Origin: Niveispirillum cyanobacteriorum
Lineage (GTDB): Bacteria > Pseudomonadota > Alphaproteobacteria > Azospirillales > Azospirillaceae
Length of the DNA stretch: 64,000 nucleotides
Direction: 5' to 3'
Assembly (NCBI RefSeq): GCF_002868735.1
Contig: NZ_CP025614.1
Coordinates: 62,001 to 126,000 of the forward strand
A program made the translations under genes and the position numbers. This document shows, piece after piece, positions 1-64,000 of the stretch. The notes under the pieces were generated by a model. The model saw only the letters and a program-made list of their open reading frames with translations. It was not told the DNA's origin and made no database searches. Within the stretch, counting starts at the first letter, position 1. Each line of letters opens with the position of its first letter.

Positions 1-207
1 CAGTTCCACATGGATGCGGTTACAGGGGCTAAGGTCCGACCCCGTCTGTGCGATGCCGATGATGGGCTTGCCCGATCGCAATTCCTTGGGCGTCAGGCCG
101 TAATTCATGAAGCGTTCGAGATACAGCGCTGTCATGTCGGCACGGCCCGGCGCGTCGAACCATTCGCGGGACCGGAAACGGCGGGGGGCGTTGTTATCGC
201 TGCTCAT
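1..207 (-). CDS. xylD: D-xylonate dehydratase, IlvD/Edd family (N-terminal part only)
   Basis: Only the first 69 codons are present; the gene runs off the left edge. The visible N-terminus contains [20 protein letters not shown], then [19 protein letters not shown], which is the entry to the Fe-S dehydratase fold; the Cys of SDLSPCNR is the first cluster ligand in IlvD/Edd enzymes. Sugar-acid dehydratases of this family (xylonate or arabonate) share this start. The ATG overlaps the stop of the lactonase gene as ATGA, so the two are translationally coupled. Neighbouring xylB, xylC and xylX are closely Caulobacter-like, so D-xylonate is the most likely substrate (Weimberg pathway, xylonate to 2-keto-3-deoxyxylonate). 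L-arabonate cannot be excluded from this fragment. Confidence 0.8.
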
Positions 208-1085
208 GCGCGGACCTTTGCGGGCGGAAGTCCCGCCACAGGGCTTTGGAAGGTGAAAAGACCGCCGGCCAGCGGCTGTTCCGCCAGTTGCTGCGCCGAC
301 AGGCCCTTGTTGGCGGTGGTGGCATAGACTGTCTTCAGGTCCGGGCCGCCAAAGGCCAGCTTGGTGATGCTGGAAACGGGGAAACGCACAAATCCCAGCA
401 GCGTGCCATCCGGCGCGTAGCGGCGGATGCCCCAGCCGAAGAACAGCCCGGTCCAGACACAGCCCTCGGCATCCACGGCCATGCCGTCGGGATAGCCTTC
501 ATCCTTGCCGATCTTCGCGAACACGCGGCGGTTGGCGATAGAGCCGTCCGCCTGGATGTCGGCGGCGTACAGCGTCTGACCCAGGGTGTCGGTATGGTAC
601 AGGATCTTGCCATCCGGGCTGGTCGCCGGGCCGTTGGTGATGCAGATACCGTCCAGCACCCGCACCGGGTCGCCGCCGGTCCAGTGGTAGAAGGCGCCGC
701 TGTCGGCCTTCTCCCCATCATCCATGCTGCCGAACCAGACACGGCCCGTGGCATCGGTGAAACCGTCATTCAGGCGGTTGCCCACACGGTCGGCCTCGAC
801 ACTGGTCAGCCTGGTGAAGCTGCCCGTTTCCGGGGCGAAATGGTACAGCCCGAACGGCATCCCCACCACCAGCCCGCCCGAGGCACGGGGCAGGACAAAG
901 CCCGGCTGGTCCGGCGTGTTCCAGGTGTCGCGCGCACCTGTGGCCGGGTTGAAGCCGTGGATATGCTTCTTCTTGATATCCACAAACCACAGCACGGATG
1001 CCGCCGCATCCCAGCACGCCCCTTCCAGAAGCGTGCCGCCCAGTTCCCAAAGGCATTCCGGCTTGATGAATGAGAGATCGGTCAT
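204..1085 (-). CDS. xylC: Xylonolactonase, SMP-30/gluconolactonase family
   Basis: Six-bladed beta-propeller lactonase of about 293 residues, the usual length. It hydrolyses D-xylono-lactone to D-xylonate in the cytoplasm. Family landmarks are LLEGACWD near the start (metal-ligand Glu), [42 protein letters not shown] (metal-binding Asn) and [11 protein letters not shown] (catalytic Asp). These match Caulobacter XylC closely from memory. I chose the ATG at 1085 because it overlaps the upstream xylB stop as ATGA; an in-frame GTG two codons earlier (1091) is possible. The gene sits between xylB and xylD with four-base overlaps on both sides, so the three form one tightly coupled operon. Confidence 0.88.
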
Positions 1086-1843
1086 CGCCACCCCGCATCG
1101 ACGAAGTAATTATGCGCGGTACAGAGCCGCGCGTCGTCGGACGCCAGGAATAGCACCATTGCCGCGATGTCGCGCGGTTCAACACGCTGCTTCAGGCATT
1201 GCAGGCCCAGCATGCGGGCCTCTTCCTCTGGATTGTGCCAGAGGCGCATCTGGCGCGGGGTCTTCACGCCACCCGGCACGACGCAGGTGACGCGGATATT
1301 ATCCTCGCCCAGATCGCGGGCCAGCGCGCGGGTCATGCCCTCAATCGCGGCCTTGGCTGTCTGGTACAGGGTGATTTCCGGCAAGGCCAGATGCCAGGAG
1401 ATGGAGCCAAGATTGATGATGGCACCGCCGCCATTGGCCTTCATCGATGGGGCCACGGCCTGGGCCGCGAAGAACAGGTGACGCAGGTTCACCGCCATGC
1501 GGTTATCCCAGTATTCCGGCGTCACCTCTTCCACCTTGTGGCGGTCGTCATTGGCGGCATTGTTGACCAGGATATCGATACCACCCTCGACCGCGACAAT
1601 GCCGTCGATGGTGGATTTAACGGCGTCAAGGTCGGTCAGGTCACAGCGCTGGAAACGCGGCGGCACCTCGGCACCAGCCAAGCTGGCCACCAACTCCTCG
1701 CTGTCCTGCACCGCCACGTCGACGAAATGAACGCGCGCCCCCTGTCGGACGAACGCCTCCACCATTCCGGCACCGATGCCGGAACCGCCGCCGGTGATCA
1801 GCACCCGCTTTCCGCGCAGGCTAGGGTAAATCGCATGGGTCAT
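1082..1843 (-). CDS. xylB: D-xylose 1-dehydrogenase, short-chain dehydrogenase/reductase
   Basis: A 253-residue SDR that oxidises D-xylose to xylonolactone with NAD+, the first Weimberg step. The start MTHAIYPSLRGKRVLITGG, the TGGGSGIG cofactor loop, NNAANDDRHK, the catalytic Ser in GSISWHL, the Tyr-x3-Lys motif YQTAK and the C-terminal VDAGWR all resemble Caulobacter XylB. An open frame extends 46 codons further upstream to 1981, but those residues are unlike any SDR and the ATG at 1843 gives the family-typical N-terminus. It lies 56 bp after xylX and overlaps xylC by four bases. High confidence in family, good confidence in substrate because of the neighbours. Confidence 0.92.
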   Translation of the reverse strand: MTHAIYPSLRGKRVLITGGGSGIGAGMVEAFVRQGARVHFVDVAVQDSEELVASLAGAEVPPRFQRCDLTDLDAVKSTIDGIVAVEGGIDILVNNAANDDRHKVEEVTPEYWDNRMAVNLRHLFFAAQAVAPSMKANGGGAIINLGSISWHLALPEITLYQTAKAAIEGMTRALARDLGEDNIRVTCVVPGGVKTPRQMRLWHNPEEEARMLGLQCLKQRVEPRDIAAMVLFLASDDARLCTAHNYFVDAGWR

Positions 1844-1899
1844 GATGGGTAATCCGGGGTGGGGCGTTGCATTGACAGATCGGGGAAGGGCATCGGTGA

Positions 1900-3078
1900 T
1901 CAGGCGCGCAGCAGGCCGCGACGGGCCAGATTGCGCATCAGATCGCCGATGCCGAAGGTCCATTCCGGTGCCTCGTGGCAACCGACGACCTTGTTGGACA
2001 GACTGCCAAGACGGGGGCTGGCGATCGTGACAATGTCGCCTTTCTTGTGGGTGAAGCCCTTGCCGGGCGCGTCGCGGTCATCGATGGGCGCGAACAGCGT
2101 GCCCATGAACAGCACGAAACCGTCCGGGTACTGGTGGTTCTTTGAGATGGTCTGGCTGACCAGATCCAGCGGGTCGCGGCTGATGAAGGCCATGTTGGAT
2201 TTGCCGTTCAGGACAAACCCATCCTCGCCCGTCACGCTCACCGTCACCTCGGCGTTGCGGACATCATCGATGGTGAAGGTCGCATCGAACAGGCGGATGA
2301 AGGGGCCGAGCGCGCAGGACGCGTTATTGTCCTTGGCCTTGGATAGAAGCAGGGCCGACCGCCCCTCGAAATCCCGCAGGTTGACGTCATTGCCGAGCGT
2401 CGCGCCATGCACCCGGCCTTTGCCGTCAACAGCCAGCGCCAGCTCCGGCTCCGGATTGTTCCAGTCGCTGTCCGACCGCACGCCGATATAGGCACCCCAG
2501 CCGACCGATGACAGGGTCGGGCCCTTGGTGAAAATCTCTGCATCCGGGCCGATGGCGACCTCCAGATACTGCGACCACAGGCCATCGGCGATCAGCGCCT
2601 GCTTCAGCGAGGCGGCCTCCGCCGATCCCGGCTTGACGGCGCGCAGGTCCGTGCCGATGCGGGCCGACAGGTCAGCCCGGATGGCGTTGGCCTTGGCGTA
2701 GTCGCCCCGCGCCCGCTCCTCGATCACGCGCTCCAGCGCCGATACAGCGAAGGTGACGCCGGCGGCCTTGATGCAGTGCAGGTCGATGGGGGGCAGCAGG
2801 GTCGGGGCACCGGGCAAAGGTTCCCCCCACTGCAACGCCACCTTCAGGGCCGACACATCGCCCAGATCGGTGCCGCCATCGGGCAGGGCACCGTCGGGCA
2901 GACCGTTCAACAGGTCGGAAACCGTCGGGGCCTGCGCCGAAAGATCGTGCAGCCGTCCGCCCTTGATCAGCACCGGGGTCGGCCCCTGTCCGAAATCCAT
3001 CCGCCCCAGCAATTGCGCATCGCGCCAATCGGCAGGCAGAAAATCGGTCAGCGAGGCGGGAACAGGGCTGGCGGACAT
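1900..3078 (-). CDS. xylX: 2-keto-3-deoxy-D-xylonate dehydratase, FAH family
   Basis: A 392-residue fumarylacetoacetate-hydrolase-fold protein. Caulobacter XylX has this fold and length and dehydrates 2-keto-3-deoxyxylonate to 2-oxoglutarate semialdehyde. The metal-binding and active-site part is visible: NPEPELALAVDGKGRVHGAT followed by GNDVNLRDFEGRSALLLSKA. The start at 3078 (MSASPVPASL) follows a good AGGGAG ribosome site; a 41-codon in-frame extension upstream lacks conserved sequence. A palindromic operator (3132-3145) lies about 55 bp upstream, so xylX probably starts the xylX-xylB-xylC-xylD transcript. The next enzyme, 2-oxoglutarate semialdehyde dehydrogenase (xylA), is not in the visible part. 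Confidence 0.88.
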   Translation of the reverse strand: MSASPVPASLTDFLPADWRDAQLLGRMDFGQGPTPVLIKGGRLHDLSAQAPTVSDLLNGLPDGALPDGGTDLGDVSALKVALQWGEPLPGAPTLLPPIDLHCIKAAGVTFAVSALERVIEERARGDYAKANAIRADLSARIGTDLRAVKPGSAEAASLKQALIADGLWSQYLEVAIGPDAEIFTKGPTLSSVGWGAYIGVRSDSDWNNPEPELALAVDGKGRVHGATLGNDVNLRDFEGRSALLLSKAKDNNASCALGPFIRLFDATFTIDDVRNAEVTVSVTGEDGFVLNGKSNMAFISRDPLDLVSQTISKNHQYPDGFVLFMGTLFAPIDDRDAPGKGFTHKKGDIVTIASPRLGSLSNKVVGCHEAPEWTFGIGDLMRNLARRGLLRA

Positions 3079-3131
3079 TGTCAAAAAACTCCCTGGATGG
3101 GGCAACAAGTTTAGCGGCTGCATAAGGGAAT

Positions 3132-3145
3132 TGATAGCGGTAACA
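3132..3145. promoter_or_regulatory. LacI-type operator upstream of xylX
   Basis: TGATAGCGGTAACA, a near-palindrome matching the window consensus TGnTAGCGsTAnCA. It lies 54 bp before the xylX start and resembles operators of LacI-family sugar regulators such as Caulobacter XylR. Confidence 0.65.
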
Positions 3146-3222
3146 GGTCGGCGCTGCGAAGTTACGTGAAATAGAGGGGGAGGTAACGGTTCCTCCCCCA
3201 TTACACGCAGCGTCGTTCTTGC

Positions 3223-5625
3223 TTAAACCACTTTCAATTGGACCGACTTCAACTCGACAGAGTCGAATCCGGCACTGATGGTAAAGGTGCCCGGTTCCAC
3301 CACCCGCTTCATGTCGATATTCCAGATCGACAGGTCTTCGGGCGTCAGGGTGAAGCGGACGGTCGTGCTGGCACCCGCCGCCAAGGTCACACGCTGGAAC
3401 CGCTTCAGCTCCTTGACGGGCCTGGTGACCGACGCTTCGTCGTCGCGCAGATAAATCTGCACCACCTGATCGGCGGTGACGGAGCCGGTATTGCGGATGG
3501 TGACGGAGATATCGACGCTGTCGGCCACACCGATCTGGCCGCGCGACAGGGTCGGCGCGTCCATCGTGAAGGTCGAATAGGTGAGGCCAAACCCGAACGG
3601 GAACAAAGGCGTCACATCATCGAACAGGTAGCCGCGCCGCGCCGACGGCTTGGCATTGTAATAGACGGGCAACTGGCCCACAGAACGCGGGATGGTGATG
3701 GGCAGTTTACCGCCCGGCGAGACCTTGCCGAACATCACGTCCGCCACGCCATTGCCCGTCTCCTGCCCCAGATACCAGCCTTCGATCAGGGCATCGGCCT
3801 TTTCCACCAGCCGATTGACAGCCAGCGGGCGGCCATTCAGCAGCAGCACGATGACCTTCTTGCCCGTCTTGAACATGGCCTCGGCCAGATCGGACTGTCG
3901 GCCATACAGGTCGAGCGAGGCGCGGTCGCCCAGATGGGTCTTGGCCCAGGCTTCACGGCTCAACTGCTCATTCTCGCCCAGCACCAACAGGATGGTGTCG
4001 GCCTTGGCGGCCTTGGTCACGGCCTCCGCGATCAGGGCGTCGTTCTCGGCGTCGGGGATTGGTTCGACCTTGTCCTCCTCCCAGACACGTTGCCGGGTCA
4101 GGCGCACACCCTCGGCATAGTCAACCTTCAGGTTCTTGCCGGCGGCGGCGGTCAGACCCTCGACCACCGACACGACCTTGCGCGGCACTTCGGAATAGCC
4201 GCCGATGGGCGTGTCCTTGGCATGGGTGCCGACCACCAGCAGGGTGCCCGTGGCGGCCGGGTTCAGCGGCAGGGCTTTGTTGGCGTTCTTCAGCAGCACC
4301 ATCGACCGGGCGGCGGCTTCGCGCGCCAGGGCGATGGCGTCCGGCGTGGCCGTCAGCTTATCCGCCACCTTGGCATCGACATAGGGGTTCTCGAACAGGC
4401 CCGCCTCGAACTTCATGCGCAGGATGCGGCGCACGGCGTCGTTGATCTTGGCCTCCGACGCCTTGCCCTCACGCACCAGACCGGGCAGCAGCGGATAGGC
4501 TTCCCCATCCGGCAGTTCGACATCCACCCCGGCTTCCAGTGCGCGGACGGCACCATCAGCCAGACCGGACGTCATCTGGTGGACGGTATTCATCTCGCGG
4601 ATCGCGAAATAATCGCTGACCAGCGCGCCCTGATAGCCCCATTCCTTGCGCAGGACCGTATCCAGCAGCCATTTATTGCCATGGCTGGGCACGCCATCCA
4701 CCTCGTTATAGGAGGGCATGATGGCGCGGATGGGCAGGTTCTTAACCGCGCGTTCGAACGGCACCAGGAAGTTTTCGCGCAAGGTGCGCTCAGAGATGGG
4801 CGCGGGGCCGACATTGGTGCCGCTTTCCGGCTGACCATGGCCCGTCATGTGCTTCAGCGTGACCAGGACCTTGTCCTTGGCCAGCGGCAGGGTCTTGCCC
4901 TGGAAACCCTTCATCGCGGCCAGACCCATTTCGGAGACCAGCCACGGGTCTTCGCCATAGGTTTCCTCCGTCCGGCCCCAGCGGGGGTCGCGGACGATAT
5001 CGACCACGGGGGCCAGCGCCAGATGCACGCCGCGCAGGCGCATTTCGCGCGCGGCCACGCTGAAGATACGCTCCACCATGGCCGTATCCCAGGAGCTGGC
5101 CAGCGCCATGGACTGCGGGAAACTGGTGGCACCGCGCGCCACGAAGCCATGCAGCGCTTCTTCGTGGAAGATCAGCGGGATGCCAAGCCGTGTCTGCTCA
5201 ACCGCCCATTTCTGGGCATCGTTGACGTAAGTTGCGGCCTCCAGCCCCTCACGGTTGATGATATTGGCCTTGGCACCGGCGGCGATGGGCGCGCCATCCT
5301 TGTCCACCGCACCGACACGGTCGCCGGGGCGGGAGATCTGGCCCAGCCCGTGGGGGAAGGCCTTGGCGGCGCGCCTGGCGTCAAAACCGCCCTTCTCATT
5401 ATTGACCAGCTTCTTGTCCTGCCAGATGCCGATCATCTGGGCCACCTTCTCTTCCAGCGTCATGCGCGAAAGAAGGTCTTCGATCCGCTGATCGATGGGC
5501 AGGGCAGGATTGCGATAGGGTTCCTTGCCAGCGGCAAAGGCAATGGTGGCGGGGACGGCCGCGGCGGAGGTAAGCGCCAGCAGGCTGGCGCCGAACAGTC
5601 GGCGTGACAGCTTCGGTGTCGTCAC
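3223..5625 (-). CDS. GH3 beta-xylosidase/beta-glucosidase with Tat-like signal
   Basis: An 800-residue glycoside hydrolase family 3 enzyme that removes terminal sugars from xylo- or cello-oligosaccharides, probably in the periplasm. Visible landmarks are the N-terminal signal SRRLFGASLLALTSAAAV (twin-arginine type, no cofactor needed to explain it), RMTLEEKVAQM, the KHMTGHGQPESGTN region, and the nucleophile Asp in VSDYFAI (about residue 338). The C-terminal half has the GH3 second domain, then a fibronectin III-like domain ending in FDSVELKSVQLKVV. I chose the GTG at 5625 because GGGAGGAAAA precedes it; a 30-codon upstream extension has no RBS. An operator and promoter lie 50-90 bp upstream. 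Locus context favours xylosidase activity. Confidence 0.88.
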   Translation of the reverse strand: MTTPKLSRRLFGASLLALTSAAAVPATIAFAAGKEPYRNPALPIDQRIEDLLSRMTLEEKVAQMIGIWQDKKLVNNEKGGFDARRAAKAFPHGLGQISRPGDRVGAVDKDGAPIAAGAKANIINREGLEAATYVNDAQKWAVEQTRLGIPLIFHEEALHGFVARGATSFPQSMALASSWDTAMVERIFSVAAREMRLRGVHLALAPVVDIVRDPRWGRTEETYGEDPWLVSEMGLAAMKGFQGKTLPLAKDKVLVTLKHMTGHGQPESGTNVGPAPISERTLRENFLVPFERAVKNLPIRAIMPSYNEVDGVPSHGNKWLLDTVLRKEWGYQGALVSDYFAIREMNTVHQMTSGLADGAVRALEAGVDVELPDGEAYPLLPGLVREGKASEAKINDAVRRILRMKFEAGLFENPYVDAKVADKLTATPDAIALAREAAARSMVLLKNANKALPLNPAATGTLLVVGTHAKDTPIGGYSEVPRKVVSVVEGLTAAAGKNLKVDYAEGVRLTRQRVWEEDKVEPIPDAENDALIAEAVTKAAKADTILLVLGENEQLSREAWAKTHLGDRASLDLYGRQSDLAEAMFKTGKKVIVLLLNGRPLAVNRLVEKADALIEGWYLGQETGNGVADVMFGKVSPGGKLPITIPRSVGQLPVYYNAKPSARRGYLFDDVTPLFPFGFGLTYSTFTMDAPTLSRGQIGVADSVDISVTIRNTGSVTADQVVQIYLRDDEASVTRPVKELKRFQRVTLAAGASTTVRFTLTPEDLSIWNIDMKRVVEPGTFTISAGFDSVELKSVQLKVV

Positions 5626-5676
5626 TGAATTTTCCTCCCGGTAACTTTGCTCTAACGTCGCCCTCTGTTGGGGCGA

Positions 5677-5690
5677 TGGTAGCGCTATCA
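5677..5690. promoter_or_regulatory. LacI-type operator upstream of the GH3 gene
   Basis: TGGTAGCGCTATCA, identical to the copy at 9897-9910 and a 12/14 palindrome. It overlaps the -10 region of the predicted GH3 promoter, consistent with repression. Confidence 0.72.
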
Positions 5691-5715
5691 TTGGGTACAT
5701 TGATGTGGTTGTCAA
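5687..5715 (-). promoter_or_regulatory. Sigma70-type promoter for the GH3 gene
   Basis: On the minus strand, TTGACA (5715-5710), a 17-bp spacer and AATGAT (5692-5687). The -10 overlaps the operator, and the GH3 start codon is about 60 bp downstream. Predicted by eye only. Confidence 0.5.
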
Positions 5716-5730
5716 TGCGGGTGTTAGCGA

Positions 5731-7677
5731 TCACTTCACCTGCGCTTCGAACGGTCCCGGCGGCTGCCGGGCGCTGTCCTGGAGGTTGCAGATGGGGCTG
5801 TCGGCCCAGCAATAGCGCACGCGTACCGCCGGTCCGCCACCCACGGGCAGGGTGACGGTATCGCCCTTCAACTCAGCATCGACGAAGCGGCAGGTGCCCG
5901 GCCCTTCTCCACACAGCTCAAACCCCAGAGGCCGGTGATAGGACAGGGCCTTCAGCCCGCCATCAATGTCGGTGAAGCGGATGGAGACGGTATCGCCGTT
6001 GCGGGTGACGCTGGCCGGGATGGGGCCGGAAGGCGCGATATTCTCCCCCAGCACCACCTTGCGCGCGGCGCGGACCAGACGCTTGGCTACGATCTGCTTG
6101 TTGGCGGGGTGGATGTCGTACCAGTCGCCCACGCCCAGGGCTACGGCCAGCCCCGCCTTGGGATCGGCGGCCACTGCCGCGCGCTGGCTTTCGCGCAAGG
6201 ATGCCAGACCGCTGTCCATGGGCTTGTCCTGCGGATAGCCCCATTCCGGCAACTGCACGATCAGGAAGGGCAGGTCAGGGCCGAACTGCCGCCGCCATCC
6301 GGCCATCAGTCCGGTCAGCAACGACTTGTATTGCAGGGGTCGCCCGGTATTGCTTTCGCCCTGATACCAGAGGGCGGCGCGCACGCCATAGGGGCCGATG
6401 GGGGCCAGCATGGCGTTATGAATGGTGGACAGGCCATTGACCGTGCCCCAGGGTGCCTGTGGCACGACCGAGGTGTCCACGGGCGTCGGTTTGAACTGCC
6501 AGGGCGTGGGCAGGGTCAGTTTAGTGCCACCCGTCAGCTCGATGGCCTGTGCCTCCGCCGTGCCATACAGCCCGCCATCGCCATATGCATCCAGGATTGC
6601 CACGGTGATGGTGTTGGCCCCTTCCTTCAGGGTGCCAGGGGGCAGGACGTAGCGGCGCGGGTCGCCGGGGCCATATTGGCTGCCCACGGCGGTGCCGTTC
6701 ACCCAGGTCACATCCAGATCATCGGCGGGACCCAGATGCAGGGCCACACCCTGCCGGGCCTGTTCCGCCGTCAGGTTGATGCTGGCCCGCATCCAGACAA
6801 TGTTGTTATAGGCGGCCATGTCCGGCATCCCCCAGGTTTCCCAGGGGCGGAAGGTGGCGGGGGCGTCGCGCCAGCCATCACCGGCACCGAACGGTTCGCG
6901 CCAGATTTCGGGCTGCCCGGACTTCTTCCACCAGCTTTGCCACCCCTCCACAAAGGCGCGCACGCCATCGGCGGGGTTGACATCATACTTGGCCAGAAAG
7001 GACAGGGCGTCCTTGTAATCAGGCTGCTTGCGCAGCTCCTCCACCGGCATCCAGCTTTCGATGGTGGACCCGCCCCAGGCGGTATTGATCAGGCCGACGG
7101 GCACGTCCTCCAGCTTGCGCATCTCTCGTCCGAAGAAATAGCAGACGGCGGACATATCACCGACATTCTGTGGCGAGATGACCTGCCAGTTCACAGGCTT
7201 GCCGAAAGTCTGCTTCACGGATGTCGCGGTGTCGCGCTCCACATTCAGGTAGCGCATCTGCGGCTGGTTGGCGCGCGTACCCGTTTCCACCCAGGCATCG
7301 AGCGACCGGCGGACCTGCATCTCCATGTTGGACTGGCCCGAACAGAGATAGACATCGCCGATCAGCACATCCTTGGCCGATTGTTCGGCGCTGCCGCTTT
7401 TGGCCGTCAGGGTGAAGGGGCCACCGGCTTTCAGCGCCGGCAGCGTCGCCTGCCAGCGCCCATCCTTGCCGGCCTTGGCACTGGTTTTCGCATCACCCAG
7501 GGTGATGGTCACACTCTCCCCCGGCTTAGCATCGCCCCAGACCTGGATGGGGCGATCCCGCTGCAGCACGCCATGATCCTGGAACATCGGGTGCAGCAGG
7601 GGGGCGTCGGCGGCCAGGACGGGCAGGGGAGAGAGGGCCAGAAGGGCGACCCCCAGCAGAAGGGAATTCTTCGTCAT
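5731..7677 (-). CDS. SGNH carbohydrate acetylesterase (sialate O-acetylesterase-like)
   Basis: A 648-residue secreted esterase. A signal peptide ends near VLAADAP. The SGNH nucleophile is in LCSGQSNMEMQ (Ser about 116), a second conserved block is WYQGESNTG, and the Asp-His pair is in DWYDIHPANK. An insertion of about 200 residues in the middle, containing WVNGTAVGSQYGPG, looks like a jelly-roll carbohydrate-binding domain, as in CE20-type esterases. Lying between a GH67 glucuronidase and a GH3 xylosidase, its job is most likely to remove acetyl groups from xylo-oligosaccharides rather than from sialic acid. The ATG at 7677 overlaps the GH67 stop as ATGA; a 45-codon upstream extension is antisense-like low-complexity sequence. 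Confidence 0.82.
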   Translation of the reverse strand: MTKNSLLLGVALLALSPLPVLAADAPLLHPMFQDHGVLQRDRPIQVWGDAKPGESVTITLGDAKTSAKAGKDGRWQATLPALKAGGPFTLTAKSGSAEQSAKDVLIGDVYLCSGQSNMEMQVRRSLDAWVETGTRANQPQMRYLNVERDTATSVKQTFGKPVNWQVISPQNVGDMSAVCYFFGREMRKLEDVPVGLINTAWGGSTIESWMPVEELRKQPDYKDALSFLAKYDVNPADGVRAFVEGWQSWWKKSGQPEIWREPFGAGDGWRDAPATFRPWETWGMPDMAAYNNIVWMRASINLTAEQARQGVALHLGPADDLDVTWVNGTAVGSQYGPGDPRRYVLPPGTLKEGANTITVAILDAYGDGGLYGTAEAQAIELTGGTKLTLPTPWQFKPTPVDTSVVPQAPWGTVNGLSTIHNAMLAPIGPYGVRAALWYQGESNTGRPLQYKSLLTGLMAGWRRQFGPDLPFLIVQLPEWGYPQDKPMDSGLASLRESQRAAVAADPKAGLAVALGVGDWYDIHPANKQIVAKRLVRAARKVVLGENIAPSGPIPASVTRNGDTVSIRFTDIDGGLKALSYHRPLGFELCGEGPGTCRFVDAELKGDTVTLPVGGGPAVRVRYCWADSPICNLQDSARQPPGPFEAQVK

Positions 7678-9797
7678 TTGCCATCTCCCGGCGCGAAGGG
7701 GAAGGACAGGGACTGGTAATAAGCGAGGGGCTGCGGCGGCGGATTTTCGCCCGGCGGCAGGGGCAGACCATGGAAGGATTGCCAATAGGCGACGCTGGCG
7801 TCGCGCCACCACTGGGCCTCCTTCTGCTGGATCGACAGGAAGGTGGCGGTCTGCTGCCAGCGGGCGTCATCCACCTTGCCCTTCAACCCGTCCCAGGTGC
7901 GGCGCATGCCGGCCACCGTCTCGATACCCTGGCCATAGCGGTGCAGCAGTTCGGCCCAGAGCGTGCGGCCCGTACCCAGCTTCTCCTGCCAACCGACATG
8001 GTGGAACCAGAGCAGGAATTCCGGCGGCGTGGTCTTCACCTTGTCGAACCGGTCGGCCCAGTATTTGGCATACTGGTCCACGGCCCCCGTGCCCCGGCGC
8101 GTGCGGTCAAAGCCGATACCGTCTTTGGTGGCACGGTGGTAATAGACGGATGTCCAATCGGCGCGCGGGCCGCCCGCGACCCAGGGGGCGGGGCCGTAAT
8201 GATGGCCGCGTCCCATCAGGTGATGCAGGCCGATGGGCGTCATGTAATCCACCACGGCCTGATGCGAAGGCATCATCATGGAGAGGATCGGATCCACCAC
8301 CGCCGGGTCGGGGCCGAAGGTGGCGGCGGCCCATTCGCGCGCGATGGCGTCGGACGTCAGGTCATGGTTCCAGGCCAGACGGCCATAGGCGTACCAGTTG
8401 GCCTGATCGAAGGTGGAACCGGACCAGTTGCGGTCGCTGCCGATATTGGCGACGCCGGCCATGGCGGACAGCTTGTGCCCGTCCAGGCTGTCATCCACGA
8501 CCTTGGCGACTGTCGATCCCTTTTTCGGACGGAACGTGTCGGCGTCCAGCACCTCTTTCCACATCGGCGCGAGATAGGCGAGGTGCGTGGCAAAGCCCAG
8601 ATATTCCTTGGTGATCTGGAATTCCATCATCAGCGGCGTCTTCGGCATCGCGCCGAACAGCGGGTGAAAGGGCTCGCGTGGCTGGAAATCGATGGCGCCG
8701 TTCTTCACCTGCACCAGGACATTGTCGCGGAACTTGCCGTCCAGCGGCACGAACTCCGTGTAGGCCTGCTTGGCGCGGTCGTCGGGCGTCTCGTGGCTAT
8801 AGACGAAGGCCCGCCACATGACGATGCCGCCATGGGGGCTGACCGCATCGGCCAGCATATTGGCCCCATCGGCATGGGTGCGGCCATAATCCTGGGGACC
8901 GGGCTGGCCCTCCGAATTGGCCTTCACCAGGAAGCCGCCGAAATCGGGGATGATGGAATAAATCTCATCCGCCTTGGCCTTCCACCAGGCCGCCACGGCG
9001 GGGTCCAGCGGGTCGGCATGGGGCAGGCCCCCGATCTCCTTGGGTGCGGAGAAGCGGGCGGTCAGATAGACCTTGATGCCATAGGGCCGGAATACCGCCG
9101 CCAGTGCCGCCACCTTCTCCAGATAGGGGTGCGTCAGGATGGTGGCGTTGGCATTCACATTGTTCAGCACGGTGCCGTTGATGCCGATGGAGGCATTGGC
9201 GCGGGCGTAGTCAGTATAGCGCGGGTCAGTCCAGTCCGGCAGCTTGTGCCAGTCCCAGATCGACTGGCCCGCGTAGCCGCGTTCGACATAGCGGTCCAGA
9301 TTGTCCCAATGGTTCAGGATGCGGCGGTCGATCTTCGGCACCTCGCGCACATTCAGCGCCGTCAGCGGTGCCGTTTCCTGGGCCAGCCGCAGCAGGTGGA
9401 AGACGCCATAAAGCAGGCCGGTCTGCGACCCGCCCGCCACGACGGTGCGGTCGCCCACAGTACGGATGAGATAGCCGTCGCGGCCCAGACCGCCCAGGTC
9501 CAGCCCCAGCGCCTTGATGGCAGGATCATTAGCCGTGCCCAGCAACACCTTGCCGCCCGTGGCGATCGGTACCGGTTTGCCCAGCAGGCCCGACAGGCCG
9601 CGCGACAGTTCCGCCACAGCGGTGCCGTCGGCCTCCGCCGCCTCGATGCTGCCCAGGCGTGTTTCCGTCTGAGACAGAGCGGCACCGGTCAGTGGCCGGA
9701 ACCGCAGCCACAGATCATAGCCGTCTTCCGCGTGGGCGGACCCCAGCAGGCCGGCGGCCAGCAGCAGCCCCGCCAGCAGGCGTGCAATCACTCGCAT
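7674..9797 (-). CDS. GH67 alpha-glucuronidase
   Basis: A 707-residue family GH67 enzyme that removes (4-O-methyl)glucuronic acid from the end of xylo-oligosaccharides. A signal peptide (LLAGLLLAAGLLGSAHA) predicts export. Conserved stretches include ILNHWDNLDRYVERGYAGQS, the catalytic-region block GGFLVKANSEGQPGPQDYG, GIVMWRAFVYSHE and LMGRGHHYGPAPW. Length matches the family. The start at 9797 follows AGGGAGGAAGA; nine upstream in-frame codons lack a better RBS. It is the first gene of the minus-strand hydrolase run and is controlled by an operator that sits between -35 and -10 of its promoter. Its product, glucuronate, feeds the mannonate dehydratase and the ExuT-like transporter encoded divergently. 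Confidence 0.93.
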   Translation of the reverse strand: MRVIARLLAGLLLAAGLLGSAHAEDGYDLWLRFRPLTGAALSQTETRLGSIEAAEADGTAVAELSRGLSGLLGKPVPIATGGKVLLGTANDPAIKALGLDLGGLGRDGYLIRTVGDRTVVAGGSQTGLLYGVFHLLRLAQETAPLTALNVREVPKIDRRILNHWDNLDRYVERGYAGQSIWDWHKLPDWTDPRYTDYARANASIGINGTVLNNVNANATILTHPYLEKVAALAAVFRPYGIKVYLTARFSAPKEIGGLPHADPLDPAVAAWWKAKADEIYSIIPDFGGFLVKANSEGQPGPQDYGRTHADGANMLADAVSPHGGIVMWRAFVYSHETPDDRAKQAYTEFVPLDGKFRDNVLVQVKNGAIDFQPREPFHPLFGAMPKTPLMMEFQITKEYLGFATHLAYLAPMWKEVLDADTFRPKKGSTVAKVVDDSLDGHKLSAMAGVANIGSDRNWSGSTFDQANWYAYGRLAWNHDLTSDAIAREWAAATFGPDPAVVDPILSMMMPSHQAVVDYMTPIGLHHLMGRGHHYGPAPWVAGGPRADWTSVYYHRATKDGIGFDRTRRGTGAVDQYAKYWADRFDKVKTTPPEFLLWFHHVGWQEKLGTGRTLWAELLHRYGQGIETVAGMRRTWDGLKGKVDDARWQQTATFLSIQQKEAQWWRDASVAYWQSFHGLPLPPGENPPPQPLAYYQSLSFPFAPGDGK

Positions 9798-9892
9798 TCT
9801 TCCTCCCTGCCGCCGGCCCTTCACGACCGGTCATGTACTTGGCCCCGTTTCGGGGTTGGGTGGGGGATGATCAGCGCCCCGCCATTGGCGAA

Positions 9893-9921
9893 ACTATGGT
9901 AGCGCTATCAAATTTCCGCAA
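9893..9921 (-). promoter_or_regulatory. Sigma70-type promoter for the GH67 gene
   Basis: Minus strand TTGCGG (9921-9916), 17-bp spacer, CATAGT (9898-9893). The spacer holds almost the whole 14-bp operator, a classical repressible layout. Predicted by eye. Confidence 0.5.
9897..9910. promoter_or_regulatory. LacI-type operator upstream of GH67
   Basis: TGGTAGCGCTATCA, identical to the site before the GH3 gene. It lies within the predicted promoter about 100 bp before the GH67 start. Confidence 0.72.
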
Positions 9922-9930
9922 GAGGGTCCG

Positions 9931-9982
9931 TGACCCTTACTGGTATGGTAGTATGGATGTCGGGAAACGGCAACGGGCTTGT
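9931..9982 (+). repeat. Direct repeat, copy 1 (52 bp)
   Basis: Matches 10089-10140 at 42 of 52 positions without gaps. The shared core is TGGTATGGTAGTAT and the shared tail is ACGGCAACGG. This copy has a weaker promoter-like arrangement (GTGACC, 16 bp, TATGGA). Confidence 0.8.
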
Positions 9983-10066
9983 CGGTCGCAGATCGCGATA
10001 TTCGCCGGGCACTGCTTTCCAAGACGCTTGGCGTGGGGGCGGCCTGGCGGCGCAGCGGCAGATTCA

Positions 10067-10080
10067 TTTTACCGCTAACA
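10067..10080. promoter_or_regulatory. Operator-like site upstream of the GntR gene
   Basis: TTTTACCGCTAACA, whose reverse complement TGTTAGCGGTAAAA matches the right-hand core of the window operator family but has one degenerate arm. It lies just before the gntR promoter. Confidence 0.45.
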
Positions 10081-10087
10081 TTCACGC

Positions 10088-10115
10088 TTGACCCTGTCTG
10101 GTATGGTAGTATACA
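10088..10115 (+). promoter_or_regulatory. Sigma70-type promoter for the GntR regulator
   Basis: TTGACC (10088-10093), 16-bp spacer, TATACA (10110-10115). The core TGGTATGGTAGTAT falls in the spacer, so binding there would block transcription; autoregulation is plausible. Confidence 0.5.
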
Positions 10116-10140
10116 TGAATGGTAACGGCAACGGTGTTGT
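10089..10140 (+). repeat. Direct repeat, copy 2 (52 bp)
   Basis: Second unit of the 52-bp imperfect repeat, 158 bp from copy 1. It contains the better promoter. The repeated core TATGGTAGTATACAT is of the size expected for a FadR-type GntR operator. Confidence 0.8.
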
Positions 10141-10211
10141 TATGATTGCCGCCGAAAGCCCGACCGGAAACCGGTATGGGCCTCGGGAATGAATGTCAGG
10201 GAGTGAAACGG

Positions 10212-10937
10212 GTGGAACGGGACCAGGAAAGGCCCGGCCTGCGGCCGATCGACATGGACAGCAATGAGCCGGTGGCGCGCCGCGTCTTCCGGGAGTTGCG
10301 CCGTGCCATTGTCCGCATGGTGTTCCTGCCGGGACAGGCCCTGTCGGAACAGGAGATTGCCGACCAGCTGGGCGTGAGCCGTCAGCCGGTGCGGGAGGCC
10401 TTCATCAAGCTGGCGGATGCCGGCCTGCTGCAGATCAAGCCGCAGCGCGGGTCCTTCATCGTGAAGATCTCCGTCAAACAGGTCTTTGATGCCCGTTTCG
10501 TGCGTGAAGCGGTGGAAGTGGCGGTCGCGGCCCGTGCGGCGGCGGAAGCCAGCCCCCGCCATATTGAGGAATTCCGCGCCAACCTGAAGCAGCAATCAAT
10601 CGCCATCGAAGAACGCGACAATGGCCGCTTCATGGAACTGGACGAGGCTTTGCACCGATCCATCGCCATGTCGGTCGGTTGTGATTATGCGTGGCGCGTG
10701 GTGGAGGAAACCAAGGCACAGATGGACCGCGTGCGGTATCTGTCCATGCCTGACGCGACACCACTGCCGCGCCTGATTGCGCAGCATACATCCATCGTGG
10801 ATGCTATTGCCGCCCATGACGCCGATGCGGCGCAGGCGGCCATGCGTCTGCACCTGCGGGAAATCCTGGCCTCTTTGCCCGAGCTGGAGAAGCGGTTCCC
10901 CGCCTTGTTCAACCATGACATTCCGGACGCGCCATAG
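10212..10937 (+). CDS. GntR-family (FadR/FCD) regulator, probably of glucuronate use
   Basis: About 241 residues with an N-terminal winged helix ([47 protein letters not shown]) and an all-helical FCD effector domain with metal-site residues of the type D..H (LDEALHRSI) and HTSIVDAI..H (QHTSI, RLHLREI). I chose GTG 10212 because AGGGAG (10198-10203) is correctly spaced before it; an ATG at 10254 and a GTG at 10203 are alternatives. It stands directly before mannonate dehydratase and an ExuT-like transporter, like UxuR/ExuR-type regulators of hexuronate genes. The effector is therefore likely a hexuronate or aldonate, but this is inference. Confidence 0.8.
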
Positions 10938-10962
10938 GGCGTTTCGTCCGCCGGAGCCGCTG

Positions 10963-12171
10963 ATGCGCATTACCAACGCCTATTGCATCGTCACCTCGCC
11001 GGGACGCAACTTCGTGACGTTGAAGATCGTCACGGATGAGGGCGTATACGGCATTGGCGACGCGACCCTGAACGGGCGCGAACTGGCGGTGGAATCCTAT
11101 CTGACCGATCATGTCATCCCCTGCCTGATCGGCCGCGACCCGCATCAGATCGAGGATATCTGGCAATATCTCTACAAGGGTGCCTATTGGCGGCGCGGGC
11201 CGGTCACCATGTCGGCCATTGCGGCGGTCGATACCGCGCTGTGGGACATCAAGGCCAAGGCGGCCAATATGCCGCTGTACCAGCTTCTCGGCGGGAAAAG
11301 CCGCGACGGCGTCATGGTCTACAGCCATGCCAATGGCCGCGACATCGAAGAGGCGATGGACCGCGTCGCCCAGTATCAGGAGAAGGGCTTCAAGGCTATC
11401 CGCGTGCAGGCCGGTGTGCCGGGCCTGGACAAGGTCTATGGCGTGCCCAAGGGCGGAAGCTACGAACCCGCCATCCGTGCCACAACACCGGATGAAAGTC
11501 TTTGGGCCACCGAACCCTATCTGGATTTCGCGCCCAAGCTGTTCGAGGCGGCGCGCGATCGGTTCGGTTGGGACCTGCATCTGCTGCATGATGTGCATCA
11601 CCGCCTGACACCGATTGAGGCGGCAAGGCTGGGCAAGGCGCTGGAGCCCTATCGCCTGTTCTGGATGGAGGACCCGACGCCGGCGGAAAACCAGGAGGCC
11701 TTTAAGCTGATCCGTCAGCATACGGTGACACCGGTGGCCACGGGGGAGGTGTTCAACTCCATCCATGATTGCCGTGAACTGATCCAGAATCAGCTGATCG
11801 ACTATATCCGCGCCACCATCGTGCATGCCGGCGGCATCACGCATCTGCGCCGCATCGCGGCCCTGGCGGAACTGTATCAGGTGCGCACCGGCTTCCATGG
11901 CGCCACCGATCTGTCGCCCGTCTGCATGGGGGCCGCCCTGCATTTCGACAGCTGGGTCCCGAATTTCGGCATCCAGGAATACATGATCCACGCGCCGGAA
12001 ACCGACGCGGTCTTCCCCCATGCCTACAGCTTCAAGGATGGCTACATGCATCCCGGCGAAGCCCCCGGCCATGGGGTGGATATCGATGAGGAACTGGCGA
12101 AGAAGTACCCCTACACGCAAGCCTACCTGCCGGTCGCAAGGCTGCGGGATGGCAGCATGTGGGATTGGTGA
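10963..12171 (+). CDS. manD: D-mannonate dehydratase, enolase superfamily (ManD/RspA type)
   Basis: A 402-residue enolase-superfamily enzyme that dehydrates D-mannonate to 2-keto-3-deoxygluconate. The start [20 protein letters not shown], the block [15 protein letters not shown], the [20 protein letters not shown] strand, [28 protein letters not shown] (metal ligands) and the conserved end [14 protein letters not shown] are typical of ManD. The ATG at 10963 starts 26 bp after the gntR stop, so the two are probably co-transcribed. In this locus it would process glucuronate released by the GH67 enzyme. The isomerase UxaC and the reductase UxuB that should precede it are not in the window. Confidence 0.9.
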
Positions 12172-12199
12172 GTTAGGACCGCCCCGTCCGCCTATTTTC

Positions 12200-12319
12200 C
12201 GTCATCCCGGCGAAAGCCGGGACTCAGGGGCCGCAGGAAAGACCTTTCAGCCGCGTTCATCGACGCAGCCGCGAGGTTGGGACTGAGAATCCTGGGTCCA
12301 GGCTTCCGCCGGGATGACG
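12200..12319. repeat. REP/MITE-like element, copy 1
   Basis: A 120-bp element with complementary ends: left GTCATCCCGGCGAAAGCCGG, right GCTTCCGCCGGGATGACG. Copy 2 is at 55600-55720 with the same ends but an unrelated centre. No ORF. The terminal 20 bp can fold back to a long hairpin. Confidence 0.75.
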
Positions 12320-12427
12320 AAGATTAAGGAAGGGCAGGGGACTTTTTGATTGCAACATCCGTTTCCCCCACCGCGCACGATCCGCGTCGGTGAACGCCTT
12401 TGCTTTGCCTGAAGGAACTGCCCGCTG

Positions 12428-13699
12428 ATGCCCACCACTGCCCGCCTTGGCCGACGTTGGATTGTCGTGGCGCTGCTGTTCGCGGCCACGGTGATCAACT
12501 ATGTCGACCGGCAGATGCTGGGCCTGCTGAAGCCGACCTTGTCGGTGGAGTTCGGGTGGACGGAGACGGATTACGCCGACATCGTCTTCGTGTTCCAGGC
12601 CGCCTATGCCGTCTGTTACCTGCTGTTCGGGCGGTTCATTGATGTGATCGGGGCGCGCTGGGGCTATGCCATGGCCTTCACGGTCTGGAACCTGGCCCAT
12701 ATCGCCCATGCCGCCGCCACCACGCTGGCGCAGTTCATGGCGGCGCGCCTGTTTCTGGGGGCCGGTGAGGCGGGGAATTTCCCCGCCGGTCTGAAGGCCG
12801 TGGCCGACTGGTTTCCCAAGAAAGAACGGGCGCTGGCGGTCGGCGTGTTCAATGCTGGGGCCAATATCGGCGCCATCATCACGCCGCTGATCGTGCCGGT
12901 CATCACCCTCACCTGGGGCTGGCAGGCGGCGTTCGTGGTGACGGGTGTGCTGTCCTTTGTCTGGCTGGCCGCCTGGCTCGCCTTCTATCGCACGCCAGAT
13001 CAACATAAGGGTGTGACGGCGGAAGAGCTGGCGCATATCCGCTCCGACCCGGCCGATCCGTCGGGCAAGGTCGGCTGGGGCGTGCTGGCCACGCGGCGGG
13101 AGACCTGGGCCTATGCGCTGGCCAAATTCCTGACCGACCCGGTCTGGTGGCTGTTCCTGTTCTGGCTGCCCGACTTCCTGCACCGCACCTATGGGCTGGA
13201 CCTGAAGGGGTTCGGGCCGCCGCTGGTCGCCATCTATATCCTGTCGGATGTGGGGTCGGTGGCGGGCGGCTGGCTGTCCTCACGTATGATGCGGGGCGGG
13301 GTATCGCTGAACCGGGCGCGTAAAACGGCCATGCTGGCCTGTGCCGCCTGCGTCCTGCCGGTCGTCTTTGCCACGTCCGCCGCTGAACTGTGGGTGGCGG
13401 TGGTGATCCTGGGACTGGCGACCGCCGGGCATCAGGGTTTCTCAGCCAATCTGCTGACCCTGCCGTCTGACCTGTTTCCCCGTGCCGCCGTCGCCTCGGT
13501 GGTGGGGATCGGCGGCATGGCCGGGGCTGTGGGCGGCATGTTGATGTCCAAGTTTACGGGATGGGTGCTGGATAGCACGGGCAGCTATACGCCCATCCTG
13601 CTGGTGGCCGCCGGTGCCTATCCGCTGGCCCTGTTGTTCCTGCATCTGCTGTCGCCGCGCCTGACACCGGCGGCGATCGGCGACGGCGGCGGGCCGTAA
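12428..13699 (+). CDS. Hexuronate MFS transporter, ExuT-like
   Basis: A 423-residue major facilitator protein of the anion:cation symporter family, about 12 membrane helices. The family signature is clear: INYVDRQMLGLLKP in helix 1, the loop GRFIDVIGARWGYA, then EAGNFPAGLKAVADWFPKKERALA, and GGWLSSRMMRGG at the mid loop. ExuT and related proteins import glucuronate and galacturonate. It follows manD after a gap holding the REP-like element, and precedes the TonB receptor. It is the likely inner-membrane step for glucuronate taken from xylan. An aldonate as substrate cannot be ruled out. Confidence 0.82.
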   Translation: MPTTARLGRRWIVVALLFAATVINYVDRQMLGLLKPTLSVEFGWTETDYADIVFVFQAAYAVCYLLFGRFIDVIGARWGYAMAFTVWNLAHIAHAAATTLAQFMAARLFLGAGEAGNFPAGLKAVADWFPKKERALAVGVFNAGANIGAIITPLIVPVITLTWGWQAAFVVTGVLSFVWLAAWLAFYRTPDQHKGVTAEELAHIRSDPADPSGKVGWGVLATRRETWAYALAKFLTDPVWWLFLFWLPDFLHRTYGLDLKGFGPPLVAIYILSDVGSVAGGWLSSRMMRGGVSLNRARKTAMLACAACVLPVVFATSAAELWVAVVILGLATAGHQGFSANLLTLPSDLFPRAAVASVVGIGGMAGAVGGMLMSKFTGWVLDSTGSYTPILLVAAGAYPLALLFLHLLSPRLTPAAIGDGGGP

Positions 13700-13754
13700 C
13701 CCGCCCGGTTTCACCGGATGCATGTCCACCCGAACGGTGGTCTGCATCCAAAAA

Positions 13755-13768
13755 TGGTAGCGGTATCA
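13755..13768. promoter_or_regulatory. LacI-type operator upstream of the TonB receptor
   Basis: TGGTAGCGGTATCA, 53 bp before the receptor start; differs from the perfect copies by one central base. Confidence 0.68.
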
Positions 13769-13820
13769 GTATCAAACCAAGGCTGCCCTTGAGCGGCCAA
13801 CCCTGAGGGAGGGAGTTATC

Positions 13821-16800
13821 ATGAGTTTGAAGAAATCGCGTCTCGATCAACTGTCCCACAAGGCCTTCCTGCTGATGGCCACCTGCCTGACGGCGGGTGC
13901 CTTTCTGCCGGCCCAGGCGCAGACCGTGACGGGCGGCGGCAGTGGCGATACGCTGGAAGAGATCGTGGTGACCGGCTTCCGGTCCAGCCTGGCGAACTCC
14001 ACCAATGACAAACGCAACGCCACCGGCTTCCAGGACAGCATCTTCGCCGAGGATATCGGCAAGTTCCCCGACACCAATATCGCCGAAAGCTTCAACCGCG
14101 TTCCCGGCATCACCATCAACCGCGAAGTGTCGGGCGAAGGCATCTCCGTCGCCATCCGCGGCCTGGGCACCAATTTCACCCGGGTGCTGCTGAATGGTGC
14201 CCCCGTGGCCGTCGCCTCCACCGGTCGCACCGATGCGCAAAGCACCAACCGCGAGGTTGACCTGGACATGTTCCCCACGGAACTGTTCTCGCAACTGACC
14301 GTGTCGAAAAGCCCGAACGCCGGCATGGTTGAAGGCGGTGCCGCCGGTACCGTGAATATGCGCAGTGCCCGCCCCTTTGACAGCGACGGCCCGCGTGTCA
14401 GCTATTCCCTGCAGACCACCAAGAACAGCGAGGCCGACAAGTGGGGTGGCCGCGCCTCGGCGTTGGCCAGCAACACCTGGGGCAATTTCGGTGCCCTGAT
14501 CGGTGTTGCCGGGGTGCGCAATCAGGTCAGCACGCCGGGTTTTGAGACCATCGGCTGGACCAATGCCAACCTGTCGGCGGCCCAGTGCGGCGCGACCACG
14601 GGCTGTAACAGCACGGGCGGCGGCAACTGGACCATCCCGGCCACGGTTCCGGCCAATGCTGGCAACGGTCTGGTCGCCGGCTCCACGCTGGATCGCGCCG
14701 CCCTGCTGGCACTCAACCCCGGCCTGACTGTCCAGCAGCTGGACAATGCCATCATCCCGCGCCTGGGTCGCCCGGCGGAGATTTTCGGTACCCGCGACCG
14801 CGTCAGCGCCGTGGCGGCGTTTGAGCTGCACGCCACCGAGGATCTGCATTTCTATGTCGACAGCCTGTACGGCAAGAAGAAGAACGACCTGGAACGCGTG
14901 GATATGAACTGGGTTGGCCGCAACGGTGCGGCGATCCCGATCAACATGAAGGTGGACCGTACCGACTGCTCCGCCGGCTGCGTGGTGACCGAGGGCACCT
15001 TCGCCAACGCCCAGTTCTTCCTGGAATACCGTCCTTTCCTTGAGGACACGGAATTCTATGGCGTCAATCCCGGCTTCGACTATCAGATCACCGACAATCT
15101 GAAGTTCGACATGCAGGCGAATTATACCAAGTCCACCTTCCACCGTGAATCGCCCACCGTCGGCCCGCTGACGCCCGCCAGCTCCGGCGTGACCGTCACT
15201 TACAAGAACAATGGCGGTGTTCCTGACATCAAAAGCAATGTCGATCTGAACGATCCCAAGCAGTTCGGCTGGCCCGGTGGCCGCGTCAACATGCAGGACG
15301 AACGCCGCACGACCGAAACCAAGGGCGCACGCGCCAATGTCACCTGGGGTGATGAAAGCCTGAACCTGAAGGTGGGCGGTGCCTGGGATGACGTCTCCCG
15401 CCGCATCCGCGCCTATGACAATAGCCAAGCCTGGCAGAATGCCGTCTGCGGCAACAATCCGTCGGTCTTCCTGCCCAGCCCCAACACCCAGCCGCCCTGC
15501 AACGGCCTGAACCAGCCGGGTGCCGCACCTGCCGGCTATCCCACTTATCCGGGTTATGGCACGGGCTATACAGCGGGCAAGACGGGTGGCGTCACCTATG
15601 GTGGCTCGCTGATCCCCAACGCGTCGTTTGCCAACTATCTGAAGCCGGGCAAGTTCGGCTTCCTGACGGTCGATTGGGACAAGTTCAAGACCGACAGCAA
15701 GTATGATCAGTTCCATGATGCAACGCCGGAAGCCGGTTCGTCGAACACTGGTGCATCCGGCGGCTTCATCGGGGAAGAGACGCTTGGTGCCTATGGCGAG
15801 GTGAACGGCATCCGTCAGATCGACGGCCAGGATCTGCGCTTCAATATCGGCATGCGGTGGGTCCAGACCGATCAGAAGGTGGGTGGCCGCGTCAGCCTGC
15901 CTGATCCGCGCAACGTTACGGCGGCTGGTACCCAGATCGCCGATGGCTCGCGTTATCCCAATGTGACGAACTTCGTTTATATCAAGAACAAGTACGACAA
16001 CTGGCTGCCCTCGGCATCCGCCGCCTATAACGTGGCGGACAATGCGGTGGTCCGTGCCGCCCTGTCGCGCACCATGACCCGTCCGGACCCGAATGCACAG
16101 TTGCCGGGCCTGAACTTCTCCGGCCCCTCCGCCGATGTCGGCTCGGTCGGTAACTCTGCCCTGGCCCCGTACATTTCCGAAAATATCGACCTGGGCTTTG
16201 AATATTACACGGGCCGTGAGGGTTATGTCGGTATCGCCGCCTTCCGCAAGGCCATCACCGGCTTCACCGTGAACGGGTCCAATACCGTGCCGTTCGCGGC
16301 GCTCGCCGCCTATGGCGTCACCTATGACACCCTGTCACCGACGCAGCAGGCCGCCATCAATTCCCGTGGCGGTCCCGGCACGGCAACCGTCGTGTTGCAG
16401 CAGCAGGTGAATGCCGAAGGTCGCCTGACCGTCAATGGTCTGGAATTCAACTGGGTGCAGCCGCTGGACTTCCTGCTGGAAGATGTGGTGCCAGGCCTTG
16501 GCTTCATCGCCAATGCCACCATCATCGACCAGAAGGGCAAGGGTGCCGCCCCGGCGGTTGCCATCGGTGTGGCCGAGTACACCTACAACGTCACCGGCTA
16601 TTATGAGCATGGTGGCGTTTCGGCCCGCATCTCCCAGACCTTCACCAAGGGTTCGCAGACCAGCGGTCTGAACCAGAACGGCATCCCGGCCGCCGCTTTG
16701 TTCAGCGACGATTACCGGCAGTGGGATTTCTCCTCCAGCCTGGATCTGAATGAGATCACGGGGTCCACCGGCCTGCCGCAGCTGACTTTTGACGTAACCA

Positions 16801-16907
16801 ACCTCGCGAACGCGAAGCAACGCAGCTACTTCCAGTTCGAGAATGCCACCTTCACCTCTTACACGCCGGGCCGGACCTTCATGATCGGTCTGCGCGGTCG
16901 CCTGTAA
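13821..16907 (+). CDS. TonB-dependent receptor, xylo-oligosaccharide uptake candidate
   Basis: A 1028-residue outer-membrane receptor. A signal peptide ends at LPAQAQ; a TonB box/plug start follows as DTLEEIVVTGFRSSLANSTN. The plug shows the Caulobacter-type pattern SIFAEDIGKFPDTNIAESFN and ISVAIRGLGTNFTRVLLNGA; the C-terminus ends in the membrane-insertion strand TFMIGLRGRL. This subfamily (oligosaccharide-type TonB receptors) usually sits in polysaccharide loci. With a sugar operator directly upstream and hydrolases on both sides, import of xylan or glucuronoxylan fragments is the best guess. It is followed by an intrinsic terminator. An ATG with GGGAGGGAG upstream supports the start. Confidence 0.85.
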   Translation: MSLKKSRLDQLSHKAFLLMATCLTAGAFLPAQAQTVTGGGSGDTLEEIVVTGFRSSLANSTNDKRNATGFQDSIFAEDIGKFPDTNIAESFNRVPGITINREVSGEGISVAIRGLGTNFTRVLLNGAPVAVASTGRTDAQSTNREVDLDMFPTELFSQLTVSKSPNAGMVEGGAAGTVNMRSARPFDSDGPRVSYSLQTTKNSEADKWGGRASALASNTWGNFGALIGVAGVRNQVSTPGFETIGWTNANLSAAQCGATTGCNSTGGGNWTIPATVPANAGNGLVAGSTLDRAALLALNPGLTVQQLDNAIIPRLGRPAEIFGTRDRVSAVAAFELHATEDLHFYVDSLYGKKKNDLERVDMNWVGRNGAAIPINMKVDRTDCSAGCVVTEGTFANAQFFLEYRPFLEDTEFYGVNPGFDYQITDNLKFDMQANYTKSTFHRESPTVGPLTPASSGVTVTYKNNGGVPDIKSNVDLNDPKQFGWPGGRVNMQDERRTTETKGARANVTWGDESLNLKVGGAWDDVSRRIRAYDNSQAWQNAVCGNNPSVFLPSPNTQPPCNGLNQPGAAPAGYPTYPGYGTGYTAGKTGGVTYGGSLIPNASFANYLKPGKFGFLTVDWDKFKTDSKYDQFHDATPEAGSSNTGASGGFIGEETLGAYGEVNGIRQIDGQDLRFNIGMRWVQTDQKVGGRVSLPDPRNVTAAGTQIADGSRYPNVTNFVYIKNKYDNWLPSASAAYNVADNAVVRAALSRTMTRPDPNAQLPGLNFSGPSADVGSVGNSALAPYISENIDLGFEYYTGREGYVGIAAFRKAITGFTVNGSNTVPFAALAAYGVTYDTLSPTQQAAINSRGGPGTATVVLQQQVNAEGRLTVNGLEFNWVQPLDFLLEDVVPGLGFIANATIIDQKGKGAAPAVAIGVAEYTYNVTGYYEHGGVSARISQTFTKGSQTSGLNQNGIPAAALFSDDYRQWDFSSSLDLNEITGSTGLPQLTFDVTNLANAKQRSYFQFENATFTSYTPGRTFMIGLRGRL

Positions 16908-16963
16908 GCTTCTTCCTCCTCCCGAGTACAAGGTCGGAAATCTCCCCGATGCCGACCCAACTG

Positions 16964-16997
16964 GCGGCCCGTTTCGACGGGCCGCTTTCTTTCATTT
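16964..16997 (+). terminator. Rho-independent terminator after the TonB receptor
   Basis: Stem GCGGCCCG / CGGGCCGC with loop TTTCGA, followed by TTTCTTTCATTT. Eight perfect GC-rich base pairs. Confidence 0.8.
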
Positions 16998-17063
16998 GAC
17001 AGGCCCTGCATTTGGGGCACATTGGATTTCACAATCAAAAAATCACGCAGGGCAGGAAACGCT

Positions 17064-18710
17064 ATGGCAGTGCGGTTCAGATTCCTGGCTTTAAAGTTGT
17101 TAGCGGTCACAATTCTGGTCATGCCGGCGGTGGCGAAATCCCTGCCGCATCTGGCGCCGCAGGGAACGACGCAACAGCTGATCGTCGATGACCAGCCCTT
17201 CTTGATCATCGGCGGGGAACTGGGTAATTCAACGGCTTCCAGCTTGGATTACCTGCGCCCGCATTGGAAGCTGTTCAACGAATTGAACATGAACACCGTC
17301 CTGGCCCCGGTATCGTGGGAGATGGTGGAGCCGGTGGAGGGCAAGTTTGACTTTGCCATCCTGGACGGATTGATCCGCGACGCGCGGGCTGCCAATCAAC
17401 GGCTGGTGCTGCTTTGGTTCGGGGCGTGGAAGAATTCCATGTCCAGCTATGTGCCAGCCTGGGTGAAGCGCGATCAGGCGCGTTTCCCGCGCGTGGCCCT
17501 GCCGTCAGGCCGAGGCGTGGAAATCCTGACACCGTTCAGCTCTGCCAACCGCAACGCCGACGCCCGCGCCTTTGCCGCCATGATGGCGCACCTGAAGCAG
17601 GTGGATGGCGACAGGCACACCGTGGTCATGGTGCAGGTGGAGAATGAGATCGGGATGTTGCCGCTGGCCCGTGATCATTCTGCACTGGCCAATGCCGCCT
17701 ATGCCGGGCCGGTGCCGGACCGGCTGATGCAGCATCTGGCCGCCAACCGCGATCGCTTAGAACCGGAACTGCGCCGACTGTGGGACATGAACGGGTCGCG
17801 GATGTCCGGCACTTGGGCAGAGGTGTTCGGCACCAGCACCTGGGGCCAGGAGGTTTTCACGGCCTGGTTCTTTGCGGAATATACAGAGGCGGTGACGGCG
17901 GCGGGCAAGGCGCAATACGCCCTGCCCATGTATGTGAACGCCGCCCTGAACCGTCCCGCCAAGGAGCCGGGGGAGTATCCCAGCGGCGGGCCGGTGCCGC
18001 ATCTCCTGGACGTGTGGAAGGTCGGTGCCCCCTCTCTGGACATGCTGTCGCCCGACCTTTATTTCCCGAATTTTCGGGAACTGACCAGCCGGTTTGTGCG
18101 ACCCGACAATGTGCTGTTCATCCCAGAGGCCAACAATGCCGGCCGACCGGAAACGGCGGGTGACGCCTTCCATGCCTTCGGCGCGCTGCAGGCCATCGGG
18201 TTCAGCCCCTTTGCCATTGAAAGCATCACGGGGGCGCAGAAGGAGCAATTGTCCAAGCTGTATGGTCTGCTGCGCCAGTTATCGCCCCTCATCCTGTCGG
18301 CGCGTGGCACCGGGCGGATGGCCGGCTTCCGACCCAATATTCTGTTCGACAACACGGTATTGGAGGCGCCTGAAAGCGTTGTGCTGGGTGATTACAAATT
18401 CACCGTTACCTATGTCGACCCCTGGACCCCCAAGGCCGACCAGAACACCCGTGCCCATGGCGGCATCATTATCCAGGCCGGGCCGGAGGAATTTTATATT
18501 GCCGGGTCCGGCATCACCGTCACCTTCGATACCGCAACGCCGGGCCCCGCCGTCGCCGGGATCGACAGTGCCTGGGAAGGACGGTTCGAGAAGGGAAGCT
18601 GGGTCCCCGGTCGCCTGATGAATGGTGACCAGACACATCAGGGCCGGCACGTCCGCCTGCCGCCCAATGAATATGCTGTGCAGAAGGTGACGCTGTACCG
18701 GTACCAATAG
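17064..18710 (+). CDS. GH35-type glycoside hydrolase with DUF5597 C-terminal domain
   Basis: A 548-residue secreted TIM-barrel hydrolase. The signal peptide is about residues 1-24 (LALKLLAVTILVMPAVA). The GH35 acid/base is in VQVENEIG (Glu about 195) and the nucleophile in FIPEANNAG (Glu about 355). The C-terminal 150 residues (GDYKFTVTYVDPWTPKAD, EFYIAGSGITVTF) form the DUF5597-type beta domain found on such proteins in Caulobacter-like genomes. Activity could be on galactose or xylose side chains. The ATG at 17064 follows AGGGCAGGAAA. A copy of the 14-bp operator lies inside the signal-peptide codons. Confidence 0.8.
   Translation: MAVRFRFLALKLLAVTILVMPAVAKSLPHLAPQGTTQQLIVDDQPFLIIGGELGNSTASSLDYLRPHWKLFNELNMNTVLAPVSWEMVEPVEGKFDFAILDGLIRDARAANQRLVLLWFGAWKNSMSSYVPAWVKRDQARFPRVALPSGRGVEILTPFSSANRNADARAFAAMMAHLKQVDGDRHTVVMVQVENEIGMLPLARDHSALANAAYAGPVPDRLMQHLAANRDRLEPELRRLWDMNGSRMSGTWAEVFGTSTWGQEVFTAWFFAEYTEAVTAAGKAQYALPMYVNAALNRPAKEPGEYPSGGPVPHLLDVWKVGAPSLDMLSPDLYFPNFRELTSRFVRPDNVLFIPEANNAGRPETAGDAFHAFGALQAIGFSPFAIESITGAQKEQLSKLYGLLRQLSPLILSARGTGRMAGFRPNILFDNTVLEAPESVVLGDYKFTVTYVDPWTPKADQNTRAHGGIIIQAGPEEFYIAGSGITVTFDTATPGPAVAGIDSAWEGRFEKGSWVPGRLMNGDQTHQGRHVRLPPNEYAVQKVTLYRYQ
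17098..17111. promoter_or_regulatory. Operator-like site inside the GH35 signal peptide
   Basis: TGTTAGCGGTCACA, matching the operator family in most positions but lying 34 bp inside the reading frame. It could act as a roadblock or be chance. Confidence 0.35.
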
Positions 18711-18746
18711 GCTGACGCCGGTTCCCACCGGCGCTTCATCCTGATA

Positions 18747-18760
18747 TGTTATCGCTAACA
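18747..18760. promoter_or_regulatory. LacI-type operator upstream of the xylanase
   Basis: TGTTATCGCTAACA, a 12/14 palindrome (one central mismatch pair), 27 bp before the xylanase start. The sequence TGATATGTTAT overlapping it may be the -10. Confidence 0.65.
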
Positions 18761-18786
18761 ATAATCAAAGCTCTGGGAGATGCCCC

Positions 18787-19920
18787 ATGAACCCCTGCCT
18801 GTCCCGGCGTCAGGTCCTGATGACCGCCCTGGCCGCGTCCGCCGCGGCCGCGTTGCCTGCCTTCGCCGTCGCCCCCGGCCCTTCGCTCAACGATCTGGCC
18901 GTGGCGACGGGCCGGCGGTTCGGGTCCTGTGTGGGGACGGGGCGGCCCGGTACCTTGACCGGGTCCTTTGCCGATCCCGCCTATCGCGATCTTCTGGTGG
19001 CCGAATGCGGGCTGCTGGTGCCGGAGAATGAGCTGAAATGGGGGGCGCTGCGCCCGGCGGCGGATGTCTTCACCTTTGACCGGGCGGAAAGGTTGCTGGC
19101 CTTTGCCAAGGAAAAGAACCTGGCCTTCCGGGGCCACACCCTGCTCTGGCATCATGTGAAATGGCTGCCCAACTGGCTGAACAGCCATAATTTCGGGCCC
19201 GACCCCGTGAAGGGGGTGGAAAAGATGCTGACCGACCATGTCGCCATGGTGGCCGGGTCCCATAAGGATCGCATCACCTCCTGGGATGTGGTGAACGAGG
19301 CGGTGGATGCCGATACCGGCCTGATGCGCGAAACCGCCTTCACCCGCCATATCCCTGCCGAGAAGGTGCTGGACATCACCTTCCACAAGGCGCGCGAGGT
19401 CCTGCCCAAGGGCCAGCTTGTCTATAATGATTACATGAGCTGGGAGCCGGGCCATGCCAAGCATCGCGACGGAGTGCTGCGCCTGCTGGAAGGGTTCCGC
19501 AAGCGCGGTACACCCGTCGATGCGTTGGGGGTGCAGTCGCACATCATGGTGGTGGATGGCGGCCCCAAATATGAGGAGACGGCTTGGCGTCGGTTCATCG
19601 ACGAGGTGGTGGGCATGGGCTATGACCTGCTGATCACTGAGTTTGATGTGAATGACAAGGGCCTGCCCGCCGACATCGCAGCCCGAGACAAGGGGGTGGC
19701 CGATTATGCCCGCGCCTATCTGGACATGATGCTGTCCTATAAGCAGACGGGCGACGTTCTGGTGTGGGGCATGGTCAATAAATATTCCTGGCTGCAGGGT
19801 TTTACCCCGCGCGCCGACAAGCAGAAGCAGCGCTGCTGTCCCTATGATGATGCGTTCCAGCCGACGCCGCTGCGTGAGGCCATCGCGGCCTCATTGCGGG
19901 GTGCGGTCAAGCACGGGTAA
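18787..19920 (+). CDS. GH10 endo-1,4-beta-xylanase
   Basis: A 377-residue secreted family 10 xylanase that cuts the xylan backbone. The N-terminus has a Tat-like signal (LSRRQVLMTALAASAAAALP). Landmarks are ENELKWGALRP, RGHTLLWHHVKWLPNW, the acid/base Glu 171 in WDVVNEAVD, YNDYMSWEPG, GVQSHIMV and the nucleophile Glu 285 in LLITEFDVND. Length is that of a single-domain GH10 enzyme with no binding module. An operator lies just upstream. Its last 30 bp overlap the end of the convergent LysR gene. Confidence 0.95.
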   Translation: MNPCLSRRQVLMTALAASAAAALPAFAVAPGPSLNDLAVATGRRFGSCVGTGRPGTLTGSFADPAYRDLLVAECGLLVPENELKWGALRPAADVFTFDRAERLLAFAKEKNLAFRGHTLLWHHVKWLPNWLNSHNFGPDPVKGVEKMLTDHVAMVAGSHKDRITSWDVVNEAVDADTGLMRETAFTRHIPAEKVLDITFHKAREVLPKGQLVYNDYMSWEPGHAKHRDGVLRLLEGFRKRGTPVDALGVQSHIMVVDGGPKYEETAWRRFIDEVVGMGYDLLITEFDVNDKGLPADIAARDKGVADYARAYLDMMLSYKQTGDVLVWGMVNKYSWLQGFTPRADKQKQRCCPYDDAFQPTPLREAIAASLRGAVKHG

Positions 19921-20811
19921 CCCCTGGGCGGCGGCCAGCAGCCATTCGCGGAAGGCGACCAGGGGGCCATACCCCTCCCGGTCGGCGGGGTAGACGAGGT
20001 GGTAACCGCCATCGGTTGTCATCTCCCCACCCGGCAGACGCACCAGCTCCCCAGCCGCCAGTTCATCGCGCACCAGGAAATCCGGCACCAAGGCGGCCCC
20101 CAGCCCCGCCACGGCGGCGCGGATGACCAGCAGGAACTGTTCAAACACCAGCAAGGGCTGATCACCTGTGCGGCGGACACCGTGTGACGCGAACCAGCGG
20201 TCCCAACCATCGGGCCGCGTTTCCTGTTGCAACAGCGGTAATGCCGCGACATCCGCCGGGCCCGCCAGGGTACGCCCGCGCAACAGGGCCGGCGACGCGA
20301 CCGCCAGCAGCACCTCTCCCATGAACCGATGACCGATCAGGCCGGGTGCTGTCGGCGGGGCGGCCATGATGGCGGCATCAATACCTTCGGCGCGCGGATC
20401 GAAGGGGCGGACGCGGGTGGAGAAATTGATGGTCACATCCCGGTGCCGGGCAAAGAAATCGCCCATGCGCGGGATCAGCCAGCGCGCCCCGAAAGTGGGC
20501 AGGATAGCCAGGTCCAGGGTGCCGCCATCCCCGTCAAAGGCAATGGTGCGCGCCGCCGCATGGCCCAGCCGGCCCAGGATGTCGCGCGCCTGATCGGCGA
20601 AATAGCGCCCGGCCGGCGTCAGCACCACGCGCTGCCGCACCCGTGTGAACAGGGCGACGCCCAGCATCGCCTCCAACTGCGCTACCTGCCGGCTGACGGC
20701 ACCCTGGGTCTGGTTCAGTTCCTGCGCTGCTGCCGTGAACCCGCCGAGGCGGGATGCAGCCTCAAACGCGATCAGGGCGGCGGTGCTGGGGATCAGGCGG
20801 CGGGCATACAT
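19891..20811 (-). CDS. LysR-family regulator, GcvA/GcdR-like
   Basis: A 306-residue LysR protein: helix-turn-helix FEAASRLGGFTAAAQELNQ with QGAVSRQVAQLEAMLG, followed by the substrate-binding domain (LDLAILPTFGARWLIPRM, GLGAALVPDFLV). It is divergent from glutaryl-CoA dehydrogenase with 169 bp between start codons. In Pseudomonas a LysR protein (GcdR) next to the same genes controls glutarate use, so that is the likely role. The two 3' ends with the xylanase overlap by 30 bp (convergent), which may cause interference but is otherwise unremarkable. Confidence 0.85.
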   Translation of the reverse strand: MYARRLIPSTAALIAFEAASRLGGFTAAAQELNQTQGAVSRQVAQLEAMLGVALFTRVRQRVVLTPAGRYFADQARDILGRLGHAAARTIAFDGDGGTLDLAILPTFGARWLIPRMGDFFARHRDVTINFSTRVRPFDPRAEGIDAAIMAAPPTAPGLIGHRFMGEVLLAVASPALLRGRTLAGPADVAALPLLQQETRPDGWDRWFASHGVRRTGDQPLLVFEQFLLVIRAAVAGLGAALVPDFLVRDELAAGELVRLPGGEMTTDGGYHLVYPADREGYGPLVAFREWLLAAAQGLPVLDRTPQ

Positions 20812-20980
20812 GGGCGGTGTCGGTCATGCGTCATTCTATGGATATCCTGCCTGTTTCGCGTCTATATCGCCATAGTTGATGATGATTACTCATGAAGTTG
20901 GTGATGAAACATGGTTTGCGCCGCGCACCCTTCCGGCGTATCGCTGTTCTCCTCCGACCTTTCGACAATGGGGTTCCGCC

Positions 20981-22168
20981 ATGGCTGGCACGGCCGCGTT
21001 CCAATGGGATGACGCTTTCCTTCTGAATGATCAGTTGACGGAAGAGGAGCGGATGATCCGGGACAGCGCCCATGCCTATGCCCAGGGAAAGCTGCAACCC
21101 CGCGTGCGTCAGGCGTTTGAGAAAGAACAGACCGACCCCGCCATCTTCAGGGAGATGGGGGATATGGGCCTGCTGGGTGTCACGGTCTCGCCCGAGTATG
21201 GCGGGGCCGGCGTCGGCTATGTCGCCTATGGCCTGGTCGCGCGCGAGGTGGAGCGGGTAGATAGCGGCTATCGCTCCATGATGAGCGTGCAGTCGTCGCT
21301 GGTCATGTACCCGATTGAGGCCTATGGCAGCGAGGCGCAGAAGCGCAAGTACCTGCCCAAGCTGGCGTCGGGCGAATGGATCGGCTGTTTCGGCCTGACC
21401 GAACCCGATGCCGGGTCCGACCCTGCCGGCATGCGCACGCGGGCTGAAAAGGTGGCTGATGGTTACCGCCTGACCGGGTCCAAGATGTGGATCACCAATT
21501 CGCCCTTCGCCGATGTCTTCGTCGTGTGGGCCAAGTCGGATGCCCATGACGGGGCCATCCGGGGCTTCATCCTTGAAAAGGGCATGAAGGGCCTGTCGGC
21601 GCCGAAGATTGAGGGCAAGCTGTCCCTGCGCGCCTCTGTCACGGGCGAGATCGTGATGGATGGTGTGGTGGTGCCGGAGGATGCCATCCTGCCCAATGTG
21701 TCGGGCCTGAAGGGTCCGTTCGGCTGTCTGAACCGCGCCCGCTACGGCATTTCCTGGGGTGCCATGGGGGCGGCGGAGGCCTGCTTTCATGCCGCCCGCA
21801 CCTATACGCTGGATCGCAAGCAGTTCGGCAAGCCCCTGGCCGCCACACAGTTGGTGCAGAAGAAGCTGGCCGACATGCTGACCGACATCACGCTGGGCCT
21901 GCAGGGTTCGCTCCGCCTTGGCCGTCTTTTCGAAGCCGGACAGATGGCACCGGAAATGATTTCGATCATGAAACGAAACAATTGCGGCAAGGCTTTGGAC
22001 ATTGCGCGTCAGGCCCGCGACATGCATGGCGGCAATGGCATCTCCGGCGAGTTTGACGTGATCCGCCACATGGTGAACCTGGAAACCGTCAATACCTATG
22101 AGGGCACGCACGACGTCCACGCCCTGATCCTGGGCCGCGCGATCACGGGCATTCAGGCGTTTTTTTAA
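20981..22168 (+). CDS. gcdH: Glutaryl-CoA dehydrogenase
   Basis: A 395-residue acyl-CoA dehydrogenase of the GcdH group, which oxidises and decarboxylates glutaryl-CoA to crotonyl-CoA (lysine and aromatic catabolism). Typical sequence includes [17 protein letters not shown], the family block [49 protein letters not shown] and the catalytic Glu in [12 protein letters not shown] start at ATG 20981 ([11 protein letters not shown]); an in-frame extension back to 20876 overlaps the promoter region. Its ribosome site is weak. The downstream CoA-transferase lies in the same direction, separated by two hairpins. Confidence 0.9.
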
Positions 22169-22214
22169 TCGTCCCCTCAGGCGCCGGGCGGGTGCATCCG
22201 CGCCCTTGGCTTAC

Positions 22215-22249
22215 GCGACCACGCGGTCGCGGGCCGGCGGTCGCCGGCC
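22215..22249 (+). other. Two adjacent hairpins between gcdH and the CoA-transferase
   Basis: GCGACC-ACGC-GGTCGC (22215-22230), then GGCCGGC-GGTC-GCCGGCC (22232-22249). There is no T tail, so attenuation or mRNA processing is more likely than full termination. Confidence 0.45.
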
Positions 22250-22275
22250 TGGGTGTCAATTCTGGAGCCTTGATC

Positions 22276-23478
22276 ATGCCTGCCGCCCTTGACGGTATAC
22301 GCGTCCTTGACCTGTCCCGCATCCTGGCCGGCCCCTGGGCCACGCAGATGTTGGGTGATTTCGGGGCCGAAATCATCAAGGTGGAACGACCGGGGGAGGG
22401 GGATGACACCCGCCGTTGGGGCCCCCCCTTCGTGGACGGTCCCGACAGCCCGTCCGCCTATTTCCTGACCGCCAACCGCAACAAGCGCTCCATCGCGGTG
22501 GATTTCACGACGCCGGACGGACAGGCGATCATCCGCGATCTGGCCCGCACTGCCGATGTGGTGGTGGAGAATTACAAGGTCGGGGGGCTGGCCAAGTACG
22601 GGCTGGATTATGACAGCCTGTCGGCCATCAACCCCCGCCTGATCTATTGCTCCATCACCGGGTTCGGGCAGGACGGGCCCTATGCGCAGCGTTTGGGCTA
22701 TGATTTCCTGATCCAGGGGATGAGCGGTTTGATGAGTGTTACGGGCAGTCCCGATGGCGGCCCGGCCAAGGCCGGGGTGGCGCTGGCCGATATCATCACG
22801 GGTCTTTATGCCGGCAACGCCATCCTGGCCGCCTTGCATCATCGTGAGCGCACAGGCCAGGGGCAGCGGATCGATGTGGCGCTGCTGGATTGCATGCTGG
22901 CCGCCATGGCCAATCAGGCGCTGAATGTGCTGGTGTCGGGTCGCGATCCACGGCGGATGGGCAATGGCCATCCCTCCATCGTGCCCTATGACACGTTCGC
23001 GGTCGCCGATGGTCATATCAATCTGGCTGTCGGCAATGACCGGCAGTTTCAGCGCCTGTGTGAGGTGCTGGGCGTGGCTGAACTGGGCACAGATGACCGG
23101 TTTGCAACCAATCGCGCCCGTGTCGCCAACCGCGTGGAACTGACAGCGCTGCTGACCGCCCGCCTGATGACACGACCGGGGGCGGAATGGCTGGACGCGC
23201 TGGAGGCAGCCGATGTGCCCGCCGGTCCCATCAACAGCCTGTCCGCCGCCTTTGCCGACCCGCAGGTGCGCCATCGCGGCATGGCCCTGGCCATGGATCA
23301 CCCCAATGTGGGTCCCGTGCCCGGTGTCGCCAGCCCCGTGAAGTTCGGCGCGTCGCCTGTGGTGGACAGTCAGGTTCCCCCTGACCTGGGTGCCGATACT
23401 GACCGGGTCCTGTCGGGTCTGCTGGGGATGGAGGCGGGGCGGATCGCCCTTTTGCGCGCCGCTGGCGTCGTTGGATAA
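22276..23478 (+). CDS. Class III CoA-transferase (CaiB/BaiF), probably glutarate CoA-transferase
   Basis: A 400-residue family III CoA-transferase. The N-terminus GIRVLDLSRILAGPWATQML and GDFGAEIIKVERPGEGDDTR are typical; the catalytic Asp lies around GYDFLIQGMSGLMSVTGSPD-GPAKAGVALAD. Next to gcdH such genes (gcdG) transfer CoA from succinyl-CoA to glutarate, giving the GcdH substrate. The ATG at 22276 follows TGGAG. The functional pair gcdH-gcdG with a LysR regulator fits a glutarate operon, independent of the xylan locus. Confidence 0.85.
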   Translation: MPAALDGIRVLDLSRILAGPWATQMLGDFGAEIIKVERPGEGDDTRRWGPPFVDGPDSPSAYFLTANRNKRSIAVDFTTPDGQAIIRDLARTADVVVENYKVGGLAKYGLDYDSLSAINPRLIYCSITGFGQDGPYAQRLGYDFLIQGMSGLMSVTGSPDGGPAKAGVALADIITGLYAGNAILAALHHRERTGQGQRIDVALLDCMLAAMANQALNVLVSGRDPRRMGNGHPSIVPYDTFAVADGHINLAVGNDRQFQRLCEVLGVAELGTDDRFATNRARVANRVELTALLTARLMTRPGAEWLDALEAADVPAGPINSLSAAFADPQVRHRGMALAMDHPNVGPVPGVASPVKFGASPVVDSQVPPDLGADTDRVLSGLLGMEAGRIALLRAAGVVG

Positions 23479-23564
23479 GTCATAGGACTTGCTGGTCTCA
23501 ACAGTCGGAAAATGCTACCCGTAATGGCTGATGACTTCCTGTCGGCAGCAACAAAAGGGTGAGC

Positions 23565-24350
23565 ATGACCGATATTGTCCCCCCGGATAACGGCTTGGCG
23601 TCGGCATTGCCGACTGTGCCCGTGTTCAAGACCGATCTGTTCATACCCCGCTATACGCTGACCGGCCAGGGGCTCTGGCGGCTGAGAAGCGCACCGTTCA
23701 GCCTTAGTACGGGTTATTGGAGTCCCACCATGCTGGTGGAGAACCTGATCGGCCTCATCCGTAACGGTGATACCTGGATGTCCACGGCCCCGTTGGAGCT
23801 GGAAAGCCAGGAACTGGGCATTCGCCACGCTGCGGGTCATGTTCTGATCTATGGCATGGGCATGGGCTGGTGTGCCATCAACTGTGCCCTGATGCCGGCG
23901 GTCACCCGGGTGACGGTTGTCGAACTGGACCCCGATATCCTGGCATTGCACCGCGAACTGAACCTTGTGGCACAGATACCGGAGGAGGCGCAGGCCAAGC
24001 TGCGTGTGGTGCAGGGTGATGCTTATGAATATGTTCCTGATGCGCCGGTGGATCTGCTGATGCCCGACATCTGGCTGCCGCTGATGAATGACGGCCGGGT
24101 TGAGGAAGTGCAGCGCATGCAGGCCAAGGTCGGTGCCGCCAGGGTCTATTTCTGGGGACAGGAGCTGGAACTGGCCCGCCACGCCGTGGCGGCTGGGCGC
24201 GAGATGGATACCGACGGCATTGCGGCAACGACAGTTGAATTTGGTTTGCCCCTGTTGGGGCCCGACCTATCCGACTATGCCGACAAGGTGCGCAAAGCAT
24301 CGGTGCATGTGCGTGATCGCTGGCTGCCGGGCAGGGTTTCTCCGGTATAA
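23565..24350 (+). CDS. Spermidine-synthase-like SAM-fold protein, unknown function
   Basis: 261 residues (263 if the GTG at 23559 is used). The core looks like a Rossmann methyltransferase/spermidine synthase: glycine motif HVLIYGMGMGWCAINCA, acidic strand end TVVELDPDILALHRELN, then VVQGDAYEYVPDAPVDLLMPDIW. The usual spermidine synthase catalytic Asp motif is not obvious, since the DxxxxDxxDP pattern is absent. N-terminal VPVFKTDLFIPRYTLTGQGLW is not recognised. It is followed by a small unknown protein in the same direction. I cannot name a substrate; a methyl- or aminopropyl-transferase-like activity or a non-enzymatic derivative is possible. Confidence 0.6.
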   Translation: MTDIVPPDNGLASALPTVPVFKTDLFIPRYTLTGQGLWRLRSAPFSLSTGYWSPTMLVENLIGLIRNGDTWMSTAPLELESQELGIRHAAGHVLIYGMGMGWCAINCALMPAVTRVTVVELDPDILALHRELNLVAQIPEEAQAKLRVVQGDAYEYVPDAPVDLLMPDIWLPLMNDGRVEEVQRMQAKVGAARVYFWGQELELARHAVAAGREMDTDGIAATTVEFGLPLLGPDLSDYADKVRKASVHVRDRWLPGRVSPV

Positions 24351-24431
24351 AGGCATAATATCCTATAATTGTTGACAAAGGACAAAAGTCACGCAATCCT
24401 ATGATTATTGATGCTTTTCATGGGGTTTGCG

Positions 24432-24752
24432 ATGAATACGTTCCTTCTGGGGCAGGATGGCAATGGATGCGAAACGGATATCGTGCCCATTCCAACCTAC
24501 GCGGTTGTGTTGTCGTTGGTGGGGGGGACGCCACGGTCCGTGGCTGTACCGGCGGAAGCAAAGGTTGCCCTGTTTTCCGCCACTGGAAATTTCTGGCTGA
24601 AGGCAGGCGCTGCACCGGCCCTTCCCACGGGTGATATCCTGGATGGATCGGCGCCGGAATTGAACCCCGCCGGCCGTCTGGTCAGCGGGGTGACGAGCAT
24701 CGGGCTGGTGGCACCGACGGCCTGCACCGTCTCCATCGGCTTCTACGGATGA
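24432..24752 (+). CDS. Small uncharacterised protein with virion-protein-like pattern
   Basis: 106 residues starting MNTFLLGQDGNGCETDIVP. No signal peptide or membrane segment is apparent. The central and C-terminal pattern FWLKAGAAPALPTGD and SIGLVAPTACTVSIGFYG resembles small beta-rich proteins encoded by phages or found in prophage remnants, but no other phage genes are nearby. It lies 81 bp after the SAM-fold gene in the same direction and is convergent with the asparaginase. Function unknown. Confidence 0.5.
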   Translation: MNTFLLGQDGNGCETDIVPIPTYAVVLSLVGGTPRSVAVPAEAKVALFSATGNFWLKAGAAPALPTGDILDGSAPELNPAGRLVSGVTSIGLVAPTACTVSIGFYG

Positions 24753-24787
24753 CGTCACTCCCGCGGTGAAGCGGAGCGCGGCTTGGC

Positions 24788-25777
24788 TTATACCAAGCCC
24801 ATCCCCGCCCATCCCGTCATCTGTGTCCTGACATCCAGTCCGGCAGCCAGCAGCACCGTCAGCAACAGACGGGCCTTGCGCCCATCCAGGCTGCCGGCAT
24901 CGATCAGGCCGTTGGCGATCAGCCAGGCTGCCGTGCCCTCGCCCTGATAGGTGCCATGGCCGTCCGTATCGCCCTGCGGACAGCGGCTGACCAGCAGCAC
25001 GGGCTTGGTGGCGGCGATGGCGGCCAGGGGTGCGGCCAGGGTCTGGGGTACATGGCCGGACCCCATGGCTTCCACCACCAGCCCGGCCCAGGCGTCGTCG
25101 GCATAGGGCAGCACGGAAAGCGGATCGGCATCCATGGCAACCGTCAGCAGGCCGACGCGCGCCGCCGCCTGGTCCACCGGCCAGACATAGGGGCCGGGGG
25201 CGGGCAGTGGCGTCATGGCCAGACGCACGCGGCCCGTGATGATGCTGCCGACGGGGCCCCAGCCGGGGCTGCCGAAGGCAGCGATGCGACCGCTATCCAT
25301 TTTGCGCACCAGTCGGGCATCGTGCAGTTCACCCGCGATAGCGACAAGCACGCCGGGACGTTTACCCGCCAGATCGCGGGCGGCAATCAAGGCATCGCGC
25401 AGATTGCCCGGCCCTTCCGCGCCGGGCGCATCGGCGGTGCGCATTGATCCGGTCATGATGATCGTCGCACCCGCCGGGGCCAGCAGCGACAGAAGGAAGG
25501 AGGTCTCCTCCATCGTGTCGGTCCCCTGCGCCACCACAAAGGCACGTACCCCCTCGGCATGCCGGGCCTTGATATCGGCGGCCAGCAGGCGGATATCGTC
25601 CAGGCGCAGGTTTTGGCTGCCCACGCTCATCAGCGGGCGCACCGTCACCGGTCCGCCCATGCTGATGCCGGCTGCACGCAGCAGGGCCGTACTGTCGGCG
25701 GCGTCTGACTTGCCCGCCAGCGCCAAGATGGTGCCGCCCAGCAGATAGAGGAAGGTTGTATCGGAAAGCCCGGCCAT
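24788..25777 (-). CDS. L-asparaginase (asparaginase/glutaminase family)
   Basis: About 329 residues. Both catalytic Thr motifs are visible: FLYLLGGTILAL (Thr near residue 16) and FVVAQGTDTMEETSF, plus the IIMTGSMR block. It hydrolyses asparagine to aspartate and ammonia. No clear signal peptide, so probably cytoplasmic. The start could be ATG 25777 (MAGLSDTT) or ATG 25810 (MALFVLL); neither has a strong RBS, and I prefer the shorter because it places the Thr as in the family. It lies 85 bp after the diguanylate cyclase gene on the same strand and might be its distal operon partner. Confidence 0.82.
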   Translation of the reverse strand: MAGLSDTTFLYLLGGTILALAGKSDAADSTALLRAAGISMGGPVTVRPLMSVGSQNLRLDDIRLLAADIKARHAEGVRAFVVAQGTDTMEETSFLLSLLAPAGATIIMTGSMRTADAPGAEGPGNLRDALIAARDLAGKRPGVLVAIAGELHDARLVRKMDSGRIAAFGSPGWGPVGSIITGRVRLAMTPLPAPGPYVWPVDQAAARVGLLTVAMDADPLSVLPYADDAWAGLVVEAMGSGHVPQTLAAPLAAIAATKPVLLVSRCPQGDTDGHGTYQGEGTAAWLIANGLIDAGSLDGRKARLLLTVLLAAGLDVRTQMTGWAGMGLV

Positions 25778-25861
25778 GGTCGCACCCGTCAACAGAACGA
25801 ATAGCGCCATATGGCGCGGGACGGGGCGCGACGCCAATGCCGATTTGACGACCCCGTCCCG

Positions 25862-26818
25862 TCAGGCCATGGAGTCCGCATGCAGCACGCGGTTCCGCCC
25901 CGCCGCCTTGGCCCGGTAAAGGGCCTGATCGGCCGCACCAATCAGGGCGGACGACAATGCATCAAGGTCGCCCGGCTGCGGTGCCAACAGGGTCGCGGCA
26001 CCGGCGCTGATGGTCACATGGCTGCCGTCCGGCCGGGCCGCATGGGGCACACCCAGGCCCACGACACATTCGCGTGCCTTTTCTGCCAGACCCTGCGCAC
26101 CGCTTGTGTCGCTGCCGGGCAGCAGGATCGCGAACTCCTCACCCCCGTACCGTGCCGCCAGTTCACCGGCGCGACGTACCGAGCCCGACAGGGCGGCAGC
26201 CACGGCGCGCAGACAATCATCGCCCGCCTGATGGCCGTAAAAGTCGTTATAGCGCTTGAAATGATCGACATCGATCAGGACCAGCGACAGTGCCGCCATC
26301 CCACGGCCCAGCCGCCGCAGTTCCTGCGACAGGGCCTGGTCAAAGGCGCGGCGGTTGGCGATGCCCGTCAGCCCGTCCAGCGTGGCCAGCCGGGTCAGTG
26401 TGTCGGTGCGCCGCTTCAAGGTCAGATGCGTGCGCACCCGTGCCTGAACGATGTGGGGGTGGAAGGGCTTGTTGATGAAATCCACAGCCCCCGCCGCAAG
26501 GGCCTTCAGTTCGATTTCCACCCCACGATGGGAGGTGATGAAGAGGATCGGCACATCCTGCATGCCCGGCAGGGTGTGCAGGGCGGCACAGGTGGCGAAG
26601 CCATCCATCCCTTCCATCTCTGCGTCCAGCAGCACCAGGTCGGGAAGTTCCGTGCGTGCCATGTTGACGGCTTCCATGCCGTTGGTTGCAAAGGTGACGT
26701 CGGCCATTTCCCGCACCACCTGCGCCAGGATGCGGATGGTGCCGACATCATCATCAACGATCAGGATGCGCAGATTGTGAAGTGCCGCGCCAAGCGCGGG
26801 GGGCAGATTTGCGGTCAA
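25862..26818 (-). CDS. Response-regulator diguanylate cyclase (REC-GGDEF)
   Basis: 318 residues. Receiver domain 17-130: acidic patch VDDD, phospho-acceptor Asp 65 in LVLLDAEM, and Lys 117 in INKPF. GGDEF domain about 140-315: TGIANRRAF, active-site GGEEF (225-229), so c-di-GMP synthesis is expected. The allosteric I-site position reads RAGE instead of RxxD, so product inhibition may be weakened. The start is a TTG at 26818 that overlaps the stop of the upstream HPt gene as TTGA, with GGAG eight bases before it; no ATG exists before the receiver. Tight coupling suggests 1:1 production with the HPt protein as its phospho-partner. Confidence 0.88.
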   Translation of the reverse strand: MTANLPPALGAALHNLRILIVDDDVGTIRILAQVVREMADVTFATNGMEAVNMARTELPDLVLLDAEMEGMDGFATCAALHTLPGMQDVPILFITSHRGVEIELKALAAGAVDFINKPFHPHIVQARVRTHLTLKRRTDTLTRLATLDGLTGIANRRAFDQALSQELRRLGRGMAALSLVLIDVDHFKRYNDFYGHQAGDDCLRAVAAALSGSVRRAGELAARYGGEEFAILLPGSDTSGAQGLAEKARECVVGLGVPHAARPDGSHVTISAGAATLLAPQPGDLDALSSALIGAADQALYRAKAAGRNRVLHADSMA

Positions 26819-29343
26819 CCGGTCAACTCCGCATCCAGCAGGGCCAGCGCCTCGTCATAGCGCAGCCCGTCCACCAATCGGGACAGTTCCACAAATTTGG
26901 ATTTGCCCAGCCGTGCGGTCAAGTCAGCCCCCATTGCCGCCAGCACATCCGGTGCCGTCAGCCGCCGCGCCCGCAGGACGCCGCGCAGCGCCGTCAAATC
27001 CAGCGGCTTGCCGGCGGCGATGGGGGGTGCCAACGGGGTCCTGGCGCGGATGGCGGCGCACAGGTCGGCTGACATGCGGTCCAACTGGTCAATGCCGGCG
27101 GCCAGGTCCTGGTCCGGTGCATCCCGCAGCGTTTCTTCCAGCGTCGTGGCCAGTTCCATGGCGTCTTGCGCGGCGATATTGCCGGCAGCACCGCGAAATT
27201 CATGCAGCTTGCGCATCGCGGCGCTGACATCGCCGGCGGCAAGCGACCCGCGCAGCGTGGCGCCCAGCCCGTGGAACCGGTCGGCAAACTGCGCCAGCAC
27301 ACTGTCCAGCAGGGCGCGGTCGCCCATGACCCGGTTCATGGCATCGTCCATGTCGATACCGGGAATGTCGTAACCACCGGTGGGTGCGGGCGGTGCTGTA
27401 TCGATCACCGGGCTTTGCGGTTCTGCCGGGCGTCGGGGAATGGCGACGATCAGGCAACTGGCGATACCTTCCCGGTTGGGCGCGGTGACGGCCGCCAGGA
27501 CGGGCAGGCGGCTGCCGTCACGGCGGATGAAGGTCCATTCACGCAGATCAGCCCGGCCCGGACCCGCATTCGCGGTCAGAATATCCAGCGTAGACATCGG
27601 CCTGTCGCCCCGTTCGGCGGCGATGGCCTGGGCACGCAGGGCCAGTTCGGCCGGGTCCAGGAACTGGGCCGGGGTGGCCTTGCCCACCAGATCCTGTGGT
27701 TTATGGCCCAATGCGGCTTCTGCGGCGGGATTGAACAGGGTGATGGTGCCGGACGGATCACAGGCAATGATGGCGGCACCAGTACCATCCATGATGGCGT
27801 GGCGTTGGGCGGCCAGCGCCTCGATCTCCATGGTGCGTTCGCGCACCTGCTGTTCCAGTTTGGCCGTCATGCCCCGCAGGCGGGCCTCCGCCGCCAGTTG
27901 TTCCGTGACGTCGCGGACCACCAGCGCCGTACCGACGATCCGGTTGCCGGCCCGCACAGGCGTGGCGGTAATCGACACATCGATCATCCGTCCGTCCGCC
28001 GCCTGGCGTCGGGTGCGCAGATTGACGACGCTGTCGCCATTGCGGACCCGGTTCAGCAGGTCCTGTTCCTGGATTTCCAGACCCGGCGGCACTATCAGGG
28101 ACTGGGTATTGCGGCCGATGGCATGGGCGGCATCCACACCAAACAACTGTGTGGCAGCCTCATTCCAGCTGGTGACATTGCCGTCGGGTGCCAGACCGAT
28201 GATCGCATCGCGGGCGCTGTGGATCAGGGCCCCCAGCCACGCGTCGCGGGCACGGATCGCCTGGTTGCGCCGACGGGCCTGATGGCTGAGCAGCAGCAGC
28301 AGGGCCACGATACCGGTCAGCGGCACACCCAGCCCTGCGACCCACAGCTGTACACCCTGCGCATTCGCGGCGATCAGGCGGTCTGGCACGATGGCGGAAA
28401 CGGTTAGGTATCGGCCCGGTGCCGCATCAATCACCACTCGCTGACGCACGGCATGGATAAGCCCATCGGCGGTATCGAATAACTTTGAGGCGGCGCGGCC
28501 CTCTTCGCCCTGTACTGGTTTGAATTCATCCTGCCAGCGCCAGGGGCGGCCACGGGCCATGCCGAAACTGCGCGCTGGATCGGGGTGCAGCAGGAAATTC
28601 TCCTGCGCGTCCGTCAGATAGACCCGGAAGATCGGGTTCACATCGGCGGCCAGATCGGCCAGCAGGCCACGTGCATCAATCGTGACCACCAGCACCCCGA
28701 ACGGTACCCCGCCCGGCCCTGCCACGGGTGAGGCGAGACGCAGCAAGGGACGGGCCGGTATCTCCAATGCCGGTTCGCTGCGGACCGGGTCCAGATCATC
28801 CACATGGATGCTGCCCGGTTCCAGATGCGCGACCTTGTCGATGGCGGCCAGATCGGCGTTCATGCGGTCGCCCGCTTCCAACTGCCCTTCGTCATTATCG
28901 ACAATGACCAGCGGCCGCCGGTCGGTGACGGACAGATAGCTGACCCGGACGACGCCCGGCTTGGCCTGGATGAAGCCGCTGAAAATTGATTCCAGCCGGC
29001 GACGCCACAGGGCATCGGTCGAATTTTCCACCGTATCGACGCCGCCGCCTGTGACCGCGCGGGCGAGGCCGGACACAGGCGGGGTCAGGGTCAGGAACCG
29101 CACCTGCGCCCGCCAATCCTCCAGCGTGCGCGACACGATGTTGGCGCGCTGCATTACCAGGGTCCGCAGCCGCACATCCATTTCGGCCTGATAGTTCGAC
29201 CGCTGCTCACGCCCGGCCACGAAAGCGATGGCAAGCACCAGCAGTACCAGCCCCGCGATCAGCAGGATCATGGTTCGGGGACGGAGCCCGCCTTCATCGA
29301 CCGGATCGGAAATCAGCACCCCATCGCCCCCTTGGTGCGTCAC
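26815..29343 (-). CDS. Membrane sensor with dCache-like domain, two PAS and a C-terminal HPt; no kinase domain
   Basis: 842 residues. Membrane helix 22-45 (ILLIAGLVLLVLAIAF), periplasmic sensor about 50-320 (dCache-like, e.g. NPIFRVYLTDAQENFLLHPD), second helix 325-347, PAS1 about 365-480 (GLAPDGNVTSWNEAATQLFG), a coiled coil near 490 (KLEQQVRERTMEIEALAAQR), PAS2 about 505-620 (IIACDPSGTITLFNPAAEAA), and HPt about 655-750 with phospho-His 714 in KLHEFRGAAGNIAA. I see no H-box dimerisation helix and no HATPase motifs, so it cannot phosphorylate itself. GTG 29343 follows AGGGGA. It presumably accepts phosphate from another kinase and hands it to the coupled REC-GGDEF protein. Confidence 0.82.
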   Translation of the reverse strand: MTHQGGDGVLISDPVDEGGLRPRTMILLIAGLVLLVLAIAFVAGREQRSNYQAEMDVRLRTLVMQRANIVSRTLEDWRAQVRFLTLTPPVSGLARAVTGGGVDTVENSTDALWRRRLESIFSGFIQAKPGVVRVSYLSVTDRRPLVIVDNDEGQLEAGDRMNADLAAIDKVAHLEPGSIHVDDLDPVRSEPALEIPARPLLRLASPVAGPGGVPFGVLVVTIDARGLLADLAADVNPIFRVYLTDAQENFLLHPDPARSFGMARGRPWRWQDEFKPVQGEEGRAASKLFDTADGLIHAVRQRVVIDAAPGRYLTVSAIVPDRLIAANAQGVQLWVAGLGVPLTGIVALLLLLSHQARRRNQAIRARDAWLGALIHSARDAIIGLAPDGNVTSWNEAATQLFGVDAAHAIGRNTQSLIVPPGLEIQEQDLLNRVRNGDSVVNLRTRRQAADGRMIDVSITATPVRAGNRIVGTALVVRDVTEQLAAEARLRGMTAKLEQQVRERTMEIEALAAQRHAIMDGTGAAIIACDPSGTITLFNPAAEAALGHKPQDLVGKATPAQFLDPAELALRAQAIAAERGDRPMSTLDILTANAGPGRADLREWTFIRRDGSRLPVLAAVTAPNREGIASCLIVAIPRRPAEPQSPVIDTAPPAPTGGYDIPGIDMDDAMNRVMGDRALLDSVLAQFADRFHGLGATLRGSLAAGDVSAAMRKLHEFRGAAGNIAAQDAMELATTLEETLRDAPDQDLAAGIDQLDRMSADLCAAIRARTPLAPPIAAGKPLDLTALRGVLRARRLTAPDVLAAMGADLTARLGKSKFVELSRLVDGLRYDEALALLDAELTG

Positions 29344-29405
29344 GGAATGTCCCCTGTACGCCTTCACACGTATGCCAGTTGGACGCATTCCACGCACGGA
29401 GAATA

Positions 29406-29435
29406 GATATACGGGGGGCTAGAATGCCGGTGCAA
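29406..29435 (-). promoter_or_regulatory. Sigma70-type promoter of the HPt/GGDEF operon
   Basis: Minus strand TTGCAC (29435-29430), 18-bp spacer, TATATC (29411-29406), about 60 bp before the GTG start. Predicted by eye. Confidence 0.5.
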
Positions 29436-29439
29436 TGGG

Positions 29440-30126
29440 TTAGGAAGACAGTACCGACGCCAGTTCCGTGACCGCCATATGCGTGTAGCAGCCCGCCGGC
29501 AGACGCGGCAGGTGAAGGATGGGCAGTGCGTCACCCAGGAAGGGGCGCAGGGCCGCCACCGTATCGGCGGGCGGCACCGTCCCCCCGGGTGTCTCGGACA
29601 GGACCAGGGCCGCAACATGCTGCTGGCGTGCTCGAACTACCTCTACCGCTGTCAGGATATGGCTGATCGTGCCCAGATAGGTCCCGGCCACCAGGATGGC
29701 GGGCAGGCCCAGTTCGGCCATCCAGTCCAGGACCGTGCGCCCATCATCCACAGGTGCCATCACGCCGCCCACCCCTTCGATCAGCAGCGGGCCAGCGGCA
29801 TCAGCGATGCGGCGGCGGCAGGCACTCAGCATGGCGCTGTACGGCACCAGCCGCCCCTCCTTGCGGGCCGCCATATTGGGGGCCAGCGGGGCGGCAAAGC
29901 GCCAGGGGGACACGCGGTCCAGACTTTCCGCCGTCAGTTCCAGCCCCATCGCGTCGATCAGGGCGGCGGGATCGCTGCCGGTGGGGTCATCGGGATCAAT
30001 GCCGCTGACCAGCGGTTTGAACGCATCCGGCGTTAACCCCGCCGCCCGCCAATGCCGCAGCAGACAGGCGCTGACAAAGGTCTTGCCGATATCGGTGCCG
30101 GTGGCGGTGACGAAATACGCACCCAT
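29440..30126 (-). CDS. bioD: Dethiobiotin synthetase
   Basis: 228 residues. ATP-dependent carboxylation of diaminopelargonate to dethiobiotin, a cytoplasmic step of biotin synthesis. The P-loop TATGTDIGKTF is at residues 8-17 (Lys 15), followed by FKPLVSGI, the glycine-rich LLIEGVGGVMAPVDD and the switch region VAGTYLGTISHI. ATG 30126 has AAGGA upstream; a TTG two codons earlier is less likely. It is divergent from the bioB operon across 170 bp, unlike in E. coli where bioD follows bioC, and would be co-regulated through a shared control region. Confidence 0.93.
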   Translation of the reverse strand: MGAYFVTATGTDIGKTFVSACLLRHWRAAGLTPDAFKPLVSGIDPDDPTGSDPAALIDAMGLELTAESLDRVSPWRFAAPLAPNMAARKEGRLVPYSAMLSACRRRIADAAGPLLIEGVGGVMAPVDDGRTVLDWMAELGLPAILVAGTYLGTISHILTAVEVVRARQQHVAALVLSETPGGTVPPADTVAALRPFLGDALPILHLPRLPAGCYTHMAVTELASVLSS

Positions 30127-30227
30127 GGTCAAATCATCCTTTCCGTAGGGGAAGGCAGCGGCTCTACTACCCCCCTTTCCCTCAACCCCCCCATGCGCAG
30201 TGGGGGATGCTGGGCTGCATTTGGGTC

Positions 30228-30256
30228 CTGACAGCGTCGTGTAACAGGTTTTATAC
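30228..30256 (+). promoter_or_regulatory. Sigma70-type promoter of the bioB operon
   Basis: CTGACA (30228-30233), 17-bp spacer, TTATAC (30251-30256), 40 bp before the bioB ATG. No recognised BirA or BioR operator was seen in the divergent region. Confidence 0.55.
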
Positions 30257-30296
30257 CACTAGCCGAAACCCGCTTTTCCTGTTGAAGGGATGAGAG

Positions 30297-31310
30297 ATGA
30301 GCATCGCCGCCACTGCCCCGCACGCCGCCCTGGCCGGCAATCCGATCCGTAATGATTGGACGCAAGGAGAGGTGGAGGCGCTGTTCAACCTGCCTTTCAT
30401 GGACCTGCTCTACCGCGCGCAGACCCTGCACCGGCAGTTTTTCGACCCGAATGAGGTGCAGATCTCCACGCTCCTGTCGATCAAGACCGGCGGCTGCCCG
30501 GAGGATTGCAATTACTGCCCGCAATCGGCGCAGTTCGACACCGGCCTGAAGGCCTCCAAGCTGATGCAGGTGGAAAAGGTCCTGGCCGAGGCGCGGGCCG
30601 CCAAGGAGCAGGGCGCTTCCCGCTTCTGCATGGGTGCTGCCTGGCGCTCACCCAAGGATCAGGACCTGGACACGGTCTGCGCCATGGTGGAGGGCGTAAA
30701 GGCCATGGGCATGGAGACCTGTGTCACGCTCGGCATGCTGCGTCCAGATCAGGCGCTGAAGCTGAAGGATGCGGGTCTGGATTATTATAACCACAATCTT
30801 GATACGTCGCCGGAGCATTACGGCAACATCATCACCACCCGCACCTATCAGGACCGTCTGGACACGCTGGATGCGGTGCGCAGTGCGGGCATCAATGTCT
30901 GCTGCGGCGGCATCATGGGGTTGGGTGAGGGGCGGGAGGATCGCGCCAGCCTGATCCGCACGCTCGCCACCCTGCCGCAGCACCCTGACAGTGTGCCGAT
31001 CAACCTGCTGGTCAAGGTGGAGGGTACGCCGCTGGATCAGGCCGATCAGGTCGATCCCATCGAATTTGTCCGCACCATCGCCGTTGCCCGCATCACGATG
31101 CCGGCAAGCGTCGTCCGCCTGTCGGCGGGGCGTGAGGATATGAGCGATGAGATGCAGGCTTTATGCTTTGCCGCCGGTGCCAATTCCATCTTCTATGGCG
31201 AACGCCTGCTGACCACGCCGAACCCGGCCCAGGCGCGCGATGCCAAGCTGTTCCAGAAACTGGGCCTGCGGTCGATGCAGGTCGAGGTGGAAGCGGACGC
31301 CTGCGAATGA
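30297..31310 (+). CDS. bioB: Biotin synthase, radical SAM
   Basis: 337 residues. Inserts sulfur into dethiobiotin to give biotin. The radical-SAM cluster is [14 protein letters not shown] (Cys 67, 71, 74). The conserved [14 protein letters not shown] block and the [2Fe-2S]-cluster region ([19 protein letters not shown]) are present, as is the Arg in [10 protein letters not shown]. Length is normal. ATG 30297 has GAAGGGATGAGAG upstream. Its stop overlaps the bioA start as ATGA, so the operon is translationally coupled. Confidence 0.97.
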
Positions 31311-32578
31311 CGGACAGCCCCGGCTGGCTGAATGAAGGCATGCGGCATATCTGGCTGCCCTACAGCCAGATGAAACATGCCGACCCGCCGCTGCCCGTGG
31401 TGGCGACAGAGGGCACGCGCATCCATCTGGCCGATGGGCGCGTGCTGATCGACGGGATCGCCAGCTGGTGGACCGCCTGCCACGGCTACAACCATCCGCA
31501 TCTGCGGGCCGCACTGGAGGCACAGGCGGCCCGTATGCCGCATGTGATGTTCGGCGGCCTGTCCCATGAACCAGCTTTGACGTTGGCCTCACGACTGGCC
31601 AAGCTGCTGCCCGGTGATCTTGAACGGGTGTTCTTCGCGGAAAGCGGGTCGGTCGCGGTAGAGGTCGCCATGAAGATGGCGATCCAGTACTGGCTGAACA
31701 AAGGCGAGCGGGGACGGTCGAAAATCCTGTCTTTCACCGGCGGCTATCACGGCGATACCATCGCCACAATGGCCGTCTGTGACCCGGAGGAGGGGATGCA
31801 TTCCCTGTTCACCGGGCTGCTGCCGGAGCATTTCGTGCAGCCATTGCCGCGTGACGCGGAAAGTCTGGCGGCGCTGGAAAGCTTTTTGGACCGGCATGCG
31901 GGGCAGATCGCCGCCATCCTGGTGGAACCGCTGGTGCAGGGGGCGGGCGGCATGGTGTTCCATGACGCCTCAACCCTGCGCAGCTTGCGTGATCTGACCG
32001 ACCGCTACGGGCTGCTGTTGATCTTCGATGAGATTTTCACAGGGTTTGGCCGGACAGGCCACATGTTCGCCTGTCAGGCGGCGGGCGTCGTGCCCGACAT
32101 CATCACCCTGTCCAAGGCGCTGACCGGCGGCACATTGCCCTTGTCAGCCACTATCGCGCGGGCCCGCGTATTCGATGCTTTCTGGTCGGACGATCCCATG
32201 GCGGCATTGATGCATGGGCCCACCTATATGGGCAATGCGCTGGCTTGCGCTGTCGCCAATGCTTCGCTGGACCTGTTCGACTCACACCCGCGTATGGAAC
32301 AAGTGGCCGCCATCAATACATGGCTGAAAGCCGGACTTGAGCCCTGCCGCGGCCTGCCAGGGGTACTTGATGTCCGCACCTTGGGTGCCATTGGCGTGGT
32401 GCAAATGGATAGGATTGGTGATTTACGCAGTTTGAAGCGACTTTTGGTGGCTGAGGGGGTGTGGATCCGACCGTTCCGCGATATTCTGTATCTCACGCCG
32501 GCCTTTACGGCGACGGAGGAGGATGTGATGCGTCTGACGGGGGCGATCACCCGCGTTCTGGAACGGGGTCATCCATGA
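31307..32578 (+). CDS. bioA: Adenosylmethionine-8-amino-7-oxononanoate aminotransferase
   Basis: 423 residues. PLP enzyme that converts KAPA to DAPA with SAM as amino donor. N-terminal [69 protein letters not shown] (cofactor Asp) and the PLP Lys 270 in TLSKALTGG identify BioA rather than a general class III transaminase. ATG 31307 overlaps the bioB stop, and its own stop overlaps bioF. Confidence 0.96.
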
Positions 32579-33765
32579 GTGCTGCTGCCGGCTGGTTGGA
32601 CATGCTGGCGGCCCAGGCGCTGGACGCGCTGGAGATGACGGGCCGCCGCCGCACCTTGCGCGCCTATGACCGCGACGGCATCCGTCTGCGCCTGCCTGAT
32701 GGCAATGTCCTGGTCGATGTCGCCTCCAATGATTATCTGGGTCTGGCCCAGGACCCCGGCATCATCGACCGGGCCGCCGAATATGTGGCCCGTTTCGGGG
32801 CCGGCAGCGGTGCCTCGCGTCTGGTCTGCGGCACCCTGACGGCCCATAGGGAAGTTGAAGAAAAGCTGGCTGCCTTTTTGGGGACCGAGGCGGCGTTGCT
32901 GTTCGGGACCGGGTTCCAGGCCAATTCCACGCTTCTGCCCGCATTAGCTGAACTGCTGGGCGGGGAGGCGGAACTGCTGGTCGACCGGCTGTCCCATGCC
33001 AGCATTCTGAATGGTGCCTTTGCCCAGGGGGTGAAGGCGAAACGCTTCCGGCACAATGACCTGAACCATCTGGAAGATCTGCTGAAGGAAGCGACCGGTC
33101 CCCGCATGGTGGTGACCGAGTCTGTGTTCAGCATGGATGGCGACCGCGCCGATCTTGCTGCCATCGCCGATCTGGCCGATCGGTACGGCGCGCCCGTCTA
33201 TTTGGATGAAGCGCATGCCATCGGCGTTCTGGGGCCGGAGGGGCGGGGGCTGGCGGCAGAAATGCCGGGCCGTATCGCCGTGACGATGGGCACGTTGGGC
33301 AAGGCGTTTGGCGGGTTCGGTGCCTATGTCGCGGGGTCGCGACTGTTGATTGATTACCTGATCAACCGGTGTGCCGGGTTCCTGTACACGACGGCCCCGC
33401 CGCCGGCGGTGTTGGGCGCGCTGGATGCGGTGCTTGACGTCATCCCGTCGCTGGATATGGAGCGCATGCGCCTTGCCAGCATGGCGGATGCCGTGCGTAT
33501 GGCGGTGCAGGGTGTCGGTTATGATACCGGGGCCAGCAGCACGCAGATCATCCCCGTCATCGCCGGCACCGAACAGGCGGCCCTGGGCCTGCAACAGATT
33601 TTGGAAATGGCGGGCTTCCTGGCCGTCGCCATCCGCCCGCCGACCGTGCCCGCCGGTACTTCGCGCCTGCGCCTGTCGTTATCGGCGGCGCTGGATGACC
33701 ATACGGCGGGACAGTTGCTGACCGTGCTGTCCTGTCTGCCGCCGCCGGGCATGGGTCTGCCCTGA
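32575..33765 (+). CDS. bioF: 8-amino-7-oxononanoate synthase
   Basis: 396 residues. PLP-dependent condensation of pimeloyl-ACP (or CoA) with alanine. Motifs: SNDYLGLAQDP, GAGSGASRLVCGT, HRE-EKLAAFLGTEAAL, DEAHAIGVLGPEGRG and the PLP Lys 243 in TMGTLGKAFGGFG. Overlaps bioA by four bases and the esterase gene by one (TGATG). It is the third gene of the bio operon. Confidence 0.96.
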   Translation: MSAAAGWLDMLAAQALDALEMTGRRRTLRAYDRDGIRLRLPDGNVLVDVASNDYLGLAQDPGIIDRAAEYVARFGAGSGASRLVCGTLTAHREVEEKLAAFLGTEAALLFGTGFQANSTLLPALAELLGGEAELLVDRLSHASILNGAFAQGVKAKRFRHNDLNHLEDLLKEATGPRMVVTESVFSMDGDRADLAAIADLADRYGAPVYLDEAHAIGVLGPEGRGLAAEMPGRIAVTMGTLGKAFGGFGAYVAGSRLLIDYLINRCAGFLYTTAPPPAVLGALDAVLDVIPSLDMERMRLASMADAVRMAVQGVGYDTGASSTQIIPVIAGTEQAALGLQQILEMAGFLAVAIRPPTVPAGTSRLRLSLSAALDDHTAGQLLTVLSCLPPPGMGLP

Positions 33766-34385
33766 TGACCCGCCCCCTGTTCCTGTTCGTGCATGGCTGG
33801 GCCGGCACGCCCCGCCTGTGGGACCCTGTGCGGGCGGTGCTGATCGCACGCGGGGTGGCGGCGGGGGATATGGTGACGGCGGTGCCGCCGGAAGGGACGG
33901 GACGCCCCCTCATCTGCATCGGCCATTCCCTGGGTGCCGCTTGGCTCCTGACCCAGAGGCCGACCTTATCGGGCTTCGTCGCCATCAATGGCTTTACTCG
34001 CTTCACGGCCACCCCCGACTTTATCGCTGGCACCCCTCCCCGCATCCTGATGCAGATGCGTCGCCGGTTGCTGGCCGATCCGGTGGCGGTGCTGGCCGAT
34101 TTTCATGCCCGTGCCGGGCTGCCATTGCCCGATGGCCTGCCCGACGCCGAAACCCTGGCCGCGGGTCTGGACCTGTTGGGCGATATCGACGCGCGGGCCG
34201 CCTTTGCGGCGCTGTCTGTCCCGCATGTCGCCCTGTGTGGCGAGGATGACCTGATCGTGCCGCCGGCCCAGTCGCGCGGCAGTTTCCCCGACCCGGTGAT
34301 GGTGCCGGACGCCGGTCACGCCCTGCCGGTCAGCCATCCGGGCCTGTGTGCCGACCATATTCTTTCCCTGGCGGCGCGATGCTGA
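33765..34385 (+). CDS. Alpha/beta-hydrolase, probable pimeloyl-ACP methyl ester esterase
   Basis: 206 residues, somewhat shorter than E. coli BioH (256) and nearer to BioG in size. The nucleophile elbow is CIGHSLGAAW (Ser 55), the acid lies in CGEDDLIVPP and the His in PDAGHALPVSHP; the oxyanion region is FVHGWAGT. It lies between bioF and bioC, where an esterase is needed to free pimeloyl-ACP from its methyl ester, so the role is well supported by context. The exact family (BioH, BioG or another isofunctional type) is unclear from sequence alone, so I give no gene symbol. Confidence 0.8.
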   Translation: MTRPLFLFVHGWAGTPRLWDPVRAVLIARGVAAGDMVTAVPPEGTGRPLICIGHSLGAAWLLTQRPTLSGFVAINGFTRFTATPDFIAGTPPRILMQMRRRLLADPVAVLADFHARAGLPLPDGLPDAETLAAGLDLLGDIDARAAFAALSVPHVALCGEDDLIVPPAQSRGSFPDPVMVPDAGHALPVSHPGLCADHILSLAARC

Positions 34386-35155
34386 ACGAGGGTGATAAGC
34401 GCGCGGTGGCCCGCCGCTTTGCCGCCGCCGCCGCCCGTTATGATGCGTCGGCGCGGGTGCAGGCGCGCATCGCTGTCGCAATGGCCGAACGGCTGGCGGC
34501 GCTTGATCTTCCCACGGGCGTGCGGGTGCTGGAGATCGGGTGTGGCACCGGGCTGCTGACGGCGGCGGCGCTGGCCAGGCTGCCACAGGTGGGGCACTGG
34601 CTGGCGACTGACATCGCGCCCGGCATGGTCGCCGCCTGCCATCAACGCCTGTCCACTGACCCGCGCCTGTCGGTTGCCGCCATGGATGGGGAGGGGCCGG
34701 CGACGCAGGGACCGTTCGACCTGATCTGTTCTACCCTGGCCCTGCAATGGTTTCCGGATGCAGCCCGCGCGCTGTCGCTGTGGCACGGACTGCTGCGGCC
34801 CGGTGGGCGGCTATGTGTGGCGACATTGGGCGTGGATACGTTCGCGCAGTGGCGGGCGGCCCTGGCAGCGGCGGGGGTAAAGGCGGCGGGTCCGGCCTAT
34901 CCCGATGCGGCCACCCTGTCCCGCTGGCTGGGGCCGGGTGGTCGGGTGGAACGACAGGATTTCGTGGAACATCACGCCGATGCCCGCCATTTCCTGCTGT
35001 CCCTGCGCGGGATCGGTGCCGATTACGCGCCCACCCGTCTGTCGCCTGCCAGCCTGCGCCGCGCCATGCGCGGGCTGGATGCCGTCAAGCCTGTGGACAT
35101 CACCTATGATGTGCGCTGGCTGACCCTGCAGGCATCATCAATTTCCCATGGATGA
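34379..35155 (+). CDS. bioC: Malonyl-ACP O-methyltransferase
   Basis: 258 residues. SAM methyltransferase that caps malonyl-ACP so that it can be elongated to pimeloyl-ACP. SAM motif VLEIGCGTGLLTAA, then WLATDIAPGMVAACHQRL, FDLICSTLALQWFPDAARAL and LRPGGRLCVATLG match BioC. ATG 34379 overlaps the end of the esterase gene by seven bases. It ends the bio operon; the sigma factor gene follows almost immediately, so read-through is likely. Confidence 0.9.
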   Translation: MLNEGDKRAVARRFAAAAARYDASARVQARIAVAMAERLAALDLPTGVRVLEIGCGTGLLTAAALARLPQVGHWLATDIAPGMVAACHQRLSTDPRLSVAAMDGEGPATQGPFDLICSTLALQWFPDAARALSLWHGLLRPGGRLCVATLGVDTFAQWRAALAAAGVKAAGPAYPDAATLSRWLGPGGRVERQDFVEHHADARHFLLSLRGIGADYAPTRLSPASLRRAMRGLDAVKPVDITYDVRWLTLQASSISHG

Positions 35156-35204
35156 AAATCCCGTCTCCCGCGTTTACGCTGTGTCGGGACGGGATAAGGC
35201 CGGG

Positions 35205-35741
35205 ATGAGCGACGATCTTTTCCATCAACAGCTGACGGATCATCTGACGGCCTTGCGCCGCTATGCCTTCGTGCTGACCCGGTCGGCGGATGAGGCGGAG
35301 GATCTGTTGCAGGATTGCCTGGCCAAGGCGGTGGCATCGGCGGCGCAATGGCGGCCGGGCAGCGACCTGAAGGCCTGGCTGTTCCGTATCCTCTATACCT
35401 GCCATATCAGCCGACGCCGGCGGCAGCAGGTGCGCCTGCGCTCCGTCACCAGCCTGGAGGCGGAGATGGCCGAACCGTCCCAACCGCCAGATCAGCTGGC
35501 GCGGCTGGAGGCCGCTCGGGTGGTGGCGAAGCTGGAGACCCTGCCCGAGGGGCAGCGTCAGGCCATCCTGATGGTGGCCGTGGAAGATTTGAAATATGAG
35601 GACGCGGCCAGGCGTCTGGGCATTCCCATCGGTACCTTCATGTCGCGCATCGCCCGAGGACGGGAAGCCCTGCGCCGCGCGCTGGAGGGAGAGGAACGCC
35701 CGGCCCTGCGCGTGCTGGAGGGGGGCAAGCATGGACAATGA
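35205..35741 (+). CDS. ECF-type RNA polymerase sigma factor
   Basis: 178 residues. Region 2: LRRYAFVLTRSADEAEDLLQDCLAKA with LKAWLFRILYTCHISRRRRQ; region 4: LPEGQRQAILMVAVEDLKYEDAARRLGIPIGTFMSRIARGREAL. The start at ATG 35205 has AAGG upstream; an in-frame ATG at 35148, overlapping bioC, is possible. The next gene overlaps by eleven bases and encodes its likely anti-sigma factor. The promoter it recognises is not known; an autoregulated target near the start is not obvious. Confidence 0.85.
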   Translation: MSDDLFHQQLTDHLTALRRYAFVLTRSADEAEDLLQDCLAKAVASAAQWRPGSDLKAWLFRILYTCHISRRRRQQVRLRSVTSLEAEMAEPSQPPDQLARLEAARVVAKLETLPEGQRQAILMVAVEDLKYEDAARRLGIPIGTFMSRIARGREALRRALEGEERPALRVLEGGKHGQ

Positions 35742-36543
35742 TCTGACCCAGGACGGGATTGAGGAAAGCGATCTCCACGCCTTCCTGGATGGCGAGCTGG
35801 ATGAGGCGCGCGCCGCCAAGGTCCGTGCTTATCTGATGGATAATCCTGACGCGCATGAACGGCTGGCCCGTTATGCCGAACAGCAGCTGGCGCTGGCGGC
35901 AGCGGCGGGAGAGCCATCCTGGCCCGCCCTTCCGGCACCGCTGGTGGAGGGGCTGGAACGGGGCTTGCGTCGGGGCCTGTGGCGGCAGCGCCTGTCGCGC
36001 GTGGCGGCGACGGTGCTGCTGGTCGCCATGGGCTGGGGGGCGAACGACCTTCTGCGCCGGCCCGTCTTTGCCAGCCTGCCCGACTATGCGCAGCAAGCCA
36101 TCGACGCGCATGAGATTTTCGCCAACGACCCCACGCGGCCCGTGGAAATCCCCGGCACGAAGCCGGAGGAGATCCGGCGCTGGCTATCGGCCAAGCTGGG
36201 CGAACGGGTGGCCATCCCCGACCTGCGCCGCCTGGGCCTGACCCTGGTCGGTGCCCGCGTGCTGGGAACGGACGAAGGGGCGACGGGACAACTTCTCTAT
36301 GAGGATGTGATTGGTCGACGCATGACCTTGTCGCTGGCCCCGGACGAGGGGGCGGCCCCCGACAGTCCCGTGATGGAAGAATTCCAGGGGCTTGAGGTTG
36401 GCCTGTGGCGGGGGGAGGATTTCGCCCTTGCCGCCATTTCCAACGACATGCCCGTGGAACTCGACCGTCTGATCCAGGCTGTCGATGTGGCGTTGCTGCC
36501 GGAGCCGGAAAAAAATCACCATGAAGGGGATGAAGGAAATTGA
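35731..36543 (+). CDS. Anti-sigma factor, single membrane segment
   Basis: 270 residues. The N-terminal 50 residues (SDLHAFLDGELDEARAAKVR-YLMDNPDAHERLARYAE) form the anti-sigma fold; no zinc H-C-C motif is present. A membrane helix follows at about 93-108 (VAATVLLVAMGWGAN), and the rest is periplasmic. The neighbouring ECF factor overlaps by 11 bp, so it is the presumed partner. The signal it senses is unknown. Confidence 0.8.
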   Translation: MDNDLTQDGIEESDLHAFLDGELDEARAAKVRAYLMDNPDAHERLARYAEQQLALAAAAGEPSWPALPAPLVEGLERGLRRGLWRQRLSRVAATVLLVAMGWGANDLLRRPVFASLPDYAQQAIDAHEIFANDPTRPVEIPGTKPEEIRRWLSAKLGERVAIPDLRRLGLTLVGARVLGTDEGATGQLLYEDVIGRRMTLSLAPDEGAAPDSPVMEEFQGLEVGLWRGEDFALAAISNDMPVELDRLIQAVDVALLPEPEKNHHEGDEGN

Positions 36544-36561
36544 GACCGCGTTCTTCCCTTC

Positions 36562-37761
36562 ATGATCCGCCCTGTGCCCCATCCCGTCCCTGTGTCGATG
36601 CCGCCAACCCGCCCCGTGCGGGATGCGCGTATTGACCTGTTCCGGGGGGCGGCGCTGCTGGCGATTTTCATCAACCATATCCCCGGCAATCCGGGCCGGT
36701 TCCTGACCTGGAACTGGCTGGGTTTTTCTGACGCCGCAGAGCTGTTCATGCTGCTGGCGGGACTGTCCCTGTCATTGGCTCATTGGGAGTTCCAGGCCCG
36801 GCATGGCTGGCTGCGGCTGGCCCTGCGGCTGGGTGCGCGTTCCTTCCGGCTTTACAGGACCTATCTGCTGCTTGCCCTGGTGCTGGCGGCGGGCGGCGCG
36901 GCGGCATTCGCGGCCACCGGCGACCGGGCCATCGTCTGGCATTTGGGGATCGAACCGCTGCTGGATGATACAGTCGCGGCCCTGCCGGCCCTGTTCGCCC
37001 TGCAATACCTGCCCGGCTATGCGGATATCCTGGCCACCTATGTGCCGCTGGTGCTGGCCAGCGCCTTCCTGTTGCCGCTGGCGGCGCGGGGTGTGTGGCT
37101 GGTGCTGCTGCCGTCGGGCTTGCTCTGGCTTTATGTGCAGATGACGGGTGCCAACCTGTCGGCGGGGTTCCAGGGTGAGCGCTGGATGTTCAACCCATTG
37201 GCGTGGCAGTTCCTGTTCTGCATCGGCTTGTGCATCGGCGCAGGGGCGAAGCGCGACCTGTCATGGCCGCGCCACCGGCTGCTGGATATGGCTGCCTTTG
37301 CCTGGGTCGCCGTGGGCGTGGTGGCGGTGGAGCCGTGGCGGCAGCTGGGCTTTGACCATCCGCTGCCCTCTTTCCTGGCCCTGCCGCTGGGGTCGAAGGA
37401 CGGGTTGGGCTGGCCCCGGCTGCTGCATATCCTGGCGCTGGCGCACCTGGTGGTGCGGTTTCTGCCGGCGGGTGCCGATGTGCTGCGCGCTGCATGGCTG
37501 GCACCGCTGCGCCTGCTGGGCCGGCAGCCGCTGCCCGTCTTCGCGTTTGGCGCGATCCTCAGTTTCGCGGGGCATTACGCCCTGATCGCCTGGCCTGATC
37601 CCGGCTGGGCACGCATCGTTTTCATCAATGCCGGTGGGGCGACTGCCCTGCTTCTCCTGGCTGCCCTCCTGGAGTGGCAGGCCGCCGGCATGCCACGGCC
37701 CGACATGCCCCTTCGCGGGCCGTGGCACCCTTTCACCCTGCGCGCCCTGTCGCGTGATTAG
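36562..37761 (+). CDS. OpgC-family membrane protein
   Basis: 399 residues with about ten membrane helices. The start RDARIDLFRGAALLAIFINHIPGN and FSDAAELFMLLAGLSL are the OpgC pattern, shared with integral membrane acyltransferases. OpgC adds succinyl groups to periplasmic glucans in E. coli; here the substrate is unknown. It lies 18 bp after the anti-sigma gene and may belong to that envelope-stress unit. A second possible start is the ATG at 36598. Confidence 0.8.
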   Translation: MIRPVPHPVPVSMPPTRPVRDARIDLFRGAALLAIFINHIPGNPGRFLTWNWLGFSDAAELFMLLAGLSLSLAHWEFQARHGWLRLALRLGARSFRLYRTYLLLALVLAAGGAAAFAATGDRAIVWHLGIEPLLDDTVAALPALFALQYLPGYADILATYVPLVLASAFLLPLAARGVWLVLLPSGLLWLYVQMTGANLSAGFQGERWMFNPLAWQFLFCIGLCIGAGAKRDLSWPRHRLLDMAAFAWVAVGVVAVEPWRQLGFDHPLPSFLALPLGSKDGLGWPRLLHILALAHLVVRFLPAGADVLRAAWLAPLRLLGRQPLPVFAFGAILSFAGHYALIAWPDPGWARIVFINAGGATALLLLAALLEWQAAGMPRPDMPLRGPWHPFTLRALSRD

Positions 37762-37773
37762 ACCGCTCGAACT

Positions 37774-38865
37774 ATGATGATCATGCAGAATTTCGACCTT
37801 GACCCTGTCCGCCCCGGTATTGGTGAACTGGCCCCCTGGTTCGTCGCCGCCAGCGGTGACACTGCCCAGTTTCATCTGTCCAGTCTTGGGGGGCGTAACG
37901 TTGTTCTTTGCTTTCCAGGGGCGCAAACCGCTCCGGCAATAGCGGCAATCGATCTGCTTGCCGCTGCCGCCGGCCGCATGGATATCAATCATGCGATATG
38001 CTTCGCGGTGATCAGCGGCGCTGACGCGCCGGCTGCTCGCCACCGCTGGCCGCATCTGCGCATGTTCCACGACGATACGCCATCCCGTCTCTATCCGCTC
38101 TATAACGTCGCGCCGGAGGGTGGATGGATTGTGATCGATACGTCGATGCGCATTCTGATGCGCGCACCCCTGTCCGATGGAACTGCGGTACTGTCCCGGG
38201 TAGCGGCAATACCGCCTTCCGGACTGATGGGTCCTATCGATCAGCCCGCCCCGGTACTGACCGTGCCGGGTGTGTTCGAGCCGGAATTCTGCCGCTATCT
38301 GGTGGACCTTTATCAGCAGCAGGGCGGCACGGAATCAGGCTTCATGCGGGAGGTGAACGGCCAGACCGTCGGTATTGTCGATCACAACTTCAAGCGGCGA
38401 CAGGACCTGGAGATCGATGATGAGGCGATCCGTGCGGCAGCCCGAGAGCGTATTGTACGTCGTCTGGTCCCGATGATCACCCGTGCCCTCAGTTTTCGTA
38501 CCACCCGCATGGAGCGTTACATTGTCGCCTGCTATGACGGGTCGGAAGGCGGCTTCTTCCGCGCGCACCGTGACAATACCACCCGCGGTACAGCCCATCG
38601 CCGCTTTGCCGTCACCATCAACCTGAACGCGGAAGAATTCGAAGGCGGGGAGTTGCGTTTTCCGGAGTTCGGGCCCCGTACCTATCGGGCACCGACGGGC
38701 GGTGCCGTGGTCTTCTGTTGTTCGCTGTTGCATGAGGCGACGCCGGTCACCGCTGGCACCCGCTACGCCTTCCTGCCCTTCCTTTACGATGAAGCCGCAG
38801 CCAAGGTGAGGGAGGCCAATATCGGCTTCCTGGGCGATGGGACGGCGCAATACAAGGCGGGCTGA
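37774..38865 (+). CDS. Peroxiredoxin-like/2OG-Fe(II) dioxygenase fusion
   Basis: 363 residues. N-terminal 1-150 looks like a thioredoxin/AhpC-type fold (IGELAPWFVAAS, NVVLCFPGAQTAPA, GGWIVIDTSMRILMR), but the usual peroxidatic Cys motif TPxC is not present; the only candidate is Cys 46. C-terminal 155-345 is a prolyl-4-hydroxylase-like dioxygenase: iron ligands His 265 and Asp 267 in FFRAHRDNT, His 320 in CSLLHEATP and 2OG-binding Arg 330. It follows the OpgC gene by 12 bp. Function unknown; hydroxylation of a protein or small molecule coupled to redox sensing is a guess. Confidence 0.8.
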   Translation: MMIMQNFDLDPVRPGIGELAPWFVAASGDTAQFHLSSLGGRNVVLCFPGAQTAPAIAAIDLLAAAAGRMDINHAICFAVISGADAPAARHRWPHLRMFHDDTPSRLYPLYNVAPEGGWIVIDTSMRILMRAPLSDGTAVLSRVAAIPPSGLMGPIDQPAPVLTVPGVFEPEFCRYLVDLYQQQGGTESGFMREVNGQTVGIVDHNFKRRQDLEIDDEAIRAAARERIVRRLVPMITRALSFRTTRMERYIVACYDGSEGGFFRAHRDNTTRGTAHRRFAVTINLNAEEFEGGELRFPEFGPRTYRAPTGGAVVFCCSLLHEATPVTAGTRYAFLPFLYDEAAAKVREANIGFLGDGTAQYKAG

Positions 38866-38939
38866 CCTTCCCCGTCACAAAACTGTCGCCATGCCCGTGC
38901 TAACCCGCTGCCTGTCCAGGAATGCCGGGTGGGGCGGAT

Positions 38940-39485
38940 ATGGCGGGTGCGGAGGCGGAAAGGGTACTGGCGGTGGAGATGCTGGAAACAGCGCTGCCCC
39001 GGCATCGGGACCTGTTGCAGGCCTATTTCCGCAATCGCCTGCCTTGTCCACAGGATGCGGAGGACCATGTGCAGGAAGTGTATTCCCGCGTCATTGCCGC
39101 CACGGCCCCGCAGACCGGCATCGCCAACTGGAAAGGCTTTCTGCTGCGCGCCGCCGCCAATCTACTGACCGATAATTTCCGGCGCGATCAGGCCCGCGCC
39201 GGGGGCCGGCATGTATCATTAGACGACGATCTTGATGCTGGCAGCGATGAGGTCGCCACGCCCGAACGTGTCGTCGCGGCGCGTCAGCGCCTGGGCCATG
39301 TCCAGGCAGCGCTGGCCGAACTGGATCCGGTCTGCCGCGAAGCGTTCCTGCTGTGCCGGGTCGAAGGCATGAGCCATCGCGACATCGCCGCCCGGCTAGG
39401 GATTGAGGTCGGGGCCGTTACCCGTCATGTCGAACGCGCCCTGATCCATCTGGCGCGGCGCACCGGTGGCCGGGGTGCGGCATGA
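38940..39485 (+). CDS. FecI-like ECF sigma factor
   Basis: 181 residues. Region 2 RDLLQAYFRNRLPCPQDAEDHVQEVYSR and region 4 ELDPVCREAFLLCRVEGMSHRDIAARLGIEVGAVTRHVERAL. It overlaps fecR by four bases and precedes a TonB receptor with an STN signalling domain, the standard cell-surface signalling arrangement. The regulon probably includes the receptor and phytase downstream. ATG 38940 preferred over 38922 because of GGGG upstream. Confidence 0.86.
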   Translation: MAGAEAERVLAVEMLETALPRHRDLLQAYFRNRLPCPQDAEDHVQEVYSRVIAATAPQTGIANWKGFLLRAAANLLTDNFRRDQARAGGRHVSLDDDLDAGSDEVATPERVVAARQRLGHVQAALAELDPVCREAFLLCRVEGMSHRDIAARLGIEVGAVTRHVERALIHLARRTGGRGAA

Positions 39486-40417
39486 CCCTGCCCGCCGATC
39501 ATGATCTGGAACAGGCGGCCCGCTGGATGGCGCGGCTGCGTGCCGGGCAGGATGCCGCCACCCGCCGCGATTTCCGCCGCTGGCTGGAACAGGACCCCGC
39601 CCATGCCAGCGCCATGGAACGGGTGGCCAGCGCCTGGGAACAGGCGGGACCCCTCCTGCCGGTGCCGTCGGTGCGTCATCAGGCACGCCCCTTCATGACC
39701 GGCTTTGCGGCGCTGGCGGCGTGTCTGGCCCTGCTGCTGGCCGTGCCGCCACAATGGCTGGCCTGGGCACGGGAGAACCACGCGACGACGCGGGGGGAGG
39801 TACGGGCGATCCAGCTTTGGGATGGCAGCGAAATCCGCCTGGATGCCGACAGCGCCGTGGAGGTCGCCTATGGCCCGTTCAGCCGGGATATCCGCCTGAC
39901 ACGCGGGGAGGCCTCCTTCAAGGTCGCGAGAAGCCGCCTGCGCCCCTTCGCGGTCACCGCCGACCACCTGACCATCGTGGCGACCGGCACGGAATTCATC
40001 GTGGAGGATGCGACCGACACACGCGTCACCCTGCTGGAGGGCGGGGTGGATCTGCGCGACCCGGCCAGCGATCGGGTGACAGGCCGCCTTGCCCCCGGCC
40101 AGATGGCGGTGGCCGACGGCATGCGCCCGCCCCGCATCGCCAGTGCCGACATTGAACAGGCCGGCGCCTGGCGCCAGGGCCGCCTGATCTTCAACCAGAC
40201 CAGTCTGGGTGAGGCGCTGACCCGTTTCGCCCGCTATGGCGGCCCGCGCGTCACCCTGTCGGAAAACGCCGCCGCGCTGCAGGTCAGCGGCGTCTTCGCC
40301 ACCGGCGATGTCGAGAAATTTGTGGCCGTGGCCGCCAAACTGCACGGTCTGGCGGTCACACGCGGCGGTGATGGCGGCATGACCCTGACGGTGGAGCGGG
40401 GGAAAAGGCGGGGGTAG
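39482..40417 (+). CDS. FecR-family anti-sigma regulator
   Basis: 311 residues. N-terminal DUF4880-like helix region (EQAARWMARLRAGQD, RRWLEQDPAHASAMERV), membrane helix about 75-92 (FAALAACLALLLAVPP), then the FecR beta domain (GEVRAIQLWDGSEIRLDADS, GEASFKVARSRLRPFAV, VATGTEFIVE) and a C-terminal STN-binding-like domain. ATG overlaps fecI as ATGA. It would relay the occupied state of the receptor at 41242 to the sigma factor. Confidence 0.87.
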   Translation: MTLPADHDLEQAARWMARLRAGQDAATRRDFRRWLEQDPAHASAMERVASAWEQAGPLLPVPSVRHQARPFMTGFAALAACLALLLAVPPQWLAWARENHATTRGEVRAIQLWDGSEIRLDADSAVEVAYGPFSRDIRLTRGEASFKVARSRLRPFAVTADHLTIVATGTEFIVEDATDTRVTLLEGGVDLRDPASDRVTGRLAPGQMAVADGMRPPRIASADIEQAGAWRQGRLIFNQTSLGEALTRFARYGGPRVTLSENAAALQVSGVFATGDVEKFVAVAAKLHGLAVTRGGDGGMTLTVERGKRRG

Positions 40418-40419
40418 GG

Positions 40420-40779
40420 TCAGCCCTCCCCACCCATCATCAAGACGATGATCCTGCGGACATCATCGACGAAGGATTGGGGGGCCTTGCTGACAAACTC
40501 CATCCGGCGTTCGATCCAATCGACCGAGCGGATATGTTCCGGCAAGGCCACACCGGTAATCTTGCAGCCTGCAGGAACCCGCACTTCCAGCGGGCCGCCT
40601 TTTACCTGATTGGTGATCGGCACGACTGCGGCCAGCCCTGTTCCCGCCGTGACAGCCTTTACAAACATCACCAGTGCGGGGCGGCGACCGCCCTGTTCCG
40701 TGCCGGCCTTCGGATCGCAGTTGATATAGACAAGGTCGCCCAGGTCCGGCTGATAGCTGCCCTTGGCATCCCTCACCAT
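40420..40779 (-). CDS. MazF/PemK-type endoribonuclease toxin
   Basis: 119 residues, normal for MazF/ChpB. The fold signature GDLVYINCDPKAGTEQGGRRPALVM and AVVPITNQVKGGPLEVRV is clear; an Arg and Thr of the active site fall in these strands. It cleaves mRNA unless bound by its antitoxin. It overlaps the antitoxin by seven bases. The pair is inserted antisense between fecR and the TonB receptor, only three bases after fecR's stop. Confidence 0.9.
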   Translation of the reverse strand: MVRDAKGSYQPDLGDLVYINCDPKAGTEQGGRRPALVMFVKAVTAGTGLAAVVPITNQVKGGPLEVRVPAGCKITGVALPEHIRSVDWIERRMEFVSKAPQSFVDDVRRIIVLMMGGEG

Positions 40780-41012
40780 ATTTCTTTCCCAACCGGGTCG
40801 CCCAGATCGACGTCCTGATGGCGATGTTCAGGACGGTAATTCTGCATCAGAGACTCAATCGTCACCTTCTGCGGTGCCGGCTTGATGATAATCGCCCCAT
40901 CGACGGCCCGTACATCGACGGCCATGCCGTCCTGCAGGTTGATATCCTCCGCGACACCCTTCGGGATACGAAGGCCGAGGCTGTTACCCCATTTCGAGAT
41001 GGCGACCAACAT
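40773..41012 (-). CDS. MazE-type antitoxin (AbrB/SpoVT fold)
   Basis: 79 residues. The AbrB-like DNA-binding start MLVAISKWGNSLGLRIPKGVAED is characteristic; the C-terminus (ESLMQNYRPEHRHQD) is the toxin-binding tail. A dyad 66 bp upstream (41078-41096) is the likely autoregulatory operator. Confidence 0.9.
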   Translation of the reverse strand: MLVAISKWGNSLGLRIPKGVAEDINLQDGMAVDVRAVDGAIIIKPAPQKVTIESLMQNYRPEHRHQDVDLGDPVGKEIW

Positions 41013-41077
41013 CGTGTCCGGTCCTTATCGTTGCGACGGATGCGCTTTGACACAGCGCGGTACCAAGCCGACCATAT

Positions 41078-41096
41078 GGATATACAAAAGATATCC
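41078..41096 (-). promoter_or_regulatory. Dyad upstream of mazE, likely operator/promoter
   Basis: GGATAT-ACAAAAG-ATATCC, six-base arms with a seven-base spacer, 66 bp before the mazE start; AT-rich and promoter-like on the minus strand. Confidence 0.4.
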
Positions 41097-41241
41097 GAAA
41101 AGATCAAGCCGTCTCCACCCGATGACACTTCCATGACGCTCGGATGAAAGTTCCGCATCGGCCCGGAAACCGCCGCCGACGTGCGTCTATCCCGTTGTCC
41201 ATGCTGGCATTGCCCGGCTGCCCCACGGGAGAGTTCCGATC

Positions 41242-43770
41242 ATGCGTATGCGTTCCCTGGCCCTTGGCGTTTCCGCCCTGGCGATCCTGTCCTTTGTGCC
41301 CGGCCATGCGTTGGCACAGGCACAGCCGGTGGCGGCATCCCCCGCTGCCTTCACCCTGGCCCCGCGTGATCTGGGCGATGCGCTGGTGGCACTTGGCCGG
41401 CATTACGGGCGCAACATCCTGTTCACCCCGGCGCAGGTGGCGGGCAAGCGGTCGGCCCCCGTTACATCCGCCGCCGGCTTTGACGCCGCGCTGAAGGCGC
41501 TGCTGGCCGGCACCGGACTGTCGGCGGAGGTGGGGGCCGATGGGTCAGTGACGTTGGCCACCCGCACGGCCGCCGCAACACCCGTCCCGGGTGCCCGCCC
41601 TGCGCCTACCCGTTCGCCTGCTGCCGTTGCCAGTGCCGCCCCCGAACAGGTAGCGCCGCAGAAGGTGGAGGAGATCATCGTCACAGGACAGATCTTCTAC
41701 CGCAACCGCACTGCCGACCCCAACCCGGTCCTGTCCTACGATCTGGAATATTTCCAGCGATTTGAGCCAGTGTCGGTGGGCGAGATGATGAAGCGCGTGC
41801 CGGGCGTCACCTTCGCCGCCGACGTTCTGGAATATGACGCGGTGCAGATGCGCGGCCTGCCGCCCGGTTATACCCAGGTCCTGATCAATGGCCGCCGCCC
41901 GCCGGGCGGAGAGGCCGACCGTTCCTTCTTTGTGGACCGTATTCCGGCCGAACTGGTGGAGCGGGTGGAGATCGTGCGTGCGCCCCGCGCTGATCAGCCG
42001 TCCGAAGGTGTAGCCGGCACTCTGAACGTGGTGACGAAGGAGAGCGAGGCGTTTGAGGGCGGTTTCGCCAAGGCCGGCGCCCTGATCAATGAGGATGGCA
42101 AGGTTCGCCCCTCCTTCGCGGTCGCCTATGCCGACAGTATTGAAGACATGTCCTACTGGGCTGCCATCAACTTTCAGGGCCGCCGTAACCCGAAAAAGAA
42201 GGTCACTGATTTTTACGATGGTTCGTTCAGCGAATATACAGGCAGGGAATTGCAGGATGATACCCGTGACGGCGTTGATATCTCCGCCAACGGGGAACTG
42301 GTCACGCGGCTGGGCGAGGGCTCGCTGCGTCTGACCGGGCTGGTGGTCGATACCAACCGCGATGAGGATGAAACCTCCGTCACGTTCGAGGGCGACAGCC
42401 CCGCAGAACTGGAACAGGACGAGGTGGAAGTGCAGCGTGAACGTATCGGTCAGCAGACCTACGCCCTGTCGGCGGCCTTCACCCACCCGCTCTCCATCGG
42501 CGAACTGGGCCTGGATGCCGGCTGGTCCGGCTATCGTGAGGATAGCAAGACCGAAGTGGATGAGGGCGACGCGGTCGACGAGGCCGAACTGGTGGAGCGC
42601 GAGACGCTGGACACCACTGACGATGAGCTGTCGGGCACGGTTTATTACAAGTTCACCCAGGGCATGGTGGCGACCAAGGCCGGCATCGACCTGCTGCACA
42701 AAAAGCGCGACACCGCCAACCGCACCTTTGAACTGGATGATGGCGCGTGGGAGGAAGAAACGGCCCCCGGCGCCGTCTTCACCATCAAGGAACAGCGCTA
42801 TGATCCCTATGTGCGCTTTTCCTTGAACCTGACCGACCGCCTGACACTGGATGCCGGTGCCCGCTATGAGATCTCACGCCGCGATGTCAGCAGCGAGGAT
42901 GGCAAGGCCGATTATGACAGCGAGGCCTTCAACCCGTCCGCCCATCTGCGCTTTCAGGCGACCGAGGCCGACCGCTTCCTGTTCTCCGTGGCCCGCACGG
43001 TCCGCCGTCCCGATTACGACCTGATCAGCCCCTATCGCCAGGAGGAGGAGCCGGCGGACGAGGATGAGCTGATCGGCAATCCCCTGCTGGCCAATGAGCG
43101 CGCCTGGGGCATTGATGTCGGGTATGAGCGGCAGCTGGGCCGGCGCGGCATCATCGGTGCCAATTTCTTCTACCGCGACATCACGAACCTGATTGAGCTG
43201 TTCAATACCGGCGAGGATGCCGAGGCCGGCGGCAATGTCTATGAGGCGCGTAATGCCGGCAAGGGGCAGAGCTGGGGCATGGAGATCGACTTCTCCACCC
43301 CGCTGGACTTTGCGGGCCTGCCCGATACGGGCCTGTTCGCCAATTACACCTGGCTGGACAGCGAGATGCGCGACCCCACGCTGGGCACCAAGCGCCGTTT
43401 CAACAATCAGCCCCGGCATATCTACAATCTGGGCTTCATCCAGACGATCCAGAGCCTTGATGCCAGCCTGGGCGCGTCCCTGTCTGGCCGGTCGAAGGCC
43501 AAGGAGGTGTCTCTGGATGAGGAGGTCGATCTCTCCTACGGCAAGGACCTGGAAGCCTTTGTCGAAAAGCGTTTCGCCGACCGGTTCGTCCTGCGTCTGT
43601 CTGCCTCCAACCTGCTGAACCGCAAGAAGAAGGAAGGGTTCGTGACCTTCGACGGCGACAGCGTGGCCGACATCATCGACGCCCACCGCGCCGGTGAGGT
43701 GGAGGAAAGCGAGCGTGAGAGCGAGCAGTCCGGCCGCCTGTTCCAGGTCACCCTACGTGCCACGTTCTGA
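41242..43770 (+). CDS. TonB-dependent receptor with N-terminal STN signalling domain
   Basis: 842 residues. Signal peptide 1-25, STN domain about 36-105 (FTLAPRDLGDALVALGRHYG, ITFTPAQV-like NILFTPAQVAGK, ALLAGTGLSAEV), a Pro/Ala linker, then the plug from KVEEIIVTGQIF and an acidic beta barrel ending in LFQVTLRATF. The barrel is unusually rich in Asp and Glu (e.g. VDEGDAVDEAELVERE), which may suit a cationic or metal-bound ligand such as a phytate complex. STN domains signal through FecR, which is encoded just upstream. The phytase follows after 86 bp containing a hairpin. Confidence 0.87.
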   Translation: MRMRSLALGVSALAILSFVPGHALAQAQPVAASPAAFTLAPRDLGDALVALGRHYGRNILFTPAQVAGKRSAPVTSAAGFDAALKALLAGTGLSAEVGADGSVTLATRTAAATPVPGARPAPTRSPAAVASAAPEQVAPQKVEEIIVTGQIFYRNRTADPNPVLSYDLEYFQRFEPVSVGEMMKRVPGVTFAADVLEYDAVQMRGLPPGYTQVLINGRRPPGGEADRSFFVDRIPAELVERVEIVRAPRADQPSEGVAGTLNVVTKESEAFEGGFAKAGALINEDGKVRPSFAVAYADSIEDMSYWAAINFQGRRNPKKKVTDFYDGSFSEYTGRELQDDTRDGVDISANGELVTRLGEGSLRLTGLVVDTNRDEDETSVTFEGDSPAELEQDEVEVQRERIGQQTYALSAAFTHPLSIGELGLDAGWSGYREDSKTEVDEGDAVDEAELVERETLDTTDDELSGTVYYKFTQGMVATKAGIDLLHKKRDTANRTFELDDGAWEEETAPGAVFTIKEQRYDPYVRFSLNLTDRLTLDAGARYEISRRDVSSEDGKADYDSEAFNPSAHLRFQATEADRFLFSVARTVRRPDYDLISPYRQEEEPADEDELIGNPLLANERAWGIDVGYERQLGRRGIIGANFFYRDITNLIELFNTGEDAEAGGNVYEARNAGKGQSWGMEIDFSTPLDFAGLPDTGLFANYTWLDSEMRDPTLGTKRRFNNQPRHIYNLGFIQTIQSLDASLGASLSGRSKAKEVSLDEEVDLSYGKDLEAFVEKRFADRFVLRLSASNLLNRKKKEGFVTFDGDSVADIIDAHRAGEVEESERESEQSGRLFQVTLRATF

Positions 43771-43788
43771 GTTGTTTGATCTGTCGTT

Positions 43789-43830
43789 CCCTCACCCTCC
43801 CAAACGCTGGCGCCGATGGGAGGGTGAGGG
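43789..43830 (+). other. Perfect 13-bp inverted repeat between receptor and phytase
   Basis: CCCTCACCCTCCC and GGGAGGGTGAGGG separated by 16 bases; no T tail. Probably an mRNA stability or attenuation hairpin within one transcript. Confidence 0.55.
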
Positions 43831-43856
43831 GGCCCCGCTCCCTTGAAAGGACCCCC

Positions 43857-45185
43857 ATGCGCCCCCTGATCCCGCTCGCCCTGATCCTGATGCTCGCTGC
43901 CTGCGGCCAGGAACCTGCCGCCCCGGTGGCCGCTTCCGCTCCCCTCCCTCTGGTGAAACCAGTGGCGGAAACGGTACCCGGACTGCCCGATGGCGGGGCA
44001 AAGGGCGATGCCGATGATCCGTCCTTCTGGCTGCACCCGGACGACCCGGCCCGCAGTCTGGTGATTACGGCGGCCAAGGGGGCGGGATTGCGGGTTTATG
44101 ACCTTCAGGGCAAGCTGGTGCAGCGGATCGATGCCGAGACTGAGGGACGCTACAACAATGTCGATGTCGCCTATGGGCTGAAGCGCCCCGACGGATCGAC
44201 CATCGACATTGCGGTCGCCAGCGACCGGGGCCGCGACCGGCTGATGGTGTGGGCCATTGATCCGGCCAACCCGGCGGCCCCCCTGACCGATATCACCGAC
44301 CCCACCCAGGGACAGGTCTTCCCCACCCGCCTGTCGCCGGACGGGATGGCGGAGGTGACGAACCCCGTTGCCGATCAGGCCAGCGCCTATGGCCTGACCC
44401 TGTGGAAGGACAAGGCAACGGGGGAGGTGCGGGCCGTGGTGGCGCAGCGCAACGCGGCCCGTCTGGCCGAACAGCGTCTGGTGATCCGGGCCGACGGCAC
44501 GGTCGGACATGAGCGTACCCGCCACTGGGACTTCCCCACCACCCACAAGGGCCAGGACCTGACCGCCGAGAACGACAATGACCCGGCCCTGGACTGGCAG
44601 CCGCAGTTCGAGGGGCTGGTGGTGGATGAGGAAGCGGGCATCCTGTTCGCAGGGCAGGAGGATGTGGGCCTGTGGCGCGTCAACCTGACCACCGGGAAGG
44701 CTGACGACCAGCCCTTCTATGAAACGCGCGGATCGGTCAAAAGTCCCTTCAACAGCCAAGACAGCAAGGTCGCCCGCGATGTCGAAGGCTTGGCGCTATA
44801 TCGCGGCGCCGATGGCACCGGCTACCTGATCGCGTCCAGCCAGGGCGACGCCCATGGCGATGAAAAGGCCCCCGACGCCGCTGGCCTGGATGACAGTTTC
44901 GCCATCTTCGAACGCGGCGGCCACAACCGCTATCTGGGCAGCTTCAAACTGACCGCCAATGGTGCCATCGATGCTGGCCAGGAATGCGACGGGGCCGAAC
45001 TGATCTCCATCCCGCTGCCAGGATATCCGGCGGGTCTGCTGGTCGTGCAGGATGGGTACAATGACGACCTGAACGGCCTGAATGGCGAACCGGAGGCGAC
45101 CAATTTCAAGTACATCTCCTGGGCCGAATTGGTGGCGGCGATGCCGCAGCTGACGGTGAAGGCCGGCGGGTGGTCGCCGCGTTAA
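43857..45185 (+). CDS. Beta-propeller 3-phytase lipoprotein
   Basis: 442 residues. Signal with lipobox LILMLAACGQ, so anchored to a membrane by Cys 17. Propeller signatures: ADDPSFWLHPDDPARSLVI, YNNVDVAYGL, VASDRG, QFEGLVVDEEAGILFAGQED and DVEGLALYRG. It releases phosphate from inositol phosphates, requiring calcium. TonB receptors beside such phytases are a known pattern in Caulobacter- and Sphingomonas-type genomes. ATG 43857 has GAAAGGA upstream. The 3' end overlaps the convergent serine hydrolase by four bases. Confidence 0.9.
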   Translation: MRPLIPLALILMLAACGQEPAAPVAASAPLPLVKPVAETVPGLPDGGAKGDADDPSFWLHPDDPARSLVITAAKGAGLRVYDLQGKLVQRIDAETEGRYNNVDVAYGLKRPDGSTIDIAVASDRGRDRLMVWAIDPANPAAPLTDITDPTQGQVFPTRLSPDGMAEVTNPVADQASAYGLTLWKDKATGEVRAVVAQRNAARLAEQRLVIRADGTVGHERTRHWDFPTTHKGQDLTAENDNDPALDWQPQFEGLVVDEEAGILFAGQEDVGLWRVNLTTGKADDQPFYETRGSVKSPFNSQDSKVARDVEGLALYRGADGTGYLIASSQGDAHGDEKAPDAAGLDDSFAIFERGGHNRYLGSFKLTANGAIDAGQECDGAELISIPLPGYPAGLLVVQDGYNDDLNGLNGEPEATNFKYISWAELVAAMPQLTVKAGGWSPR

Positions 45186-46366
45186 CGCGGCTCCACCACC
45201 GCTCTGAAATACGCCAACGTTTCCGCCTCCAGCGCCTTGACCCAGGCGGTGGGCCAGTAGCTCAGTTTTACAATCACGGTGCGGCTGGCGGGGTCGATGA
45301 AGATGTACTGGCCATGCACGCCCTTGGCCATGAAGGCGTCGCTGTCGGGCAGGGTCCACCAGAAATACTGGTAGCCCTGATCCCGACCGGGTGCCGCCGG
45401 TTCGGTCCCGTCGGGCACGGTGGATTGCCGGACCCAGTCGGCGGGCACTACCTGCCGGCCATTGGCCCGCCCGCCCTCCAGCATCATCAGGCCCAGGCGG
45501 CCATAGTCGCGAAGGGTGGCGTTGAAGCCCGCGCCGGCCCAGGCACGGCCCGTTCCCGGCGGCCCGTCCAGCAGCCAGGTCCCCGCCCGTTCCATCCCCG
45601 CCGGCTGCCACAGCTTTTCTGCCATATACGCTGCCAGCGGCTTGCCCGTGGCGCGTTCCAGGGCCCAGCCGACCACGCCGGTTTCCAGCGTTGAATAGTT
45701 GAAATGGCTGCCGGGCGCATGGTCGCTGCCGATACGGGTGGCAAGGTCGGTAAACCGCTCACGCTCAGTCACGAAGCTGTTCTCATACAGCTCCGCCATC
45801 TGGCTTTTTGTGCCGGTGCCATAGGTTTCGGCAAAGGCCGCCCCCGACCGCATCAGCAGCGCCTGACGCAATGTCACCCCCTCATACCCGCTGCCCGCCA
45901 GTTCTGGGACATAACGGGTCAGGAGATCATCGACACTGCCGATAGCCCCATCCCGGATGGCGATACCGACCAGGATGGAGGTAATGGATTTCGCCATGGA
46001 GAAGGAGATGAACCGGCTCTCCGGCCCGCTGTGATTGCGGTAGATCTCATGCACAATCCGCCCGTCGCAGATGACCAGCATGGCGTTGGTCCGCGTGCGT
46101 TCCAGAAAGGCGGCGGTGTCATATTGCTGCCCCTCGAAACTGTAGGTGAGGCTCAGGGGCCGGATATCCTCCGGCAGTTTCCAGACCTTCCGCCCCGCCG
46201 GCACGGGGGCCGTCTCAAACATCTCGTCCATATGGCGGAAGGTCAGGCTGTTCAGTCCCTCCCCATAGAGTACCCGCCGCATCTGCTGCTGCGACGGCGT
46301 CACCTCCGCCTGAACGGAACCGGCCAGCAGCAGCGACAGCAGCAGGAAGGGCAGGGGGCGGAACAT
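45182..46366 (-). CDS. Serine hydrolase, class C beta-lactamase-like
   Basis: 394 residues with a signal peptide (LLLSLLLAGSVQA). The nucleophile motif is FSMAKSITS (SxxK), the Tyr motif is FNYSTLE (YST rather than the usual YxN), and a third motif near VHGQYIFID replaces KTG. This is the esterase/amidase branch of the beta-lactamase fold (6-aminohexanoate hydrolase-like), not a resistance enzyme by context. Its role here is unknown. It ends inside the phytase stop codon region. Confidence 0.8.
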   Translation of the reverse strand: MFRPLPFLLLSLLLAGSVQAEVTPSQQQMRRVLYGEGLNSLTFRHMDEMFETAPVPAGRKVWKLPEDIRPLSLTYSFEGQQYDTAAFLERTRTNAMLVICDGRIVHEIYRNHSGPESRFISFSMAKSITSILVGIAIRDGAIGSVDDLLTRYVPELAGSGYEGVTLRQALLMRSGAAFAETYGTGTKSQMAELYENSFVTERERFTDLATRIGSDHAPGSHFNYSTLETGVVGWALERATGKPLAAYMAEKLWQPAGMERAGTWLLDGPPGTGRAWAGAGFNATLRDYGRLGLMMLEGGRANGRQVVPADWVRQSTVPDGTEPAAPGRDQGYQYFWWTLPDSDAFMAKGVHGQYIFIDPASRTVIVKLSYWPTAWVKALEAETLAYFRAVVEPR

Positions 46367-46404
46367 GGGCGGCAGCCTTGCGGTCAGGGGACTGCTCCGC
46401 TCTA

Positions 46405-47646
46405 CTAAGCCGCCTGTTCACCGTCAATCACAGCCTTCAACTCCACCGACGGGTCGGCGGCGCGGGCGGCATCGATCAGCTTCCCACCGGTGATCAGGGC
46501 CTTGGCCTGGATGAAGTCGCGGGCATTGTTCAGGCAGTCGATGGCGATCAGCCGCCCGTCGCGCAGATACAGGACGGAGAAGCCGGGGGCGGTGGTATCG
46601 CCGCGTACCAGCACCTGCTCATAATCCATGGCCAGACCCGCGGCCTGCATCTTCACATCATACTGGTCTGACCAGAACCAGGGCAGGGCGGCATAGGGCT
46701 TTTCCAGACCCAGGATCGTATCCGCCGCTACCTTGCCCTGATCAACGGCATTCTGCACCGATTCCAGGCGGATGGCCCGGCCCGCGAAGGCATTGGGATG
46801 CAGGGCGCAATCGCCGATTGCAAGGATGTGCGGGTCCTGCGTCCGGCACAGTGCATCCACCACCACCCCGTTGGGGCAGGGGAGGCCAGCCAGGGCCAGC
46901 GGTTCGACATTGGGGATGATGCCAATGCCGACAATCACGATATCGGCCTGGATCAGGCTGCCATCCGACAGTTCCACACCGTTCACCCGCCCCTCACCGC
47001 GCAAGGCCGACACCTGGGCCGACAGGCGGACATCCACGCCGTGACGGCGATGCAATTCGGCGTAGAAGGCAGAGACAGGCGGGGAGGTGACGCGGGCCAG
47101 CAGCCGTTCCTGGGCCTCCAGTACCGTCACCTCATGCCCCATGGCGCGCAGCACCGCCGCGGTCTCCAGCCCGATGTAGCCGCCGCCCACGATCACCACG
47201 CGCGCACCCGGCACAAGATCGGCCTTCAGCGCGTCGATATCGGCGATGGTGCGGATGGCATGCACGCCGGCCAGACCGGCCCCTGGACAGGACAGACGCC
47301 GGGGCCGCCCGCCCGTGGCCCAGATCAGTTTGCCATATCCGACCCGTGCGCCATCCGTCAGGGTCAGGGTTCGTTCGGCCCTGTCCACCGCCGTCACACG
47401 CCGGCCCGTCAGCAGACTGACCTGTTTTTCTTGCCAATATTCCGGCTTGCGCAGGGCCAGACGTGCCGCGTCGCGCTTGCCGGCCAGATATTCCTTGGAC
47501 AGGGGCGGGCGTTCATAGGGGGCTGCGTCTTCATCCCCGATTATCGCAATGGACCCGGGAAAGCCACCCTGGCGCAGGGATTGCGCGCATTGCGCCGCCG
47601 CCTGTCCCGCCCCGGCAATGACGATATCGTAGTCGGTCTGGCCCAT
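46405..47646 (-). CDS. FAD-dependent ferredoxin reductase of a Rieske oxygenase system
   Basis: 413 residues. N-terminal FAD motif IVIAGAGQAAAQCAQSL, PYERPPLSKEYLAG, WATGGRPR, NAD motif VVIVGGGYIGLETAAVLR, and the FAD-contact AIGDCALHPN. This is the rhodocoxin/putidaredoxin reductase type, which passes electrons from NADH to a ferredoxin serving P450 or Rieske enzymes. Two Rieske oxygenases are encoded 8-13 kb away. No ferredoxin gene is seen in the window. ATG 47646 preferred; AAAGGA upstream. Confidence 0.88.
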   Translation of the reverse strand: MGQTDYDIVIAGAGQAAAQCAQSLRQGGFPGSIAIIGDEDAAPYERPPLSKEYLAGKRDAARLALRKPEYWQEKQVSLLTGRRVTAVDRAERTLTLTDGARVGYGKLIWATGGRPRRLSCPGAGLAGVHAIRTIADIDALKADLVPGARVVIVGGGYIGLETAAVLRAMGHEVTVLEAQERLLARVTSPPVSAFYAELHRRHGVDVRLSAQVSALRGEGRVNGVELSDGSLIQADIVIVGIGIIPNVEPLALAGLPCPNGVVVDALCRTQDPHILAIGDCALHPNAFAGRAIRLESVQNAVDQGKVAADTILGLEKPYAALPWFWSDQYDVKMQAAGLAMDYEQVLVRGDTTAPGFSVLYLRDGRLIAIDCLNNARDFIQAKALITGGKLIDAARAADPSVELKAVIDGEQAA

Positions 47647-47743
47647 GGCAACGGTCCTTTGCAAGAAGACGCACCTGTCCCGTTCCCGACCACGACGGGG
47701 CAGCGGGATCAGGGACCAGTGGCAGGTGGAATGCGCGCGGGCC

Positions 47744-48415
47744 TTATTCCGCCGCGCGCTGCCCAGTCAGGGAGATATATTCGGCGAAGATATCGCCCTG
47801 GATCGTCGTATGCTGACGCAGCCGGCGATAGGCGATTTCAGGGTCGCCCTGCTGCACCGCCTCCATGATGGCGGCATGGTCGCGCAGGTTTTCCTCTGCC
47901 CGGCCCGGATAGTTCAGCTGATAACGGCGATAGGGAACAAGCTGCAGGGCCAGCTTGTCGGTCATTTCCACCAGCACGTCATTATGGCTGCCCCAGACCA
48001 GCAGCTGATGGAACTTGCGGCTGGCCGCGTAATATTCGTCCTGGCGACCGGCATTATAATGGTCTTCGGACTGCTTATGCACCTCGGCCAGCTTGGCCTT
48101 TTCCTCCGGCGACATGCGGCGTGCCGACAGCTTGGCGCACAGGCCCTCCAACTCCGACATGACCTCAAACATATGGATCATGCGGCGGATATCCATGCTG
48201 GCCACGACGGCCCCCTGGCGTGGACGCTTTTCTACCAGCCCGGATTCCACCAATTGCAGCACCGCCTCGCGCACCGGCGTGCGGGAAACGCCGAAGCGGT
48301 TGGCAATCACTTCCTCGTCCAGGCGTGAACCGGGACGCAGGCGGCCCATGAAAATGTCCTGTTCCAGGGACACACGCACATGTTCTGCATGCGTGACGTG
48401 TGTAGGCTTGTTCAT
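47744..48415 (-). CDS. GntR-family (FCD) regulator of the catabolic cluster
   Basis: 223 residues. Winged helix (FMGRLRPGSRLDEEVIANRF, VSRTPVREAVLQLVESGLV, RPRQGAVVA) and helical FCD domain with metal-site residues in SEDHYNAGR, RKFHQLLV, HAAIMEAV. It lies between the ferredoxin reductase gene and a divergent TonB receptor, so it probably controls both. ATG 48415 with GGAGGA upstream. CATAC-containing motifs (see 48576, 57048, 58303) are candidate sites. Confidence 0.82.
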   Translation of the reverse strand: MNKPTHVTHAEHVRVSLEQDIFMGRLRPGSRLDEEVIANRFGVSRTPVREAVLQLVESGLVEKRPRQGAVVASMDIRRMIHMFEVMSELEGLCAKLSARRMSPEEKAKLAEVHKQSEDHYNAGRQDEYYAASRKFHQLLVWGSHNDVLVEMTDKLALQLVPYRRYQLNYPGRAEENLRDHAAIMEAVQQGDPEIAYRRLRQHTTIQGDIFAEYISLTGQRAAE

Positions 48416-48905
48416 CAATCCTCCGCCGCGCGGTACCCGCGCTTGGCCATTTCCGCCTCTCCCGATGCCGCCACCATCGCACCCCGTACAGGACGGCATC
48501 CCTGTCATGTATCGGTCATGGTGGGCCACAAGTCAAGCCGTCGCGGCGTGGATTGAATACGGATAAGGCCGTCTGTGCATACTTTGATGCGGGGCCGCTC
48601 CCCGTAGGCTCAGGCAGGTGAGCTGGTGGGGAGAGATAAGAACGGCGGGATGCCAGGGGAATGGTGGCGGCAGCCGGCGGAACAACGAACTTCCTGCACG
48701 GCCGCACAATTTCTGTCTTCGTATACATTGCGCGCCGTAAAAAAATATTATACAGTCCAAATCGTATCCAGAAAACGCCAACCCCGAACGTGTGTGACGG
48801 GGCCTTGTATCCGGCAATGCCGCCGGAATTCCCAGAATGATCCGCCGTGAATGCGGGTGACAGGAAAAGAGCCGCCGAAGCGCGGCGATCAGGGAGGATA
48901 AGTCG
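48416..48905. other. Divergent control region between GntR and TonB receptor genes
   Basis: 490 bp without a convincing gene. It contains TGCATACT (48576-48583) and GTATACAT (48721-48728), both similar to the CATAC motif in front of the Rieske genes, and an AT-rich stretch around 48737-48753 that could be the receptor promoter. Confidence 0.5.
48576..48583. promoter_or_regulatory. CATAC motif, GntR operator candidate
   Basis: TGCATACT in CTGTGCATACTTTG. Related to the 12-mer sites at 57048 and 58303. Confidence 0.35.
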
Positions 48906-51344
48906 ATGTCACGGAGATACCGTGTGGCAGGGCTGGGCCTGTGCGCCAGCGCGTTCGCCATGCTTGCAACCATGCCCGCCGCCATCGCGCAGCAGGCCCC
49001 CGCCTCCAGCACGGAAGTGGCACAGGCCGCGCCGGCACAGGCCATCGGTCTGGATGAGATCGTGGTGACGGCCAACCGCCGGCAGAGCAATTTGCAGGAA
49101 ACGCCGGTGGCCGTGTCGGCCTTCACGCCCGCCATGTTCGATGCGGCCCCGCCCAAGGATTTAGGTGATATCGCGGCCTACGTGCCCAATTTCTCCGCCG
49201 CGCGCGTCACCGGCTTCAACGCTGCCTCCTTCGCCATGCGCGGCGTCGGGCAGGTGGACATCATCGTCTATTCAGAGGCGCCCGTGGGCGTGATGCTGGA
49301 CGATTTCGTGATGCCCAGCGTGCAGAGCCAGCTTCTGGACACGTTCGACGTGGAGCGGGTGGAAGTACTGCGCGGGCCCCAGGGAACGCTGTTCGGCAAG
49401 AACACGACCGGCGGTGTCGTCACCGTATACACGAAGAAGCCATCCCTGACCGATCAGGCGGGCGAGGTGCAGTTCACTGCCGGCAGTTTCGGCACCCGCG
49501 CGGCCAAGGCATCGGTGAACTTGCCGCTGGTGGAGGACAAGCTGGGCGTGCGTCTGGTCGCCGCCTATAACAAGTCCGACGGCTATTACAAGAACGGTGC
49601 CTGCTATGGCCCGGTTCCCGGCAGCAATGCGCGCGGCTGCGGCGATGGCTCCAAGCTGGGTGGCGAGGATATCTTCAATGGCCGCGCCAAGGTTCTGTGG
49701 AAGCCGGTGGAGAATGTCGAGGCTTTGTTCCAGGTGGAACGCGTGCGCGACAATTCCGACAGCGTGCCCGTCGTCAACACCACGCCGTCCGACAACCGTT
49801 GGGCCTTCTATAATCTGGGCTTCAGCCAGGATGCCGGCGACCCGCTGGACCATGCCGGCATCACCAACCGCGACGACAGCCTGCTGAACATGTCGGATGG
49901 ACATCAGGTCGATGTCGACGGCTATTACAGCACCCTCAACTGGGACGCCGACAAGGTTACGCTGACCTCCGTCACCGGCTGGCGCAAGCAATATTCGCAG
50001 CTGCCCAGCACCTATACGGGTGAGGTCGGCCCCATTTCCCTTTTCGATGCCAACCGCACCGACCTGCGTAAGACCTTCCAGCAGGAATTCCGCATGGCGT
50101 CCAACTGGGACGGACCGGTGCAGATGGTGGCCGGCGGCTTTTATCAGAAGAACGACGTGAATTTCTGCGTGGCGCAGATCCTGGGCTTCCTTGACCTGTT
50201 CGGCGTGACCCTGCCGTTCGGCACCTTCAACAACAACCCGCAGGTCCTGTGCAATCAGGAACGTCAGAAGGCCTATGCCGCCTATGGAGACGTCACCTGG
50301 GAGGTTAATGACAAGCTGACCCTGATCGGTGGTGCCCGCTGGACCAAGGAGAAGAAGGCCTGGGCCGGGCGCAATCAGGTGTTCGTGCAGGCCCTGTCCG
50401 GCACCTTTGATCCGAATTTCACCTGGAATAAGCTGGGTAAGCTTCTGAATGCCGGTGATTTCAACAAGTACCCGACCGGGGTGGTGCGCGACAGCGAAAG
50501 CTGGTCTGAACCAACTTGGCGGGCCAGCGCGTCCTATAAGGTCACCGACGATCTGATGGCCTATGCCACCTATTCGCGGGGCTTCCGGTCCGGTGCCTAT
50601 AATGACCAGACAGGGACCACGGGTGTGGCCATTCCAGCACAGGCCGCCCGGCCCACGAACCCGGAACTGGCTGACAGCTATGAAGCTGGCATCAAGACCG
50701 ACTTCCTTGACAACCGCGCCCGGCTGAACGCGACCGCTTTCTATGTGAACTACAAGGACATGCAGCGCGGTCTGGTCGCCACGCTGACCAACTCCTTCGG
50801 GGAACAGGTGCAGGAAACCCGCTTCTTCAATGCGGGTGAGGCCACCGTGAAAGGGCTGGAGCTGGAAGGCAGCATCCTGCCGACCGACGGCTTGGAAATC
50901 CGCGGCGTTCTGGGCTATCTGGACGCTAAGTATGACCGGTTCGAAGCCGATACGAACTTCGACGGCAAGATCGATATCGACTTCTCCAACCGCCCCCTGA
51001 ACCGCGCCCCCAAATGGCAATGGTCGCTGGACGCCACCTACACGATGGATCTGGCCGACAAGGGCGAGATCCTGTTCAACGGCGCTATCCAGTTTGAGGA
51101 TGAAAACGGCTATGTCTATTCCGATGTCAGCCCGGAGTTCGACAGCAAGCTGGTCAAGAAGACCCTGCTGAACGCCGCCATCACCTGGCACGATGCCGAC
51201 GGCCGCTACACGGTCCAGGCCGTGGGCCGCAACCTGACCGACAAGCGCTACAACACCGCCACCAACGTGGTCGGCTCACTCTGGACCTTCTCCACCTACG
51301 GCCCGCCCCGCTATTACGGCCTGACCGTGGGGGCGAAGTTCTAA
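48906..51344 (+). CDS. TonB-dependent receptor for the catabolic substrate
   Basis: 812 residues. Signal peptide to AIAQQ, plug start IGLDEIVVTANRRQSNLQET, then MRGVGQVDIIVYSEAPVGVM and VERVEVLRGPQGTLFGKNTTGG; barrel ends YYGLTVGAKF. The type is that used by sphingomonads and Caulobacter for hydrophobic organics rather than for siderophores, but substrate is not set by sequence. It is divergent from the GntR regulator and followed by a terminator. ATG with AGGGAGGA upstream. Confidence 0.85.
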   Translation: MSRRYRVAGLGLCASAFAMLATMPAAIAQQAPASSTEVAQAAPAQAIGLDEIVVTANRRQSNLQETPVAVSAFTPAMFDAAPPKDLGDIAAYVPNFSAARVTGFNAASFAMRGVGQVDIIVYSEAPVGVMLDDFVMPSVQSQLLDTFDVERVEVLRGPQGTLFGKNTTGGVVTVYTKKPSLTDQAGEVQFTAGSFGTRAAKASVNLPLVEDKLGVRLVAAYNKSDGYYKNGACYGPVPGSNARGCGDGSKLGGEDIFNGRAKVLWKPVENVEALFQVERVRDNSDSVPVVNTTPSDNRWAFYNLGFSQDAGDPLDHAGITNRDDSLLNMSDGHQVDVDGYYSTLNWDADKVTLTSVTGWRKQYSQLPSTYTGEVGPISLFDANRTDLRKTFQQEFRMASNWDGPVQMVAGGFYQKNDVNFCVAQILGFLDLFGVTLPFGTFNNNPQVLCNQERQKAYAAYGDVTWEVNDKLTLIGGARWTKEKKAWAGRNQVFVQALSGTFDPNFTWNKLGKLLNAGDFNKYPTGVVRDSESWSEPTWRASASYKVTDDLMAYATYSRGFRSGAYNDQTGTTGVAIPAQAARPTNPELADSYEAGIKTDFLDNRARLNATAFYVNYKDMQRGLVATLTNSFGEQVQETRFFNAGEATVKGLELEGSILPTDGLEIRGVLGYLDAKYDRFEADTNFDGKIDIDFSNRPLNRAPKWQWSLDATYTMDLADKGEILFNGAIQFEDENGYVYSDVSPEFDSKLVKKTLLNAAITWHDADGRYTVQAVGRNLTDKRYNTATNVVGSLWTFSTYGPPRYYGLTVGAKF

Positions 51345-51384
51345 GGGGCCCCCCTGAAGCGTGAACTCCCGAGAGGCGACCTTT

Positions 51385-51420
51385 GGGGGGCTGGTGCGGA
51401 CCGGTCCCCCCTTTTCTTTT
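51385..51420 (+). terminator. Rho-independent terminator after the TonB receptor
   Basis: GGGGGG (51385-51390) pairs with CCCCCC (51406-51411), followed by TTTTCTTTT. Confidence 0.7.
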
Positions 51421-51425
51421 GGGTG

Positions 51426-51692
51426 TCAAGAGCCGTAAAGCTGACTGTGCGTACCCACTCGAATAAACATCACGGTGACATAGCCCCCGGTCTCGATGAA
51501 CACGAGGCGCAGGTCAAAACCCGCGCTGATGGATCGATGTCCCGCAAGCGCGCCTTTCAGGGGATGATTATACAGTTCCGGAGCATGGGGATTGTCGCAG
51601 AAGGCCTTGATCGCCTTCTCCACCGCCGTCTGCTGATTTGGCTGCAACAGGTCAAGCTGTTTGATGAATTTCCGGTGGAAGCGGATTTCCAT
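51426..51692 (-). CDS. RelE/YafQ-family toxin
   Basis: 88 residues: MEIRFHRKFIKQLDLLQPNQ, LKGALAGHRSISAGFDLRLVFIE, typical RelE fold mRNase on the ribosome. Start ATG 51692; a GTG at 51698 overlapping the antitoxin stop as GTGA is an alternative. Confidence 0.82.
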   Translation of the reverse strand: MEIRFHRKFIKQLDLLQPNQQTAVEKAIKAFCDNPHAPELYNHPLKGALAGHRSISAGFDLRLVFIETGGYVTVMFIRVGTHSQLYGS

Positions 51693-51694
51693 GC

Positions 51695-51970
51695 TCACCC
51701 GCCGGTGCCGCTCCGCTGGTGTCGCAGATAGGCGATGGCGGCATCCGCGTCCTGGAAGCCGGGGGAAAGGTTCTCGCCCAGCTGCGCTTCTGCACTGGCC
51801 GCCAGGATTTCCTGCTCTTCCGCCGGCGTGAAGCCGTTCTCTGTCAGGACTTCCTCAACATGCACGCGCACCAGCGCGTCCGGCGAGATGCCGGGCCGCA
51901 GCTTCGCCGGAACATCCCGGGCGCGGTAGATACCCGCCGGAAGGGTTGGCTTTGTAGGGGCGAAACGCAT
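51695..51970 (-). CDS. Antitoxin partner of the RelE-like toxin
   Basis: 91 residues: MRFAPTKPTLPAGIYRARD, C-terminal acidic helix. Gene order antitoxin-toxin is typical. No recognisable DNA-binding fold by eye, so the call rests on the neighbour and size. Confidence 0.7.
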   Translation of the reverse strand: MRFAPTKPTLPAGIYRARDVPAKLRPGISPDALVRVHVEEVLTENGFTPAEEQEILAASAEAQLGENLSPGFQDADAAIAYLRHQRSGTGG

Positions 51971-52047
51971 GGCTTCAGGTCCAGAGGCACAATGACGATC
52001 AATAGTCGGACATTGCCGCCGCCCTGTCAAACCCGCCAGCTGGTGCC

Positions 52048-52908
52048 TCACACCACATTGAAATGCTCCGGCACGCCGCCGGGCCAGACGGTGCCCCACA
52101 TCTGCATGCCGCCATCGATGGTCAGCATTTCACCGGTGATGAACTTGCCCGACGGGGCGACCAGATAGATCACACCCTCGGCCACGTCCCAGGCATTGCC
52201 CATGCGGCGCATCGGGTTGGTATCGGCAAAGCGCGCGGTGGCCTCTGGCGGATAGACGTTGAAACCTTCTGTCGCCACCGTGCCGGGCGCCACGCAGTTC
52301 ACGCGGATATTCAGCGGCGCCCATTCGGTGGCCACCGTCTTGGACAGATAGATCACGCCGGCCCGCGCCGCACAGGTATGGGCCGCCTGGGGCATGCCGC
52401 GTTCGACATAGGCCACGATATTGACGATGGACCCCGCCTCGCCCCTGTCGCGCCAGCGCTTGGCGGCGGCCTGCATCATGTGCCAGGTGCCGTTCAGGTT
52501 GGTGTCGATGACGGCGTTCCAGCCCTTCTTGGAAAAGTCGATGGCCGCCTGCGGGAACTGCCCGCCGCCATTATTCACTACATGGTCGATGCGCCCGAAT
52601 TCCGCGATGGTGCGGTCCATCAGCGCGTCCACCTGATCGGGGTCGCGGATGGTCATGGGCATGATGGCGATGTCGCGGCCCAGCAGGCGGCGGATGCCGT
52701 CCCGCGTCTCGGCCAGCTTTTCCTCCCGTCGGCCACAGATCATCACCTTGGCACCCAGCCGCGTGAACAGATAGGCCATGGCCTTGCCCATGCCGCTGCC
52801 CCCACCCGACAGCACCACTACCTGATCCTGCAGCAGGTCCGGGCGATAGACGGTGGGCAGGCTGGCCAGCTCTTCCTCGCTGAAGCCCCATTGTCTGGTT
52901 TCGGTCAT
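52048..52908 (-). CDS. SDR oxidoreductase, dienoyl-CoA-reductase-like, without the Tyr-Lys motif
   Basis: 286 residues. Cofactor loop VVLSGGGSGMGKAMAYLF, NNGGGQFPQ, and C-terminal TIDGGMQMWG. The usual YxxxK is replaced: MPQAAHTCAARAGVIYLSK has Thr/Cys and Arg where Tyr and Lys are normally found, as in peroxisomal 2,4-dienoyl-CoA reductases. It lies three bases after the thiolase gene on the same strand. It probably acts on a CoA thioester in the cluster, as a reductase. Confidence 0.82.
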   Translation of the reverse strand: MTETRQWGFSEEELASLPTVYRPDLLQDQVVVLSGGGSGMGKAMAYLFTRLGAKVMICGRREEKLAETRDGIRRLLGRDIAIMPMTIRDPDQVDALMDRTIAEFGRIDHVVNNGGGQFPQAAIDFSKKGWNAVIDTNLNGTWHMMQAAAKRWRDRGEAGSIVNIVAYVERGMPQAAHTCAARAGVIYLSKTVATEWAPLNIRVNCVAPGTVATEGFNVYPPEATARFADTNPMRRMGNAWDVAEGVIYLVAPSGKFITGEMLTIDGGMQMWGTVWPGGVPEHFNVV

Positions 52909-52911
52909 GGT

Positions 52912-54114
52912 TCAGTCCCCCAGCCGCCCGATGATGGCGACCGATGTGATGTTGCGGTTGGGCAGGCCGCCCAGATTGTGGGTCAGGCCGAAACGCGGGT
53001 CCGGCAATTGCCGTTCGCCCGCGCGGCCCTGAAGCTGCAAATAAATCTCATAGACCATGCGCAGGCCCGTGGCCCCGATGGGGTGGCCGAAACATTTCAG
53101 ACCGCCGTCGATCTGGCAGGGGATTTTGCCGTCGCGGTCGAAGAACCCGTCCATCACGTCGCGTACGGCCCCACCCTCCGGCGACAGGCGCAGATCCTCC
53201 ATCACCACCAGTTCGGTGACGGAGAAACAATCATGCACCTCGATCAGCGACAGTTCGGCGCGCGGGTCCCTGATCCCCGCCTCCTCATAGGCGCGCTTGG
53301 CCGCGATGCGGGTGGTCAGGGTATAGGAACCGTCCCAGGAGCCATGCGCCAGCTCTACCCCGTTGCTGGGGGCCAGCTGCAGCGCCTTCACCGTCACCGG
53401 ATTATGCTTGCCCAGGGACCGGGCAATCTCCGGCGTGGTGACGATGGCGCAGGCCGCCCCGTCCGACACGCCGGCGCAATCGAACAGGCCCAGCGGATAG
53501 GCCACCATGCGCGCATCCAGCACCTGTTGCTCGGTGATCGGATTGCGCAGATGCGCCTTGGGGTTCAAGGCACCATTGGCATGGCTTTTTACCGAGATAT
53601 GGGCCATGGCGCGTTTAAGATCGGCCATGTCCGTCCGCGTGCGCGCGGCATAGGCGGCCCCCAACTGCGCAAAGCCGCCGGGTGCCGTATTCTGCGGCAG
53701 CCAGAGATCCTCAAATGTACCCTTGGTCCGTTCCGGCAGGCCGCCGAAGCCGGTATCTTTCAGCTTTTCCACGCCCATGGCGATGGCGATGTCGCACGCC
53801 CCAGCCGCGACCGCATAGACAGCCCCGCGCAGCGCCTCTGTCCCCGTGGCGCACAAATTCTCCACCCGCGTGACGGGGATGTTGGGTAGGCGCAGCGCCA
53901 TGGACAAGGGCAGGGCCGATTTCCCCACGCTCTGTTCGTCAAAGAACACACCCATCCAGCCCGCCTGGATGTCGGATTTCTGGATGCCGGCATCGTGCAA
54001 GCATTCCTGAAACGCCTCCAGCATCAGATCGTCAGGCCCGGCATCCCAGCGTTCGCCAAACCGCGAACAGCCCATGCCGATGATCGCCACCTTGTCGCGG
54101 ATACCCTTGGCCAT
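52912..54114 (-). CDS. Thiolase (SCP-x/lipid-transfer type)
   Basis: 400 residues. Nucleophile Cys 88 in VENLCATGTEA; other catalytic parts are LIEVHDCFSVTEL and GGLKCFGHPIGATG. This branch acts with small DUF35 proteins to cleave C-C bonds from CoA esters (retro-Claisen or aldol type), as in steroid side-chain loss (Ltp2/ChsH2) and in benzylsuccinyl-CoA thiolase. Start ATG 54114; only one base separates it from the stop of the upstream KAS/DUF35 gene. Length is normal. Confidence 0.86.
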   Translation of the reverse strand: MAKGIRDKVAIIGMGCSRFGERWDAGPDDLMLEAFQECLHDAGIQKSDIQAGWMGVFFDEQSVGKSALPLSMALRLPNIPVTRVENLCATGTEALRGAVYAVAAGACDIAIAMGVEKLKDTGFGGLPERTKGTFEDLWLPQNTAPGGFAQLGAAYAARTRTDMADLKRAMAHISVKSHANGALNPKAHLRNPITEQQVLDARMVAYPLGLFDCAGVSDGAACAIVTTPEIARSLGKHNPVTVKALQLAPSNGVELAHGSWDGSYTLTTRIAAKRAYEEAGIRDPRAELSLIEVHDCFSVTELVVMEDLRLSPEGGAVRDVMDGFFDRDGKIPCQIDGGLKCFGHPIGATGLRMVYEIYLQLQGRAGERQLPDPRFGLTHNLGGLPNRNITSVAIIGRLGD

Positions 54115-54115
54115 T

Positions 54116-55567
54116 TCAGCCTTCTCCCTGCGGTGTGGCTTTCCAGAAATACCGGCGGAAGCCGCGCTTCTCGTCATCATCCTTCAGGCGGAAGACCATG
54201 CGGACGGGCAGGCCGACCGCCAATTGCCCCGCCTGGATATCGGTGAATTCCATCATTACGTTCGCGCCATTGGCGAACTGCACATTGCCATAGGCCAGAG
54301 GCGGGCAGGGGGTGAAGCCCAGCCAATCCTCCGTAAAGGTCTTCACCGATGCCGCTTCATCGGCCAGCCGCAGCGGTTCCTGCGTGTCGATCGCCCCGCA
54401 GGCCGGGTTCACACAGGCGCGGGTGCGCGGGAACTGCACACAGCCGCAGGCCGTGCAGCGTCCGCCCGTCAACCCATTGACCATGTCGCGCTTGCGATAG
54501 GCCACCGTGTGGGCCGTGCGCTTGTCATGTTCGGCGCGCATGCCGAAATGGATATTGACCATGCCGGAGAACGACATGTGTTTCAGATAGTTGTTCTCCG
54601 CCTGCCGCCGCGACAGCCAGCCGGCAACCCCCGTGGCCGGGATGAAATCAGACAGGGCCGGGGTGGTGCGCAGAACGATGGCATCCGCCCCCTGCCCATA
54701 CCCGACCAGCAGGATCAGCCGCCCCGGCTGTGTCCGGCCCAGAATGTCGGCCAGCATCAGCAGGGCATGCGCCGCCCCCGTATCACCCACGCTGGCCGCC
54801 AGCGGATCAACCACGCTGTCGGCACGCAGGCCCAGCTTTCCGGCCAGGGTTGCCTGGATCTTCGCCATGGTGCCGGGCAGGATGAAATGGTCCACCTGAT
54901 CGGCACTGATGCCGGCCTGGGCCAGCGCGCCCTTCACGGCGGCGGGCACGATCTTAAGATAGCCCTCGTCACGCGCCCACCGTTCCTCCAGAACGTAATC
55001 GGCATCCTCCCCCTCGGCCCGGTAATGGTCCACCAGATCGCGGAAGATGCTGTGCCCGCCCAGGAATTCGGCGATCACCCCCGGCCCGGACCCGACGGTC
55101 ACGGCTGCGGCCCCATGACCATAGGTGAAATCCTGCACCGAACCCGGCCGCGCCAGCCGCCGGTCAGCGGCAGTCAGCAGGGTCGTACACGTCTGTTCCA
55201 GTGCGGACAGCAGCGCGCTTGTTGCGGCCCGCAAACTGCCGGTGGCATCTGCCGGGCGCGTGGTTTCAGCCAGACCCAACGCGTCAATGATCAGGCCGGC
55301 ATTCGACCTATCCTGAAAGGGCAGGGTGGTGGAGGCAAAGACCAGCCGGTCGGGCGACAGCGCGCGGGCAGCCAGCAGATCGCGCGCCGCCTCCACCGCC
55401 ATGGTCAGGCTGTCCTCGTCCCAATTGGCGACGGCGCGTTCGCCCTTGCCGTGTGCCGCCAGATTGGGGTCCAGCCAGTCAAGTGCCGCCGCCATCGCCT
55501 TGCGCGACAGGCGCAGGCGGGGGATGTAGGCGCCAAAGCCGATGATGCCGATGGGGGAGTGGGTCAC
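54116..55567 (-). CDS. HMG-CoA-synthase/KAS III-like protein fused to DUF35 OB-fold
   Basis: 483 residues. N-terminal 1-350: thiolase-superfamily, HMGS-like (IGIIGFGAYIPRLRLSRKA, DAVVDPLAASVGDTGAA-like VDPLAASVGDTGAAHAL). Where HMGS and KAS III have the catalytic Cys, here the stretch ATGSLRAATSALLSAL has none; the only nearby Cys is in EQTCTTLL. C-terminal about 350-480: DUF35/OB zinc ribbon with four Cys in GGRCTACGCVQFPRTRACVN and PACG, then an OB fold. GTG 55567 follows AAAGGTCC. A paired thiolase is encoded 1 bp downstream. Likely the DUF35 subunit and an inactive or non-Cys scaffold. Confidence 0.8.
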   Translation of the reverse strand: MTHSPIGIIGFGAYIPRLRLSRKAMAAALDWLDPNLAAHGKGERAVANWDEDSLTMAVEAARDLLAARALSPDRLVFASTTLPFQDRSNAGLIIDALGLAETTRPADATGSLRAATSALLSALEQTCTTLLTAADRRLARPGSVQDFTYGHGAAAVTVGSGPGVIAEFLGGHSIFRDLVDHYRAEGEDADYVLEERWARDEGYLKIVPAAVKGALAQAGISADQVDHFILPGTMAKIQATLAGKLGLRADSVVDPLAASVGDTGAAHALLMLADILGRTQPGRLILLVGYGQGADAIVLRTTPALSDFIPATGVAGWLSRRQAENNYLKHMSFSGMVNIHFGMRAEHDKRTAHTVAYRKRDMVNGLTGGRCTACGCVQFPRTRACVNPACGAIDTQEPLRLADEAASVKTFTEDWLGFTPCPPLAYGNVQFANGANVMMEFTDIQAGQLAVGLPVRMVFRLKDDDEKRGFRRYFWKATPQGEG

Positions 55568-55599
55568 GGGGTAGGACCTTTCGGAAAACGCCTGATCTT

Positions 55600-55720
55600 C
55601 GTCATCCCGGCGAAAGCCGGGACCCAGGGGCCACAAGATCAAACGTCGATGCTGCTGCGGTGGAACTGTGGAAAGTTTGGGCGCTTGTGATCCTGGGTCC
55701 CGGCTTTCGCCGGGATGACG
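55600..55720. repeat. REP/MITE-like element, copy 2
   Basis: 121 bp with the same inverted ends as 12200-12319 (GTCATCCCGGCGAAAGCCGG at left; reverse complement ending at 55720), different middle. It lies between the KAS/DUF35 gene and the Rieske gene inside one apparent operon. Confidence 0.78.
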
Positions 55721-55733
55721 TATGTGGGTGGCT

Positions 55734-56954
55734 TCACGCCGCCTGTGCCGCCTCAATAAACTTCGCCAGCACCTGCGCTACCCGCAGATGCTCCGGCACC
55801 GCGTCGCCGATGCGTCGGTCCAGTTCTTCGTGCCAGTGGTAAATCCGGCGCTCCTGATAATTCAGGGAAATGCCTGTGAAGCCACCGCTTTCCACCGATT
55901 TCTGGATGCTGTCGGCGAACTGCGTATCCTCTTCCAGGATACGGTCGAAGTTTGAAATGCGGGTTTCCCAGATTTCGGGACGCGGCCCGTCGCCCCAGTC
56001 GGGGGAGAACCAGCAGACCTCAATATACATACGCCTGATATCGATGGGCCAGAACACGATGAAGGGCATGCCCGTCGGGGCCGGCGGCACCACGATGTTG
56101 GGATAGACATTGATCGAGACATTGGCCGTGCGCGGGATTTCACCCACGGTCGGAATGTCGGGCAACCCCTTGGTGCCTGGGTCCTGCCAGCCGGGCCGGC
56201 GGTTGGGCGTGACCATGCGGGAATGGCCGTTAGGCCACAGCGTCATGAACGACCCGCGATGGTCCAGGAACCGGTCCACCGTATTCTGGTGGATGGATTT
56301 CAGGTGATAGACCTCCAGGAACGCATCCAGCAGGACCTTCACATTGCATTCCACCACCACCCCATGCCGGTCGGCCAGACGCAGGTTCTGCGGCTGGAAT
56401 TCCGACAGGTCGGGCACGACGGGGGCCAGATACTCCATCAGCGGCCCGGCATTCTTATCCATATTGATGAAATGCCAGTTGCCGAAATTCTCGCACCGCA
56501 CCTCGATCAGCGATTTGCATTTCAGGTCCAGCCCGACAAAGTCGCGCTTATCGCGCAGATTGATCAGGTCGCCCTTCAGGTTATAGGTCCAGCCATGATA
56601 GCCGCAGACCATGCCACGGCCCTTGCCCTTTTCCTCTGTCACCACGGGCGCGCCGCGATGGCGGCAGGTATTGTAGAAACAGCGGATCTTGTTGTCGTCG
56701 CCGCGCACGAAGAACAGCGGATCGCCCAGCCGGTCCCATTTCAGGTATGACCCGATCTCCGGCACCTCATCGGCATGGATCGCATAGACCCAGGTGCGCC
56801 GCCACAGGGCCTGACGCTCCAGCTCATAGAATTCCGGGTCGACATAGCGACCGGCGGGGATTTCCGGCAGTTCCGGGAAATCATCCGGCGGGCCCACACG
56901 CGTGGACTCATACTGCATGCCGGCCTTGATGCGGTCGATCTCCAGGGCCTCCAT
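55734..56954 (-). CDS. Rieske non-heme iron oxygenase, alpha subunit (1)
   Basis: 406 residues. Rieske centre CRHRG (Cys 97, His 99) and CGYHGW (Cys 117, His 120); mononuclear iron site DAFLEVYHLKSIH (Asp 210, His 217, His 222). Aromatic ring-hydroxylating type without a visible beta subunit gene. ATG 56954 with AAGGA upstream. CATAC motifs lie 75-105 bp before it. Substrate unknown. Confidence 0.88.
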   Translation of the reverse strand: MEALEIDRIKAGMQYESTRVGPPDDFPELPEIPAGRYVDPEFYELERQALWRRTWVYAIHADEVPEIGSYLKWDRLGDPLFFVRGDDNKIRCFYNTCRHRGAPVVTEEKGKGRGMVCGYHGWTYNLKGDLINLRDKRDFVGLDLKCKSLIEVRCENFGNWHFINMDKNAGPLMEYLAPVVPDLSEFQPQNLRLADRHGVVVECNVKVLLDAFLEVYHLKSIHQNTVDRFLDHRGSFMTLWPNGHSRMVTPNRRPGWQDPGTKGLPDIPTVGEIPRTANVSINVYPNIVVPPAPTGMPFIVFWPIDIRRMYIEVCWFSPDWGDGPRPEIWETRISNFDRILEEDTQFADSIQKSVESGGFTGISLNYQERRIYHWHEELDRRIGDAVPEHLRVAQVLAKFIEAAQAA

Positions 56955-57029
56955 GGTCCTTCCCTTTCCTTCTCTGTCTTCGCCCATCCTCCGCCATGGA
57001 GATGACGGAATAAGCGGGCGCGCATTTTC

Positions 57030-57060
57030 CGCATACATAGCAGATCACTCTGCATACAGA
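57030..57060. promoter_or_regulatory. CATAC motif cluster upstream of Rieske gene 1
   Basis: CGCATACATA (57030-57039) and CTCTGCATACAG (57048-57059). The latter 12-mer recurs exactly at 58303-58314 before the CoA-transferase. Candidate GntR sites. Confidence 0.5.
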
Positions 57061-57080
57061 AAGCACGTATTTTGTGTACG

Positions 57081-58265
57081 TCAAACGATCCTGGCCGAAC
57101 GCAGCGCCGAAATGGCGGCGGCGTCATAGCCCAGTTCGGTCAGGATCGCGTCGGTATGTTCGCCCACCGTGGGCGGGCGTGAGCGAATACTGGCGGGTGT
57201 GGCGGACAGGGTAACGGGTGGGCCAGCGACCGGGGCAGGGCGCGGCAGGCCCGGATAATCCACATCCTGCAACAGGCCCATGGCCTGGACCTGTGGATGG
57301 TCCAAAACCTGCTGCGGTGACAGGACAGGCCCGCCCGGAATGCCGGCCGCCGCCAGCGCCTCCACCGTTTGATCCGTGGTTCGCCTGGCGCACCAATCGG
57401 CCATCCGGGCGCAGAGAATTTCATTATTGTCGCCGCGTGCCTGATCGCTGGCAAAGCGGGGATCGGACTTCCAGCCGGGTTCCCCCACCATGTCGCACCA
57501 GCGCGCGAACAGCCCATCGCCCACCGTGTGGATCAATACATGGCCGTCGGTGGTGGCGAACACGTCCGACGGGGCCGATGTCTGCACCCGGTTGCCGGTA
57601 CCGACCCGGTTGATGCCTGTCACCGCCTGTTCCACCAGAAAGGCATTGAACAGGGTGACGCCGGTTGACAGCAGGCTGGCCTGCACCGACTGCCCCCGCC
57701 CCGTGGCGCGCTTCTCCATCAGGGCCGCCATGGCGCCCAAGGCCGCGAACATGCCGGTGCCGAAGTCTACATAGGGTGCCCCGGCCTTCATCGGCTGTTC
57801 CGGGGTGCCGGAGAAATACATGGAACCCGACATGGCCTGTCCCACCCCGTCAAACCCGCCGCGCGCGGCCCAGGGACCCGCGGCACCGAAGCTGGAGATC
57901 AGGACGGGGATGATGTCGGGCTTGATGGCGCGCAAACTGTCTTCATCCAGCCCCATGGCGGCAAGGGCAGGCGGCGGCAGGTTGGCGACGACGACATCCG
58001 CCGTTTCCACCAGACGGCGCACCACCTCACACCCCTCTGGCTTGGTCGGGTTCAGGGTCAGCGAGCGCTTATTGACGCCCATCTGCAGCCATCCCGCGCC
58101 TTCTCCGCTTTCGGTCACGGGCGTGATGAACCGGTCCTCACCCCCGCCCAGCCGCTCGATGCGGATCACATCGGCCCCGAAATAGCCCAGCAGGGTTGCG
58201 CAGTAGGGGCCGGCGACATAACGCCCGAAATCCAGCACCCGCACGCCGTTCAGCACCTGTGACAC
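57081..58265 (-). CDS. Class III CoA-transferase (CaiB/BaiF)
   Basis: 394 residues. GVRVLDFGRYVAGPYCATLL, GADVIRIERLGGGEDRF, LVISSFGAAGPWAARGGFD-like, and PYVDFGTGMFAALG are family III marks. It moves CoA between acids and would activate or recycle a carboxylic intermediate of the cluster. GTG 58265 with GGAGGA upstream; a 20-codon in-frame extension is not needed. It lies upstream of Rieske 1 on the same strand (126 bp). Confidence 0.84.
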   Translation of the reverse strand: MSQVLNGVRVLDFGRYVAGPYCATLLGYFGADVIRIERLGGGEDRFITPVTESGEGAGWLQMGVNKRSLTLNPTKPEGCEVVRRLVETADVVVANLPPPALAAMGLDEDSLRAIKPDIIPVLISSFGAAGPWAARGGFDGVGQAMSGSMYFSGTPEQPMKAGAPYVDFGTGMFAALGAMAALMEKRATGRGQSVQASLLSTGVTLFNAFLVEQAVTGINRVGTGNRVQTSAPSDVFATTDGHVLIHTVGDGLFARWCDMVGEPGWKSDPRFASDQARGDNNEILCARMADWCARRTTDQTVEALAAAGIPGGPVLSPQQVLDHPQVQAMGLLQDVDYPGLPRPAPVAGPPVTLSATPASIRSRPPTVGEHTDAILTELGYDAAAISALRSARIV

Positions 58266-58302
58266 GTCCCATCCTCCCCCGCCGGGCTTTCCCGGCCTGT
58301 TG

Positions 58303-58314
58303 CTCTGCATACAG
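58303..58314. promoter_or_regulatory. CATAC 12-mer upstream of the CoA-transferase
   Basis: CTCTGCATACAG, identical to 57048-57059; 38 bp from the CoA-transferase start. Candidate operator. Confidence 0.5.
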
Positions 58315-58440
58315 GATATAGCCATTTCAGATAAATCGGCAAGCGCGCATAAAGTTAGGTTTTCTGCGGCTCATAGGCGCAAATGCATCGTATCGTATGC
58401 TGCGTCGCAGCAAAAATCGGCAGTTTCGACTTTTTAATTT

Positions 58441-58464
58441 TACACACAAATGGCATTGTGTGTA
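58441..58464. promoter_or_regulatory. 24-bp dyad upstream of Rieske 2
   Basis: TACACACAA, six bases, TTGTGTGTA: perfect nine-base arms. It is followed by TATTTTT, so it could also fold as a weak terminator-like hairpin. Candidate operator of the plus-strand operon. Confidence 0.5.
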
Positions 58465-58584
58465 TATTTTTCGAAACCAAACGGGATCGGTATGGGCCGC
58501 ATCCTTTTGCATGGCTCGTCGCAATCTGCGCGCCCACCACCCGACAAGAAGTTCCAGGGAACCCGCGATCTGGGAGGATCATCC

Positions 58585-59982
58585 ATGGACGGGATCAGTT
58601 CGTCTTTCGACTATCGCAAGGGCTGGTCGATCAATCCGGCGGCCAAGCCGGGCGATATCGACGCCAAGGCCCCCTTCATCGACAATGGCACCGAGAAATT
58701 CGACCCCGCCCAATATTACGACAAAGGCTGGATGGCGCAGGAATGGGAGAAGCTGTGGACCAAGGTCTGGCTGATTGCCTGCCCGTCCAGCGACGTGCGC
58801 GAGGAAGGGGACTTTGCGACCTTTGAGATCGGTAACGAGAATATCGTTGTCGTCCGGGGCGATGATGGACAGGTCCGCGCCTTCTATAATGTCTGTCCGC
58901 ACCGGGGTAACCGGCTGGTGCATACAGCACTGGGCAGCCTGGCGAACGGCTTTGCCTGTTCCTTCCATAGCTGGAAATTCAACCTGGATGGCAGCCTGAA
59001 ATCCATCACCGACCGGGAAACCTTCCGTCCCGAAGTGGTGTGCCATAATCCAGGCATGAGTGCGGTTCGGTGCGAGGAACTGGCGGGTCTGGTCTTCATC
59101 TCCATGAACCCGGACGCGCCCGACCTGCGCGGCTGGCTGGGTCCGGTGGCGGACCATCTGGAAAGCTACCAGATCGACAAGATGCATGTGGTCCGGCAGG
59201 TGCGCAGCGAATGGGCCGCCAACTGGAAGATCGGGGTCGATGCCTTTTACGAGGTCTATCACCTGCATGCGGTCCATCCGGAAACCCAGGGCGTGATGGA
59301 GGATTATTTCGTCCAGTACGACCTGTTCCCCAATGGCATGAGCCGGATGTGCATCCCCTTCTACCGGCCCAGCCCGCGCGTGCCCGACCAGTTGGGCGTG
59401 AATGAAGGGCTGAAAATGATGATGCCCGACGCGGCCCTGGACCCGACCGGTTTCACCGGCACGGCACAGGAGGTGCGCGCGGCGGCCCAGAAGGCCAAGC
59501 GTGAACGCGCCGAACGGCTGGGCCTGGGGTACGAGAAGCTGACCGATGCGCAGCTGACCGACAGTTTCGCCTATGGCCTGTTCCCGAATGTGCAGATCGG
59601 CTGCCATCCGGAGGGCGTGTTCCTGATGCGCTTCATCCCGCATCCGGAAGACCCCGAACGTTTCTTCTACGACATCACCATCCTGTTCCGGCCTGTCGGT
59701 GCGGTGGCAGAGGCGGCGGGCAATTATGATGTGCCGGCCTGGATGGGCCTGCCGGAAGGTACCGACATTTCCGGTCGGGTGCGCCCCGATTGCGTGCACG
59801 TGCCGCTGGGCGAACCGGCCAATCTGGGTCTGGTGCTGGATCAGGACAGTGAGCTGTTGCCTGTGGTCCAGAAAGGTCTGCGCTCACGCGGGTTCAACGG
59901 CATGCTGTTCGGCGAGCAGGAACAGCGCCTGCGCCATTTCCATGTCGAGCTGAACCGCTACATGGCGGGGGAGCCGCGATGA
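58585..59982 (+). CDS. Rieske non-heme iron oxygenase, alpha subunit (2)
   Basis: 465 residues. Rieske centre CPHRG (Cys 104, His 106) and CSFHSW (Cys 125, His 128); mononuclear site VDAFYEVYHLHAVH (Asp 219, His 226, His 231). Related to but clearly different from the Rieske protein on the other strand; it has about 60 extra residues near the middle (VRAAAQKAKRERAERLG). ATG 58585 follows GGGAGG. It overlaps the ABM gene as ATGA, so the product may be used at once with the partner protein. Confidence 0.88.
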   Translation: MDGISSSFDYRKGWSINPAAKPGDIDAKAPFIDNGTEKFDPAQYYDKGWMAQEWEKLWTKVWLIACPSSDVREEGDFATFEIGNENIVVVRGDDGQVRAFYNVCPHRGNRLVHTALGSLANGFACSFHSWKFNLDGSLKSITDRETFRPEVVCHNPGMSAVRCEELAGLVFISMNPDAPDLRGWLGPVADHLESYQIDKMHVVRQVRSEWAANWKIGVDAFYEVYHLHAVHPETQGVMEDYFVQYDLFPNGMSRMCIPFYRPSPRVPDQLGVNEGLKMMMPDAALDPTGFTGTAQEVRAAAQKAKRERAERLGLGYEKLTDAQLTDSFAYGLFPNVQIGCHPEGVFLMRFIPHPEDPERFFYDITILFRPVGAVAEAAGNYDVPAWMGLPEGTDISGRVRPDCVHVPLGEPANLGLVLDQDSELLPVVQKGLRSRGFNGMLFGEQEQRLRHFHVELNRYMAGEPR

Positions 59983-60293
59983 TCTTTTTCATCAGCCGCT
60001 TTACCGTGAAGCCGGAATGCGAGGCGGAGTTCATTCGCCTCGCCACCGCCCTGACGGAGAAGGTCCGCGCGCATGAGCCAAAGACCCTCTATTACGCCTT
60101 TTACCGAGCCGATGATGGCCCCGGCCGCTTCGTGGTGGTGGAAAGTTTCCCGGATGAGGCGGCGGAACATGAACACCAATCCACGCCCTGGTTCACGGAG
60201 ATTGTGCCGCAGATGATCCCGTGTTTCGACGGGCCCTATGTGCGGGAATATTTCCATCCGCTGACCGCCTCCGTGAAAGGGTTGACGGCATGA
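59979..60293 (+). CDS. Antibiotic-biosynthesis-monooxygenase-fold protein (1)
   Basis: 104 residues of the small dimeric alpha+beta ABM fold: ISRFTVKPECEAEFIRLA, YYAFYRADDGPGRFVVVESF, STPWFTEIVPQMIPCFDGP. It resembles its paralogue at 61957. Function may be cofactor-free oxygenation or isomerisation of a ring product of the Rieske enzyme. Overlaps Rieske 2 and the ligase gene by four bases on each side. Confidence 0.82.
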   Translation: MIFFISRFTVKPECEAEFIRLATALTEKVRAHEPKTLYYAFYRADDGPGRFVVVESFPDEAAEHEHQSTPWFTEIVPQMIPCFDGPYVREYFHPLTASVKGLTA

Positions 60294-61942
60294 GCAAGGC
60301 CGACCAGTTCATCCATGCCACCACGCTTGGCGACCTGCTTTTGTCGGCGGCCCATTCCTGGCCCGACACGGACGCGCTGATCTTTCCCGATGAAAGCCTG
60401 ACCTATCGCGATCTGGCCGCCCGCGCCATGCGCCATGCCAAGGGGCTGATGGCGATGGGGGTGAAGCCGGGCGACCATGTCGGTGTGCTGCTGCCATCTT
60501 GTATCGAGTTCGTCGATATCCTGTTCGGCGTGGCCCTGGCCGGCGGTGTGACGGTGCCGATCAATGCCCGCTATCGCGCGCATGAACTGGCCTATGTCAC
60601 CGACAATGCCGATCTGGTCACCATCATCACCACCGAACAGGTGGCTGATCAGCTGAATTTTGTGGATCGCCTGTGTGAGGGGCTGGAGGGTCTGGCAGAG
60701 CAGACAGACCCGATGGATCTGCGCTTGAAGGGCTGCCCGCGTCTGCGCTCCATCATCCTGCTGGGCGATGGCGGACGACCCTTCGCCGTCACGGCGGAAA
60801 GGTTCGATGCCCTGGCCGAAACCGTCACGGATGAAGCCGTGCATGAACGCCGTGCCTTTGCGCGGGTCCGCGCCCCCGGCATCATCCTGTACACATCCGG
60901 CACCACGTCGAACCCCAAGGGCTGTCTGATCAGCCATGAGGCGATTGTCCGCACCTCCCAGGCGCTGGCAGAGCGGTATGAACTGACCGACCGCGACCGG
61001 TTCTGGTCGCCGCTGCCTTTGTTCCATATCGCGGCCATCCTGCCGCTGGTCGCCATCTATGCCAAGGGCGGCACCTATCTGTCGATGCAGCATTTTGATG
61101 CCGGCGTGGCGTTGAAAATGCTGGAAACGCACAAGGTGACGGCGACATACCCCTGCTTTGCCCCCATCATGGTGGATTTGATCCACCATCCGGATTTCGC
61201 CAAGACCGACCTGTCCTCCATGCGCCTGATGAACTCATCGCTCGCGGTACAGACGGGTGCGATGAAGGAGATGCTGGCCAAGGCCATGCCCAACTGCATC
61301 CAGGTCGGCACCTATGGCCTGTCGGAGGCGGCGGGAACCGTCTGCACCAGCAGCCTTTCCGACAGTTACGAGGTGCGGACCACACGGTTGGGCCGGCCTT
61401 TGCCCGGGATTGAGGTGAAGATCGTCGATGCCTTTGGCAACCCGCTGCCAGCGGGGGAGAAGGGCGAAATCCTGGTGCGCAGCCCCGGCCTTCTGGACGG
61501 TTATTACAAGGACCCGGTGAAAACCGCAGAGGCGCTGCGGGGCGGCTGGCTGCATACGGGTGATGTCGGGTCGCTGGATGCCGACGGCAACATCATGTTC
61601 CATGGCCGTACCAAGGACATGCTGAAGGTCGGCGGGGAGAATGTCGCGGCGGCTGAGATCGAGGCCTATATCGGCACCCACCCGGCGGTGAAGATGTGCC
61701 AGGTGGTGGGCGCACCCGATCCGCGTCTGGTGGAGGTGCCCGCCGCCTTCATCGAACTGCATCCCGGCACGTCACTGACCGCGCAGGAAGTGTTGGATTA
61801 CTGCCGGGGCAAGATCTCCAGCTTCAAGGTGCCGCGCCATGTGCGGTTCGTGACGCAATGGCCCATGTCCACCAGCAAGATCCAGAAATACAAGCTGCGT
61901 CAGCAGCTTGAAGCGGAACTGGCGGCTGGTGCCGCCGCCTGA
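60290..61942 (+). CDS. Acyl-CoA synthetase (AMP-forming)
   Basis: 550 residues. AMP-binding P-loop ILYTSGTTSNPKGC, acid-binding region TYGLSEAAGT, core LHTGDVGSLDADGNIMFHGR with KVGGENVAAAEIE hinge, and C-terminal Lys in TSKIQKYKLRQQ. It activates a carboxylic acid as CoA thioester, probably the first committed step of the cluster. Overlaps ABM 1 by ATGA. The specific acid is unknown. Confidence 0.9.
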   Translation: MSKADQFIHATTLGDLLLSAAHSWPDTDALIFPDESLTYRDLAARAMRHAKGLMAMGVKPGDHVGVLLPSCIEFVDILFGVALAGGVTVPINARYRAHELAYVTDNADLVTIITTEQVADQLNFVDRLCEGLEGLAEQTDPMDLRLKGCPRLRSIILLGDGGRPFAVTAERFDALAETVTDEAVHERRAFARVRAPGIILYTSGTTSNPKGCLISHEAIVRTSQALAERYELTDRDRFWSPLPLFHIAAILPLVAIYAKGGTYLSMQHFDAGVALKMLETHKVTATYPCFAPIMVDLIHHPDFAKTDLSSMRLMNSSLAVQTGAMKEMLAKAMPNCIQVGTYGLSEAAGTVCTSSLSDSYEVRTTRLGRPLPGIEVKIVDAFGNPLPAGEKGEILVRSPGLLDGYYKDPVKTAEALRGGWLHTGDVGSLDADGNIMFHGRTKDMLKVGGENVAAAEIEAYIGTHPAVKMCQVVGAPDPRLVEVPAAFIELHPGTSLTAQEVLDYCRGKISSFKVPRHVRFVTQWPMSTSKIQKYKLRQQLEAELAAGAAA

Positions 61943-61956
61943 CGGGAGTTTGGTTC

Positions 61957-62247
61957 ATGTACACCATCGTCGCCAAGCTGTTCGTGAAGCCGGAAAGGGA
62001 GGCGGAATTCGTCGCCGCCATGACGGCCTTGACCGATAGGGTCCTGGCCCATCAGCCGGATGTCAGCGTCTATCTGTTCAAGAAAATCCGTGGCCGCGAC
62101 CATGCCTACGCCGCCATCGAACAGCACCCGTCGCAGGATTATTTCCGTGACGTCCACTGCACCACGCCCTGGTTCCAGGAGCTGGTGCCCGTCGTGATGC
62201 CCTGCCTTGCGGAACCGATGGTGCTGGAGGAGTATGACGACCTGTGA
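61957..62247 (+). CDS. Antibiotic-biosynthesis-monooxygenase-fold protein (2)
   Basis: 96 residues, paralogous to ABM 1: VAKLFVKPEREAEFVAAMTA, YLFKKIRGRDHAYAAIEQHP, TTPWFQELVPVVMPCLAEP. Shared core TPWFxExVP. Follows the ligase by 14 bp with GGGAG upstream. Last gene of the plus-strand operon; a 7-bp hairpin follows. Confidence 0.82.
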   Translation: MYTIVAKLFVKPEREAEFVAAMTALTDRVLAHQPDVSVYLFKKIRGRDHAYAAIEQHPSQDYFRDVHCTTPWFQELVPVVMPCLAEPMVLEEYDDL

Positions 62248-62252
62248 GGAGG

Positions 62253-62270
62253 GGTGGCATATCTGCCACC
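62253..62270 (+). other. Hairpin after the Rieske/ABM operon
   Basis: GGTGGCA-TATC-TGCCACC, perfect, no T tail. Confidence 0.4.
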
Positions 62271-62308
62271 GAACCATCTGATGTTGAGGGAATGTCGCAC
62301 TTCAAAAT

Positions 62309-62346
62309 GGGGTCACGACATAGAAGGGGCGAAAAACCACGCTAAG
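62309..62346 (+). mobile_element. Tn3-family terminal inverted repeat (38 bp)
   Basis: Starts GGGGTCACGACATAG and ends GCGAAAAACCACGCTAAG, exactly 38 bp, the length and pattern of Tn3-family ends (GGGG start; CGAAAAC..CACG.TAAG end). The GGGG side faces left, so the element extends to the right. The complementary right end was not found before 64000. Confidence 0.8.
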
Positions 62347-62517
62347 CAGACAAATCATGAACATCTGGTCGGTCGCGCAGCTACTGATAGCCAACAGGCA
62401 TGGCTTCCTGATCGGGATCGGCTCCGTTGCGCCAGGGTATGGTTCGGAATCGGGTGCAGTTCTGGTCGTTCGCATTGGGCAATTGCCCTCGGCTCGGTAG
62501 TTCATTAAGTTGTCTTC

Positions 62518-63309
62518 ATGCTGATTCAACGTCGAACATATAGGTCCAAGCACGGATCCAGAGGCGGTGGTCTCCGTCCCCGACGGTTGCTGGCGCTTGT
62601 GATGTTGTTCTTGCTTGGATTGTCCGTATGGAGTGCGCCCGTCGCCTCCGCTCGGTTCGCGTTGGAAGACGGCATGCCTCTCCTGTCGATGACGGCGTCC
62701 CATCAGGATGGCTGCGGCGATTGCTGCGATCCGATGCCGATGCGTTGCTCCGCCCCTTGCTCGCTGCTCTGCCTGATGTTGCCAGTGCGGACGGCACCCG
62801 CCCTGCTGGCCGAACCCGTTCATGGGCAGTGGGATGGGCCGATGGCGGAAACGGATAGCCCTTGGCGGGCAAGGTCCAGAATCATGACAAGGTTCCCAAG
62901 CTTGATCACCGGCATCCTCCCCGCAGACAGCGGGACACAGGATGGCGGAGAGATGGCCGCAAGGCCCCGGGGGGCATGCCCCCCGGGGCCTTGCCCTCTG
63001 CCAAAACTGGGGACTTTTCATTCGCCACTTCTGGGGAGTTTTATCCCGCCAGCGACAAAGCGCGAACTGATCGCCGAACGAACCATCGCGGGGCTGGCGT
63101 CAGCACGGGCGCGCGGCAGGAAAGGCGGGAGGCCCTTCAAGATGACCACCGCCAAGCTACGGCTGGCAATGGCAGCAATGGGCCAGCCAGAAACCAAGGT
63201 TACCGACCTGTGCCAGGAACTCGGCATCACGCGGCAGACTCTGTATCGACATATCTCACCAAAAGGTGAGCTGCGCCCAGACGGAGCAAAACTATTAAAG
63301 CGATCCTGA
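62518..63309 (+). CDS. Chimeric open frame: Cys-rich secreted protein joined to resolvase remnant
   Basis: 263 codons. Residues 1-45 are a signal-like segment (RRLLALVMLFLLGLSVWSAP), followed by a Cys-rich part (HQDGCGDCCDPMPMRCSAPC, SLLCLMLP), resembling small metal-resistance passengers of transposons. From about residue 140 the frame runs through a palindrome and an IS-like end, and from residue 181 reads the resolvase tail. The fusion is probably an accident of insertion, not a designed protein. Confidence 0.45.
   Translation: MLIQRRTYRSKHGSRGGGLRPRRLLALVMLFLLGLSVWSAPVASARFALEDGMPLLSMTASHQDGCGDCCDPMPMRCSAPCSLLCLMLPVRTAPALLAEPVHGQWDGPMAETDSPWRARSRIMTRFPSLITGILPADSGTQDGGEMAARPRGACPPGPCPLPKLGTFHSPLLGSFIPPATKRELIAERTIAGLASARARGRKGGRPFKMTTAKLRLAMAAMGQPETKVTDLCQELGITRQTLYRHISPKGELRPDGAKLLKRS
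62959..62994. repeat. 36-bp perfect palindrome
   Basis: GCAAGGCCCCGGGGGGCA followed by its exact reverse complement. All but perfectly GC-rich; could be an IS terminator or recombination scar. Confidence 0.85.
63007..63057. mobile_element. IS21-like terminal repeats (remnant)
   Basis: Two 20-bp imperfect direct repeats, CTGGGGACTTTTCATTCGCC (63007-63026) and CTGGGGAGTTTTATCCCGCC (63031-63050), ending AGCGACA at 63057. IS21-family ends carry such multiple terminal repeats ending in CA. The resolvase reading frame resumes at the next base. Confidence 0.5.
63058..63309 (+). pseudogene. Tn3-type resolvase, C-terminal fragment
   Basis: Last 83 codons of a serine recombinase: KRELIAERTIAGLASARARG, RKGGRPF and the HTH part VTDLCQELGITRQTLYRHIS. 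The catalytic N-terminal domain is missing; the break coincides with the end of the IS-like remnant at 63057. Confidence 0.8.
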
Positions 63310-63801
63310 TGGTGCAGGCGACGGTCGACTTTACCATTCTCAGGCTGCGGTTGCTGAAAATTTCTGCCCCCAGCCAAGAAGCACCGCTATTCTGCGGATT
63401 GGCATGCGCCCTCAGGCCGGCACCGGCATAAGCAGCGGGACAGCGTGTCCAGACAAAACCCTACCCCAGAGACCTCAGCTCAATAAAAAGAAAACATCGC
63501 ACCTTTCATGCGGCCAATACGGGCAGACACATACAGGAGACCCTCACTCCCATCATAGCTGATGAATAGGACAGGTTAACCACTGCCGCTTTCCCAGGGC
63601 AGAATCCCGCCAGCAGTCCCTCCACCTTTTCCGATGCCGAAGGCGTTGGTGGGCATCATAATCTGGTAGAGATTACGCCTAATGTGTTGCACAGTACCGC
63701 TTCACATGCCAACGGTTCCCGCTGCTTTGTGTTAAAGCACATGCGATCGGTTAGCTGATCTGCTGAAATTTGGATATGCTGGAAAAAAGAGGATTTCAAC
63801 A
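63310..63801. other. Non-coding stretch after the resolvase fragment
   Basis: 492 bp with lower GC than the rest of the window and no convincing gene. I saw neither the complementary Tn3 end nor a transposase. A 27-codon glycine-rich frame on the minus strand (63576-63659) is too short to call. Confidence 0.5.
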
Positions 63802-64000
63802 ATGGTGTTCAATTCTGCCCTTTACCGATACTACATATCAGATGATAATTTAGGCAGTTATTACAATGCAAAAGGTTTTGTTGGATTTGTAATAATTTTA
63901 TTTTTGCTAATTTCCTTGTTATATACAGGAAATCCTGTGGAGGCAAAATCTAGCGAAGAGCCGATTAATCATGATATTTTTAAACTATCGGATCGAGATA
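63802..64000 (+). CDS. AT-rich membrane protein, N-terminal part
   Basis: 66 codons visible, then the edge. MVFNSALYRYYISDDNLG, then a membrane helix (FVGFVIILFLLISLLY). AGAGGA precedes the ATG with good spacing. Codon use (many A/T third positions) is unlike all other genes here, which suggests recent acquisition with the mobile region. Not recognised. Confidence 0.55.
   Translation, partial: MVFNSALYRYYISDDNLGSYYNAKGFVGFVIILFLLISLLYTGNPVEAKSSEEPINHDIFKLSDRD

Follow-up and report, generated by a model that had tools for sequence, protein, structure and literature searches.

Two blocks of CoA-linked and Rieske oxygenase genes in Niveispirillum cyanobacteriorum: a probable pathway for a carboxylated ring compound

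In the 2,4-diacetylphloroglucinol C-acyltransferase of Pseudomonas protegens (PhlACB; PDB code 5M3K, with 9SKH as a relative), an active thiolase is combined with a DUF35 partner and an HMGCS/KAS subunit devoid of the catalytic Cys, the residue at that position of PhlA being Gly115. The estrogen edc cluster of Novosphingobium tardaugens is listed with a thiolase and an HMG-CoA synthase that has no assigned role. In Rhizorhabdus wittichii MPO218, the thiolase encoded by ipfDE releases propionyl-CoA (PMC9195938), the cluster being that for ibuprofen (ipf). The carnitine monooxygenase CntA is an alpha-only Rieske enzyme with a bridging Glu that is found in a quaternary-amine context. Paralogue expansions of Rieske alphas, SDRs and CaiB transferases have been described in bacteria, mostly uncultured, for which a role in the turnover of stable ring compounds has been proposed.

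The window analysed here is a stretch of 64,000 nucleotides from the soil/water bacterium Niveispirillum cyanobacteriorum (Azospirillaceae; contig NZ_CP025614.1, positions 62,001 to 126,000), and coordinates refer to the window unless stated otherwise. A preliminary description had proposed a CoA-dependent catabolic cluster of 12 genes at 46405-62247, including two Rieske enzymes and two ABM proteins. ORF and Pfam scans recovered all 12 genes in this interval, hereafter block A, with intact frames and families in agreement with that proposal. The limits of the cluster had to be redrawn, as block A appears to be one half of a larger pathway that includes a second block (block B), and a toxin-antitoxin-like pair had been left unlisted.

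Gene content of the two blocks

Several of the block A ORFs are over-long at the 5' end; the starts of Rieske 2, the ligase and the CoA-transferase were revised from the sequence and from Niveispirillum lacus. The features are as follows.

46405..47664, minus strand: NAD(P)H:ferredoxin reductase, FAD (Pfam Pyr_redox_2 and Reductase_C)
47744..48529, minus strand: GntR/FCD transcriptional regulator (Pfam)
48906..51344, plus strand: TonB-dependent receptor (Pfam)
51426..52099, minus strand: toxin-antitoxin-like ORF pair, with a YafQ/ParE-type toxin at 51426-51698 (Pfam) and an upstream ORF without family
52048..52908, minus strand: SDR dehydrogenase (Pfam), final gene of the CaiB-Rieske1-KASOB-thiolase-SDR run
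52912..54114, minus strand: SCP2-type thiolase (NCBIfam PRK06157, 663 bits, above the cut-off of 403)
54116..55567, minus strand: KASIII/HMG-CoA-synthase-like and DUF35 (ChsH2 Zn-ribbon/OB) fusion (Pfam), probable start GTG 55567, with a REP element upstream of it
55734..57038, minus strand: Rieske oxygenase alpha 1 (Pfam), bridging Glu, probable start near 56954; DAFLEVYHLKSIH
57081..58325, minus strand: family-III (CaiB/BaiF) CoA-transferase (Pfam), probable GTG start 58265
58585..59982, plus strand: Rieske oxygenase alpha 2 (Pfam), bridging Glu, probable start 58585; DAFYEVYHLHAVH
59979..60293, plus strand: ABM-domain protein 1, 104 aa (Pfam)
60290..61942, plus strand: acyl-CoA ligase, AMP-binding (Pfam), its probable start at 60290 overlapping the ABM1 stop
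61957..62247, plus strand: ABM-domain protein 2 (Pfam, 22.5 bits, just below the cut-off of 23.1)

The best NCBIfam match of the reductase is AndAa at 372 bits, below the cut-off of 650; relatives are present in Terrarubrum and Variovorax loci, and we infer that it supplies electrons to the Rieske oxygenases. The GntR/FCD protein probably acts as a local regulator, and it groups with those found in the clusters of Terrarubrum and Paracoccus pTAV3. Substrate uptake is the probable role of the TonB receptor, whose relatives (41-48%) come from clusters of Gammaproteobacteria and others. Relatives of the SDR were found at 58-71% in 10 loci beyond the genus. The CoA-transferase lies close to Rieske 1 in many clusters; its family, found in 49 of 385 genomes, is not specific to the cluster. 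The AF2 model of ABM1 (pLDDT 92.4) gave 4HL9 and LsrG (2GFF) as best Foldseek matches, and ABM2 can be aligned with ABM1 relatives despite its sub-threshold Pfam score. The toxin-antitoxin-like pair is present in two of five sister loci (both representing the same contig) and absent from the other three by blastn; it is probably an unrelated passenger, with the upstream ORF as a possible antitoxin.

Block B is located about 35 kb from block A on the same contig, at about 159,697-170,494 in contig coordinates (G000:C4), with a transposase-bearing stretch between the two. It contains a third Rieske oxygenase alpha, two ferredoxins (Fer2 and a Rieske ferredoxin), an acyl-CoA dehydrogenase, SDRs, MaoC, ThuA, a VOC protein and a TPP/lipoyl 2-oxoacid dehydrogenase (E1/E2). 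The earlier statement that ferredoxin and Rieske beta subunit are missing is correct for 46405-62247, where no ferredoxin was found. For the whole set it no longer applies to ferredoxins, two of which reside in block B together with the third Rieske alpha; a beta subunit was not seen in either block, whether among the ORFs or the family hits.

The KAS-DUF35/thiolase pair and the Rieske oxygenases

PF12172 and PF01796 are matched within the single chain of KAS-DUF35, which also matches 6ESQ_E (E 1e-5); the HMGCS/KAS fold was also recovered in a fold search, which scarcely covered the DUF35 part. The position of the catalytic KAS Cys is occupied by Leu in the window protein, and Cys was found there in none of the 90 aligned KAS-DUF35 rows, window included (Gln in 61, Leu in 22, Arg in 6 and Met in 1), whereas the archaeal HMGCS of 6ESQ keeps its active residue, Cys114. 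In the thiolase, the motifs ENLCATG, VHDCF and GHPIGATG, with the catalytic Cys and His, are intact when aligned to 6ESQ_A and BbsB (7PXP_C). The retro-Claisen pair envisaged previously is therefore retained for one partner only: the thiolase is likely to be the active C-C bond cleaving subunit, and KAS-DUF35, judged from its sequence, is predicted to be a scaffold like PhlA plus PhlB, inactive for Claisen chemistry. The HMG-CoA synthase of the edc cluster to which no role was assigned is related to this fused, Cys-less scaffold.

The bridging residue is Glu, not Asp, in all three Rieske alphas of blocks A and B and in 18 of 18 Rieske 1 rows. Among 85 distinct Rieske alpha ORFs of the compared loci, 74 have Glu and four Asp, with no pattern match in seven. 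The bridging Glu is shared with group V and is not enough, by itself, to define that group; a subclass of bridging-Glu Rieske oxygenases outside an obvious quaternary-amine setting is indicated.

Conservation and linkage of the set

Block A, followed through KAS-DUF35 and the ligase, is present in the same six of 11 genus genomes, and Rieske 3 in five of these six and in none of the other five. In the sister genomes G069 and G070, block A and Rieske 3 are on one contig, 5-6 kb apart; the block A genome in which Rieske 3 was not detected (G074) is a MAG of 540 contigs. Distant Alpha- and Gammaproteobacteria possess the greater part of the core, with identities of about 45-78%. Rieske 1, the marker of the conserved cluster, is rare, being found in 15 of 385 sampled alphaproteobacterial genomes (E<=1e-100) and in two of 398 genomes of the phylum sample (E<=1e-80), this genome counted in both. 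Rieske 1 relatives of at least 45% identity share a locus of at most 21.5 kb with KAS-DUF35 in 15 of 80 related loci, three of them from Niveispirillum (L026, L028 and L027, the last titled Azospirillum), with a fourth, L029, cut by a contig end. For the non-genus loci, 12 were observed against a chance expectation of about 0.02 by a rough hand estimate, so the linkage exceeds chance. On the KAS-DUF35 tree, all 17 Rieske 1-linked rows fall inside one set of 27 of the 90 (SH-aLRT 95), and the linkage label changes four times against 15.8 when shuffled, with none of 500 shuffles as low. Rieske 2 relatives (51-59%) occur in nine of the 80 loci besides that of N. lacus.

KAS-DUF35 is found without Rieske 1 in the majority of the 80 loci, and where the loci of other Azospirillaceae copies (at most 51%) were examined, no such cluster surrounded them. 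Some Rieske 1 loci without KAS-DUF35 (Terrarubrum, Paracoccus, RAC03 and Croceicoccus) have an OB-fold protein and another thiolase instead; in one set of 16 Rieske 1 loci, KAS-DUF35 is present in only four and E1 genes in three. E1/E2 genes occur in seven of 21 compared sets, and ThuA, VOC, ABM and GST genes are variable. The cluster was found in strains or plasmids of cultured genera (Niveispirillum lacus, Paracoccus, Sphingobium, Croceicoccus and Terrarubrum), and such a compact, conserved cluster with a two-block inventory opens the substrate question to knockouts. In two genomes of 1.3-1.4 Mb (G520 and G786), SDR, MaoC and E1 genes accompany a relative of Rieske 1; a third (G630) shows SDR and MaoC before its contig breaks off. 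All are AT-rich where measured, with 14-20 Ring_hydroxyl_A matches each.

Proposed pathway, alternatives and known systems

Gene families, catalytic motifs, conserved linkage and the co-occurrence of block A with Rieske 3 are direct observations. From these, blocks A and B appear to be a conserved set acting through CoA on a carboxylated ring compound, and we consider it probable (about 0.7) that block A is half of a horizontally dispersed, oxygenative pathway completed by block B. The KstD/ChcC-type ring dehydrogenases of the Paracoccus and Terrarubrum versions and a distant KAS-DUF35/thiolase pair in an edc-like region are in line with this reading. The reactions and their order are proposed as follows. 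The TonB receptor would import the acid, possibly a carboxylated alicyclic or terpenoid-like, or an aryl-alkyl, compound, and the ligase would activate it as a CoA thioester. Hydroxylation by the three alpha-only Rieske oxygenases would be driven by the FAD reductase together with the block B ferredoxins, and the SDRs, with the acyl-CoA dehydrogenase and MaoC hydratase of block B, would convert the hydroxyls to a beta-keto (or 1,3-diketo) acyl-CoA. The thiolase would then cleave a C-C bond thiolytically while bound to the KAS-DUF35 scaffold, an arrangement like that of PhlACB and of the archaeal thiolase/HMGCS complex, the family-III transferase would shuttle CoA between product acids, and E1/E2 would convert a 2-oxoacid or acyloin fragment to an acyl-CoA. 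Side-chain removal may result, ring opening is equally compatible, and the genes may not all act on one molecule. A narrower version, which is tentative and on balance doubtful, has the Rieske enzymes as monooxygenases whose substrates are carboxyl-rich alicyclic molecules (terpenoid/hopanoid-derived) in the form of CoA thioesters, with the pseudo-KAS-scaffolded thiolase opening the ring. In that case, and in view of the findings in G520, G786 and G630, the cluster could be a compact, partly culturable version of the machinery that has been proposed for recalcitrant dissolved organic matter.

An ipf-like route, in which an aryl-alkanoyl-CoA is dioxygenated, the thiolase/OB unit removes the side chain and the catechol is cleaved elsewhere, is unlikely. 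Its gene logic is similar, as the ipf cluster contains a ligase and a Rieske oxygenase, its ipfDE-encoded thiolase releases propionyl-CoA, and stand-alone OB proteins with thiolases exist in related clusters; however, the ipf oxygenase is of the alpha-beta type and those found here are bridging-Glu, alpha-only enzymes, with no beta subunit seen in blocks A or B. Furthermore, no ring-cleavage dioxygenase was recognised in blocks A and B, where the VOC protein matches Glyoxalase_4, and chemistry on an alicyclic ring or a chain is suggested by the acyl-CoA dehydrogenase, the MaoC protein and E1/E2. We regard as distinctly improbable a steroid-like degradation akin to edc, with E1/E2 substituting for EdcC and the thiolase/KAS-DUF35 pair active once the ring is open. 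In an edc-like region of Novosphingobium ES2-1, identified by gene content, a KAS-DUF35 gene (34.5% over its full length) is adjacent to a thiolase gene (42%), and SDR, acyl-CoA dehydrogenases, VOC and 2-oxoacid oxidoreductase are encoded there as well, and KstD-type FAD dehydrogenases occur in two relatives (KstD/ChcC-type enzymes in the Paracoccus and Terrarubrum versions). Against this, P450, EdcB-like and EdcC-like families were not found among the block A and B proteins scanned, the edc-like pair is a distant subfamily (L119 being the longest branch by far), and KAS-DUF35/thiolase pairs occur in many contexts, with the thiolase gene in 75 of 80 loci.

The Rieske enzymes could also be N-demethylating quaternary-ammonium oxygenases (group V, CntA/GbcA-like), with the CoA genes serving a betaine skeleton. 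In phmmer searches of the PDB, both Rieske 1 and Rieske 2 indeed match CntA best, mostly over the N-terminal half; the motif DAFxE indicates that an aromatic residue, Phe, corresponds to CntA Tyr203, and a CaiB-type transferase and ligase are also part of carnitine metabolism. This assignment is nonetheless hardly credible, given that the Cys-X-X-Cys pair beside the iron in some group V members is Val/Leu in Rieske 1 and 2, that the GbcA equivalog scores of the Rieske alphas are 117.5, 123.3 and 134.1 bits against a cut-off of 670, and that TonB uptake, a thiolase complex and KstD-type partners are ill-suited to a small betaine. A mobile replicon on which catabolic genes have gathered without belonging together would account for the IS66, IS3-like, IS4/5 and Tn3 transposase genes beyond block A, the gene order that differs among relatives and the patchy presence; with the same core in distant classes, tight spacing and the co-occurrence of block A and Rieske 3 across the genus, it is very unlikely.

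The two-block pathway thus remains the preferred reading. The combination of alpha-only Rieske oxygenases with a thiolase-type C-C unit matched no described pathway in the literature searched, where the text returned by a full-text search held no paper describing this gene set. High identity to a characterised cluster, which would have refuted the preliminary proposal, was not found among the sequences compared, where the nearest relative of characterised context was the edc-like pair.

Compared with PhlACB, the KAS and DUF35 parts are fused here and separate there, PhlC gives a lower score with the thiolase than do 6ESQ_A and BbsB, and the genes are part of a catabolic operon that also encodes Rieske oxygenases and CoA enzymes. 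The edc-like region of ES2-1 shares the adjacent pair, SDR and acyl-CoA dehydrogenases, with a P450 and an extradiol dioxygenase in edc where Rieske oxygenases are found here. The ipf cluster, compared by description, resembles this locus in its ligase, its Rieske oxygenase and its thiolase; the excerpts of its description mention no CaiB/KAS-DUF35/ABM set. CntA is likewise alpha-only, but its Cys206/Cys209 pair is missing here and its surroundings differ from the present cluster. Finally, the SAR202 expansions proposed for recalcitrant organic matter involve the same families, with ring-hydroxylating alphas exceeding betas, CaiB transferases and SDRs; those are paralogue families in Chloroflexota, whereas the genes described here are clustered compactly and conserved as such in Proteobacteria, which include cultured members.

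Gene content and arrangement of the two blocks

The window covers positions 62001–126000 of the 237-kb contig C4 in the 6.05-Mb, five-contig genome of Niveispirillum cyanobacteriorum (G000), and block A occupies window 46405–62247. All 12 genes listed for it in the preliminary description were intact within the interval, with their families as stated, by ORF, Pfam and NCBIfam analysis. The minus strand encodes, in one head-to-tail run, a CaiB-type (family III) CoA-transferase, the oxygenase alpha subunit Rieske 1, a KASIII/HMG-CoA-synthase-like protein fused to DUF35 (KAS-DUF35), an SCP2-type thiolase and an SDR. Rieske 2, ABM1, a CoA ligase and ABM2 are plus-strand genes, with the start of the ligase overlapping the stop of ABM1. 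Most curated NCBIfam equivalogs fell far under their cut-offs, including the best for the ligase (382.8, cut-off 832), that for the CoA-transferase (238, cut-off 750) and GbcA for Rieske 1 and Rieske 2 (117.5 and 123.3, cut-off 670), the exception being the thiolase, which exceeded the PRK06157 cut-off (663.6 versus 403). Consequently, the families of block A are clear, whereas the functions are not. A fold search with an ABM protein gave generic ABM/LsrG matches that indicated no reaction.

Three further gene groups were observed in the window:

20876–23478: acyl-CoA dehydrogenase, then a second family III CoA-transferase, a pair that we take to resemble the glutaryl-CoA route
41242–45185: STN-domain TonB receptor, then a phytase-domain protein (Pfam)
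51426–52099: YafQ/ParE-type toxin ORF and possible antitoxin, inside the cluster

The toxin/antitoxin ORFs have an 87% match in loci L023 and L029 (one contig) and none in L015, L017 or L028.

Block A accounts for half of a pathway; block B, 35 kb away on the same contig, supplies the remainder:

C4:about 159,697–170,494: Rieske alpha 3, TPP-dependent E1alpha, E1beta, lipoyl E2, SDRs, MaoC, ThuA, VOC (Glyoxalase_4) and Fer2 ferredoxin
L025:4839–5150, minus strand: Rieske ferredoxin
about L025:5164–6330, minus strand: acyl-CoA dehydrogenase

The earlier statement that a ferredoxin is lacking is therefore correct for the interval but not for the contig, where block B carries both Fer2 and Rieske ferredoxins. 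No Rieske beta subunit was seen in block A, as previously described, nor in block B.

A single PQQ-domain gene separates block A from the adjoining Rieske 3, E1 and E2 genes in N. lacus; the locus as read covers these genes, the other block B genes lying beyond its end. In genome G070, about 5 kb separates the ligase from Rieske 3 on contig C5. KAS-DUF35 of the window type (at least 90%) occurs in 6 of 11 genus genomes, the ligase in the same six, and Rieske 3 in five of these six and none of the other five. The chance of such complete nesting of 6 and 5 of 11 is 6/462 (about 0.013, calculated by hand with kinship ignored). Genes for IS66, IS3-like, IS4/5 and Tn3 transposases are found in the 20 kb after block A (L024, G000:C4:127,000–141,000) and may explain the separation of the blocks in G000.

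A 12-mer, TGCATACAGGAT, is common to the CaiB/Rieske 2 and MaoC/ferredoxin intergenic regions; as about 0.6 such 12-mers are expected by chance among the regions compared (hand estimate), it is at most a lead to a putative regulatory site. An inverted repeat, ACACACAA...TTGTGTGT, is located upstream of Rieske 2, with one mismatch in L015. A REP-type palindromic element is found in the Rieske 1/KAS-DUF35 gap of block A (window 55598–55720) and the Rieske 3/E1alpha gap of block B (L025:8693–8815); the 21-base core of this element matches exactly at 43 places in the genome, often two to an element.

Active-site motifs

Rieske 1 contains DAFLEVYHLKSIH-type motifs, and the bridging Glu is present in 18/18 rows of its family. 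The same residue was found in 23 of 24 Rieske 2/3 rows, including those of L040, L092 and the second of L065, the remaining row (Rieske 2 of L039) being cut by a contig end. Counting near-copies, the fetched loci together contain 85 distinct Rieske alpha ORFs, of which 74 have Glu, four have Asp and seven do not match the pattern; the Asp type includes L001, also in G000, and the alpha subunit of the L122 alpha-beta pair. The Novosphingobium resinovorum locus was used for Rieske motifs only.

The thiolase and KAS-DUF35 had been described as a retro-Claisen pair. This stands for the thiolase, which keeps CxTG, but not fully for its KAS partner, which is without the catalytic Cys; an active ketosynthase was accordingly set aside. 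A retro-aldolase of the Ltp2/Sal type was likewise set aside, as the thiolase has VHDCF rather than YDHF/YDCY and retains CxTG. Among the thiolase rows, 13 of 95 failed one of three simple motif regexes. Group V betaine oxygenases were set aside, with GbcA scores far under 670 and the Cys pair of carnitine monooxygenase (CntA) absent. A route that depends on GST, like that of isoprene degradation, was also set aside: no GST was seen in block A or B, and the 14 GST_C matches in G000 are all on contigs C1–C3.

Conservation and distribution

Blocks A and B form a real, conserved two-block catabolic system. Sister loci, labelled Niveispirillum, N. lacus and one Azospirillum sp., are 90–94% identical. 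Among the best 80 loci from a KAS-DUF35 alignment search, the thiolase (at least 50%) was present in 75, and Rieske 1 (at least 45%) and the CoA-transferase (at least 50%) in 15 each. All 17 Rieske-1-linked rows of a KAS-DUF35 tree with 90 rows fall within one 27-row set (SH-aLRT 95), together with seven partial clusters and three others, and the Rieske 1 label changes four times, compared with a shuffled mean of 15.8 (0/500 shuffles as low). As the tree was made by a quick method and has long branches (L119 especially) and near-copies among its rows, no claim is made for its deep branching order.

Full, near-full or contig-cut clusters occur in Gammaproteobacteria MAGs (L036, L037, L039, L040, L077, L091, L092 and L105), and partial clusters in Alphaproteobacteria MAGs. 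Larger versions are located on plasmids of Terrarubrum, Paracoccus, Sphingobium RAC03, Croceicoccus and Novosphingobium; in four plasmid versions, the KAS-DUF35/thiolase pair gives way to a different thiolase and an OB protein that stands alone. In L062 and all eight gammaproteobacterial loci, the cluster contains an acyl-CoA dehydrogenase and between one and three GST-like genes. GST-like genes (one Pfam-confirmed) are found in 9 of 21 compared gene sets, which were picked for holding cluster genes, so that their counts are not frequencies; their orthologue groups were obtained with a community method, without individual checks.

Rieske 1 was detected at E ≤ 1e-100 in 15 of 385 alphaproteobacterial genomes, counting its own and one sister; KAS-DUF35 was seen in four, and E1 genes in three, of 16 loci examined around this gene or paralogues of it. 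The CoA-transferase, present in 49/385, is not specific to the cluster. A sister genome has a second KAS-DUF35/thiolase pair, 47% identical (G073:C65:25253, L014), and the Rieske cluster is absent from the 20 kb read around it. Rieske oxygenase density is very high in three 1.3–1.4-Mb genomes from the 16-locus set (G520, G630 and G786), with 17, 20 and 14 Ring_hydroxyl_A matches, of which one gene in each gives two; G+C is 34–37% in loci from two of the three. Genome G512 (3.9 Mb) has 41 such matches, three of them Rieske 1 relatives at E ≤ 1e-100. Single in-frame stops in Rieske 1 relatives at G212:C1:2316318, G074:C513:2285 and G786:C3:43290 may reflect gene decay or assembly error.

Comparison with known systems

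No described cluster of this kind was found in the literature covered, which mostly excludes subscription journals, nor any paper with at least four of ThuA, Rieske, MaoC, CoA transferase, ABM and E1 component together. The two-block system belongs to CoA-linked oxygenative catabolism as a new variant, its proposed chemistry being predicted from gene families.

Plasmid p3 of Novosphingobium ES2-1 has adjacent KAS-DUF35 (34.5%) and thiolase (42%) genes in a region with a P450, a BphC-like VOC, a large ferredoxin oxidoreductase, and Ltp-like and OB proteins, which by gene content looks like the estrogen (edc) cluster. The 'HMG-CoA synthase' of the N. tardaugens edc cluster is reported without an assigned step (PMC7793797). 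Additional FAD_binding_2 dehydrogenases in the Paracoccus and Terrarubrum versions come close to ketosteroid and 4-oxocyclohexanecarboxylate dehydrogenases, with every match under the curated cut-offs; this leans toward an alicyclic ring substrate. The ibuprofen (ipf) pathway combines a ligase with an oxygenase. Blocks A and B have part of the ipf logic in common (PMC9195938). CntA likewise has a bridging Glu (PMC7948474), which it shares with the block A and B Rieske enzymes, and a Cys pair (PMC10952381), which is missing here. Work on SAR202 proposes these gene families for recalcitrant matter as well, discussing the Rieske expansion for aromatics and CaiB and SDR for alicyclic compounds (PMC6946804, PMC5395668); the likeness to the cluster is by gene family only.
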